Assembly (NCBI GenBank): GCA_922989275.2
Contig: OV277864.1
Span: forward strand, 52,513,550-52,577,549
Direction of reading: 5' to 3'
Origin: Gari tellinella
Lineage: Eukaryota > Mollusca > Bivalvia > Cardiida > Psammobiidae
Length of the DNA stretch: 64,000 nucleotides
Under the pieces are notes generated by a model that searched no databases, was not told the DNA's origin, and worked only from the letters and a program-made list of their open reading frames with translations. Shown piece by piece: positions 1 through 64,000 of the stretch. Position 1 is the first letter of the stretch; each line of letters starts with the position of its first letter. The translations under genes were made by a program, and so were the position numbers.

Positions 1-1051
1 GGTCACGCTATATTATTGCTAGCATTATTTATTAGAAGCACGTAGGTGATTTATATAGTGTTGGATTATGTAGCAATAATCTAAAACGAGTGAAAACCAT
101 GGAAATATAAAAGATGCAATTTTCCACAAGAAACATATCGAAGGTTGGACACAGGAAAAGGTAAAACTGATTACATTACGTGTCCATTTATGATATATCC
201 TAACGTAGTTTCAGACTGACGACCCCTACACTAATCTTGTATATGGGTATCGGTCTAGACTAAGCCGCACTAAGACAGCGCCTAAAATTGTTTAATATTA
301 ACATAAAAGAGCATCAAACATTATAACGACATTGGTTCCCCTGTATTAAGGCCAGGCCACAGTTAAATAGAATAAAATATATATTAAGCAGACATTGCAT
401 TTAATGATATGTTTGTGAAAATTGGATCCTTAACCACGTTCGTATAATGGTTAAACTGTATCAGTTGTAGTCATTACATTGTTTATTTACTCATTAATTA
501 CATTGCTATTTAAAATTGTACAATTCTACATACCAGCTCTTCTTGTATATTATTTCTGCAGTTAGATCATTTATATTGATGAAATATATTGGAATTCTAA
601 ACATGCTTTATCGGTTAAATAACATGCAATATTTTCCCCTGTGTGATATAAGCTCTTCCACTAAGACACTGAAAGTGTGTCCCCGAGTAGAATTAATTAT
701 GTGCATAGTTCCATAAGAGTTGGGTTTAAACGGACTGAATTAAACTACTTAGTGCCTATTTCAGTTAATACCGTTTGCAAGAAATATTGCATATGTTCAA
801 ACAGCGTAATAATGATTTTTTAGAAGTCTGCAAGGATACAAGGAGCGATGATGAATGCGATCACACATATACAGTTCTCGTGTCTGTCCGAATGCAACAA
901 AAACTCCTTTACCGATTATAAAGAAATTTTAAATGTTTAAGATTGAAGTCTCCATAGGTGAATTGTTGGATTTATTTTCTAACATCAAAATTTTACATCG
1001 TTTGCTTTTGTGTTACATCAAACGAGAGTTAACGTTTCTTTGACATCTTAA
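1..1051. other. AT-rich DNA, no feature recognised
   Basis: No coding exon, RNA gene or repeat family that recurs elsewhere in the window was recognised. The open frames are short and have no recognisable protein motif. Confidence 0.5.
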
Positions 1052-1522
1052 TCAACCTATTTGTGCCTCATTTCCTACACAAGGGACATATGTAAACAAA
1101 AGCGTAGACTCAGATCAGATATCTTTTTGGGGCGTCTGATCAGAGTCTTCTTTGTTTGCTGATAGAAATTCAAATATAAAAGAAAACGAAAACAAAGATT
1201 TAGATCAGGAACTACATACATAACTAAATGAACTTACAGTCGAACTACGAAACCTCGAACACTCTGGTGGCGTTAAAAGTGTTGTTCGAGATTCAGGTGG
1301 TATGAAGTTTGAAACTTCAAGTTCGACTTTGTACTGCGATTGAGACACACAGCCGGTGTGTTGGGTATATCAGAATAACGTGTACGTTTTAAACACAATG
1401 ATTGGACAGATAACAAATTTGATCTCTAACATTTATATCTTACACATATATCTACATAAGGCAGAAATTGTCCGGTGTCAACTTGCCAACATTGGGCAAT
1501 CAACTTGGCGCAAATGGGTTAA
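1052..1522 (-). mobile_element. Family D MITE, degenerate, with an insertion
   Basis: Reverse copy of the TTAA-ended family D, seen better at 53829-54057. The left end reads ATCAACC (degenerate TTAACC) and the right end GGGTTAA at 1519-1522. The central palindrome is recognisable at about 1110-1175 (AGACTCAGATCAGA ... TCTGATCAGAGTCTTC) but its left inner arm is eroded. The stretch CTGATAGAAATTCAAATATAAAA after the core also follows the core in the copy at 59085. The element is longer than its relatives because about 200 bp, including a family F sequence, interrupts its right half. Confidence 0.6.
1237..1336. mobile_element. Family F short inverted-repeat element (degenerate)
   Basis: Starts CAGTCGAACTACG and ends CGACTTTGTACTG, with inner matching halves (CTCGAACACT and TGTTCGAG). 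It resembles the elements ending GAGTTTCGACTG at 40522 and GAGTTTCTACTG at 61515. It lies inside the family D copy, so it arrived later. Non-coding. Confidence 0.45.
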
Positions 1523-1613
1523 ATATTGTTAACATTAATACGCGTTCAACAGCTGCATTACACTCAGTTATAATTCAGGTCAAATGCCGATTAATTCGTC
1601 TGCCAAAATATAC

Positions 1614-1844
1614 TTAACCCTTTCGGCAAGATGTTTACCCCTCACCGCTTAATTGTCGTCTACTTGAGTATTATGGTCTGCAACAACGTTTCAAGGTTAT
1701 ATGTAATGTTGTTTGAATCAAGAAATATATATAAGGGTGTCAAACAATTTGGATCCTTATCAGACGCCGTGTTACACGACGTCTGAACTGAATTCAAACT
1801 GTTTGCAAAGTCGACATAATGCCACTACCGCACGAAAGGGTTAC
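1614..1844 (+). mobile_element. Family E MITE (TTAA-ended) with core palindrome
   Basis: Begins TTAACCCTTTCGG at a TTAA and ends CGAAAGGGTTAC, a one-base decay of GGGTTAA. The subterminal text CGTCTACTTGAGTATT ... GTTTCAAGG recurs in the copies at 37341 and 53316. The central palindrome spans 1741-1805 (CAAACAATTTGGATCC ... TTCAAACTGTTTG) with a GATCAGACGCC-type stem. TTAA targets and CCC termini are typical of piggyBac-like elements, so this is probably a non-autonomous relative; no transposase is present. Confidence 0.75.
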
Positions 1845-1910
1845 ATGTTTTCACACTTGTTAAGGGTGTATCAATGTCATGAGCCATTTTTTCAAAGTAT
1901 TAAACTTTTT

Positions 1911-2752
1911 TTCTATCATTGTTTTTTTGGAATAGCTATTTATGATGAATGAAAAAATGAAAAAAAAAATATGGTGGTGTCCTTTTTTTTAGCTACAGCG
2001 ATTTGAAAAAGGTATGTCAAATTTGGATTTTTTTCTTCAAATTTTACCCATTCAGAGTACAAGCTTCAGTAAAATCTATTTCAAAACAAAACAAACATGG
2101 TAATTTGGGTTTTCATTATTTATTTCATGTCTATGGTGGTATGTTCACATGTATAAACCAAAGTTAGACAAAGCAGGCACAAGGTTTGAACAATATGGAT
2201 CCTTGAATATCAAAAATATGCTTTATATAGGACATGATTTTATTAGATTTTTTATTTTATGAAAAAAAGTAAAAAAGTTTGAAAATGAAATAGTTCTAGT
2301 ATTAAACTTTTTCTTATATTCTACCAGATGAAAGCCCATAATAAGGCAGTTCAAAATATGAAAAGAAATTGAAAGGTCAGTGTTGACAATTTTGAGTTAT
2401 TAAAGTAAAATGAGTTATCGCCCCTTACAAAATTTACAAAAAAGTACCATACCGATGATATTTAGAGCTTTATAAATTTCACATTTGGTGACTTTTTTTT
2501 TCTTAAATTAGTTTTTGTATGAAGAAATACTACCATAGATAGGAAATAAATAACACAAAACCAAATTATCATATTTGTTTTCATTTAAAATGGGGTTTAT
2601 TGAAGCGGGCTGTTTGAAAAGGACAAAATAAGAGGAAGTGGGTGGGGTGAATTTTACATGGCCGTAGAGCCAACTGTTGTTCACCAAAATGTACACTTTT
2701 TCTATTTTTTCATTCATCTTAAATAGCTCTTCAATACAAAACCATCATAGAC
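1911..2752. repeat. Inverted repeat pair, possible foldback element
   Basis: About 70 bases at 1911-1978 (TCTATCATTG ... ATAGCTATTTATGATGAATG) are repeated in inverted form at 2683-2752. The spacer is about 700 bp of AT-rich DNA. The open frame on the minus strand at 2508-2717 begins inside the right arm and has no recognisable domain. It could be a small DNA transposon or foldback element; I could not define target-site duplications. Confidence 0.45.
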
Positions 2753-4482
2753 TATTGAGAAGAAAAATTGACATTTAAAAAGTATAACTCATTTTAGCTC
2801 TAACTGACAGTATAATTTATACATTGTATATCGCTTCTCACGAAATGTATGTATAAACAAGTCCAAGTATAACTATTACTGCACCTTCAACAATGTTAAT
2901 AACATTTTGGTAAAAACCATTGCGCTGCAAATTTCATCTCGGTTAATATTGACTATTCCTGCAAACTTAAATACAACCGATTTCCATATAGGTATATAGC
3001 AAATATTCATAGCAAAATAGTTGATTTTTTATGATTTATCGGGATACAGTGTATTTACCATGTCATCTATAGAGGGAGAAAGCACATAGAATGTTGGGTG
3101 AAAATATTTGATAAATACCAATACCACACAAACAAGGAGTTTGAACATATTAATCAGTCTAAAAATATTTATTGCAGAATTAGAAATCCACATCGAAAAA
3201 ACCAACCTTATATTAGAAGGGAATGCCATGTTTGAAAAGTATATGTGCAACATCATCGCATTGTACGTACATGTTGTCTCGATCGTTACTGATTTTAATC
3301 AATGTAAATGCACTTATTGATATATCAATCATAGCTGAAAATTAGCAAAACGGAAACGATAGTAGGTGTGCCAGCATTTACACTAGCTGGTTGACACTTA
3401 ATACGCAAATGTGTGTTTATACACTCACATTTGTGCAGGGGTACGCTAAGACTTTAATTTTTTTTGAGAGTTTAATCAATTATAGCTAGTCAGCAGTTGT
3501 GTGTATTTTGTTAAGTACGTTTCAATTATTCATATCTTAATGCTATTCTGCACAATGTTTAGTTGCGTTTAAGTGCATATTTACGCTGTGTTGTATTTAC
3601 GAACAACATTTCAGAACCTGATGATTTGGGTTTTTATAAATATAGTATTGTAAATTTTAACACAAATGCCGGAACACAAAATATGTCTTGCTATCGCTTG
3701 AAATGTGTTAGCAAATTATACTAAATGGCAATTGCACCGACGAAATATTTTAATAAGGATCGTGTTTTTAGCTTTTTGAATTATGTTTTTTAACATGTAC
3801 CGGCATTAAAGTGAGTTCTTAGTTTAAACTAGTGCTCATTACAAGAGCGTCTCACGCGGTTGACAACTTTCTTCTGTATTTTATTATCAGTGGAAAATGT
3901 ATTAAACGAGGTCAAAGGTCAAGGTCAATATCAACTGGAAAATAGTTTTGAATGACTGGTTAGGACTTTTTGGGAAACACGTTCATACTCCATACTTACT
4001 GAAGGCTGTAGACAGATAGTTGAAGAAGTTACTGCCAACGTTTATATTTCGTTCGACAACTACAACGCGGACTCTGGAGTGATAGTATAGTTCGTTGTTT
4101 TCTTCAAATACATTTTCTTTGTTGTTGATTTAACGTTACAGGTAACACAAATATGCTGGTAAAATGCGATTCACTGGCAGTCTGAAAAACTAATCAAGAA
4201 TACTCATATTTGGTCGTCAGTGTGCACAAAATAATGTAGCGCTTTGAATACTTATAGTCCATTTCCGCAGCAACGGTTTACGACCACAAAGCAACCATTT
4301 TAAGGACATTTGCCTGCTTATTTCAGCGAAGAAGTAATAACAAATATATTGGCTATAAATCTTAACTAACTTAGACTGTTCAGATATGCAAAGAGAACTA
4401 TGATACAGCGGAACAAACGTTAATAATTATTTACCAATTAACGCTTTTACGCTAAAATTATAATTTTTAAACAGTTAAGCGC
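2753..4482. other. No gene recognised
   Basis: AT-rich, with only short open frames. The one local oddity is a triple half-site AGGTCAAAGGTCAAGGTCA at about 3909-3927. Confidence 0.5.
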
Positions 4483-4530
4483 AATATCAGACGCCGGGAT
4501 ACCCGGTGTCTGATCAGGCTTCAAACTTTT
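4483..4530. repeat. Isolated core palindrome, truncated on the left
   Basis: Reads ATATCAGACGCCGGGATACCC and then its mirror GGTGTCTGATCAGGCTTCAAAC. This is the family A/E core without recognisable MITE ends around it, so it is either a remnant or a core separated from its host element. Confidence 0.6.
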
Positions 4531-5647
4531 AGCCATTTAAATTAGAATCACTAATAATAATTGTAAAAAAGTAATTATGTTCAAGATTATATGCAATGCG
4601 CTTTCATTTCGTTTAAACCGGAAATAATGACATCTACTCCGCTGTACTTACGCATGTGCACAATTTTAAACAGAACTAACGTATACATGTTTATATGTCA
4701 TGCGCGAAATAAACAAACCTCTATAATCATAGAAGGGTCATTTAACAAGTAACTCCAAGTAGTTTCGTTCACTGGCTTCTGCAGGCAATACAATATGTAT
4801 GCACTCTCCTTAATTGAGCTCAGTAAGATTTATTGTTTGAAAACACGCAAATGAAACACTCCTGATTTTACTGCAAAGTATACAGTAGAAACAAATATGC
4901 TATCCCTACAAGTGTTTTACTAAACAATACCACAGGAAAGCATGCACACTTTAAAAAAGCTGTTTGCATCTAAATTGAAAATAAACATTTGTTATGATAT
5001 ACATCCGAGAACTGCTTATGATGGTATCTTATCTTCTTCTCACTTATTTTCCTAATTTATCTTACCCTCATTGCCTGTATTTGCCTGCGGCACTCTTTCT
5101 GTACATGCATGTCTTCAAATATACGGAGCTGCTCTTTTGGTCTTTTTACATCGAGAGTTTTATTGCCTGTCTGCATTCCGATCTCTTTTTCTTTCTGATA
5201 CCTTGATATATGTGCCACTAGGTGTCTCTGTCGCTGTTTTGGAATCTCCTTCTGGTTTCTTTCACACTGTTTGTCCTTAAAATTGTTGTATTTACTGGTG
5301 TATGTATCTCTTGTTTGCTCTTTCTTGGACTGTATTTATTCTGTTCGGCTCGTCTTAAAAATATATTACTTAAACATGATAACAATATTACAGAAAAATT
5401 AAAACGTATACTTTACGTTATATTAACTTCTTAGACAACCAAATGAATGTGTTTCTGCTAGTGCAATGTATGATATACATTTAAATGTCTAGATATAGAC
5501 AGATATTCTGATAATTAATGTAGTGTGCCTATTGAAAGTTCATGGAATTGACAGTGATACAAAATGACGGATGTCTGATGTAAACATAATGCACACGCTT
5601 TGTTGTATTTTGTTCTGGTTATGCAAAATTATTTACAACGGTTACCA
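4531..5647. other. No gene recognised
   Basis: Contains overlapping open frames at 4994-5434 in two phases. The sequence there is T/C-biased and the conceptual peptides are unremarkable hydrophobic strings with no start context or splice pattern, so they are not called as genes. Confidence 0.5.
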
Positions 5648-5851
5648 GGGGCCCGTTTTACTAAACCACTTATGCAAATTATTTGCGTCAGATAAAAATA
5701 TAAATTTTAATTTTTGATTATCACTTGCTACAAACAGCACGTCCTCTGATCTGGCTATTTGCTGTTTGCAAACGTTTATGAGAAAAATAAGAGTTAAACG
5801 ATTTTGACCTACGCAAACGTTTTGCGTAAGTAGTTTAGTAAAACGGGCCCC
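5648..5851. mobile_element. Family K MITE (GGGGCCCG termini)
   Basis: About 30-bp inverted termini: GGGGCCCGTTTTACTAAAC at the left and the mirror GTTTAGTAAAACGGGCCCC at the right, followed inward by ACTTATGCAAA and TTTGCGTAAGTA. The centre has CAAACAGCA...CTGTTTGC, but compared with the copy at 47395 the left half of the palindrome is missing: only GTCCTCTGATCTGGCTATTTGCTG remains. Flanking CAG/CAG may be the target duplication. Confidence 0.75.
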
Positions 5852-5959
5852 AGGGTTCCAGATAAGATGGACTAAACTTAAAGACATTTCCTGATCTTTT
5901 CCCGGTTGTAACACCAACCCAGGTGTAAAATCATGCAGTCATGTGCGAGTTTTGTCCTT

Positions 5960-6160
5960 ACTGCTATCTTGTCTAGGGATATACTCATACAAGCGTTTTA
6001 TGTGAGACCCGAACCTTAAATGTGTTAGTTTAGTTAGTAAAACCCATTGAAAACTCCTGTGATTATGAGTATTTGAGGGCCTCTCTAGACAACTTTAGAT
6101 CAGTGACATTGGTTTTGAACACTTAACTACTGCGTTACCTGTATTCTCACACCTAGTGAG
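5960..6160 (+). repeat. Dispersed repeat, copy 1
   Basis: Text such as GCGTTTTATGTGAGACCCGAACC, then TTAGTTAGTAAAACCCATTG and GAGGGCCTCT, is matched in inverted orientation at about 63340-63530. The copies are well diverged. Class unknown; non-coding. Confidence 0.55.
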
Positions 6161-6219
6161 AACAAGGAGGCGAGTCCATCAATGGACTGAGGAAATGTAT
6201 TTAACAAATCCAACAGCTT

Positions 6220-6356
6220 CTCACTCATTGCAGCACACAACTCTACGGTGTTACTAGTCGTTAGAATCGTCTCGAAGCGACAACTCTAATGAGTAATTAT
6301 AGTATACGTTTAAAGCAGAAATAAAGATTTCTTTTTTGGAATACTCTCCTTATTTT
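6220..6356 (+). mobile_element. Family M element, partial
   Basis: Contains the palindromic core GTTACTAGTCGTTAGAATCG ... CTCTAATGAGTAATTATAG, then AAAGCAGAAATAAAGATTT and ACTCTCCTTATTTT. The better copy is at 20395-20577. The left terminus could not be located. Confidence 0.55.
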
Positions 6357-6589
6357 TATCGCTTGATTATAATGAATTTTTCGGAAAAGGAACTCTAGTA
6401 AAAAAAAATTCATATAGGTTAACACTTTAAAATAAAATGTAGAAAACGTACATTAGTACGAATTCAAACATTTTACCTTTACCGAGTTGCGACAATTAAA
6501 GTATTTGAGTCTCTGATGATATTTGAGAAAAAGGCGATTTATATATTTCAAATCTGAATAGTTTTTACGAAGAACTAATGATACAAGTA

Positions 6590-6690
6590 TAGGTTAGACC
6601 ATGGTTGCAAGCGAATAAACGATATAGTTCGAGGGGGCGTAGCCCCCAAGAACTATGTCGTTTATTCGCGCGCAACCATGGTCTAACCTA
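6590..6690. repeat. 101-bp near-perfect palindrome
   Basis: Left arm TAGGTTAGACCATGGTTGC..., right arm ...GCAACCATGGTCTAACCTA, with arms of about 45 bp and a small nested hairpin GGGGGCGTAGCCCCC at the apex. No related copy was found elsewhere in the window. It could be a recent foldback element or a hairpin transcript locus. The overlapping open frame at 6605-6817 runs through the palindrome and is not called. Confidence 0.8.
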
Positions 6691-7437
6691 TTTAGCACTG
6701 GCTTGGGCTCGAGGAAAACAAGGACCCTTCGTTTCTGCTTTTTGTTTTAGACGAAACAGTCATTTTATTTGTAATATTTTACTTAAATTGAAAGGTTATT
6801 TCAATGGTGTAGCTTGAGACATTAAGCATGCTTTAACACCAACATAGATAACGCTTATTGAAGCTCTATATGTAAGCACAATTCATTATTAATTGCCTTT
6901 AAAGTTTAGGTCTCACTGTACATAATATGACGTCATCAAGCGAGTGCAGTTCAGAGGAATGCTAGGGTTGTGACGTCAGATTGCCTTGAGATGACGGAAG
7001 TATGGAATAAGTGAACAGTGTGTTAGTTATTTCATGGTTTTGTAAAATAAACGATATATTCACAGGCTTTTGAGGCATCTGATTGGACGATTATGGTCAC
7101 ACATGGAACAAATGAAGTTTAATAACAGTACTACTACTTGTTTGTAGTGAAAGCGATATTGAGAGTTATCACGTTATTCATTGAAAAACTGAGTTGGCCT
7201 GATATGAAATATATCGGGTTTTATTTAAGTAAAGATAAATATAATAGGAAGCATGTTTTATGCATTTATTTTACATTTTTCATAATACCGCTACCGGTTT
7301 CAATATATTGTTAAGCGGTAATAAAATTGTCATAGTTACGACGTCGTTGACGTTCATGACGTCGTTGCGACATTTAAAAAAGACGTTAATGGCGTCGCTG
7401 AGTCATCGGAAGACGGCTCTGTTGGTGATGTGAACAG
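6691..7437. other. No gene recognised
   Basis: AT-rich DNA containing several GACGTC words (about 6928-6975 and 7340-7400) but no recognisable gene or repeat. Confidence 0.45.
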
Positions 7438-8340
7438 TTAAGTAAGCTTAGGTTTGAATAGAGTTATTAATTGTTGTTCATTCAGTCGTCGTGCCTGGAT
7501 GTTGTCGTTGTTCATTTTGAAGATTGGGAAAACGCTGGTTTTTGGTTCTAAATTGATACAATTGTCGATATGTTCACTGACTTTTAAAATTCGTTGATCG
7601 GGGTGTCATATGTGGCTGCGATGAAGGTTCATAAGTTTTCTTAAATTGTTGGTTTCGCCGATATATTCTTCTTGGCATCCATTGCAAATCAACAAATAGA
7701 CGACATTCAGGACATTGCAATTCATATTTATCTTCACGTTAATTGTATGGTTCGATTTTGTAACATATTGTTCTCCTTCAATCAGGTGATTGCATAGCGC
7801 ACACTTTCCTTTTTTGCAGCGGATTATACTTTTTGGTTCATCATCGTTTTTGCAGAATCTGGCTCTTGTCAGGAGTCGTTTCAAATTTGGAGGTTGGCGT
7901 TTACTTTTAATAAAGGTGACTTTGTTGAGAACGTTCCGCATGTGATTATCTCTCCTTAGGATATTTATGTCGTATTGTACTTGTGGAAAAACTTCGGGAT
8001 TTTTAGGGTTAAAGGTGCTGACATATGGGATGATATATTTTACGTTGGTTCCAAGTACTTCTTTGAGCAGATGTTCGCGATCTAATGATCGAGCCTTTTC
8101 AATTCCAGCCGTGATGAGATTTAATGGGTATTTTTGTTTTTTGCAGAAATGTTGTCAACTCTTGTGCTCGTTGTTCAATCTTATTGGGCTTTGAAATTAT
8201 TGTTTTTCGGCGTCGTGCTAGAGAAAACAGGATACTGACTTTGGTGTATTTTGGGTGACATGAGCCAAATAACAAAAACGTTTTACTGGCTGTAGGTTTG
8301 TAGTATATATCGGTTTCAATCTGGTTACCTTCTATTCAAT
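7438..8340 (-). pseudogene. Penelope-like retroelement fragment (RT tail + GIY-YIG endonuclease)
   Basis: Read on the minus strand, this is the 3' part of a Penelope-like element. From 8340 down come the end of the reverse-transcriptase domain (TDIYYKPTASK, then GSCHPKYTK and SILFSLARRR), then KYPLNLITAGIEKARSLD and IIPYVSTFNPKNPEVF. The GIY-YIG endonuclease follows: a CKKGKCALCNHL zinc-binding-like knuckle, VVYLLICNGCQEEYIGETNN, and SEHIDNC. The frame ends with LFKPKLT and a TAA at 7438-7440. It is broken by an in-frame TGA at 7606-7608 (probably CGA to TGA), a -1 shift in an A-run near 8140, and further damage upstream. The 5' two-thirds (finger and palm of the RT) is absent. In intact elements the RT copies the RNA and the endonuclease nicks the target; this copy is dead. 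Confidence 0.9.
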
Positions 8341-8661
8341 ACTTGACAATCAAAAAATGGAAACTCGTTTATGCAGGCTTCAATATTTAATACAAAAAAC
8401 GACCGAAAGTAACACATCCTGCAAAACAATTTTTACGCACGACCTTTAAGCCTATGTATTCTTCACCGGCTTGTAAAACACCTCGTTTTGTCCATATACG
8501 TGTTCTGGAAAAAAAACTAAAGGTTCGGTTCGAGTACAATACATTATATATTGTTTTCATTTATTTCAGCCGAGAGCACACAAGTCAACAAGAACATGCA
8601 CACTATAGCTGCATCTGCGATGAGTACGCCAAAGCATAAACTCAAATGGAATGTAGAAATT

Positions 8662-9120
8662 AACAAGACTGCGCGTTCAATAAACGCTTATGCCCCCGGT
8701 GGCATCCTTGACAATATATTCTGAATCTTTTCTAAGTCCAAATTAGGTCAAGGTCAAGGTCAAATTGAGCTTTGGTATTACTGGTGGGTTGGTAATGGTC
8801 CAAGGCAATAACTGTATAAGTATAGAAGCATTGTAGTAAGTAGTGTTGATGCTAGACGAAACGGTAAAATCTAGTTAACCAAGAAATAGCCCATTCAAAA
8901 TATTCCAAGTCCAAATTAGGTCAAGGTCAATGTCAAAATCAAGGTTGGGTGATATTGGTGGATAGGGAATGGTCCAAGGCAACAACTGTATAAGTATCCA
9001 AGCATTGGAGTAAACGGTGTTGATGCTAGACGAAACGGTAAAATCTACTTCACCTGGTTACGGACAGACGGACAGGACGATTACTATATGCTCCCGCATC
9101 TGTCGATGCCGGGGGCATAA
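8662..9120 (+). mobile_element. 'Pearl'-type element, two core repeats
   Basis: Starts AACAAGACTGCGCGTTC, followed by TTATGCCCCCGGTGGCATC, and ends GATGCCGGGGGCATAA, so the ends form an imperfect inverted pair. Inside are two ~172-bp tandem core repeats, starting near 8731 (TCTAAGTCCAAATTAGGTCA) and 8903. A short ACGGACAGACGGAC microsatellite follows before the 3' end. This order (conserved 5' end, tandem cores, ACGG microsatellite, conserved 3' end) is that described for bivalve pearl elements. Each core repeat begins with AGGTCAAGGTCA half-sites. Non-coding. Confidence 0.85.
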
Positions 9121-9360
9121 CAATAGTATGTATGTTACAATTTGTTTTAGTAGAAATTTTATTGGTTTGGTGTGTTGAGTATTGTCAGATAAGAAATTTG
9201 AAATCAATGAGTTAACGTTTTTACGTACATTTGGTAAACAATTAGAGAATAATATGTCATTGCATTAGATAGGACTGCTTTATTCTGCGAGGGGAGGAAC
9301 CAGTTGACCGCGATGATTATTATGCAACGACATATTATTCCATTTATTGTTTTTCATTTA

Positions 9361-9535
9361 CAGTAAAACCTCTCTATTACGACCACTAAATTATGTTAAT
9401 TATTAGGGTGTTTACGATAGGTGACCGCTTAAAGCAAGGTGACAGTGAACTGTTTCACTGCCACCTTGCTTTAAGCTGTCAACTGTCTATTAAACAATCA
9501 ATTATTTTAGTGGTCGTAATAGCGAGGTTTTACTG
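9361..9535. mobile_element. Family C MITE, complete
   Basis: 175 bp, TA-flanked, with near-perfect inverted ends: CAGTAAAACCTCTCTATTAC at the left and its mirror, ending GAGGTTTTACTG, at the right. The TA target and CAGT ends suggest Tc1/mariner mobilisation. The central palindrome is ACCGCTTAAAGCAAGGTGACAG ... CACCTTGCTTTAAGCTG, the second shared core type of this window. Confidence 0.85.
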
Positions 9536-10009
9536 TAAATGATTTTAGCATTTCAAGCTTATACTAATACCAAACCGACTGCAAATTGTCACCAGTTGTT
9601 GCGTTGTTCTTCAACGTCGTTCATTGGTTAGGAACTGTTTCTTTTCTGATTCCTCAGATTCAAACTCTGCATCCCATTCCATTTTTATATTGACATTTTC
9701 TATTACATCTGACATTCGGCTTTTTTATAAGCCTACCTTAAGTGTATTTTAACTTGTTTATACAGTGCCGTATTGCTTTAGCAGATGACAGAATAAAAGA
9801 ATTAAGAGACGATTTTAAAGCGTTCTATTACAGCGTAGATCCATATGAGAATATATATATCAAATGGATATAAATTTGTAAAACTGGTTGTTTTGCTTAA
9901 TATGTCTGAACAATGTTTTCTTTACATTTCTTTGTTCTGATTATTTTAAACGCGTACGAACGCACAATTTATATACAACTTAAACAGATGTCAAATTGTG
10001 CACTGCGCT

Positions 10010-10080
10010 GAAGCTTATTGCCAGCGTCGCTCCAGTTCGAAGCAAGAGGTTGCGGATTCGAATCGCACTTGGACAAGCTT
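10010..10080 (+). repeat. tRNA-like SINE head fragment
   Basis: GGTTGCGGATTCGAATCGC resembles a pol III B box, and the upstream CTTATTGCCAGCG could be a worn A box. The sequence does not fold into a full tRNA that I can support, so I call it a fragment of a tRNA-derived SINE. Confidence 0.35.
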
Positions 10081-10129
10081 TATTTTCTTTTTTAAATATT
10101 AATCACTACATGTTAGTTAAACAAATGTA

Positions 10130-10422
10130 CAGCGTTCCCTCTCTACAACAACATCCAATGGGATACAAATAAAGCTTGCGTTCTTCGGAGGGAGTCGTTA
10201 TAGGGAGGGAAATCGACTAACATTTGTCACTCGTCATTAAGTGTTTTTCTGTCAAAATGTTCATTATGTATCTTTGAGAAAAACAACAGACGACAATCAT
10301 AAACGGACAACATTGCAGTCGTGAATAGGTTGGACATAATTGCCCTTTTTGGGGAACAACCGCCATGATCGTTGTAAGGAGGGAGTCGTTGTTGGGAGGG
10401 CTGTTGTAGAGAGGGAACACTG
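10130..10422 (+). mobile_element. Family B MITE lacking the core palindrome
   Basis: TA-flanked, from CAGCGTTCCCTCTCTACAAC to GAGGGAACACTG. It has the family B subterminal modules CTTCGGAGGGAGTCGTTATAG and CGTTGTAAGGAGGGAGTCGTT. It is 293 bp, against about 356-368 bp for the other copies. The missing segment is the core: the text runs ACATTTG-TCACTCGTCATTAAG where the copy at 58303 has CGTTTG, the 65-bp palindrome, then TCACTC. The loss is clean at a GTTTG boundary. Confidence 0.85.
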
Positions 10423-10904
10423 TATCATATGATGGTCTGCAAATAATCAAGACCTACCCTATTATTAGTTTCGAAAACTAAGAAATGTCCACTACCAGTA
10501 TAATAGTTCCGATTTATTTACACACCTACTATATCGATACACCAGTTACTATACCGATAAACATAGGTTTCTAATGCTATCCCTGTTTCATGTCACAACA
10601 GGCTTTAATGAGGAGATATAATATATTATTAACCAAATTACATGCATCTGCGATTTAAACGTTGCAAAATGAAACACGATTCTGTTGCGAAAACTTACAA
10701 AATCTTATCTTCTAACCTGACACCATTTGCACATTTTTGATTTCAAGATGATCATGGAAAACTTCACCAGGTAAGCAATAAAGGAGCATCATGTCTATTT
10801 TGCTTGTATTATCTCATTTCCAATTAACTATTATGTGATGGTAGTAGTGTGCAACAAAACAGGACAAACGATGAGTGCGATTCGTTGCTGATGGCATTGT
10901 AATA

Positions 10905-11262
10905 CAGTGTTCCCTCTCTACAACGGCCCTCCGGACAACGACTCCCTCCTTACAACGACCCTTGCTGCAGTTCCCTGAACAGGGCAATTATATGTGTAAT
11001 ACTTTCACTTCAGCAATATCGTCTGCTTAAAACTGTCGTCTGCTGTTTTTCTAAAAGTTAAATATTGGACATTGTGAGAGTAAAAACTTAATTACGAGTG
11101 ACAAACAGCTTGAATCCAGATCGGACGCCGCGTTACGCGGCGTCTGATCTGGATTTAAGCTGTTTGAAATGTAAGCAATGTTCCCTCTCTATAACGACTC
11201 CCTCCGAACAACGCACACATTTTGTGTCTCCCTTTTGGTGTCGTTGTTGAGAGTGAGCGCTG
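10905..11262 (-). mobile_element. Family B MITE with core palindrome
   Basis: TA-flanked and in reverse orientation: CAGTGTTCCCTCTCTACAAC at the left, GAGAGTGAGCGCTG at the right. The core spans 11102-11166 (CAAACAGCTTGAATCCAGATC ... GATCTGGATTTAAGCTGTTTG). The open frames at 11178-11488 run across this and the next MITE and are not genes. Confidence 0.85.
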
Positions 11263-11298
11263 TAGATTGCATTTCAAATGCTTACTACTTTGTCGATA

Positions 11299-11651
11299 CC
11301 GTGCTCACTCCCTACAACGATTCTGCGATCAACGAATACCTTCTTACAACAATGCTTGCCGCTGCTCCCCCCAAAAATTTGTTATGTCTACCGCTTACAC
11401 TAGTGAAAACCTTTTTGTTTGCTGTTTTGTCGTAAAGTTGCGTAATGGAAACTTTGATAGAAGAAACATTAAGACGAGTGTCAAATAGTTTTGTACACAG
11501 ATCTGACACCGCTTATCGCGGTTCAAACTATTTGTACATGTAAGCTAGGTCCCGCTCAGTACTCTAATTTACCTCTATATAACAACACAATCCGTACTTA
11601 TCTCATAATATTAACCTCAAACTATGATTTTGTTGTAGAGAAGGAACATTG
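11299..11651 (-). mobile_element. Family B MITE, older diverged copy
   Basis: Runs from CGTGCTCACTCCCTACAACG to GAGAAGGAACATTG, with TA on each side. The same module order as the neighbour at 10905 is kept with many substitutions. Its core (about 11483-11538, GTCAAATAGTTTTGTACACAG ... GGTTCAAACTATTTG) has lost part of the inner stem. It lies 36 bp from the previous copy in the same orientation. Confidence 0.75.
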
Positions 11652-12222
11652 TATTGCCGTATTCTTAACCGGTGCTATGTTCTTTCATTAATTCAAAAGA
11701 TTTCATTTTATTTCCTCGACACCATCATGACAATGCAAATTGTATAATGAATTTTTTTAAATTTCATTTGTCAAATATTTCAGTACAGCAAACGTCTACA
11801 GATGCACAGCATCGGCTGATTGAGTGATAATCTCTAAGTGTTAGGAATAATACTTCTACAAAAATAACACATTGAAAGACCATAAGGATCAATAAATGTT
11901 TCCTTTAAAAAAATTAAGTTTTGCAGTATAATTAGTGATACAATATCGGAAATGGTAATAATTATGTTTACAGTTCACTGCTACAAGTTATGACACCATC
12001 ATTTTAAGCACTTTTTCAACATACATGTATATACAAAGCAAAAGCACATTATAATAAAGAAGATAACACATATTTAACCCGTTTAAATTGCCATAGTCTG
12101 AGGCTTTGTTGTTCCTGATAATCGCATCCTTCATCCCTATCCGCGGATCCTTAAGTACAGAACATGTAAATTAAAAGTTGATACTCTTATTAAGTTAACA
12201 TTCACTTAGTTTATTTAACACA

Positions 12223-12765
12223 CAGTAACCTGTCTCTATAATGACCATACCATTATGTTAAGAAATATGTGTTTATGTCCGGTGACTGATTAAAATAAAG
12301 ATACGGTAAGAACTTTCTGTTTTCCTTTCAACTTGCTTGAAGCTGTCACCTTTTTAATACAGAGCACCCTCTCTACAACGACACCCATTGGGACACAAAA
12401 TCATATGCGTTGTTCGGAGGGAGTCGTTATAGAGAGTGAAATTTATTTGCATTTGCAATCAGCTTGAATTCAGACCAGATGCCGCGTCACGCGGTGTCTG
12501 CTCTGGATTCAAGCGGCGTGTGACTCGTCATTATGATTTTTCTATCAAAATGTCCAATATGTAAATTTGAGAATACCAGCAGACGACACTTTTAAGAAAA
12601 CGATACTGCAACCGTTAAAGCTTAAGACATACTTGTCATGCTTTTGGAACAGCGGCAAGGGTCGTTGTAAGGAGGGAGTCGATGCTAGGCGGGCCGTTAT
12701 ATAGAGGGAACACTGTACACTCAATTTGCTTTCGTTCCAGTTGTCGTAAAAGAGAGGTAGTACTG
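12223..12765. mobile_element. Family C MITE split by a family B MITE
   Basis: The left part, 12223-12359 (CAGTAACCTGTCTCTATAATG ... AAGCTGTCACC), and the right part, 12716-12765 (TCAATTTGCTTTCGTTCCAG ... TAGTACTG), join into one family C element matching 44605-44782 once 12360-12715 is removed. This nesting shows that family B was still moving after this family C copy had landed. Confidence 0.85.
12360..12715 (+). mobile_element. Family B MITE nested in family C
   Basis: CAGAGCACCCTCTCTACAAC ... GAGGGAACACTG, flanked by TA on both sides, which is the target duplication within the family C copy. The core is at about 12455-12517 (CAATCAGCTTGAATTCAGACC ... TCTGGATTCAAGC), with CGCGTCACGCG at the apex and its right end worn (GGCGTG instead of CTGTTTG). 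Confidence 0.85.
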
Positions 12766-14022
12766 TATATCGAAAGTATATTATCTCTTATCTTGACATT
12801 TTAAACTAAATCCAATAGTGTCAGACACAGTTGCACTTGAGGCCTCAAAAGTTCTACATGTTATGTAAACATTATATCAATATACCTCCTAGGGACAGAC
12901 AATTTTACTGTGATGGCTGCAGCTGTCACATGCTCTAGTTACTTTTCAATTTAACAATATACTGAAATATGTCTTACTTCTAAGAATTGTATATACAAAA
13001 GTGCTGCTTTCCAAAGAAAAGCAACCGCTCTATTTATATGTTGTTTTATGCTTTATTTCGCAATTGACATACCTGTCAAACAGCATTACATGATACATAT
13101 TAATACGAGTTATGACGGGCAGTTATTCTAACTAATAACAAAAACCTGCTTACTGTCAAAAATCTTCTTCTAATTCAGGAAAAAAAATTCCAGTCATTAC
13201 AAACAGTTTCTATACTCTGGTATTTTTAACACTAAACAAGGTATGGCGTAGAGGATTATTGTTCGAGGAAAAAAACCCAGTTTGTTTACTCATTACGTTA
13301 TATACTACTACTGTATAATGCATCCGAAGGGTCTATTGGCAAGCCAGGGACCCCAATGTCTATTCACTTTTACTACCGCTTTAATTTAACCGTCACACGG
13401 TGACAATGCACACATTCACAGCAAACAATGGATTGTATATGATTCCCCGTTGGCAGCCCTAAATTCTTCAAACGTCTCCACTGAGATGCGTTTTCTTCAA
13501 AGCCATGTAACTTGTTACTGCACCGCCATGCGCTGCAGTTTCTGATTAACTGCACTTTGCAAGAGAACATGCTAATGGTGCGACTCACGTAACCAGTTTT
13601 ACAGTCTACTGCATGCTTCTTCTTTATTAATCAATGCACGGATTTTACACGATTTTTCGGGTGATTTAGTTACTTGCGACAATCATTATAATTATGTACG
13701 CCGCAGACAAGTTGTTCACTTATGGTATGACGACAATCGACTTAAACCTTTTTCTTATAGCCGTATTGTATCACAACTTGAGTCATTGTCCAATGAAACT
13801 CGGTTGCGTGAAAACATCTTTTTCTGACTCCCTTTTGCAGTCATGACTGAACATCCCGTGTAATTTTTTTCAAAATTACATTTTGATTGTATTGTAAAAT
13901 ATATTGACAGTCGAATTTTAAATTTCGACCAGTGTCTTATGTGAATCAGTCAGTCATAAATTCTGCTCTGTGCCATCCTGCCATGGTCGCACCCTGATGA
14001 AAATCATCCCATTCGTACAGTG
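12766..14022. other. No gene recognised
   Basis: Unremarkable AT-rich DNA. The open frame on the minus strand at 13373-13588 has several Cys and His residues but no spacing that matches a zinc-finger family I recognise, and no splice context. Confidence 0.45.
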
Positions 14023-14057
14023 CTCTCTCTCTCTCGCTCGCTCGCTCGCTCGCTCGC
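14023..14057 (+). repeat. Compound microsatellite (CT)n(CGCT)n
   Basis: A run of CT dinucleotides passes into about six CGCT/CTCG tetranucleotides. Confidence 0.95.
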
Positions 14058-14174
14058 TTTTAGAAACACACAGTCGAAGACAAATATTGTTTTTATTTTC
14101 GGAGGTAGTTGTTGAAGGAAAAAATACTTAATACTCTTAGCTTAGAGTGTTGACCAAGACTAGGCTTACATTTG

Positions 14175-14212
14175 GCATAACGCCGTGTCTGATCTGTATT
14201 AAAATTATTTTC
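14175..14212. repeat. Half of a core palindrome
   Basis: ATAACGCCGTGTCTGATCTGTATT followed by AAAATTATTTT looks like the right half of the GATCAGACGCC core. The left half is missing. Confidence 0.4.
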
Positions 14213-14263
14213 AACTCTATATTAAGTGTGTTTTCTTTCAAAATTTCAAATATTTAACTTAAA

Positions 14264-14915
14264 AAACAAGACTGCGCGTTCGATAAACGCTTATGCCCCC
14301 GGTGGCATCCTTGACAATATATTCTAAATCTTTTCTAAGTCCAAATTAGGTCAAGGTCAGGATCAAACTGAGCTTGGTGAGTTAGTAATGGTCCAAGGCA
14401 ACAACTGTATAAGTATCAAAGAATTGTAGTTAACAGTGTTGATGCTAGATGAAACGGTAAAATCTAGTTAACCGAGAATGAGCCCATTTAAAATATTCTA
14501 AGTTCAAAATAGGTCAAGGTCAAGGTTAAAATCAAAGTCTGGTGATGTAAGTGGATAGGGAATGGTCCAATGCAACAACTGTATAAGTATCAAAGCATTG
14601 TAGTCAGTTGTGTTGATGCTAAACGAAATGGTAAAATCTAGTTAACCAAGAAATAGCCTGTTTAAAATATTCTAAGTCCAAACTAGGTCAAGGTCAAGGT
14701 CAAAATCAAAGTTTGGTGATATTGGTGGGTAGGGAATGGTCCAAGGCAACAACTGTATAAGTATCCAAGCATTTGGGTAAGGGGTGTTGATGCTAGATGA
14801 AACGGTAAACTCTATTTAACCTTGTTACGGACGGAAGGACTGACGGACGGACGGACTGACTGACTGACAGGACGATTACTATATGCCTCCGCATCTATCG
14901 ATGCCGGGGGCATAA
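14264..14915 (+). mobile_element. 'Pearl'-type element, three core repeats
   Basis: Same termini as the element at 8662 (AACAAGACTGCGCGTTCG ... GATGCCGGGGGCATAA) with three tandem core repeats, beginning near 14334, 14497 and 14671 (periods about 163 and 174 bp). The microsatellite before the 3' end is longer here: GACGGACGGACGGACTGACTGACTGAC. The two pearl copies therefore differ in core number and microsatellite length. Confidence 0.88.
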
Positions 14916-15005
14916 AAACACAACGGCAGACGATTTAGTAAAGAAATAGAAAGACATACTTGCCTTGTTTTATCAACGCTATTAAGCAATGTTGTAAAGA
15001 AAAAA

Positions 15006-15040
15006 GCGTTGCTCAGAGGGCCCTTGCAAGGAGGAATATC
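15006..15040. repeat. Family B remnant
   Basis: GCGTTGCTCAGAGGGCCCTTGCAAGGAGG is a worn piece of the family B subterminal modules; no ends are present. Confidence 0.4.
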
Positions 15041-15155
15041 TGATTGAAACATTAACGTAATTGAAAATAATAATCTGATTAAAGAGTGGTATCGCTGTTA
15101 TAAAGTCTACTCTACTTTAATACAAGTTAAGCATGTTGGCATAATACCTTTGACA

Positions 15156-15217
15156 ACTGTTTGGTTTCTGATCAGACAACATGTTTTTTGTTGTTTGATC
15201 AGGATCCAAACAGATTG
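15156..15217. repeat. Isolated core palindrome
   Basis: CAACTGTTTGGTTTCTGATC ... GATCAGGATCCAAACAGATTG with an altered apex (AGACAACATG / TTTTTTGTTGTTT). The GATCAG arms and outer AAACAG ends match the common core. No MITE termini were recognised around it. Confidence 0.6.
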
Positions 15218-16867
15218 AATCGCATTTCGGCATGTTGAGTTATGAACATTTCAAATTAAGCAGGCAACACTCTTCCAGTGAAGAGTGTACATTATTTAAG
15301 GAGGTAAGAAGTCTATCGGACTGTCAGTTAGTATCAACGTCACATGTTCTACTTCAACAACTGAACCGGTAACGTCAATGGTACTTTTATATCGTGTGAA
15401 GATTAACTCTTGGACAATAACTGACAGTAAAACAAAAGGACAGCCGTGCTAATTTAATTACTCTGTTAGTGCATACATGGGCTAAAAAAGGAGAAACAAC
15501 TTTTTAAGCTTGTGAATAAGAACTGTGGAACAGGATACTATTCATCTTGTGTCCACTCGAAATAGTCTTGTTTTGAAAACTGTTTCACATGTAGACATTT
15601 AATGTCTGACAATACATGAAGCCTTGTTTCATTTACCCTTATCTTGCATAATTGTCGCCTGCTTCAAACATATCGTCCACTCTGTAACACATTACCAGCT
15701 TTATGCTTTTGAAACTTAAAAACAGTCGAATACGAGTGCCATTTATTTCCTTATTACTCTTCCTATACAGATATGATGTTCTTCACATTATGGTTTTAAA
15801 CTGCTAAAGTATGTTATAGATTATAAGGAAGTGGTTTATTTTGCCATAGTTGATAGCTTGAACAACCACATTACCTTTTCATTTCATATTAAACAAATAG
15901 CATACGTTCGTAAACCATTGTTTTGAATGTTATGTCTAATGTTATCCAAATATTGGGATAATTACTTGATATTGTAATGCTCATTTCTACCAGAATTGAA
16001 GCATTTTGTATTGATAAAGTTGTACGGCTATATATGTTTTATTCTGTCAACTGTTTAGAAGTAAATGGCATACTGGGTGGTGATATCAGAACATACTACT
16101 ATTTTCGAATTATGTAAGTAGCTAAAAAACATATATAACATTATATCCTTTAAGGTGTTTCTTTTATGTGGTATACAATTGCATTTGATAAAAATAACAT
16201 AATTCGATTTCTGTTTTCCGTTGTTTACACTTGCCCAGATGTTATTTGAATATGTAGCTATACCAAGATGGTTGTGATAACGGGTATAAGCATATTTTAT
16301 ATTTCCTCACAATTTGATTCAAACATAGAAACTATAAGGATATATTAAAGTCAAATCACGTAGTTGTTCCATTAAATGTATTGTCAAATGTTCTAGCTTA
16401 CCAGACACTCGTCTGTCATCAATGGTGAAATTTGGGAGTCATTACATCGAGGGACTCTTAGTCCTGAAATGCTAGTGACAGTAAACCTAAAATGCTGTGA
16501 AATTTACTTGATAAAAGTACATAACCTGATGCACGGGAACAAAGTCCAAGAGCCATAACGTATTTCAGATATTGGGCACTTTCTGAAAACATTCGGACGT
16601 CAAAACGTATACTATTGGTAATAATGAATTGCATGAAAGAGTGTCAATGTAAAACAATTAGACGGACATGGGTTTAACAATCAGGCAAATTCATACCGAC
16701 GAGTTGAGACGATTATATGTTTTGCTACCTTGTGAATTTACTATAATTTTGGGTTTTATATAACGACGAGCTGTCTTATACATTATCCGAAAGAATAAAG
16801 TATATTGAAAATTGAATTAAAAGCAAGTTTTCTTATGATATATCAATTTTAATCAGATATATTTCCT
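15218..16867. other. No gene recognised
   Basis: AT-rich. The words TGACAGTAAAACAAAAGGACAG near 15421 recur near 28972 (TGACAGTAAAACAAGAGGACAG) and loosely near 41337, suggesting an old dispersed repeat that I could not delimit. Confidence 0.4.
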
Positions 16868-17118
16868 TTAACCCTTTGAACCCTTGTCCCGCATATAGGC
16901 GTCCTTTTCAAACAGTGTACATGTGAAAAGAACACTTGTACTAAGCAAACAGTGAAGACCCAGATCAGAGGGCTCCGAAAGGAGCCCTCTGATCAGGGTC
17001 TTCACTTGTTGTAATAATGCCAAACATTGACAAAAACAACCCTTTAAAGTCAGAACTGGACTAGACTAAATTGGAAACTGGAATTGTCCATTTAAAGTTT
17101 CAGGGAGGAAAGAGTTAA
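16868..17118 (+). mobile_element. Family I MITE (TTAA-ended) with variant core
   Basis: Starts TTAACCCTTTGAACCC and ends GGAAAGAGTTAA. The core at 16956-17011 uses a different arm, CAAACAGTGAAGACCCAGATC, then AGAGGGCTCC, GAAA, and the mirror GGAGCCCTCTGATCAGGGTCTTCACTTG. The apex is thus GGGCTCC/GGAGCCC rather than ACGCCG/CGGCGT, and the arms match each other almost perfectly. Confidence 0.8.
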
Positions 17119-18559
17119 TATTAAAATAAACACATTTGTATATTTATAAAACATAAGGGCATGTCCAAACATATAACAAACACTTTCTTTTGCATGTGTA
17201 CATTATTGCAATTGTTGGAATGTGAGACTGACGAGGTTGTGTTATATGGCCGGCTATTTTATGTGACCTTATAACCAAGATCTCATCAAAGGTCATATAA
17301 AACAGCATCGATATTAATTTGCATTATGATCTGCGTTACATGTGCCTGTATCAAGAACTAATCTGCCATAGTTTTCACTACATTAATCTCTCTAGTATGT
17401 ATGTATTGCATGTAATGTTTAATGCTAACATAAAATGCATTTCATTGCATATAGGTTTTAAATGAACCCAATTGTTAATGACCGGTGAATAACACATACT
17501 TACATGATCAGGGTTCTGACACGAGAAACAACAACTTTTATGTGATCATCTCAAAACCACAAACGTTATTATGGGAAAACGTTCAACCATTTGTTCGCAT
17601 AACATTATTTTAATTATAAAAGCAAATAAATCGAGTCAAAAAGACATTCCGATTGTCACTCCTCAGAATTCGATTAATATAAAGATGTGCACTCCTTTTG
17701 TAATGCACTTACTTAAACCCCACACTCGATACTCTAAGGAAACATAAGCAATACAAATCTCTTAGATTAACAACACTGTTATGTGATCAATGGCGGTCAA
17801 TGACTGCACATGTTAACATGTAATATTTATACATGACGATTTTCAAAGTGTTCATACTGTGTGCATATCATATATATAATAATTATGCATTCATGCATTG
17901 AAATGTCGGTATTCCTCTCACACAAGTTGCAATTGGTGTATGGTAGCTTAGTGACGGATGGTGTAAAAGACTTTTATATCAAATTAAGTAGTTTACAATA
18001 ATTGTAATAGTTTGTCGTTTGTTTGCATTGTTTTAATTTAAAAACCTGGCGATAGTCCTAGTTGTATGTTAATTTTGTCATAATGACATCAATTGCGGAG
18101 AAGGACAGACATGTTTGATTTCAAGAATACATGGATATCTTTATAAAGGAACGGGGTTTCATCAACTTTTATATAAACAGAGCAAAAGTCAGGGTAAAAA
18201 TGTACAAGACAAAAGTAATGATCCGTTCTGCCATATTCGTTCAGACAGTGTACAGTGTTTACATTTAAAAAAAATTAAAAATGGTCCTTTGATAATGTAC
18301 TTTACCAAAAGTTGAATCATCATTAAAAAGCCAGCAGAAGCTGCCAACACATAAACACATAATTATTTTAAATATTCTTGAATTTAAATATGTTTTAATT
18401 AGCATAATAAACTATTACAATATTATGAAGTCCGTTGCTAAAGCCGGTAATCTATAAAGGGGGTAATTGCATGTATACTGTAGTATTCGCTGTTTATCTT
18501 ACTTTTGCAGCTTGCCGAGAAGTCCTCAAATGAAAACGACAAGAGCTGGTAATGACTTA
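17119..18559. other. No gene recognised
   Basis: Nothing with coding or repeat character was identified. The 66-codon frame at 18115 has no recognisable domain. Confidence 0.45.
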
Positions 18560-18806
18560 CAGTGGAGACTCTGTTATTCTTTCCCGTTTAAACGCAAACG
18601 TACGCAAACGCAAAGCACTAAAACATAGAAAAGAACAACTTTTGGACAATTCTGATAAATTCTTGTTAATCTTGGTGGCAAACAGTTTGGATCCTGATCA
18701 GACGCCGGGTTACCCGGCGTCTGATCTGGCTCCAAACTCTTTGCACTGCAAATAATAGTTTTAGCGTAAACGCGTTTATTGGGAAAGAATAACAGATTAT
18801 CCACTG
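18560..18806 (-). mobile_element. Family A MITE, complete
   Basis: 247 bp, TA on both sides. Terminal inverted repeats of about 25 bp: CAGTGGAGACTCTGTTATTC at the left and the mirror, ending ATTATCCACTG, at the right. Internal GTACGCAAACGCAAAG is family-specific. The core is at 18679-18743 (CAAACAGTTTGGATCCTGATC ... GATCTGGCTCCAAACTC). CAGT ends and TA target suggest Tc1/mariner-type mobilisation. Recurrent conceptual peptides (SLEPDQTPGNPASDQ and similar) come from reading through this MITE and are not proteins. Confidence 0.9.
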
Positions 18807-18925
18807 TACCAGCTGATTATGGACTAGATGCTTAAGAACTATTATGATTAATTCCTACGATAGAATGTCGTTTAATATTTAACAAGCACTATATCATAAG
18901 TCTCATGGGTAGTCTGACAAATATC

Positions 18926-19130
18926 TTAACCCCATCACTGCCGTGACGTCATAAACTTTGAACAACTATCGTCTGCTTTGATGTCTTAAATTCAACTTTT
19001 AGACTTTTTGACATATAGAATATTGAGATGAGTGCTAATCAATTTTGATCCTCACCAGACGCCACGTTACGCGACGCCTCATCAGATCAAAACTGGTTTC
19101 AAATAACAAATGTACTCGGAGTAAGGCAGT
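18926..19130 (+). mobile_element. Family E MITE, diverged
   Basis: TTAACCCCATCACTGCCG at the left, then ATCGTCTGCTTTGATG. The core is at about 19044-19103 (AATCAATTTTGATCCTCACC, AGACGCCACG / TTACGCGACGCC, TCATCAGATCAAAACTGGTTTC). The right end is worn. Confidence 0.65.
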
Positions 19131-20223
19131 AAATTAGTCCTAATAGATCCTCGCGGTAGTACAGTGAATTGGTTAATTAGCCTGAATTATACTTAGTGTT
19201 TATTTCGGCGTCTTACATTTTTAAAGCCACTGGTAATATGGCTAGGCTGTTCACTGTCTGGATTATAACTTCTGTGTCGAACTGTTAAGAATCTGATAGT
19301 TCAAAGCATCGGGGGTTTCATAAGTTGTAACCATTTTCCCTGCACATATTATATCAAAGTTTCAAACGTTTCAGAAATCTGATCTCAAGGGATTCCTTGA
19401 AGTTTTTTCCAGCCATACTATATCATATATATGAAGTGTTTTCCTAGAATTGATGACTCTTGGGATATTAATAAGAAGACTGAATTAAGTTATGACGATA
19501 TAAGTTTAACCTCATGGTGGAGACAGTTAACTTATTGTGTTACCGTATTTGCTGAGTCACTCGTTGACACTACTTTTATTGGCACTGCTTCTCACAGCGA
19601 ATTATTTGGGTCACCTGCTGTAGACAGGTGTCCCTTATATATCACTTTTCTGAAGTCAATCTGTCTGTCAACACGTCTGTCCGTAGTCATTCTGTCTGTC
19701 ACGCTTTTTGCGTCACGCTTCATAACTCCTGTTCTACTGAAGCTTTTAAGATGGTTCTTCTTTTATGGATAGAGCTTGACAAGTGGGTGCGTGTTGCTAA
19801 ACGGGTCATAACTATTGCTACAATATTGTGATAGTATTTCCCTTTTCAACATGTTCTTTTCATATATATGTTTTCTGTTATACTAAATATGTTAACTTAA
19901 CTCTTGTTCGACTGAGTGTTGTTGGCAGGTGACACACGTATTCCGAGGAACACCACAACATTTTTTGTATGAATGCCTAATTATTTGATTTTTGTTGTTT
20001 TGTTTTTTTAAACCGGTTTTTGCAGCGTTGTCAAAGTCTCGGCATGTTTTAGATTTTATTTTTTTGCAATATCGAAATAATAGTTGTTACCTGTATTATG
20101 TGATAGTCTTATAGCTATTATTTTGTTTTAGGCTGTTTTATATATTTATGATATAAATACATTGGAATAATCAAAATTTTAGGTGACTGTTCAATATTCT
20201 CTGGTCACATGTTTTTTAGGCGT
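19131..20223. other. No gene recognised
   Basis: The 113-codon frame at 19431-19772 is the longest in this stretch. It has no motif I recognise and overlaps another frame, so it is not called. Confidence 0.45.
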
Positions 20224-20345
20224 TTAACCTTTTCGCTGATAACCTGACAACACTGATATTTGTAAACAGTTTGGACCCTGACCAGACAATGCATAACAAC
20301 GTGTCTGATCAGGAACCAAACTATTTGACTAACATGACAATTTTT
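20224..20345 (+). mobile_element. Family E-like MITE, short
   Basis: TTAACCTTTTCGCTGATAACC at the left. The core at about 20267-20330 is GTAAACAGTTTGGACCCTGACC, AGACAATGC / ATAACAACGTGTCT, GATCAGGAACCAAACTATTTG. It lacks the long subterminal region of the full-length copies. Confidence 0.6.
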
Positions 20346-20394
20346 CATAAGTCAAACACATATAATTATCATCATAACATAAGTCAGGGCTCCA

Positions 20395-20577
20395 GATAAG
20401 GGGGAGTAATTTGAACAAATTAGCCATGTTTTAACTTATACAGCACCAAATGCTATGATGTAACTACTTATTAGAATCGTCTCTTTGAGTCGATTCTAAT
20501 GAGTAGTAACATCATAGAGATTAAAGCAGAAATAAAGATTTTAAATTTTATAAATACTCCGCTTTTCTTGAGCCCTG
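20395..20577. mobile_element. Family M element, complete
   Basis: Inverted ends CAGGGCTCCAGATAAG and CTTGAGCCCTG. The central palindrome is ATGATGTAACTACTTATTAG ... CTAATGAGTAGTAACATCAT with GAATCGTCTCTTTGAGTCGATTC at the apex. The partial copy at 6220 shares AAAGCAGAAATAAAGATTT. Family and target preference unknown. Confidence 0.7.
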
Positions 20578-21207
20578 ATAAACAAAAGCAGACGAAAAAT
20601 ATAAGTCGATAATATGCGTTAGCCAGGTCACGGGTTACTACGTCTCAATGTGTGTAAGGATGTTAAATCACTTTACAATAGTATAACATTTACATTTAAG
20701 TACTAATCGATACAAAACTATGAAACTTGTGAAAATAATTTCTTAATCAAAAGCATTCGAGAAATGAGTGTGTTTAGTAATTAATTGTTCTATTGTTGTT
20801 TTGGCAATTGTCATTTAAATCTGTATCAAATGAAACGAATGAAATAAAACCAATAGAAGCCTATCGCTGCTGAGATTGTTGCTGGATTTAACCACAGAGC
20901 TTTTATCGCAATATATTATTGAATTGAGATTTGTTCTCCTTTGGCTATGCTTCTGTTGAATGTGTATTTGAGTGAATATTCCCAGAAAATTCGATCAAGA
21001 TAAACTACAAAGCTACTTAAAATTCGACTGTCAAAAAATAATATAATTACCAACGTATGATCGCTTTATAGAAAACGGGTATGTTGAGATGCTAACGGCC
21101 TCGTGTTTTAATTACTAGCATATCAACGACTTATTCGATATAGGGGTTTAACGCGAGGGTTGTTAAAATCATTGTATACACGACAGGATAATCAGTATGG
21201 TTATGTA

Positions 21208-21377
21208 AGTGAAAACTCCTTATTACGACAATGAAAACAACTGGTTTCAAGCGAAAGTAAAACGGAAAGCGCCTAAAGGAGTTTTCAGTTGTATAGTCAC
21301 CTTGTTTGAAGCAGTCACCTGTAATAAACATTCACTAATTAACACAATGTAGTTGTCCTTATAGAGGTGTTTTATTG
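21208..21377. mobile_element. Family C MITE, diverged
   Basis: AGTGAAAACTCCTTATTACG ... TAGAGGTGTTTTATTG with a worn central palindrome (AAGCGAAAGTAAAACGGAAAG and AAGCAGTCACCTG). Some arm sequence has been replaced. Confidence 0.6.
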
Positions 21378-21581
21378 TGCATCGGTAGAAAGTGATAACA
21401 TAACTTTTATTGTTTCTTCTAAGAAAAAGCTTTGCTTGAAAATAACATACGAGTGAACAGCCGGTACTAAAATTATCTATGCAATAGTCGACTTTTTTAT
21501 AATTGCTGTTAACTGGCAAATCATCAGGATCAAAACTGTGTAACATTTTGAAAGAAAAATACTTGAAGAAGTGATTACAGA

Positions 21582-21697
21582 CAACATTATTATTATTATT
21601 AGTATACCAGATTTATATAGCGCTCTTTTCACACAGGGATTGTGCGTTCAAAAGCGCTTTACATGAAATAACACATATGTACCTATAAATCGTGAAA
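21582..21697. repeat. Retroelement 3'-tail-like repeat with (ATT)n
   Basis: (ATT)n followed by GATTTATATAGCGCTC and then GTTCAAAAGCGCTTTACA. The ATTTATATAGCGC...AGCGCTTTACA pattern recurs at ends of non-LTR elements and SINEs in marine invertebrates (from general knowledge). No coding part is attached. Confidence 0.45.
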
Positions 21698-22030
21698 AGA
21701 CAAAATAACTACAATTAGATCTGAAATAAAACATAAATAAACATATAAAAGACAGTCCCCCAAAACGGCGATCACATTTCCCCCATCAATCAGCAATGAA
21801 CCGACCGGCTAAGTATTGCCGACGGATATAAATAATGGTAGAGTGCCCAATGCAGGCCATCGACAAAACACAAATAACTATAATTAGATCTAAATTAAAT
21901 AAGAATAAACATACAAAAGACAGCCCCCAAAACGGCAATCACACTACCCCCATCAATCAGCAATGAACCAACCGGCTAAATATTGCCGACCAATAGAAAT
22001 AATAGCAGAGCGCCTAATGCAGGCCATCTA
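21698..22030. repeat. Two-copy tandem repeat of 169 bp
   Basis: Copy 1 (21698-21862) and copy 2 (21863-22030) share AATTAGATCT, AAAGACAGCCCCC (one more C in copy 1), ACCCCCATCAATCAGCAATGAAC, GGCTAAATATTGCCGAC and AATGCAGGCCATC, with scattered differences. The matching word AATTAGAT is at 21713 and 21882. No open frame crosses both units. Possibly the start of a satellite or internal repeats of an unidentified element. Confidence 0.85.
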
Positions 22031-23654
22031 ATGTAACATAACTAGGAAAAATAGCATGCGACCATAACTAAAAACTCTATAGAAGATCAATAACATTATT
22101 AAAAATGGTGAAAGCTGTCCACGAATTGTACCACAGACCACGCCAGCTGGTTTCAAAAGAGATCAGAGTTGTATCCCTACCATCAAAGATTCATCAGACA
22201 GGCATTGGTCAACAGTACAACCCCAGAACTAAAAATTAGACCCATAACATATACAGAATGAACAATGAACATATTGTTCAGACGAAATTTTCGTAGATGC
22301 TAAGATCTTGATGTCATGTCTGCAACTGATTATTACGTCAGTTAGCTTTACACTAGCTGGTCGTCATAGAAGTACTGCCCACCAGCTTTTTTAAAACAAA
22401 CTAAGATAACGATATGCTCAAATATGAACTAGTAATCAAGACTTTTTGGTTGGTTCGAACTTTTTAATGCGAAACAGTTTAAGTATTAATACATGGGTAT
22501 CTTAAGCTTAATGACATACTGTTTATAATAGTATATGTGCAAAACAAGTATTATGTGAGAAAACATATGTCCACACACATCTATTTTAAACAGATTAAGT
22601 ATACGTAAACTATATCAACAAAGCACAGGCATGTTGAACTCAGGTTGCCTTTTGTTAGATTCAACTAGTGCGTATATGTACTACAATATTTGGGTTAATT
22701 TCCCAATGGAGCTATTCATTCTTGAAGCAAAGATAGACATTAAGCTCACCGCGCCACCAAGTGATTGTTTGTGTATGCAAAATGTCAGCTCTTGATGAAT
22801 CGTTTCGGATAAAAACTGAAACAGTTTTACAGAAACGTGTGATACCTACTGAAGTTTATGATATTGTATCCGTTTTGGTAAAGTATTTATACTTAAAATA
22901 ACTTCAAGCTGAAAAATATACCATTATTAGTAATCAGAGCAAATACTCTTCCCTGGAACGTGCAGTTATTTCTTTATAGCTAATCAAGTCAACGTCTGTA
23001 GAAAGTTTCGTCAAATGCAAGCATAACTATTAGGCAAATGATCACAATAGAATGTTGTTTATTGTACTCTGGTGATAGTGTCAAGTAAGAAACTGAAAAT
23101 AACTAATCAGTGAATCATTTCCGATCACTTGAAGACAAGAAACGAAAGGAAGCCTAAAATCAAGTTCATTAGTACAATTAGATTAATTGTTAACAGTGCA
23201 GTCACATTTGTAATAATGGTATGCATGGCTGGACATTAGGACTTTTACGATCAAATGGTGTTGTTACCTGCTGTAACAGGTAAAAATGACATGTTATATC
23301 TACTACCAGTAGCTATATAATAACCGTGGCTAAAAGAGTAACAAATTAAAATTATCTTACAAATTTTCAATAGTCGATGATTAAATTTTCGACAATCAGG
23401 TTGGTACTGGAATAGCCGATTACACCCGAGCTGTATGTAGCAGAGTATAAACGAGCAGATTCGCGCTAAGCTGTCCTTAGACAAACGTTGTCCCGCGACT
23501 AGTCCAATGTTATTTCGTGTATAGTCAGTTAGATTTCTTAATTGCGTACGTGTGGGAATGTTGTACTTACGGTTGATCTTACTGCTACATTATGTTCAAA
23601 GACTGGATAACTGAACCAAGAACACGTCAACAACTTTGAGTAGCATGTATCAGA
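22031..23654. other. No gene recognised
   Basis: AT-rich DNA without recognised repeats or coding exons. Confidence 0.45.
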
Positions 23655-23730
23655 CTGGCCCAATGACTCAAGCGTAAGACTGCGAAACTTGAGGTCAGAC
23701 GTTTGAATCATGTGGAATGCAAAACTTTGT
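23655..23730 (+). repeat. tRNA-like sequence, probably an old SINE head
   Basis: TGGCCCAATGACTCAAGCG resembles a pol III A box region, and AGGTCAGACGTTTGAATCATG resembles a B box at tRNA-like spacing. It does not make a convincing cloverleaf, so a working tRNA gene is unlikely. Confidence 0.35.
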
Positions 23731-24129
23731 TGTTTCTTTTATCATGTTTATTTGCTGTTTGATTATAATATTTAGCTCAATTTTTCGAAAAAAGACGACT
23801 TATTGTCGCCAATCTGGCGCCTGTGGTTTTTCAGTTGGTTTCTAGGGTCATCTTTTGTTCGACAACATTTCTTAATAACCGTCTAGGGTAATCGTTTTAA
23901 GCTAAGAGCTGAGACTAGAAGTGCAGAATTTTTAACAACACCGTCTAAATGGTTCTACCTATATCAAACCAGATCTTACCTTAAAGTTTGATTTAAAAAT
24001 ACGTTCAATTTTATTTAACTTATTACAGATTATAAACCTAACTGACACGTTAATGTGTATACATCTAATTAAGATTCAGCTGAACAAGAAACATTATGTA
24101 CCTCTACTTCTACCAGGTACTGGCCACAT

Positions 24130-24693
24130 TCAACACTTTGAATATAATTGCCAGGGGCTGGAGTCTGGAGGGAGGTTGTTCCACTCCTTGATTGTCTGCG
24201 GGAAAAACGAGTGTTGTCGATAGTTGGTAGAACAGTGTGGAATCCGAAAGGCGTGTGATGCTGTGTGACGAGAACGGCGAGTGTTTGGTATAAGGCGGTC
24301 TGTCTTGTCAACAGCAACTAGATCGTTGGAGATTTTATACAGAAGAGTTAGTCTGGTTAGTTGTCTTCTGTCCTGTAGTGATGGTCACTGAAGGTCTTGT
24401 AACATCTCCATGACACTGGATCTGTTTCGGTAGTTGTTTGTCGTAAACCGAGCCCCGCGGCGCTGGACTTTTTCCAGCTTATAAATATATGTGGTTTCGT
24501 ATGGGTCCCATACTGCTGCGGCATACTCGGTTGTAGGGCGTACAAGAGACATGTAGGCTGCTTCTTTAGTAGGGATGGATGAAATGAAAAGGTTCCTTCG
24601 TACAAAATTTAGAGTGTTACTAGCTTAGTTAGCGATAGAGTTTATGTGTTCTCCCCAGTCTAGTTGATTATTTATAGTAAGGCCGAGGTAGTA
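24130..24693 (-). pseudogene. Non-LTR retrotransposon RT ORF, C-terminal fragment
   Basis: On the minus strand one frame of about 187 codons reads through the region C-terminal to the reverse-transcriptase domain. From 24693 down: YLGLTINNQLDWGEHINSI, NTLNFVRRNLF, VRPTTEYAAAVWDPYE, KLEKVQRRGARFTTNNYRN, RRQLTRLTLLYKISNDLV, then NYRQHSFFPQTIKEWNNLPP, ending at a TGA (24130-24132). RP..EYA..VWDPY, LE.VQRRAARF and SFFPRTI.WN.LP are hallmarks of the Jockey/CR1/L2 group. Two internal stops (a TAA after SIAN and a TGA where Trp is expected after LQDLQ) show decay. The endonuclease and RT catalytic core are missing, as expected for 5' truncation. Confidence 0.88.
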
Positions 24694-26694
24694 AGGCTAG
24701 CCAGTTTAACATATGCAACTGTTACATATAATAAAACAAGTACATGTATTCCAATTACCGTGTGGTATTTCTTATTTATTCCAGTCGAACACAAACTATC
24801 AATGAAACTGACATCTTGATAAAAATAGAATATCGACCGTTGCTTATGTATAACTATATAAATTATTGCATTGCGAATTATTCACCTACAAGCTAAGATA
24901 GTCGTAAATTGCACTGTAAGGCAGGTTTTGAAATTCGTGATAATCAGTTTTATCATTCAAGATAATACTATTTCTATACTAAAGGTTGTTCTGTTGAAAC
25001 GGGCATCGTTAGCCATGAGTTTACCGTCCACACACTAAAATCGAAAACATGTTTAACAAATACTTGAAACCAAATGCGATGCAAACATACTCATATCAAT
25101 TGTAATTGTTGAATCACCGGTAATATGCAGATAACTAAAATCCGATAACCGTTCAAAAGCCAATATCAACAGTAGACGACGTTTACCGTTTTATAGCAAT
25201 GCAAAACACAAGCTAGTGCTTAGAAATTGTCTTAAATAGCCTATGGGCCCAGATACAATTATTATGTAATAAGATTATCATTTTCATAGCCTTTCTATGA
25301 TTTGCTTAAAAGTCGATAACTGCAAATGTCTTTCAACCTGTGTTGTTTATATCTTAGAAATGTCGGTTATTTATTGCATAATCAAGAAAGTGCTATATAA
25401 GTCTAGAGATATATTATTAGCAAAACTATATATTAATAAATTGTTGAAACAATTCATTTTGAGATATAATTATTATTTATGTATATAATTATAGTAAAGT
25501 GTTTTTCAATATTTATGTGAAAGGCATAGCTAGCTTTGTATGTGTATTACTGTAAATCTTGAAATGTTGAGTAATATTAACGAATAGATGCAGGATCACT
25601 TGAACATAAAATAAGCGATGCATTTTCCTTTAGGTAAATTTATGACTCATGCAAACACGCCACAGAACAAAACTATTATGGCTTGTGGAAACCAATATGT
25701 TTCAATTTATAACTGCATGATGAATGTACAATTAGTATGCGGGATTTCTCCTTAGGTATAGTATCATGTTCAAGTGTATGACATGTTTAAATGGACATGT
25801 TAAACCACGGCGAGATAGTAAGGCACGTGGCTTTTCGGCACCATGTAAGTTGAAGTGCATCATAGGAACTATTTGAAATTGGTAATAACAGTTGTTAACA
25901 GTTATATCCACCTAAATATGTTTTTGAAGATATGTGCACCCGTAAGTGTAGTCAAACGTACACGTTGAAGTGAGACATAGACACCCTTTTTGGAAAATAA
26001 GCGCACGAGTACGTGTACATGTAGGCACACGTACCCGTTCACGTACAAGTAAAGACTCGAAACCTCTCTTAGTAGACTAATGATTCTGAACTTTCATAAT
26101 GTTAATTGATAGTCCTTTGACAGTATGATAGACGGATAGATATGTGATGCAATGCTAGTGTGTGAAACCTAGTACTTACAGGAATGAGCCTACCTGGGTA
26201 CTTTATTTTGCAAAGCATCAATCGTTTTAAATGAAATCTGTTTTTATACTAAGCTGTAAAAACTTTGGAGTCAGTTCAGATACCTCGGCATATACCAATT
26301 CGATTGCATATAACATCAATGATTCAGTACAACGCGTTGATTGAGAAAGACCCTAGTATTTCTAATTGGGAAAGTAGCTTTAACATTCATTATTTTAATT
26401 AATTATGTAGACATACATATAACACATATTAACTTTGACACTCTATTATAAGAATTAAACCCTTCTTACCGACACAGATGTAATTGCGACATATCTTAGG
26501 ATGTAAGTACATGTATGTGAAAAACATTTCTCCGTGACATATCATTTAATCGAAAGTGCTGCAATTGTCACTTTCTTTGGTTATTTCAGTTTTAACTTTT
26601 CCAACATAAAATACGTCGTCTGCATCATTTGTCACAGCTTGTTATATAAGCATTCTATATCCAATCAAATTGGCGCAATATTTATTGTGAGGTA
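24694..26694. other. No gene recognised
   Basis: AT-rich. Between about 25930 and 26050 ACGT-containing words (GTACACGTT, GTACGTGTACATG, CACGTACCCG) are frequent, but with no repeat structure I can define. Confidence 0.45.
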
Positions 26695-26900
26695 TTTACT
26701 CATTCGCCGTTATTGTGTCGTCTGCTTCAATATTGATATCTGCAAAATTGTTTCAAAGTTAGATTAATGTTAAGGTTATATTACTTTATGAATATTGATA
26801 CGAGTTTCAAAGAGTATGGATGAGCAGACGCCAAATGATGCGATGTCTGATCTGGATCAAAACTGTTTACTAGGTAAACTTTATGTAACTCCGGCGGTGA
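26695..26900 (+). mobile_element. Family E MITE, 5'-truncated
   Basis: CGCCGTTATTGTGTCGTCTGC, then GTTTCAAAGTTAG, then a core GAGCAGACGCC / AAATGATGCGATGTCTGATCTGGATCAAAACTG. This matches the interior of the copy at 53316. TTAACCC was not found at the left. Confidence 0.6.
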
Positions 26901-27176
26901 CAGTCAAACAATTTGGAATGATATAACACAGCATGTATCAAAGATGTATCATGTGTATCAAATTATTACTGTTTGCAGCAAGCATATACAAAACGCAAGC
27001 TACGTGTAAAAACAAGAAATGAAAGCACTTTCTGAAGTCTATTTCTCCATGCTATTACGATTTCATTTACATTCAAACTTGCTCGAATAGATATTACACA
27101 TACGAAGTTGGGAATATTGTCAATGAAGGTTTAGAAACAAAGTTGTAACTAACATATACCGACTACTCGATATGTC

Positions 27177-27427
27177 TTAACCACATACCCTATAGCCCGT
27201 TTCTAGTATAGAAGATAGGTGGCAACTTAAAGCAGGTTGAAAGTAAAGCAGATTGCGCCATATGGCGCATTCTGCTTTACTTTCAGCCTGCTTTAAGCCA
27301 TTACCTGCTAGAATAAGGAAAGTATTAAATATGACACATAATCATTACGGTATATATTGGAACTATTTTCTTCAGCGGATGAATCAAATGAATGTGCTAA
27401 AAGTCGCTTCTATAAGGAAATGGTTAA
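27177..27427 (-). mobile_element. Family H MITE (TTAA-ended)
   Basis: TTAACCACATACCCTATAG at the left and GGAAATGGTTAA at the right. The central palindrome CTTAAAGCAGGTTGAAAG ... CTTTCAGCCTGCTTTAAG has an apex GCAGATTGCGCCATATGGCGCATTCTGC. It is a reverse copy of the element at 56864: the outer text TTTTCTTCAGCGGATGAATC corresponds to GATTCATCCGCTGAAGAAAA-type sequence there. The frame at 27253-27456 runs through it. Confidence 0.8.
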
Positions 27428-27520
27428 TGAACTTTTTCAGGCAAGTGGCGACGTAATATACGCAAAAGTAAATGCAGAAAATCTGAGTATAATATTTTAA
27501 GCGTAAACTAGTATTATGTT

Positions 27521-27667
27521 CAGTACAACCTTTCTATAGCGGCCACTAAAAAGTGATAATTGGTTGTATAAATGACAGGTGACAGCTTAAGGCAGGGTGA
27601 CAGTCACCTGTCGAAAACACCTAATAAATTATCATATTGTTGGCGATGTTATAGAGAGGTTTTACTG
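27521..27667. mobile_element. Family C MITE, short core
   Basis: CAGTACAACCTTTCTATAGC ... TAGAGAGGTTTTACTG, followed by TA. The central palindrome is reduced to GGTGACAGCTTAAGGCAGGGTGACAG / TCACCTGTC, so most of one half of the core has been lost. Confidence 0.75.
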
Positions 27668-27997
27668 TATATGTTGTTGTCAGACCTCAAGTAGTAAATT
27701 AGTTTCTTTCAAAATAATTGAGGTAACTGCCTTTTGCCTTAACCTATTGAATGGGAGGATCGACATAGCTAAACGTTTACCCTGGCCTTAAAATACATAT
27801 AGAGGACGCCGTTACAGTTGCTAACCCAGCATCTGGTTTCATCAAATTAATATTATAGGGTGGGTAAAGTTTATTTCAGCAATAGTTTGTCATAGTTTTG
27901 CTATAAATAAAGTTGGTGCCGCGCAAGAACCAAATATGTTTGGGTATGGGCGAGGCGCCAGTTTGCCGACAGCGCAACCCTAAACAGATGGTTCGTA

Positions 27998-28243
27998 CAG
28001 TGGAAAATCTTTTATTCTTTCCCGTTTAAACGCAAACGTACGCAAACGCAAAACACTAAAACGTAGAAAAGTACAACTTTTGGACAATTCTGATAATTCA
28101 TGTTTATCTTGCTGGCAAACAGTTTGGAGCCTGATCAGACGCCGGGTTACCCGGCGTCTGATCTGGCTCCAAACTGTTTGCACTGCAAAAAATAGTTTTA
28201 GCGTAAACGCGTTTATTGGGAAAGAGTAACACATTCTCCACTG
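27998..28243 (-). mobile_element. Family A MITE, complete
   Basis: TA-flanked, CAGTGGAAAATCTTTTATTC ... ACATTCTCCACTG. The core at 28116-28180 (CAAACAGTTTGGAGCCTGATC, AGACGCCGGGTTACCCGGCG, TCTGATCTGGCTCCAAACTG) is nearly perfect, which argues for a fairly young copy. Minus-strand frames at 27980-28292 are read-throughs. Confidence 0.9.
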
Positions 28244-28384
28244 TAGTATTACAGAAATCACTACAGTTCTGGTAAACCCCGATTGGTTTCATACTTATTT
28301 TCCTTCAATTGAATTGATTTAAGTATCAACTTAGAAGAAAAGAATCAGTAATCTGGTACTGGACGGGTTGACCCTTTCTCTCTC

Positions 28385-28556
28385 AAGATTGCTTAAAAGC
28401 GCATTTGCAAACAGTTTGTCGTTGCGCGGCGTCTTTTCAGGATCTGAACTGTTTGACACTCGTTTTGAAAGTCATCCTGCCTTATTCTTTAACTTTCAAA
28501 CGATATTGCAGACAAAAACAATTGAAGCAGACGATAATAAAGCGGTGAAGGGGTGA
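28385..28556 (-). mobile_element. Family E MITE, reverse and truncated
   Basis: GCAAACAGTTTGTCG / TTGCGCGGCGTC / TTTTCAGGATCTGAACTGTTTGAC, then CACTCGTTTTGAAAG and TTGAAGCAGACGAT, the reverse of the family E interior. The core is shortened at its apex. Confidence 0.55.
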
Positions 28557-28587
28557 AAATATCACAACGAATTTGGCATTGGACGAG

Positions 28588-28814
28588 TAAACTCATTGAG
28601 CCCTAGTGACACATATATTGGTCATTTACCAAATGTGTACCTGTAAAGAGTACACTTGTCCTATACAAACAGTGAAGTCCCTGATCTGGTCAGGGAGTTC
28701 ACTGTTTGTCATTTTGCAATTTTTTACAAAAAAAACCCTACATAGTCTAAAATGGACCAGGCTTTATTTCAAACTTCAATTGTCCATGGAATGTGTCAGT
28801 GGATAATGAGTTAA
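28588..28814 (+). mobile_element. Family I MITE with collapsed core
   Basis: Ends TAAACTCATTGAGCCC and GGATAATGAGTTAA. The core at 28666-28708 has CAAACAGTGAAGTCCCTGATC joined directly to TGGTCAGGGAGTTCACTGTTTG, so the GGGCTCC inner stem seen at 16956 has been lost while both outer arms remain. Confidence 0.75.
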
Positions 28815-30255
28815 TCCATTTAAGGTTGTAAAACAAAGTGGCGTTTAGTCACATGGCATGTCACCTACAGTTAACGTCAAATGTTCACCTCCATTAATGT
28901 AACCAACTGCATCAAATGGGTAGTACTGCTGATACTATTGAATATCATGAAGTTTGTTTCTAGGATAGTTACTGACAGTAAAACAAGAGGACAGCCGAGT
29001 TAATCTAATAACTAGTCCCACGGTATTGTTATATCCTTGAATAGAAATTAAAAACAAAATTTATATTGAGAGAAACACAAACCATCGAATAGGCCGTAGA
29101 CGTTTTAAACTACCAATACAAATTTTCCTAGTTTTGCCGGATTCGCAAGCAATGTAATTATTCAGTAAGTTGTGTTTCCATGGCCATTATTGCTAACTCA
29201 AAATGATGTCGACATTCAAAGCAGATAAGGAAAGGCAGAAAGTCAACGTAGAATCCTTTATATACACGTGTATGTTTAAGGTGTCACCATATAAAACATA
29301 CACAATATATTGCAATCGTTTCATTACTTTATCAAATGTATCGTCTTTTATTCCGTGTATAGCTTTAGATCTTTTAAGCTGAAACTGATCATAACCACTA
29401 ATAACCAATAACATTACACGGAACTAGCAATCGCACATTATTATTAGAACTTCAAACTTTAGAAATTAATTCTGTTTTATTTTACAATGTAATTATCATG
29501 TTTGAATTAGAGAGAATACAGGCAAAATAAGTTCAGTTTATTTGTTGGTTTTGTTCTGTTATATTGAATAGTTTGTTGCCATCCACAGTTTTGACAACTT
29601 TACTGTAGGAAAATTGAATATATCTTCAGCTGACCTCTCTGGGCTAAGACGCATACATGTACCTAAGATTGACATGCAACCAATTTAGCAACTGAAACCA
29701 ATATATTACTGACACTTTGCTTATAAAACAAAAAGTGTGTTTGGTTCATGTTTTGGACTTAGACATAAATAGCGATGTTCATCATATTGTTCATTTGATA
29801 ACTTTTCTACTGTTTTGAAAATATATACAATATTCAATCTTAGCATTGTTGCATAGCTCGTTTTGACATGCAACCAGTTAAAGTCAAAGTTTATGAGAGT
29901 ACTGGTGACAGTTTTAAACGGAACCCAATTAAATTTATAGCGATAATTCTGAAAACAATGTTTCGTGTTATATATTATTTATAGTAGGATTTCCAACATT
30001 TTGTATATACAAAAAACTTATAAAGTTGAAAAATATCTAAAGAAACTGCAAAACACCTGATATGGCCTTAAACGTGTTATTAAGTGATTGAAACACTTTG
30101 ATATTTTTCAGACATACTTGGACATTATCTATACATATGATCCTTAGTTTTCGTTACACAATCTCAAAGAAATCTTTCAACAGCCGCGAAATCGACAACA
30201 CTCGGTTCCGCCTCGTTTTAAAGCACCATGCCACGTTCCTGGTCCGTAAACTCTT
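28815..30255. other. No gene recognised
   Basis: AT-rich, no exon or repeat family recognised. The 73-codon minus-strand frame at 29193-29414 has no motif. Confidence 0.45.
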
Positions 30256-30451
30256 TCAACCCTACATACATCTGTAGACATTACTGAAAACAAATGCAAA
30301 CAGTGTAGACCCTGATCAGAGGGCTTCGATAGAGGGTTTCTGTTGTCATACCAAACAATGTAACAGTAGGCTGGTTCAAAATGCCTGTACTAGAAGATTC
30401 CAAAAGGATCATTAATACACAGGAGGACAAATTTAGGGTTGAAAAGGTTAA
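30256..30451 (+). mobile_element. TTAA-ended MITE (D/I type), degenerate
   Basis: TCAACCCTACATAC at the left and GAAAAGGTTAA at the right. The core at about 30299-30345 (CAAACAGTGTAGACCCTGATC, AGAGGGCTTCGATAG, AGGGTTTCTG) combines the family D outer arm (TGTAGAC) with the family I inner stem (AGAGGGCT). The right arm is eroded. Confidence 0.55.
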
Positions 30452-30817
30452 CTATTTGTACAGAAAACAAAGTGAAAGTGGGTTTGCTTAATTTTACAAT
30501 TATCATGTTCTGTTTATGTTTGTCGGTGGATTACAAGGAAATGGTAGTTGATTATCACTTGATAATTTCACTGTTTCAAGCCGTGAGATTATCGTCGCGC
30601 GAGCTTCTTTTATAAATTTTCCCCGTATAGTCTAAGCTGTAGACCACTTTTATTTGCGGTGAAAGGACCATACAACCTTTTGGTACTATCTTATAGCTTA
30701 TTTCCTCAGGAGTTCGGAAACAATCGTCTGACGCGTATTTAGGTAGTGATAAGGGGAGATAATTGAGGTTAAAGTTGTCTGCCCTTGGATTTTTAAGCAA
30801 AAAATGACATCCATATT

Positions 30818-31545
30818 GGGCTTTTATTTCATGTGTTACAGATTTAAAAAAGGTATTTTGTTAGCATTTATCAATGTAGTTTACCTAAATACAAATTTTG
30901 AAAATGTTTCAGGAAAGTTTCAGACTCATTGAAATCCAAAATGGCCGCCAAAATGACTAATTTTAGTAACATTTCAGCTTTTGGGGCAATAACATTACTT
31001 ATATTGACTACAATTGATACTCATATGGAACAATTTTAGTTGATTCGTATTGTACATCAACTTAGATATCATACTAGCTTTTTATTTGATGAGTTTCCTG
31101 TCATCCAGTGCTGAGATAATCCAAAATGGCCGCCGTATATACCTACCTTATTAATATCTACTTACATAAATTTTCTTGATTGGGGCTTTCATTTCCTTTG
31201 TAAGATATTCAAAATGGTATTTCATAAGCAATTATTAAAGAAGTTTCCCAAAATACATATTTTGAAAATGTTTTAGGATAGTTTCAGAGCTATTGTAATC
31301 CAAAATGGCTACCGAATGGCTATTTTTAGTAACAATTAAGCTTTTTGATCAACTCAACTACTTTTATTGACTGTATTTGATATTTTATAAACAATTTTAG
31401 CTGTTTCTTATTGAATATTAACTGAAAAAGTCCAGTAAGCTTTTAATTAGATTTGTTCCTGTCATCCAGTGCTGATATAATCCAAAATGGCTGCCGTTTA
31501 TACCTTTTTGCTATATATTTCTACTAATATAAATTTTCTTGATTT
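30818..31545. repeat. Two 365-bp tandem repeats in the left arm
   Basis: Unit 1 starts GGGCTTTTATTTCATGTG at 30818 and unit 2 GGGCTTTCATTTCCTTTG at 31183. Both contain TTTTGAAAATGTTT, ATCCAAAATGGC, CTGTCATCCAGTGCTGA, then ATCCAAAATGGC again, and ATAAATTTTCTTGATT. Units match with many substitutions, so the duplication is old. The right arm (about 35640-36357) has the same two units in inverted form, so the tandem duplication preceded formation of the inverted structure or was copied with it. Confidence 0.8.
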
Positions 31546-32787
31546 AAAATGTTATGCAAATATTTTATGTTTGTGTCTTTCCATGTCTTTGTGCCAAATA
31601 TAGTTCAATCTGATAAATGCTGAAGTTGGTAATGCTTTTACAGGATAATAGTCAGGCCTTTATTGACCACCATACAATTAAAATGTTTATTAGATCAATA
31701 TTGATTTTGTCTGATACAGATATAAGGATATATATGCCAATAAAGGGGATATTTCTTTCAAATGTTGAACCTATTTATTATTACTTAGTATCAAAATAAA
31801 TGGATAAAATTTGAAGTGCTGTATAAAAGCCTATATTTTGTTCGCGGTTGTGTAATGTACATGTACACAAACCACATATTTGCCATTAGTTTTCGCGGGT
31901 TAGTGAAAATTGTTATTTTCAGTTGATTGTTATGTATATACATGGAGAATATTCGTCTTACATGGATGAATCATGGTTTATCAAGCAAGGCATTTAATAA
32001 GTGGTTCAAAGTCTGGGTAATTTCGTCTGGTTTTTTTTAAATCTACGGAAACAAATATGGGACGAATGTTAACCACTGAATGGTACAAAAAGCCCCATGA
32101 AGCTAAATACCCTTTTCACTTATTTAACGGATTCCCTTAGGAGAAACTCTGATCTTAGCGAAGCTATTTTTCCTTTTTTTTACAAGTGCAATGTAGATAG
32201 ATTGGAAGCTAGGTACTAATAAGTCGAGGAATTTTGCCTTGTTCATTAACAAAACCCAGTACTTACGTGAAGTCAAATCTTTGATGTTAAGACCTGGCAC
32301 AAATGTGATTTTATCAGACGAGAGAGACGTTGTGTCTCCAAATATGTGTCCATTATTCTTCCAGTGTCATTTAATGATTCAATAGGTAACCCTGTGAGTT
32401 TATACAGCAATGGCAATGCTGTTTTGGGCCCGATGCATTCCGTTTTTGACTTCAGAGACAGTATGGCAATGTATATTCTGCAACCGGTATGTATTATTAT
32501 AACTTATCGAAATCAAAGGGTTGATCCTAGAAAAAGTATCCGGGAAAATGCGAAACAATAGAAACAATAAAGACAATATGATTATGATGATGCTCTGAGA
32601 TGTGACAATGAGCGTCATTAAAGCAAGGGAGGCCATGCACCATCACAGTTGTAACACGAACTTTAAATAAACTCTTAAAAGGAATCATAGTATTAAAGAG
32701 AAAGTAACTAAATCAGATCAAGATTCTTGGCAATCTGACCATTGAATGTTCTCAAGGATCACGTTTCTGAAACACTAATTGACTCCG

Positions 32788-33067
32788 ATTTGATTTGATT
32801 TGTTTTGATTTTACGTCGCTTTCAACAGTATTTCAGTCATATCGTGACGTCCAGCTAATTACAGGTGGAGGAAGACCCCAGAAGTCATTTATGCACTGTT
32901 TCAGGCACAAATTGGCAACTGGGTAGAACCACCGACCTTCCGCAAGCCAGCTGGAAGGCTTCCCCACATGAAAAACCCGAACGACCCTACTGGGATTCGA
33001 ACTCACAGCGGTGAGGAGCTTAGTGATGTAAGTCACAGTGACTATACCACTAGGCCACGGAGGCCCC
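32788..33067 (-). mobile_element. tRNA-derived SINE with 13-bp target-site duplication
   Basis: Flanked by CTAATTGACTCCG at 32775-32787 and 33068-33080. On the minus strand it starts GGGGGCCTCCGTGGCCTAGTG (A box TGGCCTAGTGG), has GTGAGTTCGAATCCCAG (B box) about 60 bp later, and ends in a CAAAT-repeat tail. The tail side contains CGTCACGATATGACTGAAATA, part of a central domain I recall from molluscan V-SINE-type elements (RUDI is the named example), though I cannot verify the family. The matching site in the right arm of the foldback is empty, so it inserted after the two arms existed. Confidence 0.88.
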
Positions 33068-33080
33068 CTAATTGACTCCG

Positions 33081-33765
33081 AAGGCGTTGCGATTTTAACT
33101 TTCTTTCATATAATTATGCTACATTGATGTTCTCAATGAAGGTGGTAATCCTCACAGGCTTGAAGTCTGGGTGACAGGACTAGCAGGATTTTCCCGCAAT
33201 TGAAGTTCGTTCAATGATCTAACAATAGTTGAACTTTTCTTTCCAAACAGACCTAATAAAAGGCAATGAAATCAAAAGGGCAAATTTTGACTACAATTCA
33301 ACTGTACTGGCAATATCTTATTTGCAATGCTGAATCAAACACCTAAAAAAGGCCTACCTGAACCCTTAACTGTCGAAACTCTAGTGAAGGGTCAAACTTA
33401 GCTGCAAGGTGACTCGAAGTGATTCTTAAATGAATGTGCTATACACAGGTTCAACTTCTAGCGCTAGACTGATAGTCATTGCAGGCTAGTTACAGCAAAT
33501 TGAAAATTATATTCTATGAGTGTATAAAGTGTAGGTTTCATATCATACCAACTAAGTGCATGTATATTTTTGCAACCGACCGTTAATAAAGTTGAATCTT
33601 AGCAACTCTGACTAGACGATTTGTCAATACATATATCTTGCTTTCTTTTACTTTAAAACATTTATAAGAGCATCTGATTGTGGGTTTTAATCTTCACCAC
33701 ATATTCTCGCGTAACTATAGTTCATGTATATATCTTACGTTGACTTATATTACATGTACTGTATA
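33081..33765. other. Left-arm-only segment of the foldback element
   Basis: No counterpart in the right arm, where pairing resumes directly. Either an insertion into the left arm or a deletion from the right. No termini, open frame or family recognised. Confidence 0.55.
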
Positions 33766-34100
33766 ATTATACTCTTACATATACATGGACCATTGCTTCA
33801 CTATCAGGTGCAGTGACAAGTGAAAGAACAGCCTGTTTGGTCAAGACTTTTCCAGTGACACAATGTTTGCTGCAAGTCATGGAAATATAAGAACAGGAAA
33901 GCACCTCACTATGGGTCTTGGAATCAAAAGTCTAACCTTTCTAGAAAGGTTATTAATATTCTCAACCATATCTGTCATAGCAGAAACTACATGGGAGTAG
34001 AATAACTGGTATAATGCCCAACTCCAGACCAGTTGTCAAACCAGTTGTAACAATCTCTAAAAAGTTGACATTTAACACTCACTTACGGTAATTCTGTAGC

Positions 34101-34301
34101 TTATTCAGTTTTCAGTTCTTCTACTGGCATGTGGTTTATGTGATGACTCATATGGTTCAGAATATTAATAACCTTTTTAGAACCTGTCAGGCTTTTAATA
34201 CCAAGAATCATAGTTAGGTACTTTCCTTTTTTCCACATGACTTCCAAAATACTATCGCAAGAAACAGTCTTGGCCAAATAGACTGTTATTTCACTTCTCA
34301 C
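34101..34301 (-). pseudogene. Decayed ORF in the right arm near the apex
   Basis: 66 codons ending at a TGA- or TAA-type stop near the loop; the peptide includes ILGIKSLTGSKKVINILNHM and INHMPVEELKTE. The left arm carries the same sequence at about 33810-34000 on the plus strand, but with stops. Repetitive uncharacterised proteins with a similar LTGSKKVI..LN..GHSISY pattern occur in cnidarian and molluscan genomes; that comparison is from memory. Presence in both arms suggests it is part of the element's own coding sequence. Confidence 0.5.
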
Positions 34302-34389
34302 TGCGCCTAAAACTAAAACAGAGTTATTACATGTACATGTACCGGTATATGTAAGAGAAGTGTTTCTTGGACATGCTCCTTGGGAACAT

Positions 34390-36474
34390 TCTACGCATAG
34401 CCAGCTTGCAAAGATTCATGCTCTGATTTGGTAAATTTCTCTAGAATACTATTATCCCTATTTAGAGTTTATTTAAACTTCCTTTTACAACTGTGATGGC
34501 AAATAACCTCCCTTGCGATCATATGAGTATCACTTATTCATGCTGAAAGTCACTCATCTTCACTTCTCAGAGCAACATCATAATCAATAGATTGTCTTGA
34601 TTGCTTCCAATGTTTCGCAGGATACTCCTTCTTGGATCAGCCCCTTTATTGTGATAAGTTATCACAGAGCTTGGGGAATAAATACAGCTGTACATAATTG
34701 GGATCATAGCTCAACTGTCTATGATACACTAAGAACGCAATGTTTACGCTTTTGTATCCTTTGTGTCTGTTTGTTCCCCGAACCCCGAACAGGAGTCACA
34801 GTACTATAGCAGCTCACATTGAATCATGAAATGACACTAGAAAAATAATTGATACATATTTGGAGACAATACATCTCTCTTGTCTGATTAAGTCACATTT
34901 TATCTATTAGTGCCTAAGTATTTCCATCAAATGGTTTTACTTCATTTAAGTACTGGGATTTGTCAATGTGCAACACACACTTCCTCGACTTATTGGTGTA
35001 TATCTTCCAGTCCAACTACATTGCACTTGTGAAAGATCATAATCAGTATCGTTCAAATCACAATTAAATTAGTAAAACGAGTATTTAGCTTCGGTGCGGC
35101 TTTTGAATCACCAATTAAGTTTTTAACTTATGTCCCGTATTTGTTTCCGAAGATTCAAACTATGAAATAATAAATGCTTTGTAACACTTATTAAACGTCC
35201 TGCTTAATTTATCATGCTATGGCCAGATTTACTTATATTCACCGTAGACATACATAAGAATTTTCAACTGAAGATAGCAATTTCAACAAACCAGCGAAAA
35301 CTAGTGACAAATATGTTTTATGTGTATTATACACCCGGGTACAAAAAAAAGCTTTTATATAGTGCTACACATTATATACATTTGTTTTGAACTAAAAAAT
35401 AATTAATATGTCCTACCTTTGTAAAGAATTATCCCCTTTAAAATTATTGGCTAATATATCCTGATAGTTATCTGTATCAGAAAAACAACTTTATCAAATA
35501 AATACTTTGATTGTATGGTGATCAATGTAGGCCATAAATAATTCCTGTAAAATCATTACCAACTTCAGGATTTATCAGCATGGACTATGTTTGCCACAAT
35601 GACATGGAAAGACACGCATAAAAAAGACTTGCAAAACCTGGCAAATCAAGAAAGTTTATATTGGTAGAAAATAGTAAAAAATGGTACCAACGGCAGCCAT
35701 ATTGGATAATATCAGCACTGGACCACAGAAACCAATCAAAATGAAAGCTTACCGGACTTCTTATTTAATGTGTAATAAGAATCAACTAAATCGGTTAATA
35801 TAATATCAATTACAGTCAATAAAAGTAGTTGAGTTGCTCCAAAAGATAAATTGTTACTAAACATAGCCATTTGGCAGCCATTTTGGATTTCAATAAGTCT
35901 GAAACTATCCTAAAACATTTTCAAAATATGTATTTGAGGAGTCTTCTTCAATAATTGATTACAAAATACCATTTTGAATCTCTAAAAAATGAAATGAAGG
36001 CCCCAATCAAGAAAATTTATGTAAGTAGAAATTAATAAGGTAGGTATATACTGCGGCCATTTTGGATTATCTCAGCACTGGATGATAGGAAACTCATCAA
36101 ATAAAAAGCTAGTATGATATCTAAGTTGATGTACAATACGAATCAACTAAAATGTTTCCATATGAGTATAAATTGCAGTCAATATAAGTAATGTTATTCC
36201 TCGAAAAGCTGAAATGTTACTAAAATTAGCCATTTTGGATTTCAATGAGTCTGAAACTTTCCTGAAACATTTTCAAAATTTGCATTTAGATAAACTACAT
36301 TGATAATTGCTAACAAAATACCTTTTTTAAATCTGTAACACATAAAATAAAAGCCCAATAAGGATGTCATTTTTTGCATAAAAAATCCAAGGGCAGACAA
36401 CTTTAACCTCAATTATCTCCCCTTATCACTACCTAAATACGCGTCAGACGATTGTTTCCGAACTCCTGAGGAAA
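34390..36474. repeat. Right arm of the foldback element
   Basis: Reverse of 30701-32787, without the SINE. Contains the inverted tandem units with GCCATTTTGGATT words (four places), the mirror of ATCCAAAATGGCNGCC in the left arm. Its apex-proximal part matches GGGTTGATCCTAGAAAAAG of the left arm as GGGCTGATCCAAGAAGGAG on the reverse strand. Confidence 0.8.
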
Positions 36475-36879
36475 TACATATTAAAAGAGTGTATGTTTCC
36501 ACAGATTTAAAGAACCGATAATACCTCACGGTTATTGAGTGCAGATTTCTTGATAGGTTTTGGTCTGAGTCAAATCTTGAACTCGTATCCGAATCTGACT
36601 AGAAATTAATTTCATTTATATAAGCTGCCACGATATTTATAATAATTATTACAGAATCCGAAAGTTTAAAGGAAGAATGGATATTTGCTCAGTCCGATAA
36701 ACGAACAAACGTATTAAAAATGATTGACATTATTATCGATATGAATCTATTCGTGGTAGCATCCCATATACCGTCATGCAATTATCGTGGTTCTTGGGCT
36801 TACTTTTCATAGGGAATTGCTTCTGTTAATTAGACCCAAATTGTCCCCTCTGTCAATACCTAAATGACAGACTGGAAGG
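36475..36879. other. No gene recognised
   Basis: AT-rich flank of the foldback element; nothing identified. Confidence 0.4.
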
Positions 36880-37040
36880 TTTGTTGATCCCATGCGCTGC
36901 TTTTCAGGAAAAGAAATTAGCCGAAATCGTCTTTCTGAAATCATCATTATATCATATCATCTTCCCTAATGGTTCATTGGCGCTATATGACATATTTAGT
37001 ACCACAGTGCCGTAAAATCCAACTCATCCACGGTGGGGAT
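36880..37040 (+). repeat. Dispersed repeat (SINE-like tail), copy 1
   Basis: GATCCCATGCGCTGCTTT, GAAATTAGCCGAAATCG, TCATCATTATATCATATCATC, then GGCGCTATATGACAT and GTGCCGTAAAATCCAACTCATC. The same order is present at 52050-52215. An interrupted (ATC)n run beside GGCGCTATATGAC suggests a retroposon tail. Confidence 0.6.
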
Positions 37041-37340
37041 ATAGTATTAATGCGCTAATTGGTGTATTATTTAGGCGTTTTAAATATTTTTGTTAAAGCT
37101 TCTTAAACTTAAATACAATGTGTGTCTTAATTTAATAACAAAACATAATATGTAAGTCCTGAAAACATAATCTATTGTAATTGTTTATAGGCGTTTAAAA
37201 CTATGCCAATGTGTTAAAAATGTTGAAATGTCTTCACCATTTTTATCTGGTTTGGACATAATTCGATTTCATGCTCACAATTGCCAGTATATGGTAGCAA
37301 TAATTCCCATTACTTGTCAGTTGATGTTAACGTTTGTCAC
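37041..37340. other. No gene recognised
   Basis: About 300 bp of AT-rich DNA with no recognised element. Confidence 0.4.
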
Positions 37341-37563
37341 TTAACCCTTTCGATGCAAAATCGTTCGGGAGGTTTTACCGCGCAGCCGCTTAATAGTCGT
37401 CTGCTTCCGTGTTGATGCCTGCATGGACGTTTCAAAGTTCAAATATCGATCCGAGGGTCAAATTGTTTTGATCCTGAGCAGACAAGCCGTTACGCAGCGT
37501 CTGATTTGGATCCAAACTGTTTGCAAAGTCGACTGTATTTGACTACGGTACCGAAAGGGGTAA
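37341..37563 (+). mobile_element. Family E MITE with core palindrome
   Basis: TTAACCCTTTCGATGC ... CCGAAAGGGGTAA. The core is at 37459-37523 (CAAATTGTTTTGATCCTGAGC, AGACAAGCCG / TTACGCAGCG, TCTGATTTGGATCCAAACTG). Subterminal GTCGTCTGCTTCCGTGTTGATG matches the copies at 1614 and 53316. Confidence 0.8.
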
Positions 37564-38585
37564 CCCAGTAAGCACACTTGTATCAATGTTATTTACATTT
37601 AAGTAGGGCTTTTGCGCATAAGTATTTCGTAGTACTAAAATGTCACTAACAATCCTACGCACGAACAGGGTTGCGTGTTTTACCACATCCCTTGACACAT
37701 TGATTGATATCAGAAATACATATCATGTAGCAAAACAATATATTTTGAATGTACCCTACTACATTTAAGTACAGTGGAATACCAACAAGTTTAATAACCT
37801 TAAGTAGCGGTTAGCTTAGTTTGAGGTGCGATTAAATTAGTCCTTATTAAACAGATTAAACAGGGTAAACTTGTAAATTCTATATAATTCAGTTTACTTT
37901 GGAATTGATATAAATCGCACAATCTCTTTGAGAGAAACTTTAATCGTCTTGTTTTAATATGTCACGCATAACACGCTTTTAATCGAAATCTATGTAAACT
38001 ACCTTAATGCAATATACATGAATTCTTTACATTCTACCTCTACACTATATCGTACTTTTTTCTTCTAATTCATTGTTCTTTAATGTATTTCGCTAAGATA
38101 TCACTACGACCGGCCAGATTACGAGTCAACAAAGTGTAGTAAAATGGATTCATTGTTTATAAAGGTATTTAAAAGTGTTGTATTCTACATTAAATTGAGG
38201 TTGCAAACAGTAGTACAATAATATTTTCATTTGTTTTGGAATTGCAAAAACAACTGGTTCAATATTAGCAAACAGCACAAGCAGAGGAAACACGTATTCA
38301 GGGGTGCTTGTGTGATTAAGAATAGAAACAGAGGATTAGTATTTAAGTTGAATGAACTTGTTTGACTATAATGCCGCGAAGGGCGTTTAGGACGAAATTC
38401 CTGGTTACATAACTATGCGTGTTGTCATGCTACTCTCCTACTTAAATTTTATGTTGTTTTGTGGGATTGTTTTGTTATATCATACTATTCTTAACGATCT
38501 CGTTTCACATTAAATCTTACATACCTGATATAACTAAACGATAAAGCACCGATATGATAATAACCGATACATAACCCAAATCAGC
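37564..38585. other. No gene recognised
   Basis: No exon or family recognised. CAGTGGAATACCAACAAG at 37771 may be the left end of an unassigned MITE, but I could not find a right end. Confidence 0.4.
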
Positions 38586-38778
38586 TAATCGAAACACGAT
38601 GCTCCGAACTCGCTTAAATCGACCAAACCGGTATACCATATGTTTGATTTCGATAAATCGTTATTGCTTAAGTCTTCAAACCCGTGCTGTGAAAATAAAA
38701 GGTCGCTAATGTTTAAACTTTGAAATATGAGTATGTTTGAACTAAATCGATTTCAAAAAATCGAGTTTCGTCGTTCTT
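38586..38778 (+). mobile_element. Family F element, degenerate
   Basis: CTAATCGAAACACGATG, then CGAACTCGCTTAAATCG at the left; GAACTAAATCGATTTC and AATCGAGTTTCGTCG at the right. Internal TTTCGATAAATCG and AACTTTGAAATATG are shared with 40390 and 61338. The TA-CAGT ends are worn. Confidence 0.55.
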
Positions 38779-39723
38779 TTTAAAAATTAATCCCATAACT
38801 ACTGCAAATAATTAATATATACAAGTTGCATGTGCCAAGTTGTGCAAGCGTTCATTCCTACTCGAATTCTATTAATTTCTCTGTGAATTTAACTGATACT
38901 TTCGACTTCTTTCCAATCATTATGCAATTTAGTCTGATAGAACTGTTGAAGGAGGTTCAAATGTTGGTCATGGCAATGTATTGCATTTCTTGACGTCTAA
39001 TAATGATGAAGAATAACTACAATACAAAATGTGATATATTGGGAGGGGATCAATATAATGAGCTGAGAAGACAATACAGAAATACAATAAGAAAGTTGAG
39101 ATAATTTCTGCACATAGCGAGGGAGTCACGTGTCATTAACAGATATAACGGGGGCTACCAGACCAGTCCTATCTACAAGCATTTGTTTACTACTTGAAAC
39201 CATTAGTAAACACACACTGGAACGTCACTGTCCCGTGGAAAGCACAATCGGAAGAGGGTTCTCCAATAGAGAACCGAAATTGTCACAAAGGTAAATACAA
39301 TTATAGATAAGCAACTAAAACCATATAAAAAACAAATTATGAAATTCTTACGAGAAAACATTCTTGTATAGGCAATATATATGGTTGACTAGTGTTACTG
39401 TTATACTATACTATACATTGACAACCAATAGTGTCGTTATACCCAGTCAGTTTTGAAGTTTCTCTGAACCTTTAGTTCTCTCGAGGGTTCGATGGTTTGA
39501 GGTTTTGCTTATACATGTATGTATATGTTGATGGTTCTGTCCAAACACTAACATAATCATAGTTGACATCTATCTATTCAACTCAAAGGTAATTCATTTC
39601 AATCATCGCTTAACTCACGGGGAATATATAAAACATGTATAAATTTATTCTGTAGGTTTATGTGAGTGACAATGCGGGCAATTACTTATTTTGGTCAGTA
39701 TTCGATACTTGTATGACTATATA
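38779..39723. other. No gene recognised
   Basis: AT-rich DNA with no recognised exon, RNA or repeat. Confidence 0.45.
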
Positions 39724-40057
39724 CAGTAAAACCCATCGAAACCGGAACCTCTAAATACCGGAACTCTCTCTAACAAATTACACCATGACTTTGCCTTTTT
39801 ATGCCTTTGATTTATTCCTACACTGAAAACAATACATTTATGAATATGTATCATCAGAAGATTATAGCTTAAAGCAGGTTAAAAAAATAAAGCAGAATGC
39901 CAAGGCGCATTCTGCTTTACTTTCAACTTGCTTTAAGTGATCAGCAATTTCCATACTAGAAACAAGTTATGGGTTAAAACCCCTCTAAACCGGAAACCCC
40001 TCTAAACCGGACATTTATGTTGTCCCCAAACATGTCCGGTTTAGAGGGGTTGCACTG
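39724..40057 (+). mobile_element. Family G MITE containing an H-type core
   Basis: TA-flanked: CAGTAAAACCCATCGAAACC at the left, GTTTAGAGGGGTTGCACTG at the right, with the unit CCCCTCTAAACCGG repeated near the right end. The centre carries the H-type palindrome (CTTAAAGCAGGTTAAAAA ... CTTTCAACTTGCTTTAAG) and a GGGTTAA junction typical of family H ends. The copy at 45371 has the same arrangement, so the H-derived centre became a fixed part of family G. Confidence 0.8.
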
Positions 40058-40165
40058 TATTACGAGCAAATTCAAGATTAAAACAGTTTCTAAGCAGAGC
40101 GATTGCCTCTATGCAACTCAGTTTACCGATATGTCAAAGTACAGCCAAAACTCAATACTTCAAAC

Positions 40166-40387
40166 TTAACTCATTATCCCCTGAAACTTCCAATGGATAG
40201 CTCCAGTTAACAAGAAAGGCTGGTCCATTCAAGACTATTTAGGGTTGTTTTTATAATATATTGAATTATGACAAGCATTAGCCCTCTTATCAGGGACATA
40301 ACTGTTTGCATAAGGTCAGTGTATTCTTAATAGATGCACTTTTTGGCAAAGGGCGCATATATGCGTAGATAGGGCCCAATGGGTTAA
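40166..40387 (-). mobile_element. Family I MITE, reverse, degenerate core
   Basis: TTAACTCATTATCCCCTGAAAC at the left and CCCAATGGGTTAA at the right, the reverse of 28588-28814. The core region is reduced to GCCCTCTTATCAGGGACATAACTGTTTGC, one half only. Confidence 0.65.
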
Positions 40388-40389
40388 AA

Positions 40390-40522
40390 TGAGCGAACTT
40401 ATATTCTTGAATTGAATTTCGATAAACCGATCTCGCCTAAGTCAAACATAAAAATCCATGTTTAATTTTGAAATGTTGGTTTGTTCGAACTAACGCGAGT
40501 TCCATTTATCGAGTTTCGACTG
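40390..40522 (+). mobile_element. Family F element, right part
   Basis: AATTTCGATAAACCGATCTCGC, then TTTTGAAATGTTGG, CGAACTAACGCGAGTTCC and GAGTTTCGACTG followed by TA. The left terminus is missing; it abuts the family I copy. Confidence 0.6.
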
Positions 40523-41515
40523 TAATTGTTCATGTTATAAGTAATTGGTTTTGTTGAATGTTCGGCTAAAGTACGATATTATTCAATGAAAGTGCTACAT
40601 AACAAACACGGACAAAATATGAATGACTGACTTTGCGTTGATCCAAAACTCCTTGGGATTAAAAAGAATTGTTTCTGAAATGTCGAAATACTGTCAAAAC
40701 GACATAGATATATAATCGTAACAAATCAATATAAGATTCCAAATTCTAAAATAACCTTGCTTTGTCATCTTCGAAATGTTATATTTCAGTGACATTATGA
40801 TACAATGCAAGGTATGTTCAAATTAAGAATGATATATAATTATGTTATTCATATATTCCATAATTTTCTTTTTTCCCCACGATGTGTGCGTTGTCTTGTA
40901 TTGGTGCGCCGAAATGAATGTCCAGAGTTCAGTTATGTCAACTACACCCTGTTATCTTATTCAAGCGTACATAGTTTTGCCTTAACATAATGACGGTTGA
41001 CCCAATTTTGTTTTACTAGTATTCTATCAACTAATTTGACAACTTATAAGTGTACTTCCTGTTATGCTTATCCTAGGTACGTGTATTGTGAGCCAGTGAT
41101 TACAACACGATATATGTTATTTGAGTGTGTTTAAATGTCTTTTAACGTTTTTCATATCAATTGACTGTTGATTTAATTTAAAATAATCACAATGAGAGGA
41201 TAAGGTGAAGTCCTATCACGCAGGTTGTCAGTTTGAATTAATGTCAGAATTGCTAGCCCACTAACCCCACTAACTTCATCAGTGGTAAAACTAGTGGGAC
41301 CGTATTATCGAGGGATGTTTCGGTGTTGAACAATTAGTGACAGTGAAACAAAGGTTTGGCGAAGTAAACTAGATTACAATACCCTAGACACTTGTTTATC
41401 GATAACGTTTGTAAAATCTATTTCAAAGCTCTGCCCGCATCATGAGTTTATTCTGACCAAACATAGAAATATTGACTTTTTATTTTATTGTTATTATATG
41501 AGGTATATAATAAAA
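40523..41515. other. No gene recognised
   Basis: AT-rich; nothing beyond a loose match near 41337 to the dispersed words noted at 15421. Confidence 0.4.
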
Positions 41516-41674
41516 GGAATATTACTATACTTTGCATATCTTATGCACCGGATCACTCTCGTTGTGTGTGTAAAGGCTATATCCAACTCGACCTTCGGTC
41601 TCGTTGGATATAGCCTTTACACACACAACGAGAGTGATCCGGTGCATAAGATATGCAAAGTATAGTAATATTCC
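41516..41674. repeat. 159-bp near-perfect hairpin with TTCG loop
   Basis: Left arm GGAATATTACTATACTTTGC ... GGCTATATCCAAC, right arm GTTGGATATAGCC ... GCAAAGTATAGTAATATTCC. Arms of about 77 bp meet at CGACC-TTCG-GGTC. Mismatches are confined to two or three bases beside the loop, so the structure is either very recent or maintained. No second copy was found in the window. No ORF. A transcript would fold into one long duplex. Confidence 0.9.
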
Positions 41675-43263
41675 GTTTGTATTAAGATGTCTTCAATTAT
41701 CGTTTATAAATGTAAAACATGCATAATATCCCACGCATTTACTCCTAAAAGACTTTACCAGCTCACTATCGAATCTACAGTTTTATAACGTATGCTGTTG
41801 TTCTATATATCTGTAATGGCGGTATGGGCTTATTGAAACGGAATATTTGCAACAGAATGTGATAACGATAAACAATTATCGATTTCGAACAAAGACGACG
41901 GGATATCTCGTCAGCCATACAGTAAAAAAGTACAACATAAGTCTGAAAGTACATAACATGTGACACTCTACACCTGGCTATCTACTGGAGACGCCTATAG
42001 TCTACACCAACGTTACATATCGAGTAATTTGGAACCTGCAAGGTAACATTGTAGATAATAAGGTTCTTGTAACACTGAATCATAGTTTTAATCATTAGTC
42101 CGAGTAAAGCTAATACACTTGATACTGTAAAAGAATAAGTCCATCCTAGCTACAAGGTCATTAGGTGTTAAGTTGAGTCTGATATTTTTTTCAAGCATTT
42201 AATAGATCATATTTGAGCTTTTGCTCAATTCTAAGCAATGTGTTGATTGCGAACGATAAAAGACTGAACTTAAAATGCTTTTTTTTAATCCAGATAAGTC
42301 CACAATCGTAGATCGGCAGTGAGAATATTTAGAAGTAAACACGTGTTTCTAAACGAAACGAATATACAAAAGAACGCAGTAGGATGTCAGGAACGTCAAA
42401 TAATTGAAAACAATTCCTAATCCCAGTGTAGCATAGTTGGGAGAGTTATCAGTGGTAATGTTTTTTTGGTGTCTTATCATAATACACATTGTTTGAGATG
42501 GACAACATGTAATTTATCATTCGTTAGCATGCTTGACAATAGTAGTTTAGCTATTGATAATAAATGTCAATAGGATTACAACATACCTAGATAAGTCCGG
42601 AAAAACCAAATAGACAACGCCTATTTTTATTCAGTACGTCATAGACTCGCTACCTTGCCCAAAACAGTATGTGAAACACAAACTTGGGTGATTTATAATA
42701 CGTCTGTTGTGGTTCAATCGCAGTAGAATTAAGAAAAAACATTTTATAGTAGCCAGTTCCTTTCTCGTAAAACAAAAACCTAATTTCAGAAAAAGACAAC
42801 GAAATCGATGTTTTACTTGTACTTGAACTGTTTACTACCTGTACAGGTACACTTTTAGGCATTTTCATATACGTGTTGCATGAATGCTTACATGTACATG
42901 TATGTTTAATTAGTCGATTTACGTTATACTATGTGTAACCAACAGTAACTGTCGGTGCGGAAATGTGTGTACCACAAATGTGTGTACACCGTGTTATTTG
43001 GTTTCATCTCAAATATATGGATACGCGTTACTACTTGACCATGTCCGCCTGACTTTACCCTGCGACAGCACCTGTCACAAAATTAACATTGTTCAACAAG
43101 CCGAATACATTACATCATACCTATTGTCGCAGGCAAGCATTGTAGTTTCGAAAACGCACGTTTAACCTGAAAGCTGACCGACACGTACCCGTTCACGTAG
43201 TAAACAAATAATACCTGTCAAACGTATGGACGTTACCTGGTAATAACATTTGTTACCGAGTTA
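41675..43263. other. No gene recognised
   Basis: No exon or repeat family identified. Confidence 0.45.
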
Positions 43264-43455
43264 CAGCGGAGAATCTGTTATTCTTTCCCAATAAACGCGT
43301 TTACGCTAAAACTATAAGTTGCAGTGCAAACAGTTTGCCACCAAGATAAGCAAGAATTATCATAATTGTCAAAAAGTTGTCATTTTCTACGTTTTAGTGT
43401 TTTGCGTTTGCGTACGTTTGCGTTTAAACGGGAAAGAATAACAGATTCTCCACTG
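43264..43455 (+). mobile_element. Family A MITE lacking the core palindrome
   Basis: TA-flanked, CAGCGGAGAATCTGTTATTC ... CAGATTCTCCACTG, with all family A subterminal sequence. It is 192 bp, against 246-249 bp for complete copies. The text runs TGCAGTGCAAACAGTTTGCCACC, where complete copies have CAAACAGTTTG, then GAGCC...GGCTC, then CAAACTGTTTGCCACC. Exactly the palindrome between the two GTTTG words is gone, with no other damage. Confidence 0.92.
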
Positions 43456-43654
43456 TACTAGGCGCTTTACAATGCTCCAAATTGCTACATAATTATACAA
43501 ATAGGACAAGCCAATAAAATTGTCAAAGTAAAAAACTCTGAGCGGGGATAATTAAACTACATTTTCACTTCACCTATTTAAATATATACTGATAGCAAAA
43601 TAATGTTATGTGAAACCTCATATTACCTTAACGTACATACTTTGCCTTTAGAAG

Positions 43655-43945
43655 TCGAATGTGATACAGGTGGTAGTAGTCTAGTAGACGCGCACTCAAC
43701 TATGATACTAGGGGTCGTGGGTTCGATCCCCAACCGATGATGTACAATAATGTTCTTGAGCAAGATTTGCACTGCGAATTGCATCTCTCCAAACAGGGGT
43801 AAAAATGGTATATGTAAAGTATTTGGGTCAGTTCTGCGGCTGCCTATTCGCCATATGTTAGCAGTGCTTAAAAGTGTATGTAAGACGGCTCAATGATTAA
43901 TGGAGTGAATGTAAAGTCGACTGAACGGTCATTCGGGCAAAACAA
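43655..43945 (+). mobile_element. tRNA-derived SINE
   Basis: A-box-like TAGTCTAGTAGACGCGC, then GGGGTCGTGGGTTCGATCCCC (B box) about 35 bp on, then TGTTCTTGAGCAAGATTTGC and TGCATCTCTCC, a motif seen downstream of the tRNA head in many invertebrate SINEs. The 3' end is approximate; no clear tail or target duplication was found. Confidence 0.75.
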
Positions 43946-44604
43946 TACTTTAATTTGATACTTTTCTTCTTACTTAAAATATAATAGCTTGAAAATATGG
44001 TTCAGCTACGGCAGGTATACGGCAATGTATTCCTGAGCGAAATGCCAGCGCAGTACCACAGTGAAATACAAAAAAACCGAACTGCATCCGTACTTCTGAT
44101 TTAATAATGCATATTCAATTCGCAAGAAAGATCAAAGCAGAACTTGTATAGACTTCGCTCACGAGTGTCGTATAACTTTCTTTTTGTATTATCCTTCATG
44201 CCTTGATCTATTTGTTGCTAGTTTCGCAAAGGAATATTACCTAGAGATTAATTGTACGGTTGATTTTGCTTGCTATAAGTAACATTCGTAGAAAATGTCA
44301 CTGAACTGTATGTAGGTTTGTGCTGACATATTGTTCTTGTTAATGTTTTGACATTGTGTGAAATATATCAATGTCTGTTTGAATAAAGTATTAAAGTATT
44401 TATAAGCAGCAGGTCAAAATTCTAAATAATAATGTGTCTAAATTCGAGCATAAACCGTCAGGAAATGGAAAGTTTAGACAATGAAATTAAGCCCTAAGGG
44501 TAATGTCTTTCAAATGTCTTCTGTCAAAACCCTTGTGGAGAGAACCTAATGAAGTTTATTTCAGTCACGGCGGCCTACACATTAACCCTTTCGGGGCCAA
44601 ATTA
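43946..44604. other. No gene recognised
   Basis: AT-rich DNA without a recognised feature. Confidence 0.4.
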
Positions 44605-44782
44605 CAGTAAAACCTCTCTATTACGACCACTAAATTATGTGAATTATTAGGGTGTTTACGATAGGTGACAGCTTAATGCAAGGAGCTTTCTGTTTCACTG
44701 TCACCTTGCTTTAAGCTGTCACCTCTCTATTATACAATCAATTAGCCTTCGTTTTAGTGGTCGTAATAGCGAGGTTTTACTG
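44605..44782. mobile_element. Family C MITE, complete
   Basis: TA-flanked, CAGTAAAACCTCTCTATTAC ... AATAGCGAGGTTTTACTG. Very close to 9361-9535, but with TATACAATCAATTAGCCTTCG near the right, which matches the split copy at 12716. The left half of the core is shortened (GGTGACAGCTTAATGCAAGGAG). Confidence 0.88.
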
Positions 44783-44799
44783 TATTCGGAAGAGATTTA

Positions 44800-45136
44800 C
44801 CTCTTCATCTCTGTTTCGTCTTCTGCCTTTGTATTTGTCTGCAAGAAAGTGTCAAAGCTAAATTTGTGAGTGTGTTATCAATGCGACACAAAAAGGTCAT
44901 ATGGCGCCGATAAATGGTGAGGTATGAGAAAATGAGATGATGATGATTTTAGAAGGAAGAATTCGGCTAATTTTATTCGTTGCAAAGCAGCGCATGGTTC
45001 TTAGCAGAGGGGGTACTATCGGTAAAAAAACCCAGAAATATTCTCTATGACAAGTAAGCCCAGGAACGACGACATGGTAGGAATTTTTACAGGGTGTTCA
45101 TTGTTCGGAGGGCCGTGGAAAAGAGGATCCACTGTT
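44800..45136. repeat. Fragments of family E and family B
   Basis: TTCGTCTTCTGCCTTTG ... TCTGCAAGAAAGTGTCAAAGC at about 44815-44870 resembles the family E interior. GTTCATTGTTCGGAGGGCCG ... GAGGATCCACTG at 45097-45136 resembles a family B end. Both are too short to define elements. Confidence 0.4.
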
Positions 45137-45370
45137 TTTTGCTGAAACCTCTTGAGAAAGATCATCTGTGAACCTGTCTGCTAAAATCAGGAAAGTCAGC
45201 ATTGAAATCGCATTATCAATAACCCGGTATTAAATTTAGTTGTTTGTTAATGAAATTTGCAAAAAATGCAATTATTTTACTCATTTATCAAACTTATGAA
45301 GATGACGTCGAGACCACACATGTGTATTGCAAATAGTGGGGAGTAGCAGTTGACATATCATTTCACTTAG

Positions 45371-45759
45371 ATTGTGAAATCCCTCTTAACCGGGCATGTG
45401 TGGGGACATCATAAATGTTCGGTTTAAAGGGGTATCCGGTTTAAAGGGGGTTTAACCCTTTACCCCATAGTATCCATGTAGTATGGAAGATAGCTGACCA
45501 CTTAAAGCAGGTTAGAATTAAAGCAGAATGCGCTTTAAGGCGCATTCTGCTTGACATTCAACCTGCTAAAAGCTAGTATCTGCGAGAATGTATCAGGTAT
45601 ACCTATTTTAATCAGTGAAGGAATAAAGCTTTGACGTAAAATGCCGTTTTTATGATGTAATGGTTCAAAAAATAGAAGAGTTTAAATAGAACCAATTTTT
45701 TTGTTTGGTTTAGAGAACATTACGGTATTTAAGGGTTCCGGTTTAGAGGGGTTTCACTG
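45371..45759 (-). mobile_element. Family G MITE containing an H-type core, reverse
   Basis: Right end GGTTTAGAGGGGTTTCACTG; left end ATTGTGAAATCCCTC (worn CAGTG). GGTTTAACCCTTTACCCCATAG marks the family H terminus inside, followed by the palindrome CTTAAAGCAGGTTAGAATTAAAGCAG / AATGCGC...GCGCATTCTGC. GAAGGAATAAAGC and GTAAAATGCCG match the reverse of 39724-40057, confirming a composite G-plus-H family. Confidence 0.75.
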
Positions 45760-47394
45760 TTTTGTGATATCTTTCAAAAGAACAAGCAACTCATACAAAT
45801 AGCGTAAGATCTTTGGTTTTCACCCTTCCCTATCAATCCTTTAACCAATACATCTTTTTTAACCAGTAAAGCAGTCAAGCAGTCACATTAAGCAGGATAC
45901 AGGAACAAATGCGTTTTATTTCTACATGTTAAAGTAAAGCATTGAAAGGAATCCAGTCACTCTCAACAAGCAGCAAGTGAACGAACTTAATTGAGAACAG
46001 GGAAGGATTAAGACTCTACTAGAGTTGGAAATACATTAGTTTTCAGTTTATAAAAGACAAAAACGCAATCGCAACTTGATTATATGTAGTTAACGGCATA
46101 CACCAGCAATTCGTGAGACACCTGGTGGCTTTTAACGAAGTACGATAAATCAAGCATCGTTACTCAACGAAACCGTGCATATCGGTTACCTCCTGTAGAT
46201 ACTTTCGGTTTCAAACAATCTCTATTAATCGCGTAATAAAGACGTTAACTGCATGAAAGTGTACTTGAAATATAAAAGTACGTGATTCTTGGTAAATACT
46301 TTATCTAATAAGGCTAAGTTAATAACCCAAAACTTCAATCAAATTGAATATGAGCGTGAACCCGAGATCACATAGAAAAAGCCGTCGGCTTATTTAGGCC
46401 ATTGGTATATGTATGAAAGTGCCTATAGTTTCAAAAGAAGCCTATAACTTATGCTTTTTTTTACCATTGTCTTATTATTCACACCCAGAGCTTTTATTGT
46501 GAGAAGTTTCATCAATTTATTTCGGGCAAATTTTGATTGAGTGAGTGTTTTCATTGAATTGGAGCCGAAAACAATTTAGAAAAATGCATATATATCGGGC
46601 AACAAACCATACTCTTGGCATCATACTTTCAGAGAGCATCACCTTTTAATTGTTTTAATGTTTGTTTGTGCCAATTATTACTTTCAATCATTTTAGAAAG
46701 GCAAAATAACGCATGCCGACTATTTGCCGAGAATGGCTACATCATACATTTCAAATACACATAGACAAAAAAATACCATTATAACCTATGTTTTTCTTTT
46801 TGCCATTGTACTTAGATATGTTTGAAGAACCTATGCTGAAATGTTCATAGAGATCCATCTTAGATTTCATTTTGTCGCGTATGTCCTTAATGAACGTTTC
46901 TTACACTATCGAAAATGTATTCAATTTTGAGTTGAGCGTTGCCTGATGGATAAGAATTAGCAATTTAGATATTTTCAAATAAATTGTACCTCTAAGATAA
47001 CTACAGAACAAAAGATGAAATATTAGGTCATGGTAATTGTATATTACAACAATCCTTGAACCCACAATAGCACTGTCCACATTTTTGAAGTGTGCTGTTA
47101 CAGTTTTATTTATACATGTATATAAAATGAACAAACCGTTTGAATCAAGAACAAACACTAAGTTAACATACTCGAGATCTGATATAGTTTTAAACTGAAT
47201 ACAGAATTGAACAGGTAACCAAGCACCGGAATACGTACTGTAACAGTTTTAAATACGAAACAAAAAGTAAAAATCTCAAAGCACAGCCTACCTCTAAATT
47301 TATCTACAGGATGGAATTACAATAAATTAAGCCCGAGTGTATCTTAAAGTCTAAGTTTAAATATATTGTAATTTTTAACGAGTCTTTAAGTCAA
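45760..47394. other. No gene recognised
   Basis: AT-rich DNA. The 85-codon minus-strand frame at 46901 has no motif or splice context. Confidence 0.45.
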
Positions 47395-47580
47395 AATTTT
47401 AAATTTTAATTTATTATCACTTGCTACAAACAGCAAATAGCCGAATCAGAGGACGCGCTTTTAGCGCGTCCTCTGATCTTGCTATTTACTGTTTGCAAAC
47501 GTTTATGATCGAAAAATAAGAGTTAAACGATTTTGAATTACGCAAAAAATTTGCGTAAGTTGTTTAGTAAAACGGGCCCC
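47395..47580. mobile_element. Family K MITE, 5'-truncated, with full core
   Basis: The right end GTTTAGTAAAACGGGCCCC is intact. The core at about 47428-47497 is complete: CAAACAGCAAATAGCCGAATC, AGAGGACGCGC, TTTT, AGCGCGTCCTCTGATCTTGC, TATTTACTGTTTG. The left GGGGCCCG end was not found. Comparison with 5648 shows that copy lost the left half of this palindrome. Confidence 0.8.
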
Positions 47581-47965
47581 TGGTTTCTACATAAAATCAC
47601 TATCATATTTAAAGCTATATTTTCATTAAGTAGCACCAGCTAAATTTTAATCAGACAAACTTATTGTACAGTGTTGTTCTGTTATTCCGGACTTATTGTC
47701 AACGACAAAATGTGCTACAACTTCTCGGAGGATAATTTTATCGAACTTGTCTGAACGGATCACACGAACAAATGTATGCCTGACGTGTATCGAATCAAGA
47801 CAGTAAAATGAATCATTACAGCTGACATTTTCTCAAATTACAAAACCTGGAGCTCCACAGAGAGCTCGTTTGTAGCAGGAACACATTTGAGTTTTGTCTG
47901 TGGTTTGCGAACAAACGGGCATTACCTTTTCTTAAAAAAAGAAGAAGTCATTCACTGTCTTATAA

Positions 47966-48025
47966 TGTTCAGATACAAACTATTTGGATCCTGGTCTGAC
48001 ATTACGTTACACGACGTCTGAAAAT
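47966..48025. repeat. Core palindrome fragment
   Basis: ATACAAACTATTTGGATCCTG, GTCTGACATTACG / TTACACGACGTCTGA: left arm plus apex of the E-type core. The right outer arm is missing. Confidence 0.5.
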
Positions 48026-49364
48026 ACAGCATTGAATATTTATGTTGTCAAAATAGATCAAAATTAAGTAAAGAATATATGCCAACCTTTAGCACATATA
48101 ACTTCATTCAGTGAGTCGCTTAACACAGATTGTTTAACGTTTTATTCGTTAAGTTGCAATGCTGTGAACAGCAGTTGGGTGAGTAGAATATCATTTTACC
48201 CACAATTGCTGTTTTTTCCCCATAGTAATTGAGTAACTCAAAGCCTACATCAGAAGCTCGTAAGAACGATTACACCATCATAATTATGTATTTATCTCTT
48301 TATTTAGATCGTTCATACACATGACGATTCAATCATTGCATGAACTCTTTCAACATAAAGTAATTATTATGGGTTACTAGGTATCCTTGTGGATATTGCT
48401 GAGTTACCAAACTATGATTCAGTCACCTTGGACTTCCGAGTAGTTTAATAAATACTGATATAATTCAGCGCAAGGACCCTTCTGTTCTTGGTCTATGCTA
48501 CTTGCAAATGTGTTTATTTCAAACAGGTCCATGGTGATGAACGAGTTAATCGATTCACAGCCTTACTCTGAGTATAGTGTTGTTTAGAAATGGTTCATAC
48601 ATCCTGTGGTATATATGTTGCGTATGTCATCAAAGGTTAAAGGCACAGAAGTCAAAAGGTCAAATATTTGAATTGACCATACTCATTGATTCTCAGGCTC
48701 TCGGGATGGCATGTTTTATATACACGCAGCTCTACCTAATTGGAGTATGAACATATGTATATTTCAGACATGTTAAGTCAAAGGTCAAACCCAAAGTAGT
48801 CAAAAGTCATATGTTTAAGATTGCTGGGGGATAGTGTTACACAAACAAACCTTGGTATTGCTTAAACGTGTTTGAAACGAGATGATAGTATTTAAATACC
48901 ATCAATGTTGTTATATATACCTTTCTATTTGAAAATGATCGAATTTAATCAACACATACTGCCAGTATATCGTTGCGACCATTTGATTTAATGTACGTCG
49001 ATGTTCACATGTATAATGCAAACTTCTTGTTGTTTGAGACATTCACTTGTGTTAAGCAAACTGTTTAAATATTTACAACCAGTGGGAAATTAACTTATTT
49101 AACTACATTTCGTCTATAATAGGCTGGGATTGTCTTGAATTTTAATTTCTGACATTATAATCGTATCTAAAATACATGTTGTGTTTATACTCTAGATAGT
49201 GTTTAGATAACTGTAAAATCTATATCCAACTTGAAGGAAATGTGATGACAGATCGGTTGACGTGCATGCAGTCGGGCCATTTGCTGAATTTCCTGTTTCT
49301 TCTCTAGTTCACTTGTATAAGTTACATATGCCACAGCAATTGTTCAATACCTTACTTTACATTA
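48026..49364. other. No gene recognised
   Basis: AT-rich. TCAAAGGTCAA-type words occur at about 48630-48790 in three places (CAAAGGTTAAAGG, AAAAGGTCAAAT, CAAAGGTCAAAC), perhaps a worn pearl-like or other repeat. Confidence 0.4.
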
Positions 49365-49601
49365 CAGTGGGGAAACGTTATTCTTTCCCAAAATACGCGT
49401 TAACGCTAAAACTAGTCTGCCAGTAAAATCAGTTTGGAACCAGATAAGACGTCGAATAACACGGCGTCTTGTCAGACTCCAAACTGTTTGGCACTATGCT
49501 TAGGATTAATAGTCAGGATTGTCAAAAAGTTTGTTTTCTCCATTTTAGTACATTACGTTTCGATTGCATTTAAACAGGAACTAATAATGTTTTATTCGCT
49601 G
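49365..49601 (+). mobile_element. Family A MITE, old diverged copy
   Basis: CAGTGGGGAAACGTTATTCTTTCCC at the left. Core at about 49428-49490 (TCAGTTTGGAACCAGATAAGACG ... CGGCGTCTTGTCAGACTCCAAACTG). The right end is worn to TAATGTTTTATTCGCTG. The 89-codon frame at 49434 is a read-through. Confidence 0.75.
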
Positions 49602-52049
49602 TATCAGCCTGATCATAAACCGGGTTACAAAGAAAATATCTGTTTAGAATCAACGCCCAATAATTATGAGGACTTACTTTTTTCTGCACTGCAGCAATAT
49701 TAGAAGTTGTTCACTCCAATATGAATTAAAGTTTATATACAAAACACAAAGTTGGTAGATAAAGTTAAACATAGTTTCGGCTTAATTAGTTATGCTTTTG
49801 TTTATTTAAAATTGTTTGAAATGCGTACTGAGCATATCATATTTATCATATGTTCACTCTGTATTTTATTCATCATACAGATATCTGATATTGTGTTTGT
49901 AAATCTTGCAATGCAAACTAGATCCCTTTGGGATGACAACCTGTAAACCAGTCAGCTGAAAGCAATGATTGAAATTGCATTATAAATAACATGGTTTTAA
50001 ATCTAATTATTTGGTAGTGAAACATGTAAGACAATGCAATTGCTTCCCCCAATTCATCTTACTTATGAAATTCCAATCAATGACAAACATGCAGATATTT
50101 GATAGAAGAACGGATGCTAGTGCTTGTCAAATAGTTTAATTATTTCTTGAAAATGTGCACAAGTAATTCGTTAAACTCACATACAGGCACACTTACTGTA
50201 AGCGGACAGTCTTTAGAATAGCACATGTAGATGTTTAGTACAGTACATGTAATTCCTTTATATGTAGTCCGATGATAAACTACCATTTCTATAGAAAATA
50301 TATATTTTTATTTCTTAGCATTATTGAGCTATAATATTAGAATATATATTTTACTTAACAATCAAAACTTATGATAAAATGTCTGTTTTTGATTTAAGGA
50401 ATAGATGTGTACTCTGTCTTCTGCCTTGGCATGTAAAACCGTCAGTGCGACTTATTTTCCAATCGACTTGTCTAAATCGAACCGCTATACACGAACATGA
50501 AATATGACCTACTTCATAATTTAACATATCAGTAACAATGTTGAAGGTATTGCATGTCAAAATATAGTATCAGAACGAAGGTTAAGTGTAGAAACGTAAA
50601 TGGTCAAGTTTATTACATTTCAGTAATTTTAGTATCGCTTAAGCTCTTTCGTAACAATGACAGCAAATTTGCAGAAATGCACATGATATTTTAAACAGAA
50701 TATATTAATATATTATTAGGAAGGTTAACCTAGCAATGCTTAAATGGCAACGTGCTGATAAAGATCCGATCTCTGTTACACTTCTTTCTAAAGTACTAAA
50801 TACCGAATATTATTACCAAACAATGAAGGCGGTGATTCAATAATCTGTCAACAAACGCCATCATCGTCCACAAACAGCCCACTCAAATGGTTCAAGACAG
50901 AACATTTCAAATGGAAACATCACAGCGATGCACCAATGGCTATGAAATTTTCTCAGCAGCTATCCGCAGTAAAACACATACATAACAAGGTTAACGTTAA
51001 CAAATTGCGTCGTTCGTTACCGGCGAAACGCCAAAAAACCAACTGTAATTAGACTAGATGTGCATTATTACACACTTAATTAATTTGAATTAAGCAGAAT
51101 GTGAATTACGTTTTGGAAATTGTTCCTGGTGTCTCGTTCGTTTGCACTCTTCAAACTGGCAACCAGCCTTTCCCTAAACTAATTCATTTTCTGTTGTTTA
51201 TTTTAATGTTGTTATTGTTGTTGTTTTTTGTCGGATGTTAGATAATTTCATTAAACCCTATTTTAGTTGAAGAAAACGCTTTTTATGAAGGTCAATCAAA
51301 TGCAAAAGATCAACCAGACCTTGAAAGGAAACGTGTTTATCCAGGCTAAGGTCAGATGCAGCCATAGATCTATGGTCAATGCATCGAAGAAAGTCGGTAT
51401 GTGTTTAATTGACATGTGATTCAATGTGTAAGGATACTAATTCGAAGAAAGATGAAAAAATGCAAACACGGAAAGGAACTTTGAGTATTAGGATATTCCC
51501 AGTGGAATTAGGCTGTGTGGCATTTTAGCTCAGCCATTTTAAATAATGTTTGAGCCTTGGATGTACTAACAACTGTACCGTGGCTTTTGTTTTTTATCTT
51601 TGTTTTAAGTGGGATTTTATTCTATATTTTCAAATTCCGTACCCACACTGAGAATAAGAAACCGTTTCGCGACAGTAGTTGAGTGACACTGTCAGTAAGA
51701 AGTCACATTAATACGATTGACTGGTATCCAAATAAGTACAAGGCAATACATGTGTGTGGCTTCAAAGTATTTGCCATTTACATCTGTCGACTATCTGAAA
51801 TGCAAAAATGCAAAATTGAAGATAATGGGCGAATAATATGCAGCATGACCGGTGCTCGATCTGAGAACTTTCGGACAACCGTTCCGATATTCTACCCGCT
51901 GAGGTACATACCCAAACACATTATTCTCCTAAAGGTGCTTCCAGAGACCTTCCTAACTTGTCGAGGTTATGGGGCTCAATTGTCGTCGGGAATGTTTCTG
52001 TTTATTTAGACAAGACTATCCGCTCTGCTAAGAACTAAAAGGGTGGCAT
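49602..52049. other. No gene recognised
   Basis: The longest frame is 108 codons at 51683-52009. Its peptide has several cysteines but matches no family I know, and I found no consistent splice sites, so it is not called. Confidence 0.4.
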
Positions 52050-52215
52050 GTTGGAAGTGTGATCCCATGCGCTACTTTGCAACACATGATATTAGCCAAA
52101 ATCAACTTCCTTAAACCATCATCATCATGTCATCTCATCATCCGCCACCATTCATCGGCGCTATATGACATGTTTTGTGACATGATGCTATTAAACCCAA
52201 CACATTCATCTATCC
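52050..52215 (+). repeat. Dispersed repeat (SINE-like tail), copy 2
   Basis: GATCCCATGCGCTACTTT, ATATTAGCCAAAATC, (ATC)n-rich CATCATCATCATG, then GGCGCTATATGACAT and ATTAAACCCAACACATTCATC, in the same order as 36880-37040. Confidence 0.6.
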
Positions 52216-52384
52216 AAACACTGTGAAATGTTCGGTATTATGACAAACGTGTACTTCATCAGGAAAATGAAATTTGTCTTCGAATGAACAAACACGATCG
52301 TATTGCAATTAAAGAAATGATATTCATACAAGGCACAGTAACCAACCATATCATTGAAACCACGGTCCATCGGTGGCATAGTAG

Positions 52385-52470
52385 GAGATAGCATGCATCC
52401 TGGGGGATGAAAACTCGAGACCTTTAGACTACCGTTCCAATGCTACGCTGGAAGAGCTACCGGCCTGCTA
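52385..52470 (-). repeat. tRNA-like SINE head
   Basis: On the minus strand GGCCGGTAGCTCTTCCAGCG and, about 45 bp on, GGTCTCGAGTTTTCATCCCCC resemble A and B boxes. It may be the head of the retroposon whose other end is the repeat at 52050, but orientation and continuity are unproven. Confidence 0.4.
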
Positions 52471-53315
52471 CAATTCTCGTTTTCTAAACTTTGTTTTTCC
52501 GGTTAATCCAATTGTATTGTATACATGGCAAAATATTTGAAATTGTTACGTTTAATATTGAGATTTAAATTGGAAACAATGAGTAGCCTGTTCAGCGGTC
52601 GAGTTACTCGGCGTATAGTTTGCTTCCGAACTTCTACCGAAACACGTATATAGTTTAGCTTAAACGCGTTTCTTGGTACCACGGAACCGAACAAAAAGTT
52701 AAATCTTATATACAGTAAAATTGATATTATCCCGATACTCAAACTATTGTCATGTTTGAAATGTACCGTCAGACGCTTTACAGAAGCATAGTTATGCGGT
52801 GGTTTTGTAGCGCTATATGTTTCAAAGTTTCCCAATGAAAGTAGCATCGTCTAGTTAATATCAATAAGATTGAGCTCCAAACTCAATGCTCAATGTAGAG
52901 CATACATAGTTTGTTGTTTGTGTTTCCACACGTACCGATAGGTATACTGTGGTTTAAGACTTGTTATCTCATTTTTTTTCTAAACACATTTAATGCATTT
53001 TGACTTTCACCACATTCGCATGACCGCAACACAATGTGAGTTCTGATTTGTTGATTTACAAACAAATGCAAGGACATAATGCTCTACACACGTTAGACCA
53101 TGGAAATTGACTGCAGGATACTTTCCTAAGGATCATTCCATTTTGATGAAGCTGCTCCCTTGCATCTCAGCTGTTTAAGCTAGACTGTTTGTAGTTCTTC
53201 CTAAATTTCGAATTTCTTTTGCACACCACTTCGTTTTGGAGTATCGTCCGTCGCCGCCCAACTCTGTTTGCGTTTAGGAATATCAGGTCATCGTTTTTCT
53301 CTGGAAATGAATGAC
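52471..53315. other. No gene recognised
   Basis: The 114-codon minus-strand frame at 52503-52847 contains GSVVPRNAFKLNYI and VRRVTRPLNRLL-like text, reminiscent of conceptual peptides made by MITE cores elsewhere. I regard it as spurious. Confidence 0.4.
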
Positions 53316-53549
53316 TTAACCCTTTCGGTGCCAAATTAATCTTTAGGTGTTTTGCCATCTACTGTTATTGTGTCGTCTGTTTTAAAATAACTGTATTCAA
53401 TATCGTTTCAAATTAGAGTAATTGAAGTATGACTTAAGAAATATCGATTCGAGTGTCAAATAGTTTGGATTCTGATCAGACGCTGCAGTACGGGACCAAA
53501 ATGTTTACAAAATATCGACTTGATGCGACTCCGGCAAAGAAAGGGTTAA
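53316..53549 (+). mobile_element. Family E MITE with asymmetric core
   Basis: TTAACCCTTTCGGTGCC ... AAAGAAAGGGTTAA with intact TTAA at both ends. The core at about 53456-53512 has a full left arm (CAAATAGTTTGGATTCTGATC, AGACGCTGC), but the right arm has jumped from AGTACGG to GACCAAAATG, losing the inner half. Confidence 0.85.
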
Positions 53550-53828
53550 GTAAAGTTTCAACTCAAGTGACTGTAGTCAAGATTTAGATATTCTCTGAAC
53601 TTATTTTGATATCATTGAAGACTATTTAAGACTATTCTCACTAGAAAGATATAACACTCTATGGTAAACGTGTAATAATGTTTCAGCGATACTACACTAA
53701 ATAGTGACTTTAACATGCCACAAGACATTGTGCTGCTTAATGTAGTGCACACATAACACATCACAGTCATACTTCACAGGCTGTTATCAGAAAATTGTAG
53801 ATATTCAAGTCTAAACTGCTTAGATTAA
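53550..53828. other. No feature recognised
   Basis: AT-rich spacer between TTAA elements. Confidence 0.4.
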
Positions 53829-54057
53829 TTAACGCATTTGTGCCCAGTGGATTCTTCCATGCTTATATATAAGATTAGTTCATTTTTTATCAAAGGGATG
53901 CCTGGTCAAAATTTTCATTTTCATATTGTTTTACATTGAAATTTCTATCATCAAACAGTGTAGACTCTGATCAGACGCCGCATAATGCGGCGTCTGGTCA
54001 GAGTCCACAATGTTTGCATATGTCCCATATATGGGATCGTGGGCACTAATGAGTTAA
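53829..54057 (+). mobile_element. Family D MITE, reference copy
   Basis: 229 bp, TTAACGCATTTGTGCCCAGTG ... GGGCACTAATGAGTTAA with TTAA at both ends. The core at 53952-54016 (CAAACAGTGTAGACTCTGATC, AGACGCCGCATAATGCGGCG, TCTGGTCAGAGTCCACAATG) has an arm specific to this family (TGTAGACT / AGTCCACA). A second palindrome CCCATATATGGG follows. Confidence 0.85.
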
Positions 54058-54487
54058 AGAAATCGTAAAGACTTGAAACGACGTTTCAGGGAATTAACGT
54101 GTAATTAATGATTCTAGTTCACCTTATACCGTGCATATGTCAGTATATGTGGTCTAAGCTTTATTGTGATTGTTTATGTAAAGACGTTTAACTGCAAAGA
54201 TACACTCTATTGAATATGAAGTATCTACAGCTATATTTAATGCCAAATAACACAAAACAAGTATCATAGGTTATGATTTATCAAAGGTTAGCCAGGTGTC
54301 GCATTAGCCCGATGCACACGGTCATTAATATGGTCGACTTCTTGATCGCGTTACCTGATACATGTATACTCGAAAGTTTTTGACAAAAACTTTGATAATG
54401 TTTCAGTTATTTTACCTGATATATTGATTTGAAACAAAAGTACAGACCACAGTGTTGTAGAAAGCATACAATAGAGTATTATTTCCT

Positions 54488-54590
54488 GTTAACCCTTTAC
54501 TTGATAGAAACGCCTTTTAGCGCAGTTAATTTATTCCTCAGCCAAAGAAAACAGTTCAAATTCATACAGGCATGAAACATGTACATTAAG
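54488..54590 (+). mobile_element. Family H fragment
   Basis: GTTAACCCTTTACTTGATAG, AAACGCCTTTTAGCGCAG and CAGCCAAAGAAAACAGTTC are the left third of family H (compare 56864). It breaks off before the palindrome. Confidence 0.65.
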
Positions 54591-54617
54591 AAATATTACA
54601 TGATTATATTATATATA

Positions 54618-54863
54618 CAGTGGAGAATCTGTTATTCTTTCCCAATAAACGCGTTTACGCTAAAACTATTATTTGCAGTGCAAACAAATTGGAGCCAGAT
54701 CAGACGCCGGGTAACCCGGCGTCTGATCAGGCTCCAAACTGTTTGCCACCAAGATAAACAAGAATTATCAGAATAGTCCAAAAGTTGTTCTTTTCTACGT
54801 TTTAGTGCTTTGCGTTTGCGTACGTTTGCGTTTAAACGGGAAATAATAACAGATTATCCACTG
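54618..54863 (+). mobile_element. Family A MITE, complete
   Basis: 246 bp, TA-flanked, CAGTGGAGAATCTGTTATTC ... CAGATTATCCACTG. The core is CAAACAAATTGGAGCCAGATC, AGACGCCGGGTAACCCGGCG, TCTGATCAGGCTCCAAACTG, almost perfectly paired; only the outer left AATTG differs. Confidence 0.92.
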
Positions 54864-54939
54864 TACTAGCAGATAGTGGCATAAAGCAGGTTTCCACCTT
54901 TTTTAAGTGGTCATCATTTTAAAATCTAGTAAAAGACTT

Positions 54940-55158
54940 TTGGGTAAAGTGTTAAACGCAAACGAAAAGCAAACGCATTGCACTAAGATATAAAACATAG
55001 ATATGTTTGACAAATTAGAATGTTTAAATTCATATGAGCGGCAAACAGCTTGGAATCTGATCAGACGCCTGGTATTCAAGTTCCAAACTGTTTGCAAATT
55101 GAAATAATAGTGTTAGCGTAAACGCGTTTATTGGAAAAGAATGACGTTCTTTCCACTG
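54940..55158 (-). mobile_element. Family A MITE, subfamily 2, left end lost
   Basis: AAACGCAAACGAAAAGC, GCATTGCACTAAG and TTTGACAAATTAGAATG match the copy at 61052 rather than the majority type. The core is asymmetric (CAAACAGCTTGGAATCTGATC, AGACGCCTGG, TATTCAAGTTCCAAACTG). The right end TTCTTTCCACTG-TA is intact. Confidence 0.75.
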
Positions 55159-55222
55159 TACAATTTTGCGATGAAAGATTTACACATCCAATTCGAGACG
55201 TCATCTGCCTAAAACCTTTTCA

Positions 55223-55440
55223 CTACCAATTTCTGCGGGAGATGTTTCATTTTATGTTTCCGTTTCATTGTCGTCTGCTTCAATTTTGTTGTCTGCAATG
55301 TCGTTTCAAAGTTATAAAATGAGGCAGTATAACTGTAGATATTTCAAAACGAGTGTCAAGCAGTTTGGATCCTGATTAGACGCCGCGTAACGTGGCGTCT
55401 GGTCAGGGTATTAACTGTTTGCAAACGCACTTCAAAGCGT
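55223..55440 (+). mobile_element. Family E MITE, ends worn
   Basis: TTGTCGTCTGCTTCAATTTTG, GTTTCAAAGTTAT, CGAGTGTCAAGCAGTTTGGATCC, AGACGCCGCGTAACGTGGCG, TCTGGTCAGGGTATTAACTG, then GCAAACGCACTTC. The TTAACCC ends are no longer visible. Confidence 0.7.
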
Positions 55441-55529
55441 CATTGAGAGTTGTAGGGTTACACAAGATGTGTTTGCATTTATTTCTAAACTTCAATGTTT
55501 AGGGTAATTGAATCTAATATAATGTTATT

Positions 55530-55596
55530 AAAGTTTGGATCCTGATTAGGTCCTGCGTAACACGGTGTATGATCAGGGTCCAAATGTTTGCAATTA
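55530..55596. repeat. Isolated core palindrome
   Basis: AAAGTTTGGATCCTGATTAGG, TCCTGCGTAACACGG, TGTATGATCAGGGTCCAAATG. It lies about 100 bp after the previous core with no TTAACCC ends of its own. Confidence 0.6.
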
Positions 55597-55957
55597 ATCG
55601 TTATACTCTATGTTAGACAGAGAAGTAGTTGAGGTGAATAGAAATCTTAAAACAGAATGCCCAAGGCAAGATATATTTAACCTTGTCTCTCAAGTAAGGC
55701 AGTTAATGCATCTGTAAATCTTAAAAGTCAAACTATATTTTACTGATCTCCCCTAGAGGGCAATCATCTGTTGGAAACGGCTGATTGAAATTGTATTATA
55801 AATAACCTTGTTCTTAAAATCGAGTTGCTCTGTTGATGAAATCTGTAGGGTAATACAATTACTCCGTTCATTTATCTTATTTATAACGTTCGATTGGGAA
55901 AGACAAAATAACCCTTAACCTGTTAGGATAACGACCGCTTGAGAAATTGTAAATCCT
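55597..55957. other. No feature recognised
   Basis: AT-rich spacer. Confidence 0.4.
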
Positions 55958-56182
55958 TTAACCCTTTACCTCATACATGTAGCTTAGGCTTAGTTTTGAA
56001 GACATGCAAATAATTAAAACAGGTTGAAAGTAACGTAGAATGCGCCTCAAGGCGCATTCTGCTTTACTTTCAGCCTGTTTAAGCTACTGTCTGCTAGGAT
56101 ATAGGAAACATTTCGTATGGTATATGTTCATGACTGCGTAACTTTGAAATATAATAAACGTTTCTGTTGGGGAAGGGGTTAA
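55958..56182 (+). mobile_element. Family H MITE (TTAA-ended)
   Basis: TTAACCCTTTACCTCATAC ... GGGGAAGGGGTTAA. The palindrome is AAAACAGGTTGAAAGTAACG, TAGAATGCGCC / TCAAGGCGCATTCTGC, TTTACTTTCAGCCTGTTTAAG. Both TTAA ends are intact. Confidence 0.85.
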
Positions 56183-56235
56183 CTATATTGCCTGATTTAT
56201 TAAAATTTGTATATATTTATTGTTGTATTTGTCAT

Positions 56236-56292
56236 AATAAGTGTTTGAATCCAGATACGCTTCTAAGTTAATCTGGATCCAAACTAATTGCC
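56236..56292. repeat. Degenerate core palindrome
   Basis: GTTTGAATCCAGATACGC / TTCTAAGTTAATCTGGATCCAAACTAATTGC: outer arms retained, GATCAGACGCC stem lost. Confidence 0.5.
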
Positions 56293-56863
56293 TAATGTTT
56301 TGTCTCACTTGACAGGAAAATGGTTAATCTAAATGAATCAACATTTGGTACAAAATAGCTATATACTTTCCCAAAAGGGTAATAATATGTTGTTACACCT
56401 TATTCCCCAGAGTATACGAAATTGAATATATGTTTACTTGTATTAATGTATAGCTCTTCATTTCCCTGAATAGCATTGTGGCAACGTTAGCATTTCTCTA
56501 AACACGTGTACGACCTAAATGAACTTTCCTATCTCTCCTTTTCACTGCGTTTTTCTCTCTCTTTCCTTATCACTCACTCACTCTTTCTCTCATTGTCTCC
56601 CTATCTCTTTATATTTGTGTATGGGTATGTGTCTCTGTGTTCTCCCCTCTACTCTATGCGTATCTGTCTTTCCATATCTCTCAGTGCCTCGTTCTCCCTC
56701 TGTGTGTCTCGCTGAACATAACTCAACTTATCTCTGTGTCTTTCTCTCTCCGTTTCTGTGTCTCCGTATATGACTCTGCCAGTCTGCCTCACTCTCTGTC
56801 TGACTCTGTATCACTGTGCCTGGTATCTCTAGTTGTGTATCTCTATCTGTATCTGTCTCTGTC

Positions 56864-57116
56864 TTAACCCTTTCCCTTATAGAAGCGACTTTTAGCACAT
56901 TCATTTTATTCATCCGCTGAAGAAAATAGTTCCAAATTATACCGTAATGAATATGTGTCATATTAAATACTTTCCTTATTCTAGCAGTATATAGCTTAAA
57001 GCAGGCTGAAAGTAAAGCAGAATGCGCCTTAGGGCGCATTCTGCTTTACTTTCAACCTGCTTTAAGTAGTCACATATCTTCAATACTAGAAACAATGCTA
57101 TCAGGTAAAGGGTTAA
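56864..57116 (+). mobile_element. Family H MITE, reference copy
   Basis: 253 bp including TTAA at both ends: TTAACCCTTTCCCTTATAG ... CTATCAGGTAAAGGGTTAA, an imperfect inverted pair. The palindrome is GCTTAAAGCAGGCTGAAAG, TAAAGCAGAATGCGCC / TTAGGGCGCATTCTGC, TTTACTTTCAACCTGC. The pyrimidine tract continues on either side, so the insertion site is unambiguous. Confidence 0.92.
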
Positions 57117-57686
57117 AGCACGTCGTTCTCCGCCTGTGATTTTCTGTCTCTGCCTGTCTGGCTCTGTCCCTGTATGTTTGTATATTTGTTCTTCTCTTTC
57201 TCTCTTTCTTTCTGAATGTGTCTCTGTATGTATGTCTGTATGTCTGTCTCTCTCTCTCTCTCCCTGTCTTTATCAATGTTTGTTTCTCTTTCTCTCTATC
57301 GATGTGCCTCTCTATGGCTATCCCTTTGTTTCTCTCACACTTTATTTGTCTCTCGCTTTATCTTCTCCCATCATGTACATGTACATGTACCTCTCTGTCT
57401 CAGTGTCTATGCTGCTCTCTGTGTCTGTCTGTGTGCTTTTTCATTTTGATTCTCGTATTTTCGATGTCCTTGTCTCCATCTCTCTGTCTGTCTCTTTCTA
57501 ACTCCCCGTTTCTGGCTATGTCCATCTTTCTCTCCGTCTTTTCCCGTCTGCCTCTTTGTATACATTTGTATGTATGTCTCTCTCTGCTCGTTTCTCTGTT
57601 TGTCTGTCTCTCTGTCTGTTTGGCGGTATGTATGTATGCCTGTCTCTTTCTCACCTTTTCTCTCTCTATCGACATATCTCCCTCTT

Positions 57687-57690
<4 letters not shown>

Positions 57691-57724
<34 letters not shown>
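57691..57724 (+). repeat. (CT)17 microsatellite
   Basis: Uninterrupted CT run at the end of the pyrimidine tract. Confidence 0.95.
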
Positions 57725-57725
<1 letters not shown>

Positions 57726-57727
<2 letters not shown>

Positions 57728-58167
57728 ACCATATTTTTCTCAGCACATGCCCCTGTTACTTTATTTGTTAATCCCAGCTAGCCGTTTTCAAACAAAAGAC
57801 TTTACACACAATTAAAAACAACCAGTGATATGAAATTCAACATTTTAAACACTCGTTTTTTTCTCTTCCTGCGAGGTTTGTGTACGCTGATACTTGTGAT
57901 TTAATGAGGTATTTCGAGATATACATTATGGAAATAATATATGTAAATGATATTAGAAATAGTTTAAACGTGACAGTTTGAAAGTTGGACTTTTAAATAG
58001 ATCTAACTTAAACAATTGGAAGCATTGCAAGGATCACTAGACATGTGTGTTAAAACTAAAATGGACACCAGTCAAAGTTTCCTGAGAGAATAAATCATCA
58101 ACATATGGGCACACGTTTAGACTTTAATACTGGTAAGGTATTTTTACTTTGTCTTGGTTATTCAATA
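57726..58167. other. No gene recognised
   Basis: AT-rich spacer. Confidence 0.4.
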
Positions 58168-58302
58168 TATTGATGTTTTCGTAGTACATGGATAAGGACT
58201 TCCCTTGCGCTCGGTGGGGTACAAATGTTTACCAATAAACAACGTTTGTACTCTAATGTGTCTTATGCTGACAATGTGGGATTTCTTATCACAATCTAAG
58301 TA
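58168..58302 (+). repeat. Direct repeat flanking a family B MITE, left copy
   Basis: TATTGATGTTTTCGTAGTAC ... TTATCACAATCTAAGTA. The same text is present at 58671-58811 with an indel (TTCCC versus TTTAACTAAACC) and a few substitutions. Both copies begin and end with TA. Confidence 0.9.
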
Positions 58303-58670
58303 CAGCACTCCCTCTCTACAACGACATCCAGTGGGAGACACAGAGTGTGTGCGTTGTTCGGAGGGAGTCGTTATAGAGAGGGAAAATAAAGATTTGGCTT
58401 ACGTTTGCAAACAGCTTGAATCCAGATCAGACGCCGCGTAGCGCGGCGTCTGATCTGGAATCAAGCTGTTTGTCACTCATAACTATATTCATTCTATCAC
58501 AATGTCAACTTAAATGTAATTTTAAGAAATACAGCAGACGACAATTTTAAGCAGACGACATTGCAGCAGTAAAAGCGTTAGTCATAATTGTCCGGTTTTG
58601 TGAACTGAGACAAGGGTCGTTGTAAAGAGGGAGTCGTTGTTGGGAGGGCCGTTGTAGGGAGGGAACGCTG
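58303..58670 (+). mobile_element. Family B MITE, reference copy
   Basis: 368 bp, CAGCACTCCCTCTCTACAAC ... AGGGAGGGAACGCTG, TA on each side. The left subterminal block TTGTTCGGAGGGAGTCGTTATAGAG and right block GTCGTTGTAAAGAGGGAG form secondary inverted motifs. The core at 58408-58472 (CAAACAGCTTGAATCCAGATC, AGACGCCGCGTAGCGCGGCG, TCTGATCTGGAATCAAGCTG) is almost perfect. Confidence 0.92.
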
Positions 58671-58811
58671 TATTGATGTTTTCGTAGTGCATGATAAGGA
58701 CTTTAACTAAACCTTGCGCTCGGTGGGGTACAAATGTTTACCAATAAACACCGTTTGTACTCTAATGTGTCTTATGCTGTCAATGTGGGATTTCTTATCA
58801 CAATCTAAGTA
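58671..58811 (+). repeat. Direct repeat flanking a family B MITE, right copy
   Basis: TATTGATGTTTTCGTAGTGC ... TTATCACAATCTAAGTA, starting at the TA that borders the MITE. See 58168-58302. Confidence 0.9.
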
Positions 58812-59084
58812 ACTCGAAGCTCGAAGTCCGAATGTTTTTTTTCACGTACACAAAGATGTTGTCATTTTGCGTATATGCATTAATTTTATACTTCAAGTCA
58901 TATTTTCTTTTCAGTTTAATAAAAGTAAGTTATATAAAACATCCAAACAATTTGAAAATGACAAGGACAACATCATTGTCAAAAACATTATGATGCCTTG
59001 TAGGATACCGAACTGTGTTCGATCAGGATAAAAACTATTTGAAATTGTTATGCTGGCTCTGTCATTTTAAATATAAAAATGTTA
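58812..59084. other. AT-rich DNA with a half core
   Basis: GAACTGTGTTCGATCAGGATAAAAACTATTTG at about 59010-59043 looks like the right arm of a worn core. Nothing else was recognised. Confidence 0.4.
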
Positions 59085-59309
59085 GGCCATTTGAGCCTAG
59101 CGTCGCATCAAAGGGTACATAGGCAAACTGTGTAGACTGATCAGACGCCGCATTATGCGGCGTCTGATTAGAGTCAACCCTGTTTACTGATAGGAATTTC
59201 AATATAAAACAAAACAAAAATAAACATTTAGACCAGGTACCCCTTAGGATAAAAAATGACTAATCCAACAGATAAGCATTGGTGAATCAACTTGGCATAA
59301 ACGGGTTAA
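59085..59309 (-). mobile_element. Family D MITE, reverse
   Basis: Core at 59124-59186 (CAAACTGTGTAGACTGATC, AGACGCCGCATTATGCGGCG, TCTGATTAGAGTCAACCCTG). The right end ATAAACGGGTTAA is intact; the left end is worn (GAGCCTAGCGTCGC). GATAGGAATTTCAATATAAAAC matches the reverse of the 53829 copy. Confidence 0.75.
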
Positions 59310-59542
59310 AGAAAAGCGCCGGTGCATACTATGATATAGAATATGATTAGTTATTACACACATTGGCGACTAACTTTGACATGACTGGCAAACAACGTGT
59401 ACATGTAGTCGATTTCAACACCCGGTGTAATATCTGGATCTAATATGTTTACAATTGTCATATTATTTTAAGTTCATACGCGTTAATTTGTAAAAACATC
59501 TTCTTATCTACTAATTGCCAGTCACCAAGGTCATTATATATA

Positions 59543-59637
59543 CAGTGGATAACACTTTATTTGTCCCAAAAAAAGCTTTTACGCTAAATGTATTATTTCA
59601 AATACAAATAGTTGGGAGCCAGATCAGAAGCCGGGTA
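59543..59637 (+). mobile_element. Family A MITE, left third
   Basis: CAGTGGATAACACTTTATTTG, AAGCTTTTACGCTAAATG, then AGTTGGGAGCCAGATC, AGAAGCCGGGTAA. It breaks off at the palindrome apex, next to a family C piece. Confidence 0.7.
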
Positions 59638-59802
59638 ATTGATATTATAAAATACCAGTGACAGCTTAAGGCAAGATGAACGTGTCGCAGAAAGCTCCTA
59701 TAAGAGTTTCTGTTTTACGTCCATCTTGCTTTAAGCAGTCGCCTGCCTTAAACTACTGCTAATTAACACAATTCAGTGGTCGTATTATACTGGTTGTTAC
59801 TG
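59638..59802. mobile_element. Family C MITE, left end lost
   Basis: GTGACAGCTTAAGGCAAGATG ... CATCTTGCTTTAAGCAGTCGCCTG, then AATTAACACAATTCAGTGG and GGTTGTTACTG. Its left end is replaced by the family A remnant, whose palindrome apex is the junction. Confidence 0.7.
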
Positions 59803-59911
59803 TTTACGAGCTATAGGTACATTGTACTGGCACACTGAAGGTGTACTTACTAAACAAGTTCATTGTTTTCACACAAAAGAACCAATGTTCTGTGAAGCTG
59901 CATTCGAATGT

Positions 59912-60330
59912 AGAGTAAAACCTCTCTATAACGACAATTGAGTCAACCCATTTATACCCAGTGGATGCTTCCATGTTTATATATTGGATTAGTCCACTTT
60001 TAATCAAGTGGATGCCTGGTCGAAATCCTCATTTTCATTTTGTTTTATATTGAAATTCCTATCAGCAATCAGTGTAGACTCTGATCAGACGCCGCATAAA
60101 GCGGCGTCTGATCAGAGTCTTCACTGTTTGCCTATGTCCCATATATGGGATCGTGGGCACACATGGGATAAGCACATTAGTTTGTGTTTAAATAATGTGA
60201 TTACTCATATCAGGGTGGAAGTAAAACAGAAAGCTCATTTAAGGTTTACTTTCACTATGCTTTAAGCTTCCCTCTGTCTTTCATAGACTCAAGTAGTATT
60301 GTTGTAGATGTCGTTATAGGGGGGTTACTG
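59912..60330. mobile_element. Family C MITE split by a family D MITE
   Basis: The left part AGAGTAAAACCTCTCTATAAC (59912-59942) and the right part 60172-60330 (GGTGGAAGTAAAACAG ... GATGTCGTTATAGG ... GGTTACTG) make one element when 59943-60171 is removed. Its core is of the second type (GTAAAACAGAAAGCTC / ACTTTCACTATGCTTTAAGC). Confidence 0.75.
59943..60171 (+). mobile_element. Family D MITE nested in family C
   Basis: TCAACCCATTTATACCCAGTG ... GGGCACACATGGGATAA, TTAA ends changed by one base each. The core at 60066-60130 (CAATCAGTGTAGACTCTGATC, AGACGCCGCATAAAGCGGCG, TCTGATCAGAGTCTTCACTG) is well paired. CCCATATATGGG is present as in 53829. Confidence 0.82.
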
Positions 60331-60366
60331 TATACATGTACACAATTGAAACGTTATTAATACATA

Positions 60367-60612
60367 CAGTGGAGAATGTGTTATTCTTTCCCAATAAATG
60401 CGTTTACGCTAAAACTATTATTTGCAGTGCAAACAGTTTGGAGCCAGATCAGACGCCGGGTAACCCGGCGTCTGATCAGGCTCCAAACTGTTTGCCACCA
60501 AGATAAACATGAGTTATCAGAATTGTCCAAAAGTTGTACTTTTCTACGTTTTAGTGTTTTGCGTTTGCGTACGTTTGCGTTTAAACGGGAAAGAATAACA
60601 GATTATCCACTG
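60367..60612 (+). mobile_element. Family A MITE, complete
   Basis: 246 bp, TA-flanked, CAGTGGAGAATGTGTTATTC ... CAGATTATCCACTG. The core CAAACAGTTTGGAGCCAGATC, AGACGCCGGGTAACCCGGCG, TCTGATCAGGCTCCAAACTG is essentially perfect apart from CAGATC/GATCAG next to GGAGCC. One of the youngest-looking copies. Confidence 0.93.
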
Positions 60613-60736
60613 TATAACCACACTTTTCTATCAACATACATGTACGAGTTTTTTAAAACATACACAACATGAATAGGTATTAGCAACAATGTAGATAAAG
60701 ATTAACTGCTACATTTGAATGCGTTTAGTCTTATTT

Positions 60737-60862
60737 GCCTGTGTAAATAATGACCTTATTTTGTCCGCCTTTAGGTGCCTTCTGCTTTACAGTACTTCAA
60801 ACCTGCTTTATACATTAATCAATCTTCAAAACTACAAAGTACAGACTAAGGGATAAATGGTT
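60737..60862. mobile_element. Family H fragment, degenerate
   Basis: TTTAGGTGCCTTCTGCTTTAC, TTCAAACCTGCTTTATAC and GGGATAAATGGTTAAGC resemble the right half of family H. Confidence 0.5.
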
Positions 60863-61051
60863 AAGCAATGATCGAGAGTGGCCTGATTTCTCCGAATTGT
60901 TACATGTTTCATGTCATTAATTTGTTACAGGGTTCTCTACGTTTGTTCCATAGAGCCTGGAGATACTGAGAGGTCATGGGGTCATCAGCTGGTACATTGC
61001 ATGTTCACCCAATCAAAGAGGTAAAACCATATTAACAATCCTGCTACACTA

Positions 61052-61300
61052 CAGTGGAGAAACCGTTAATTCTGTCCCGTTTAAACGCAAGCGAAACGCA
61101 AACGCATTCGAATAAAACGAAGAAAATGACAAGTGTTTGACAACTCTGAATGTTGATTTTAACATGGATGACAAACAGTTTGGAGCCTGATCAGACGCCG
61201 GGTTACCCGGCGTCTGATCTGGCTCCAAGCTGTTTGCATTTGAAATATTTAGTTTTAGCGTAAACGCGTTTATTGGGAAAGAATAACATGTTCTCCACTG
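61052..61300 (-). mobile_element. Family A MITE, subfamily 2, complete
   Basis: 249 bp, TA-flanked, CAGTGGAGAAACCGTTAATTC ... AACATGTTCTCCACTG. Between end and core it has AACGCATTCGAATAAAACG and GTGTTTGACAACTCTGAATG, which differ from the majority type. The core CAAACAGTTTGGAGCCTGATC, AGACGCCGGGTTACCCGGCG, TCTGATCTGGCTCCAAGCTG is the same as subfamily 1. Confidence 0.9.
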
Positions 61301-61337
61301 TAACACGATCCTGCTAAATGCATTCATGTACATGTAC

Positions 61338-61515
61338 CTGTTGAAAATCGATACTTCGAACTAGCTTAAATCGTAGTTCGTAAGTTGAATTTCGATAATT
61401 CGATATCGCTTATTAATTTGTACACACCCATATTTCAAAGTAAACAAAAACATTTGAACTTTGAACAATTGGTAAATTCGAACTAACGCGAGTTCGAATA
61501 ATCGAGTTTCTACTG
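61338..61515 (+). mobile_element. Family F element
   Basis: GAAAATCGATACTTCGAAC, TGAATTTCGATAATTCGATATCGC, TTTGAACTTTGAACAATTGG, CGAACTAACGCGAGTTCG and ATCGAGTTTCTACTG, followed by TA. The left CAGT end is not clear. Confidence 0.65.
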
Positions 61516-62317
61516 TATAAGATTTCACTCTTCACGCTTTGTGTTCAACCTTCTTTAGAAATAACCAAGGACAACTGGGGAACACAACAGTTACAACAGG
61601 GTACAAGTTATTTCCTTATTATAATTTCGATTTGTTCAAAGCTGTAGTAAGGGGAATACGAAAGGTTTTGTAATGGGATCTATCCGCATTTTTCAATTTC
61701 GTTTGAGCATCTACTTTCAGTAAACCTGAAACAAAATTAACTTTTCAGTCACTGTCAAAGCTTCAATGGGGAATATATAGTCCCCAAAATGATTATGTTT
61801 TTGTGCTAAAACAGTTATTATATCTATTACAAACAGACCAAAGGCTAGTTTGAAATATGAACAGCAATAGTGAGTAGCTTCTTGTCAGTCACATTTGAAT
61901 TTCAAAAAACTGTTATTTTCTGTAATTAATTGTACGACATTTACGCTTTGTTTCCTGTAAACGGGAAATAGCAACGAGGTTTGTTATTGTAAAACTACAT
62001 GTATCCGTGTAGAAGTTAAAGATTATAATTATGCTGAATACTGTCTGACTAAAAGGACTAAATATGTTGAACGCCGGTTTAAATCATGCTGAATAAGCAT
62101 CATTTAAGGTAACTTGAACGCTTATTGCATGTCACAATGCAGTAAGTTTTCATTATAACGCTTGTCCTGCAATTTGCAGATACTTTCCATTAGATCATTA
62201 TGTTTGAACGGATACTTATAACTAGGGTTAATGCGATTAGGCCGATTCATGTTCTGTTTACAGTCTAAAGTTTTAAGAAGTTAGGTTTTTTCTCGACATC
62301 ACATTTATATCTTCCAG
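61516..62317. other. Probable intron or intergenic DNA before the exon
   Basis: No repeat recognised. It ends with a polypyrimidine stretch (TTTTTTCTCGACATC ... TATATCTTCCAG) that fits a splice acceptor at 62317/62318. Confidence 0.5.
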
Positions 62318-62701
62318 GTGGAAGTTTTGTATGAGAAACCCCACTACCCTCCTCCATCCCCACCCAGATTCAACTTCTCAGATCTGTTCAGGACTATACC
62401 AATACACGACGAGACGGTTATTGCTGATGACGGCTTTGATTGGAATGCACTGGAGCTGTCTCTAAGAAGAGAAGAGGTTAAAAAAGCAGAGGAAAAACAG
62501 AACAACACTGGTGAGATACAGGCTGTGTTTGATGCAAACGCTCAGCATGCAAACAAGTTGGGGAACAATGTAAAAAGAACTAAAGATGAAACAAATAATG
62601 AAAATAAATCGGCAATATACACAGGTGAAGAGGATCAAGGTCGATCAAATATAACGATCGCTTTTAATAGCAGAAAAAGAATTGACAACCATGCTCGAGA
62701 G
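62318..62701 (+). CDS. Putative internal coding exon, unknown protein
   Basis: 384 bp, exactly 128 codons, between a good acceptor (TATATCTTCCAG before 62318) and a consensus donor (GAG then GTATGT at 62702). The frame starts GTG GAA GTT; this is an internal exon, so no start codon is expected. The peptide begins VEVLYEKPHYPPPSPPRF (Pro-rich), then FSDLFRTIPIHDETVIADDG and FDWNALELSLRREEVKKAEE. After that it is polar, with many Asn, Lys and Glu (NNVKRTKDETNNENKSA), and looks intrinsically disordered. The base composition is less AT-rich than its surroundings. I do not recognise the family. Only one exon is visible; MITEs lie within 200 bp downstream. The frame closes about 60 bp into the intron. 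Confidence 0.6.
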
Positions 62702-62799
62702 GTATGTATATTTTCTCGTACGATATGTATTTGCATACGACATGCCTGCTGTTTAACAAAAGGTTGAAAACCTTCACTGCCTAACCCTAAGTGCAATGG

Positions 62800-62872
62800 T
62801 TATTGACAAACAGTTTTGATTCGTATGGGACGCCGTGTAATGCGGCCTCTGATCAAAATTCAAACTGCTTCA
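62800..62872. repeat. Core palindrome, degenerate, in the putative intron
   Basis: ACAAACAGTTTTGATTCGTATGG, GACGCCGTGTAATGCGGCC, TCTGATCAAAATTCAAACTGC. Upstream, TTCACTGCCTAACCCTAAG could be a worn element end. Confidence 0.55.
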
Positions 62873-62888
62873 ACTCTGTCCAATATAA

Positions 62889-63245
62889 CAGTGCTCCCTC
62901 TATACAACGACACCCAATTCGATACACAAAATGTGCGTTGTTCGGAAAATGTCGTTATAGTGAGGAAAATGATTTAAATGTACAAACAGCTAGGATGTAG
63001 ATCAGACGCCGCGTAACGCGGCGTCGGATCTGGATTTAAGCTGTTTGTCACCCGTCATTAAGTTGTTTCTGTCAAAAATGGTCAATACGTAACTTTGAGA
63101 AATACAGCAGACGACAACTTTAAGCAGACGATTTTACAGCAGTAAAAACGTTAGACTTAATTGCCCTGTTTAAAAAACTACAGCAATGTTCGTTGTAAGG
63201 AGGGAGGCGTTGTTTGGACAAGGACAGTGTAGGGATAGAACGCTG
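62889..63245 (+). mobile_element. Family B MITE with core palindrome
   Basis: CAGTGCTCCCTCTATACAAC ... GGGATAGAACGCTG, followed by TA. The core at 62983-63047 is CAAACAGCTAGGATGTAGATC, AGACGCCGCGTAACGCGGCG, TCGGATCTGGATTTAAGCTG: the inner stem is perfect, the left outer arm has drifted. Confidence 0.88.
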
Positions 63246-63339
63246 TACTTATATTTAAAGACATTAAGCCAGTCCATTCACTGATTACCCCCTCATTGTT
63301 CTTACTTGGTGTGAAAATACAGGTAGATCACGTGAAAAT

Positions 63340-63530
63340 GGCTCAGGTAACGGCTCAGCCATCTGAAGCTTTGAATAGAGGCCCTTACATAATAGATCTC
63401 AATAGGTTTTTCAATGGGGTTTACTAACCAAGCTATCAAAAATTAGGTGCGGGCCTCACATGAGACGCCTGAATGATTCTTTGCCTAGACGCTAGCCGAG
63501 TAAGTGCATGGGCTCCATGCTTTGACTCAA
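63340..63530 (-). repeat. Dispersed repeat, copy 2
   Basis: Reverse of 5960-6160: GGGCCTCACATGAGACGCC, AATGGGGTTTACTAACCAAGC and AGAGGCCCTTAC match GGCGT...TGTGAGACCC, TTAGTTAGTAAAACCCATTG and GAGGGCCTCT there. Confidence 0.55.
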
Positions 63531-63684
63531 ACTTTCTACGGTGTAGGTGTAACCACTCAAGCTTGGTCATGTAATGTCTTTAAGAAATATAAATAGATGA
63601 CAATAGTTTAAAGCAGAGGGCGATATAGTAGTAAAGTGGCTAATGACCATCCGTTATAACGACTGTTTAACCCTTTCATAGTTA

Positions 63685-63770
63685 CAGTGGAGAATCTGTT
63701 ATTCTTTCCCGATAAACGCGGTTACGCTAAAATTAGTTTTTCTTTTACAAACAGTTTGGAGCCCTGATCT
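63685..63770 (+). mobile_element. Family A MITE, left third
   Basis: CAGTGGAGAATCTGTTATTC, CGCGGTTACGCTAAAATTAG, ACAAACAGTTTGGAGCCCTGATC and then unrelated TTAGGATCAAGG. Like the copy at 59543, it breaks within the palindrome. Confidence 0.75.
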
Positions 63771-63809
63771 TAGGATCAAGGTACTCTTAACATGACACAG
63801 CTGAACTTA

Positions 63810-64000
63810 CAGTGGAAAATCTGCTATTCTTTCCCAATAAACGCGTTTACGCTAAAACTATTATTTGCAGTGCAAACAGTTTGGAGCCAGATCAGACGCC
63901 GGGTAACCCGGCGTCTGATCAGGCTCCAAACTGTTTGCCACCAAGACAAACAGGAATTATCAGAATTGTCCAAAAGTTGTTCTTTTCTACGTTTTAGTGA
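63810..64000 (+). mobile_element. Family A MITE, cut by the window end
   Basis: TA then CAGTGGAAAATCTGCTATTC; a complete near-perfect core CAAACAGTTTGGAGCCAGATC, AGACGCCGGGTAACCCGGCG, TCTGATCAGGCTCCAAACTG. The right end lies beyond 64000. Confidence 0.9.

Follow-up and report, generated by a model that had tools for sequence, protein, structure and literature searches.

MITE families of Gari tellinella that differ in end type and target site carry one hairpin at their centre, and the behavior of this core is not that of a cassette that moves by itself. Between families the two arms change together, while at the one pair counted in resident copies most changes are one-sided.

A hairpin core shared by MITE families with different ends

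The core is 65 letters long, lies at the centre of the element, and has the layout CAAACAG-arm-GATCAGA-stem-loop-mirror. With our core model (E<1e-3), we found 34 cores in the window, by which we mean the whole 64,000-nucleotide stretch that was analyzed. Across the 1.6-Gb genome, whose COX1 indicates a tellinoid bivalve, the half-motif CAAACAGN{4,20}GATCAGA had 362,959 forward and 363,474 reverse matches, versus 54 and 89 for a backward-read control pattern. A sample of 20 stretches of 10 kb, taken at round coordinates on C1-C12, contained 148 cores, which gives an estimate of about 1.18 million cores per genome. Long palindromes in 288 kb comprised 76 cores and 54 others, and none was present after the letters of this whole sample were shuffled once. 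The palindrome described in the original prediction is therefore real: chance patterning is ruled out by the backward-pattern counts and by the shuffle. When folded as DNA, three cores gave -36.4 to -41.2 kcal/mol (z of -13.6 to -16.9), with a stem of up to 31 pairs and a loop of 3-4 bases. We rejected a known structured RNA as the identity of the core, as Rfam gave no match at the gathering score in the window.

The end types that had been listed are also present: TA with CAGTGGAG in family A, TA with CAGNGNTCCCTC in family B, several TTAA-ended families (T/T3, F, and G), and GGGGCCCG in family K. Each main family was shown to have its own version of the core. The commonest family is A, which has a TA target and CAGTGGAG ends; one element with a short flank lies at 60360..60614 (core at 60430-60494). 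Further A cores are at 4469-4530, 18679-18743, 28116-28180, 49428-49490, 54681-54745, 55042-55094, 61172-61236, and 63873-63937, with a partial one at 59605-59638. In 288 kb, family A had 42 elements with paired TIRs, of which 40 contained the core and 34 were flanked by TA on both sides; the 40 with a core are 176-257 nucleotides long, and 27 of 111 TIR matches were unpaired. Family B (TA target, CAGNGNTCCCTC ends) has cores at 58408..58472, 11102-11166, 12456-12514, and 62983-63047. Six of its seven paired-TIR elements contain the core (340-476 nucleotides), and five of the seven have TA on both sides. Thus, A and B have the terminal inverted repeats, short uniform size, and TA duplication of MITEs.

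The ends of the TTAA families read TTAA, with target duplications uncounted. According to flank profiles, the core at 55357..55421 has both T flanks in a TTAA-ended element, and cores with T or T3 flanks lie at 1741-1805, 19040-19098, 26808-26868, 28409-28455, 37459-37523, and 53457-53494. Family F, also TTAA-ended, has cores at 60066..60130, 1099-1158, 53952-54016, and 59124-59185. The TTAA-ended family G has a core with a different inner stem (GAGGGCTCC) at 16946..17008 and a copy with a shortened core at 28666-28708. In family K, the sole copy with both ends lies at 5648..5851; it has GGGGCCCG ends and, as judged by eye, CAG on both sides (5646-5648 and 5851-5853), and most of the hairpin is gone from its core (5731-5768). 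The right part of a second K copy has a full core (47427-47495).

The window holds other palindromes as well. P2a lies within a TTAA-ended element at 56995..57066 and also at 27226-27297, 45501-45572, and 56013-56084; P3 (GAATCGTCTC) is at 20457..20513 and 6247-6298. P2 is likewise common to TTAA and TA elements and repeats the pattern of the core.

Kinship of the flanks

It had been proposed that, outside the core, the sequences of the families are unrelated. This stands for the flanks of A against T, B, F, and G: shuffle and profile tests detected no kinship at the sensitivity used, and a likeness of A flanks to T, B, or T3 that was apparent by eye failed both tests. It does not stand for every family. 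B shares a homologous right flank with T and T3 (z of 5.3 and 7.1; 0 of 400 shuffles each). The B consensus matches T/T3 up to GCAGTGAAAGCGTTA and then continues into the B TIR sequence, at the place where GCAGTGAAGGGGTTAA forms the end of T3 and of some T copies. Between its TA-type ends, the B consensus consists of one half of a TTAA element of T type that stops at GTTA; B copies are variable at the GTTA point. The left flanks of B and T show no likeness (p of 0.46). The right flank of K resembles the left flank of T (p of 0.003 and 0.006 in two related copies); K is a weaker case than B. Weak likenesses were also seen for T3/G side 8 (p of 0.005) and B5/cluster 10 (p of 0.01) among the 66 pairs tested.

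On one flank, T, T3, and B can be shown to belong to a single lineage. In this homologous flank, 27 of 104 aligned letters differ between T and T3, 30 of 104 between T and B, and 28 of 103 between T3 and B (26-29%), versus 1, 5, and 6 of 65, respectively, in the core (1.5-9%). Inside families, divergence is 7-13% in cores versus 10-24% in flanks, although the low figure for cores may be partly ascertainment because the cores were found by the core model.

Core and flanks travel together

In all 108 unambiguous copies in 288 kb, the type of the core corresponds to the family of the flanks; another 12 copies were ambiguous, 23 were too short, and 65 had no flank family at that step. Searches that began from the flanks and made no use of the core agree: a core-model match (E up to 10) adjoins boundary-reaching flanks in 279 of 315 cases, with 35 lacking one and 1 at an edge (flank models are not mutually exclusive, and an element can count once per side). 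Conversely, recognized MITE flanks hold 171 of 208 cores, and the scores of the remaining 37 are mostly low. Orphan cores were considered as a sign of independent mobility and rejected: initial clustering left 47 cores without any clustered flank, and of 65 cores that fell outside the main flank families, 37 remained after profile searches. The original prediction that the palindrome is exchangeable or separately mobile had named agreement between cores and flanks as the finding that would count against it, and at the level of copies, this agreement is what we observed. The part of that interpretation that survives is one hairpin module in elements of differing end type and target.

Pairing between families and inside resident copies

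Among the six family cores, 12 of 13 variable positions stay paired, and both sides change at all 12. The exception is position 17, a tolerated mismatch (A.A or T.T). The 15 comparisons of these cores gave 78 two-sided differences that preserve pairing and 11 others, all at position 17. In the sample, the mismatch was present in 24 of 25 A-type hairpins whose inner part was otherwise perfect.

Resident copies give a different picture. We counted A-type hairpins across the genome at a single pair with one substitution, in copies otherwise perfect over 31 bases: 1,528 were one-sided, 36 were two-sided, and 98,579 were unchanged, so just 36 of 1,564 changed pairs were compensated. The 36 partner doubles compare with 5.9 expected by independence and with 18 and 15 non-partner doubles (Poisson p of 2e-5 against their mean of 16.5, if single rates are equal, that is, if the control pair GGTC...GATC mutates like the counted pair). 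Because families differ two-sidedly and residents mostly one-sidedly, founders differ sharply from resident copies, and pairing was likely kept at the founding of families rather than by repair in resident copies. A weak signal of repair does remain, as the residual two-sided excess favors some templated repair.

Our tentative explanation, which we put just short of an even chance, is that the core is a central MITE hairpin that was inherited with its flanks, originated in TTAA elements, spread by nesting, and was kept because the hairpin raises amplification. An old lineage with TTAA ends would have been the source of the core, and its passage to the TA- and CAG-target families would have come about when TTAA elements with a core landed in other transposons. 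The hairpin would act in cis, making amplification of a copy more likely regardless of the transposase that moves it; because the core is common to several end types, a role in binding transposase is unlikely. Copies whose hairpin was intact or re-paired may have been the founders of new families, and the mismatch at position 17 may represent not decay but a hinge or a recognition point. Pairing is likely kept because pieces that fold spread better. Two points count against this explanation: the flanks of A have no detectable relatives among those of T, B, F, and G, so that an origin by nesting is conjectural for A, and a later deletion must be assumed for B, which is without the left TTAA half. 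The earlier suggestion that the hairpin was repeatedly acquired since it aids persistence is close to this reading and may hold. A bolder version, which we consider doubtful, is that the hairpin, conserved in its letters chiefly at CAAACAG and GATCAGA and in its pairing at all positions except one fixed mismatch, is a transposase-independent means of propagation, adopted by at least three target types, that recruits host replication or repair to multiply its carriers and now makes up about 4% of the genome.

Alternative explanations

If the palindrome were instead a mobile or exchangeable unit that inserts into MITEs, this would account for one core across families with TA, TTAA, and CAG targets and for A having only the core in common with the others. 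By eye, TTTG precedes the core and also closes it in T and B, a pattern that might represent a 4-bp duplication, but no such repeat adjoins the core in A, F, or G. Some coreless copies could likewise be read as empty sites: CAAACAGTTTG is what remains of the core in two A copies, and TTTG is the junction in one B copy. In the window, an A copy at 43264..43455 retains CAAACAGTTTG and A flanks and has lost the inner part between TTTG repeats, and the left and right flanks of a B element at 10130..10422 meet at ACATTTG/TCACTCG. However, slippage between TTTG repeats would leave such copies as well; the cleaner ones look like hairpin deletions between these repeats, and the others are too decayed to judge. 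Three of the 37 cores without a recognized flank are well kept (L006 1501, L012 5628, and L014 5153). Given that no discordant pair of core and flank was seen and that recognized flanks hold most cores, we consider a mobile unit quite unlikely.

Could the palindrome perfect itself by mutation, with one arm templating the other (quasipalindrome correction by template switching), so that selection is unneeded? In a yeast RNase H2 study, mutations of this kind reportedly extend the identity between the arms of imperfect inverted repeats. Besides the excess of partner doubles, two-sided complementary changes private to single copies of the core palindrome (P1) number 15 at true partners versus 2-8 at eight shifted controls, and P2b elements are symmetrical: flank cluster 2 stands to the left and to the right in 10 copies. 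But non-partner doubles are raised too, so a mixture of ages explains part of the excess, and private two-sided changes in P2a show no excess (1 versus 0-3 in controls). Furthermore, two-sided changes are a small minority in residents, and the mismatch at position 17 is retained in A and T while positions 14 and 30, one to each side of it, differ and are compensated; wholesale copying of an arm would erase it. We therefore rejected templated correction as the main force, as too weak overall, and think it unlikely as the explanation. Plain common descent of all families, in which the hairpin has no function, the families are merely old, and the core is simply what stays recognizable, fits the shared lineage of T, T3, and B. 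It is already strained by the covariation: neutral decay predicts one-sided changes in founders, yet, position 17 aside, the 12 variable pairs show no such change, and homologous flank of the same age is far more mismatched than the core. We regard it as very unlikely. Least probable of all is that pairing is kept for a role as RNA, such as a source of small RNA or double-stranded RNA: the long stem and short loop of the DNA fold would suit this, but Rfam had no match in the window, and the six P1 family cores have no G.U pairs, which RNA would permit (P2a has one T.G pair).

Relation to known elements

The original prediction that no described system does this was too strong. Among literature on MITE families with common interiors, the closest precedent is the CMITEs of Acropora corals, which are described as TTAA-target families with differing TIRs and a common conserved 75-bp internal region (Wang et al. 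2010, PMC2872659). In that description, variants of the internal region track the TIR family with a single exception among the first eight elements, CMITE-IN is a new element produced by nested insertion of CMITEs, and A. millepora has an estimated 1,600 or so copies (PMC2872659). The clam families are like CMITEs in that the internal region is better conserved between families than the ends. However, the main text on CMITEs does not mention a palindrome, hairpin, stem, or secondary structure, and CMITEs are described as targeting TTAA only (PMC2872659), whereas clam families A and B use TA and K uses CAG. In Xenopus, T2-MITE/Kolobok subfamilies are described as long-lived TTAA-target MITEs, but their main text mentions no palindrome or hairpin (PMC6004289), whereas the clam families share one. 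Judged by titles, a search of the published literature for the letters of the core gave no transposon-related match.

MITE interiors are usually regarded as filler. In this clam, the strongest conservation in an estimated 1 million or so elements lies in an interior hairpin, and its pairing is kept across ends indicative of different transposases, which would suggest a general, transposase-independent reason for explosions in MITE number. Family B also illustrates how one type of transposon can come to lie within another and be carried by it. Finally, we take family K to resemble PIF/Harbinger-type elements, given the 3-bp flanking repeat and GGGCCCG ends of the one copy with both ends.

Abundance of the palindrome core

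The palindrome core (P1; CAAACAG, arm, GATCAGA, stem, loop, and mirror, about 65 bp), which the original prediction placed in at least six MITE families, is real: its half-motif matches 362,959 and 363,474 places on the two strands of the genome (1,597,604,326 bases in 80 contigs), versus 54 and 89 for the same pattern read backwards. A model trained on 31 exact cores found 208 cores in 288,189 bases, including 34 in the window. Twenty stretches of 10 kb, sited at round coordinates on contigs C1 to C12, contained 148 cores, or one per 1,351 bases. If the remaining genome is similar, it holds about 1.18 million cores, and at about 60 bases per core these would make up roughly 4% of the genome. 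Perfect copies of the 31-base A-type inner hairpin occur at 98,579 places genome-wide.

Core-bearing families and their flanks

When the outward flanks were clustered, 26 groups had more than one member and 144 flanks stayed single. Families A (CAGTGGAG ends) and B (CAGNGCTCCCTC ends) have TA targets, and the main TTAA-ended families are T, T3, F, and G. Profile searches assigned 171 of the 208 cores (73 to A, 68 to T including T3, 12 to B, and 9 each to F and G); the other 37 lie outside every family, and most of them are low scoring, with 3 well kept. For paired TIRs with a core, the counts were 40 of 42 in A and 6 of 7 in B. Family K is a third target type, seen in one two-ended element (5648-5851; GGGGCCCG ends) with CAG on either side, a duplication read by eye. 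The right part of a second K copy is recognizable at 47427.

The flanks had been described as unrelated. This holds for A, whose flanks matched no other family at the sensitivity used, but not for T, T3, and B, which have the core-adjacent right flank in common (z = 5.3 for T-B, 9.1 for T-T3, and 7.1 for T3-B; 0 of 400 shuffles each). This right flank terminates in GCAGTGAAGGGGTTAA in T3 and in some T copies. In the B consensus, the T-like flank continues up to GCAGTGAAAGCGTTA and is followed by B TIR sequence, so B evidently consists of a TTAA element, whole or half, nested in a TA element, with the left TTAA half missing; individual B copies differ around that point. Kinship of K with T is suggested by the likeness of the K right flank to the T left flank (P = 0.0028 and 0.0058 for two related copies; the B left flank gave P = 0.46 in that comparison). 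Among 66 pairs tested, there were also weak likenesses between T3 and a G flank cluster (side 8; P = 0.005) and between clusters B5 and 10 (P = 0.01). Nested insertion may be the general route by which the core entered other families, probably from an origin in the TTAA lineage.

Core type, judged from the core letters alone, and family, judged from the flanks alone, were concordant in 108 cases, discordant in none, and ambiguous in 12, although the core-type consensuses were built from the same copies, so this is within-sample consistency and not independent prediction. Left out were 23 cores that were too short and 65 without a flank family at that step. In a flank-only search, a core-model match (E up to 10) adjoined 279 of 315 boundary-reaching flank ends and was absent from 35, and 1 flank end lay at an edge; elements are counted more than once here, since each contributes both of its sides and the models for T, T3, and B overlap. 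The cleaner coreless copies are two A copies collapsed to CAAACAGTTTG (43264-43455 and one in sampled stretch L001) and a B copy joined at TTTG (10130-10422), and deletion between TTTG repeats would account for them; several others are decayed too far to read. By eye, TTTG both precedes the core and lies at its end in T and B, but not in A, F, or G, and in T and B it could possibly be a 4-bp duplication. With no discordant cases and clean coreless copies that fit deletion, we find no sign requiring autonomous core movement, and the proposal that the core is exchangeable or separately mobile is not borne out.

The original prediction also knew of no described system of this kind. However, coral CMITEs are known relatives: they are TTAA MITE families with differing TIRs and a conserved 75-bp interior, which the authors of the coral study suggest takes part in transposition; nested insertion produced one of the elements (PMC2872659). 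Hairpin or palindrome wording is absent from the paper's text, and the target it describes is TTAA (PMC2872659). Compared with that description, the clam core is set apart by its scale, its target types, and its pair-preserving changes.

Pairing within the hairpin

Among six family consensuses, 13 of 31 pair positions vary, and 12 of these form a Watson-Crick pair in every family. The exception is position 17, between the outer arm and the inner stem, which is A.A in A and T and T.T in G. Across 15 family comparisons, 78 differences change both sides and preserve the pair; the 11 that do not are all at position 17. This mismatch is fixed: it is present in 24 of 25 perfect A-type inner hairpins in the sample, and the strand it lies on follows the loop base. 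CAAACAG and GATCAGA are invariant across the consensuses, while the inner stem and most of the 9-base arm vary in step. Homologous flanks of T, T3, and B have 26-29% mismatches, versus 1 to 6 differences in 65 for their cores. Within families, cores diverge by 7-13% and flanks by 10-24%, and part of the lower core divergence may be due to ascertainment.

We also counted one substitution genome-wide, GATC to GACC in a single A-type pair together with the partner change, in copies otherwise perfect over 31 bases. One-sided changes numbered 753 and 775, and two-sided changes numbered 36, versus 5.9 expected by independence. Of 20 two-sided copies retrieved, about five are near consensus; the others are old and mutually unlike, and hence not one subfamily (mean distance for two-sided copies, 0.31 versus 0.11 among 22 controls). 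Non-partner control doubles numbered 18 and 15, so copy age explains part of the excess. Some self-correction by repair, though weak, is possible in resident hairpins, as the partner doubles lie above the 16.5 average of the controls (Poisson, 2e-5, assuming similar single rates) and P1 has 15 private complementary doubles in the 288-kb sample, versus 2-8 at shifted partners. However, P2a, part of a second palindrome module, has no such excess in that sample (1 versus 0-3). Frequent self-correction also predicts many two-sided changes per copy, but compensated pairs are just 2.3% of changed pairs in resident copies, and the mismatch at position 17, kept in A and T between compensated positions 14 and 30, argues against wholesale arm copying. 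Between founders, in contrast, all changed pairs outside position 17 are compensated, from which we infer that founding a family requires pairing or strongly favors it. The hairpin fold would give an advantage, presumably one independent of any one transposase.

Other palindromes and repeats

Long palindromes unrelated to the core numbered 54, versus 76 core ones. Of the 94 loci of the P2 module, 78 lie within the 200 kb. P2a lies in TTAA-ended elements, and those that carry P2b are TA elements whose ends are CAGTAAAACCTCTC: all 17 loci with the TA flank cluster are P2b, other clusters hold 58 P2a and 1 P2b, and 18 loci are clusterless. In the window, P2 (CTTAAAGCAGG...GCAGAATGCGCC) occurs in TTAA-ended elements at 27226-27297, 45501-45572, 56013-56084, and 56995-57066. 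By eye, P2a and P2b also have some 18 additional bases in common, on one side, and P2a retains a lone T.G at position 12. The third module, P3 (GAATCGTCTC; ends read like CAGGGCTCCAGATAAG), has 10 loci, including 6247-6298, 20457-20513, and copies in stretches L011, L022, and L028, and its arms differ from copy to copy. The top-scoring non-core palindrome in the sample is near perfect over 121 bases (41535-41655; CATATCTTATGCACCGG...) and is unlike P1 to P3 by eye.

The segments 8784-9073 and 14377-14840 form a direct repeat of roughly 290 bases with 83-89% likeness, and two of its copies overlap near 14.5 kb. A long low-complexity stretch rich in TCTC/TCTG (57218-57781) yields a mechanical open frame of 187 codons. 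Contig C80 (stretch L029) is mitochondrial and carries COX1, read in the invertebrate mitochondrial code; the best of 120 protein matches listed were to Macoma balthica (93%) and to Donax variegatus (91%), which makes a tellinoid bivalve the likely host. Among the matches listed, Scrobicularia (71%) and a second Macoma entry (69%) were much lower, which may reflect sex-linked mitochondrial lineages.
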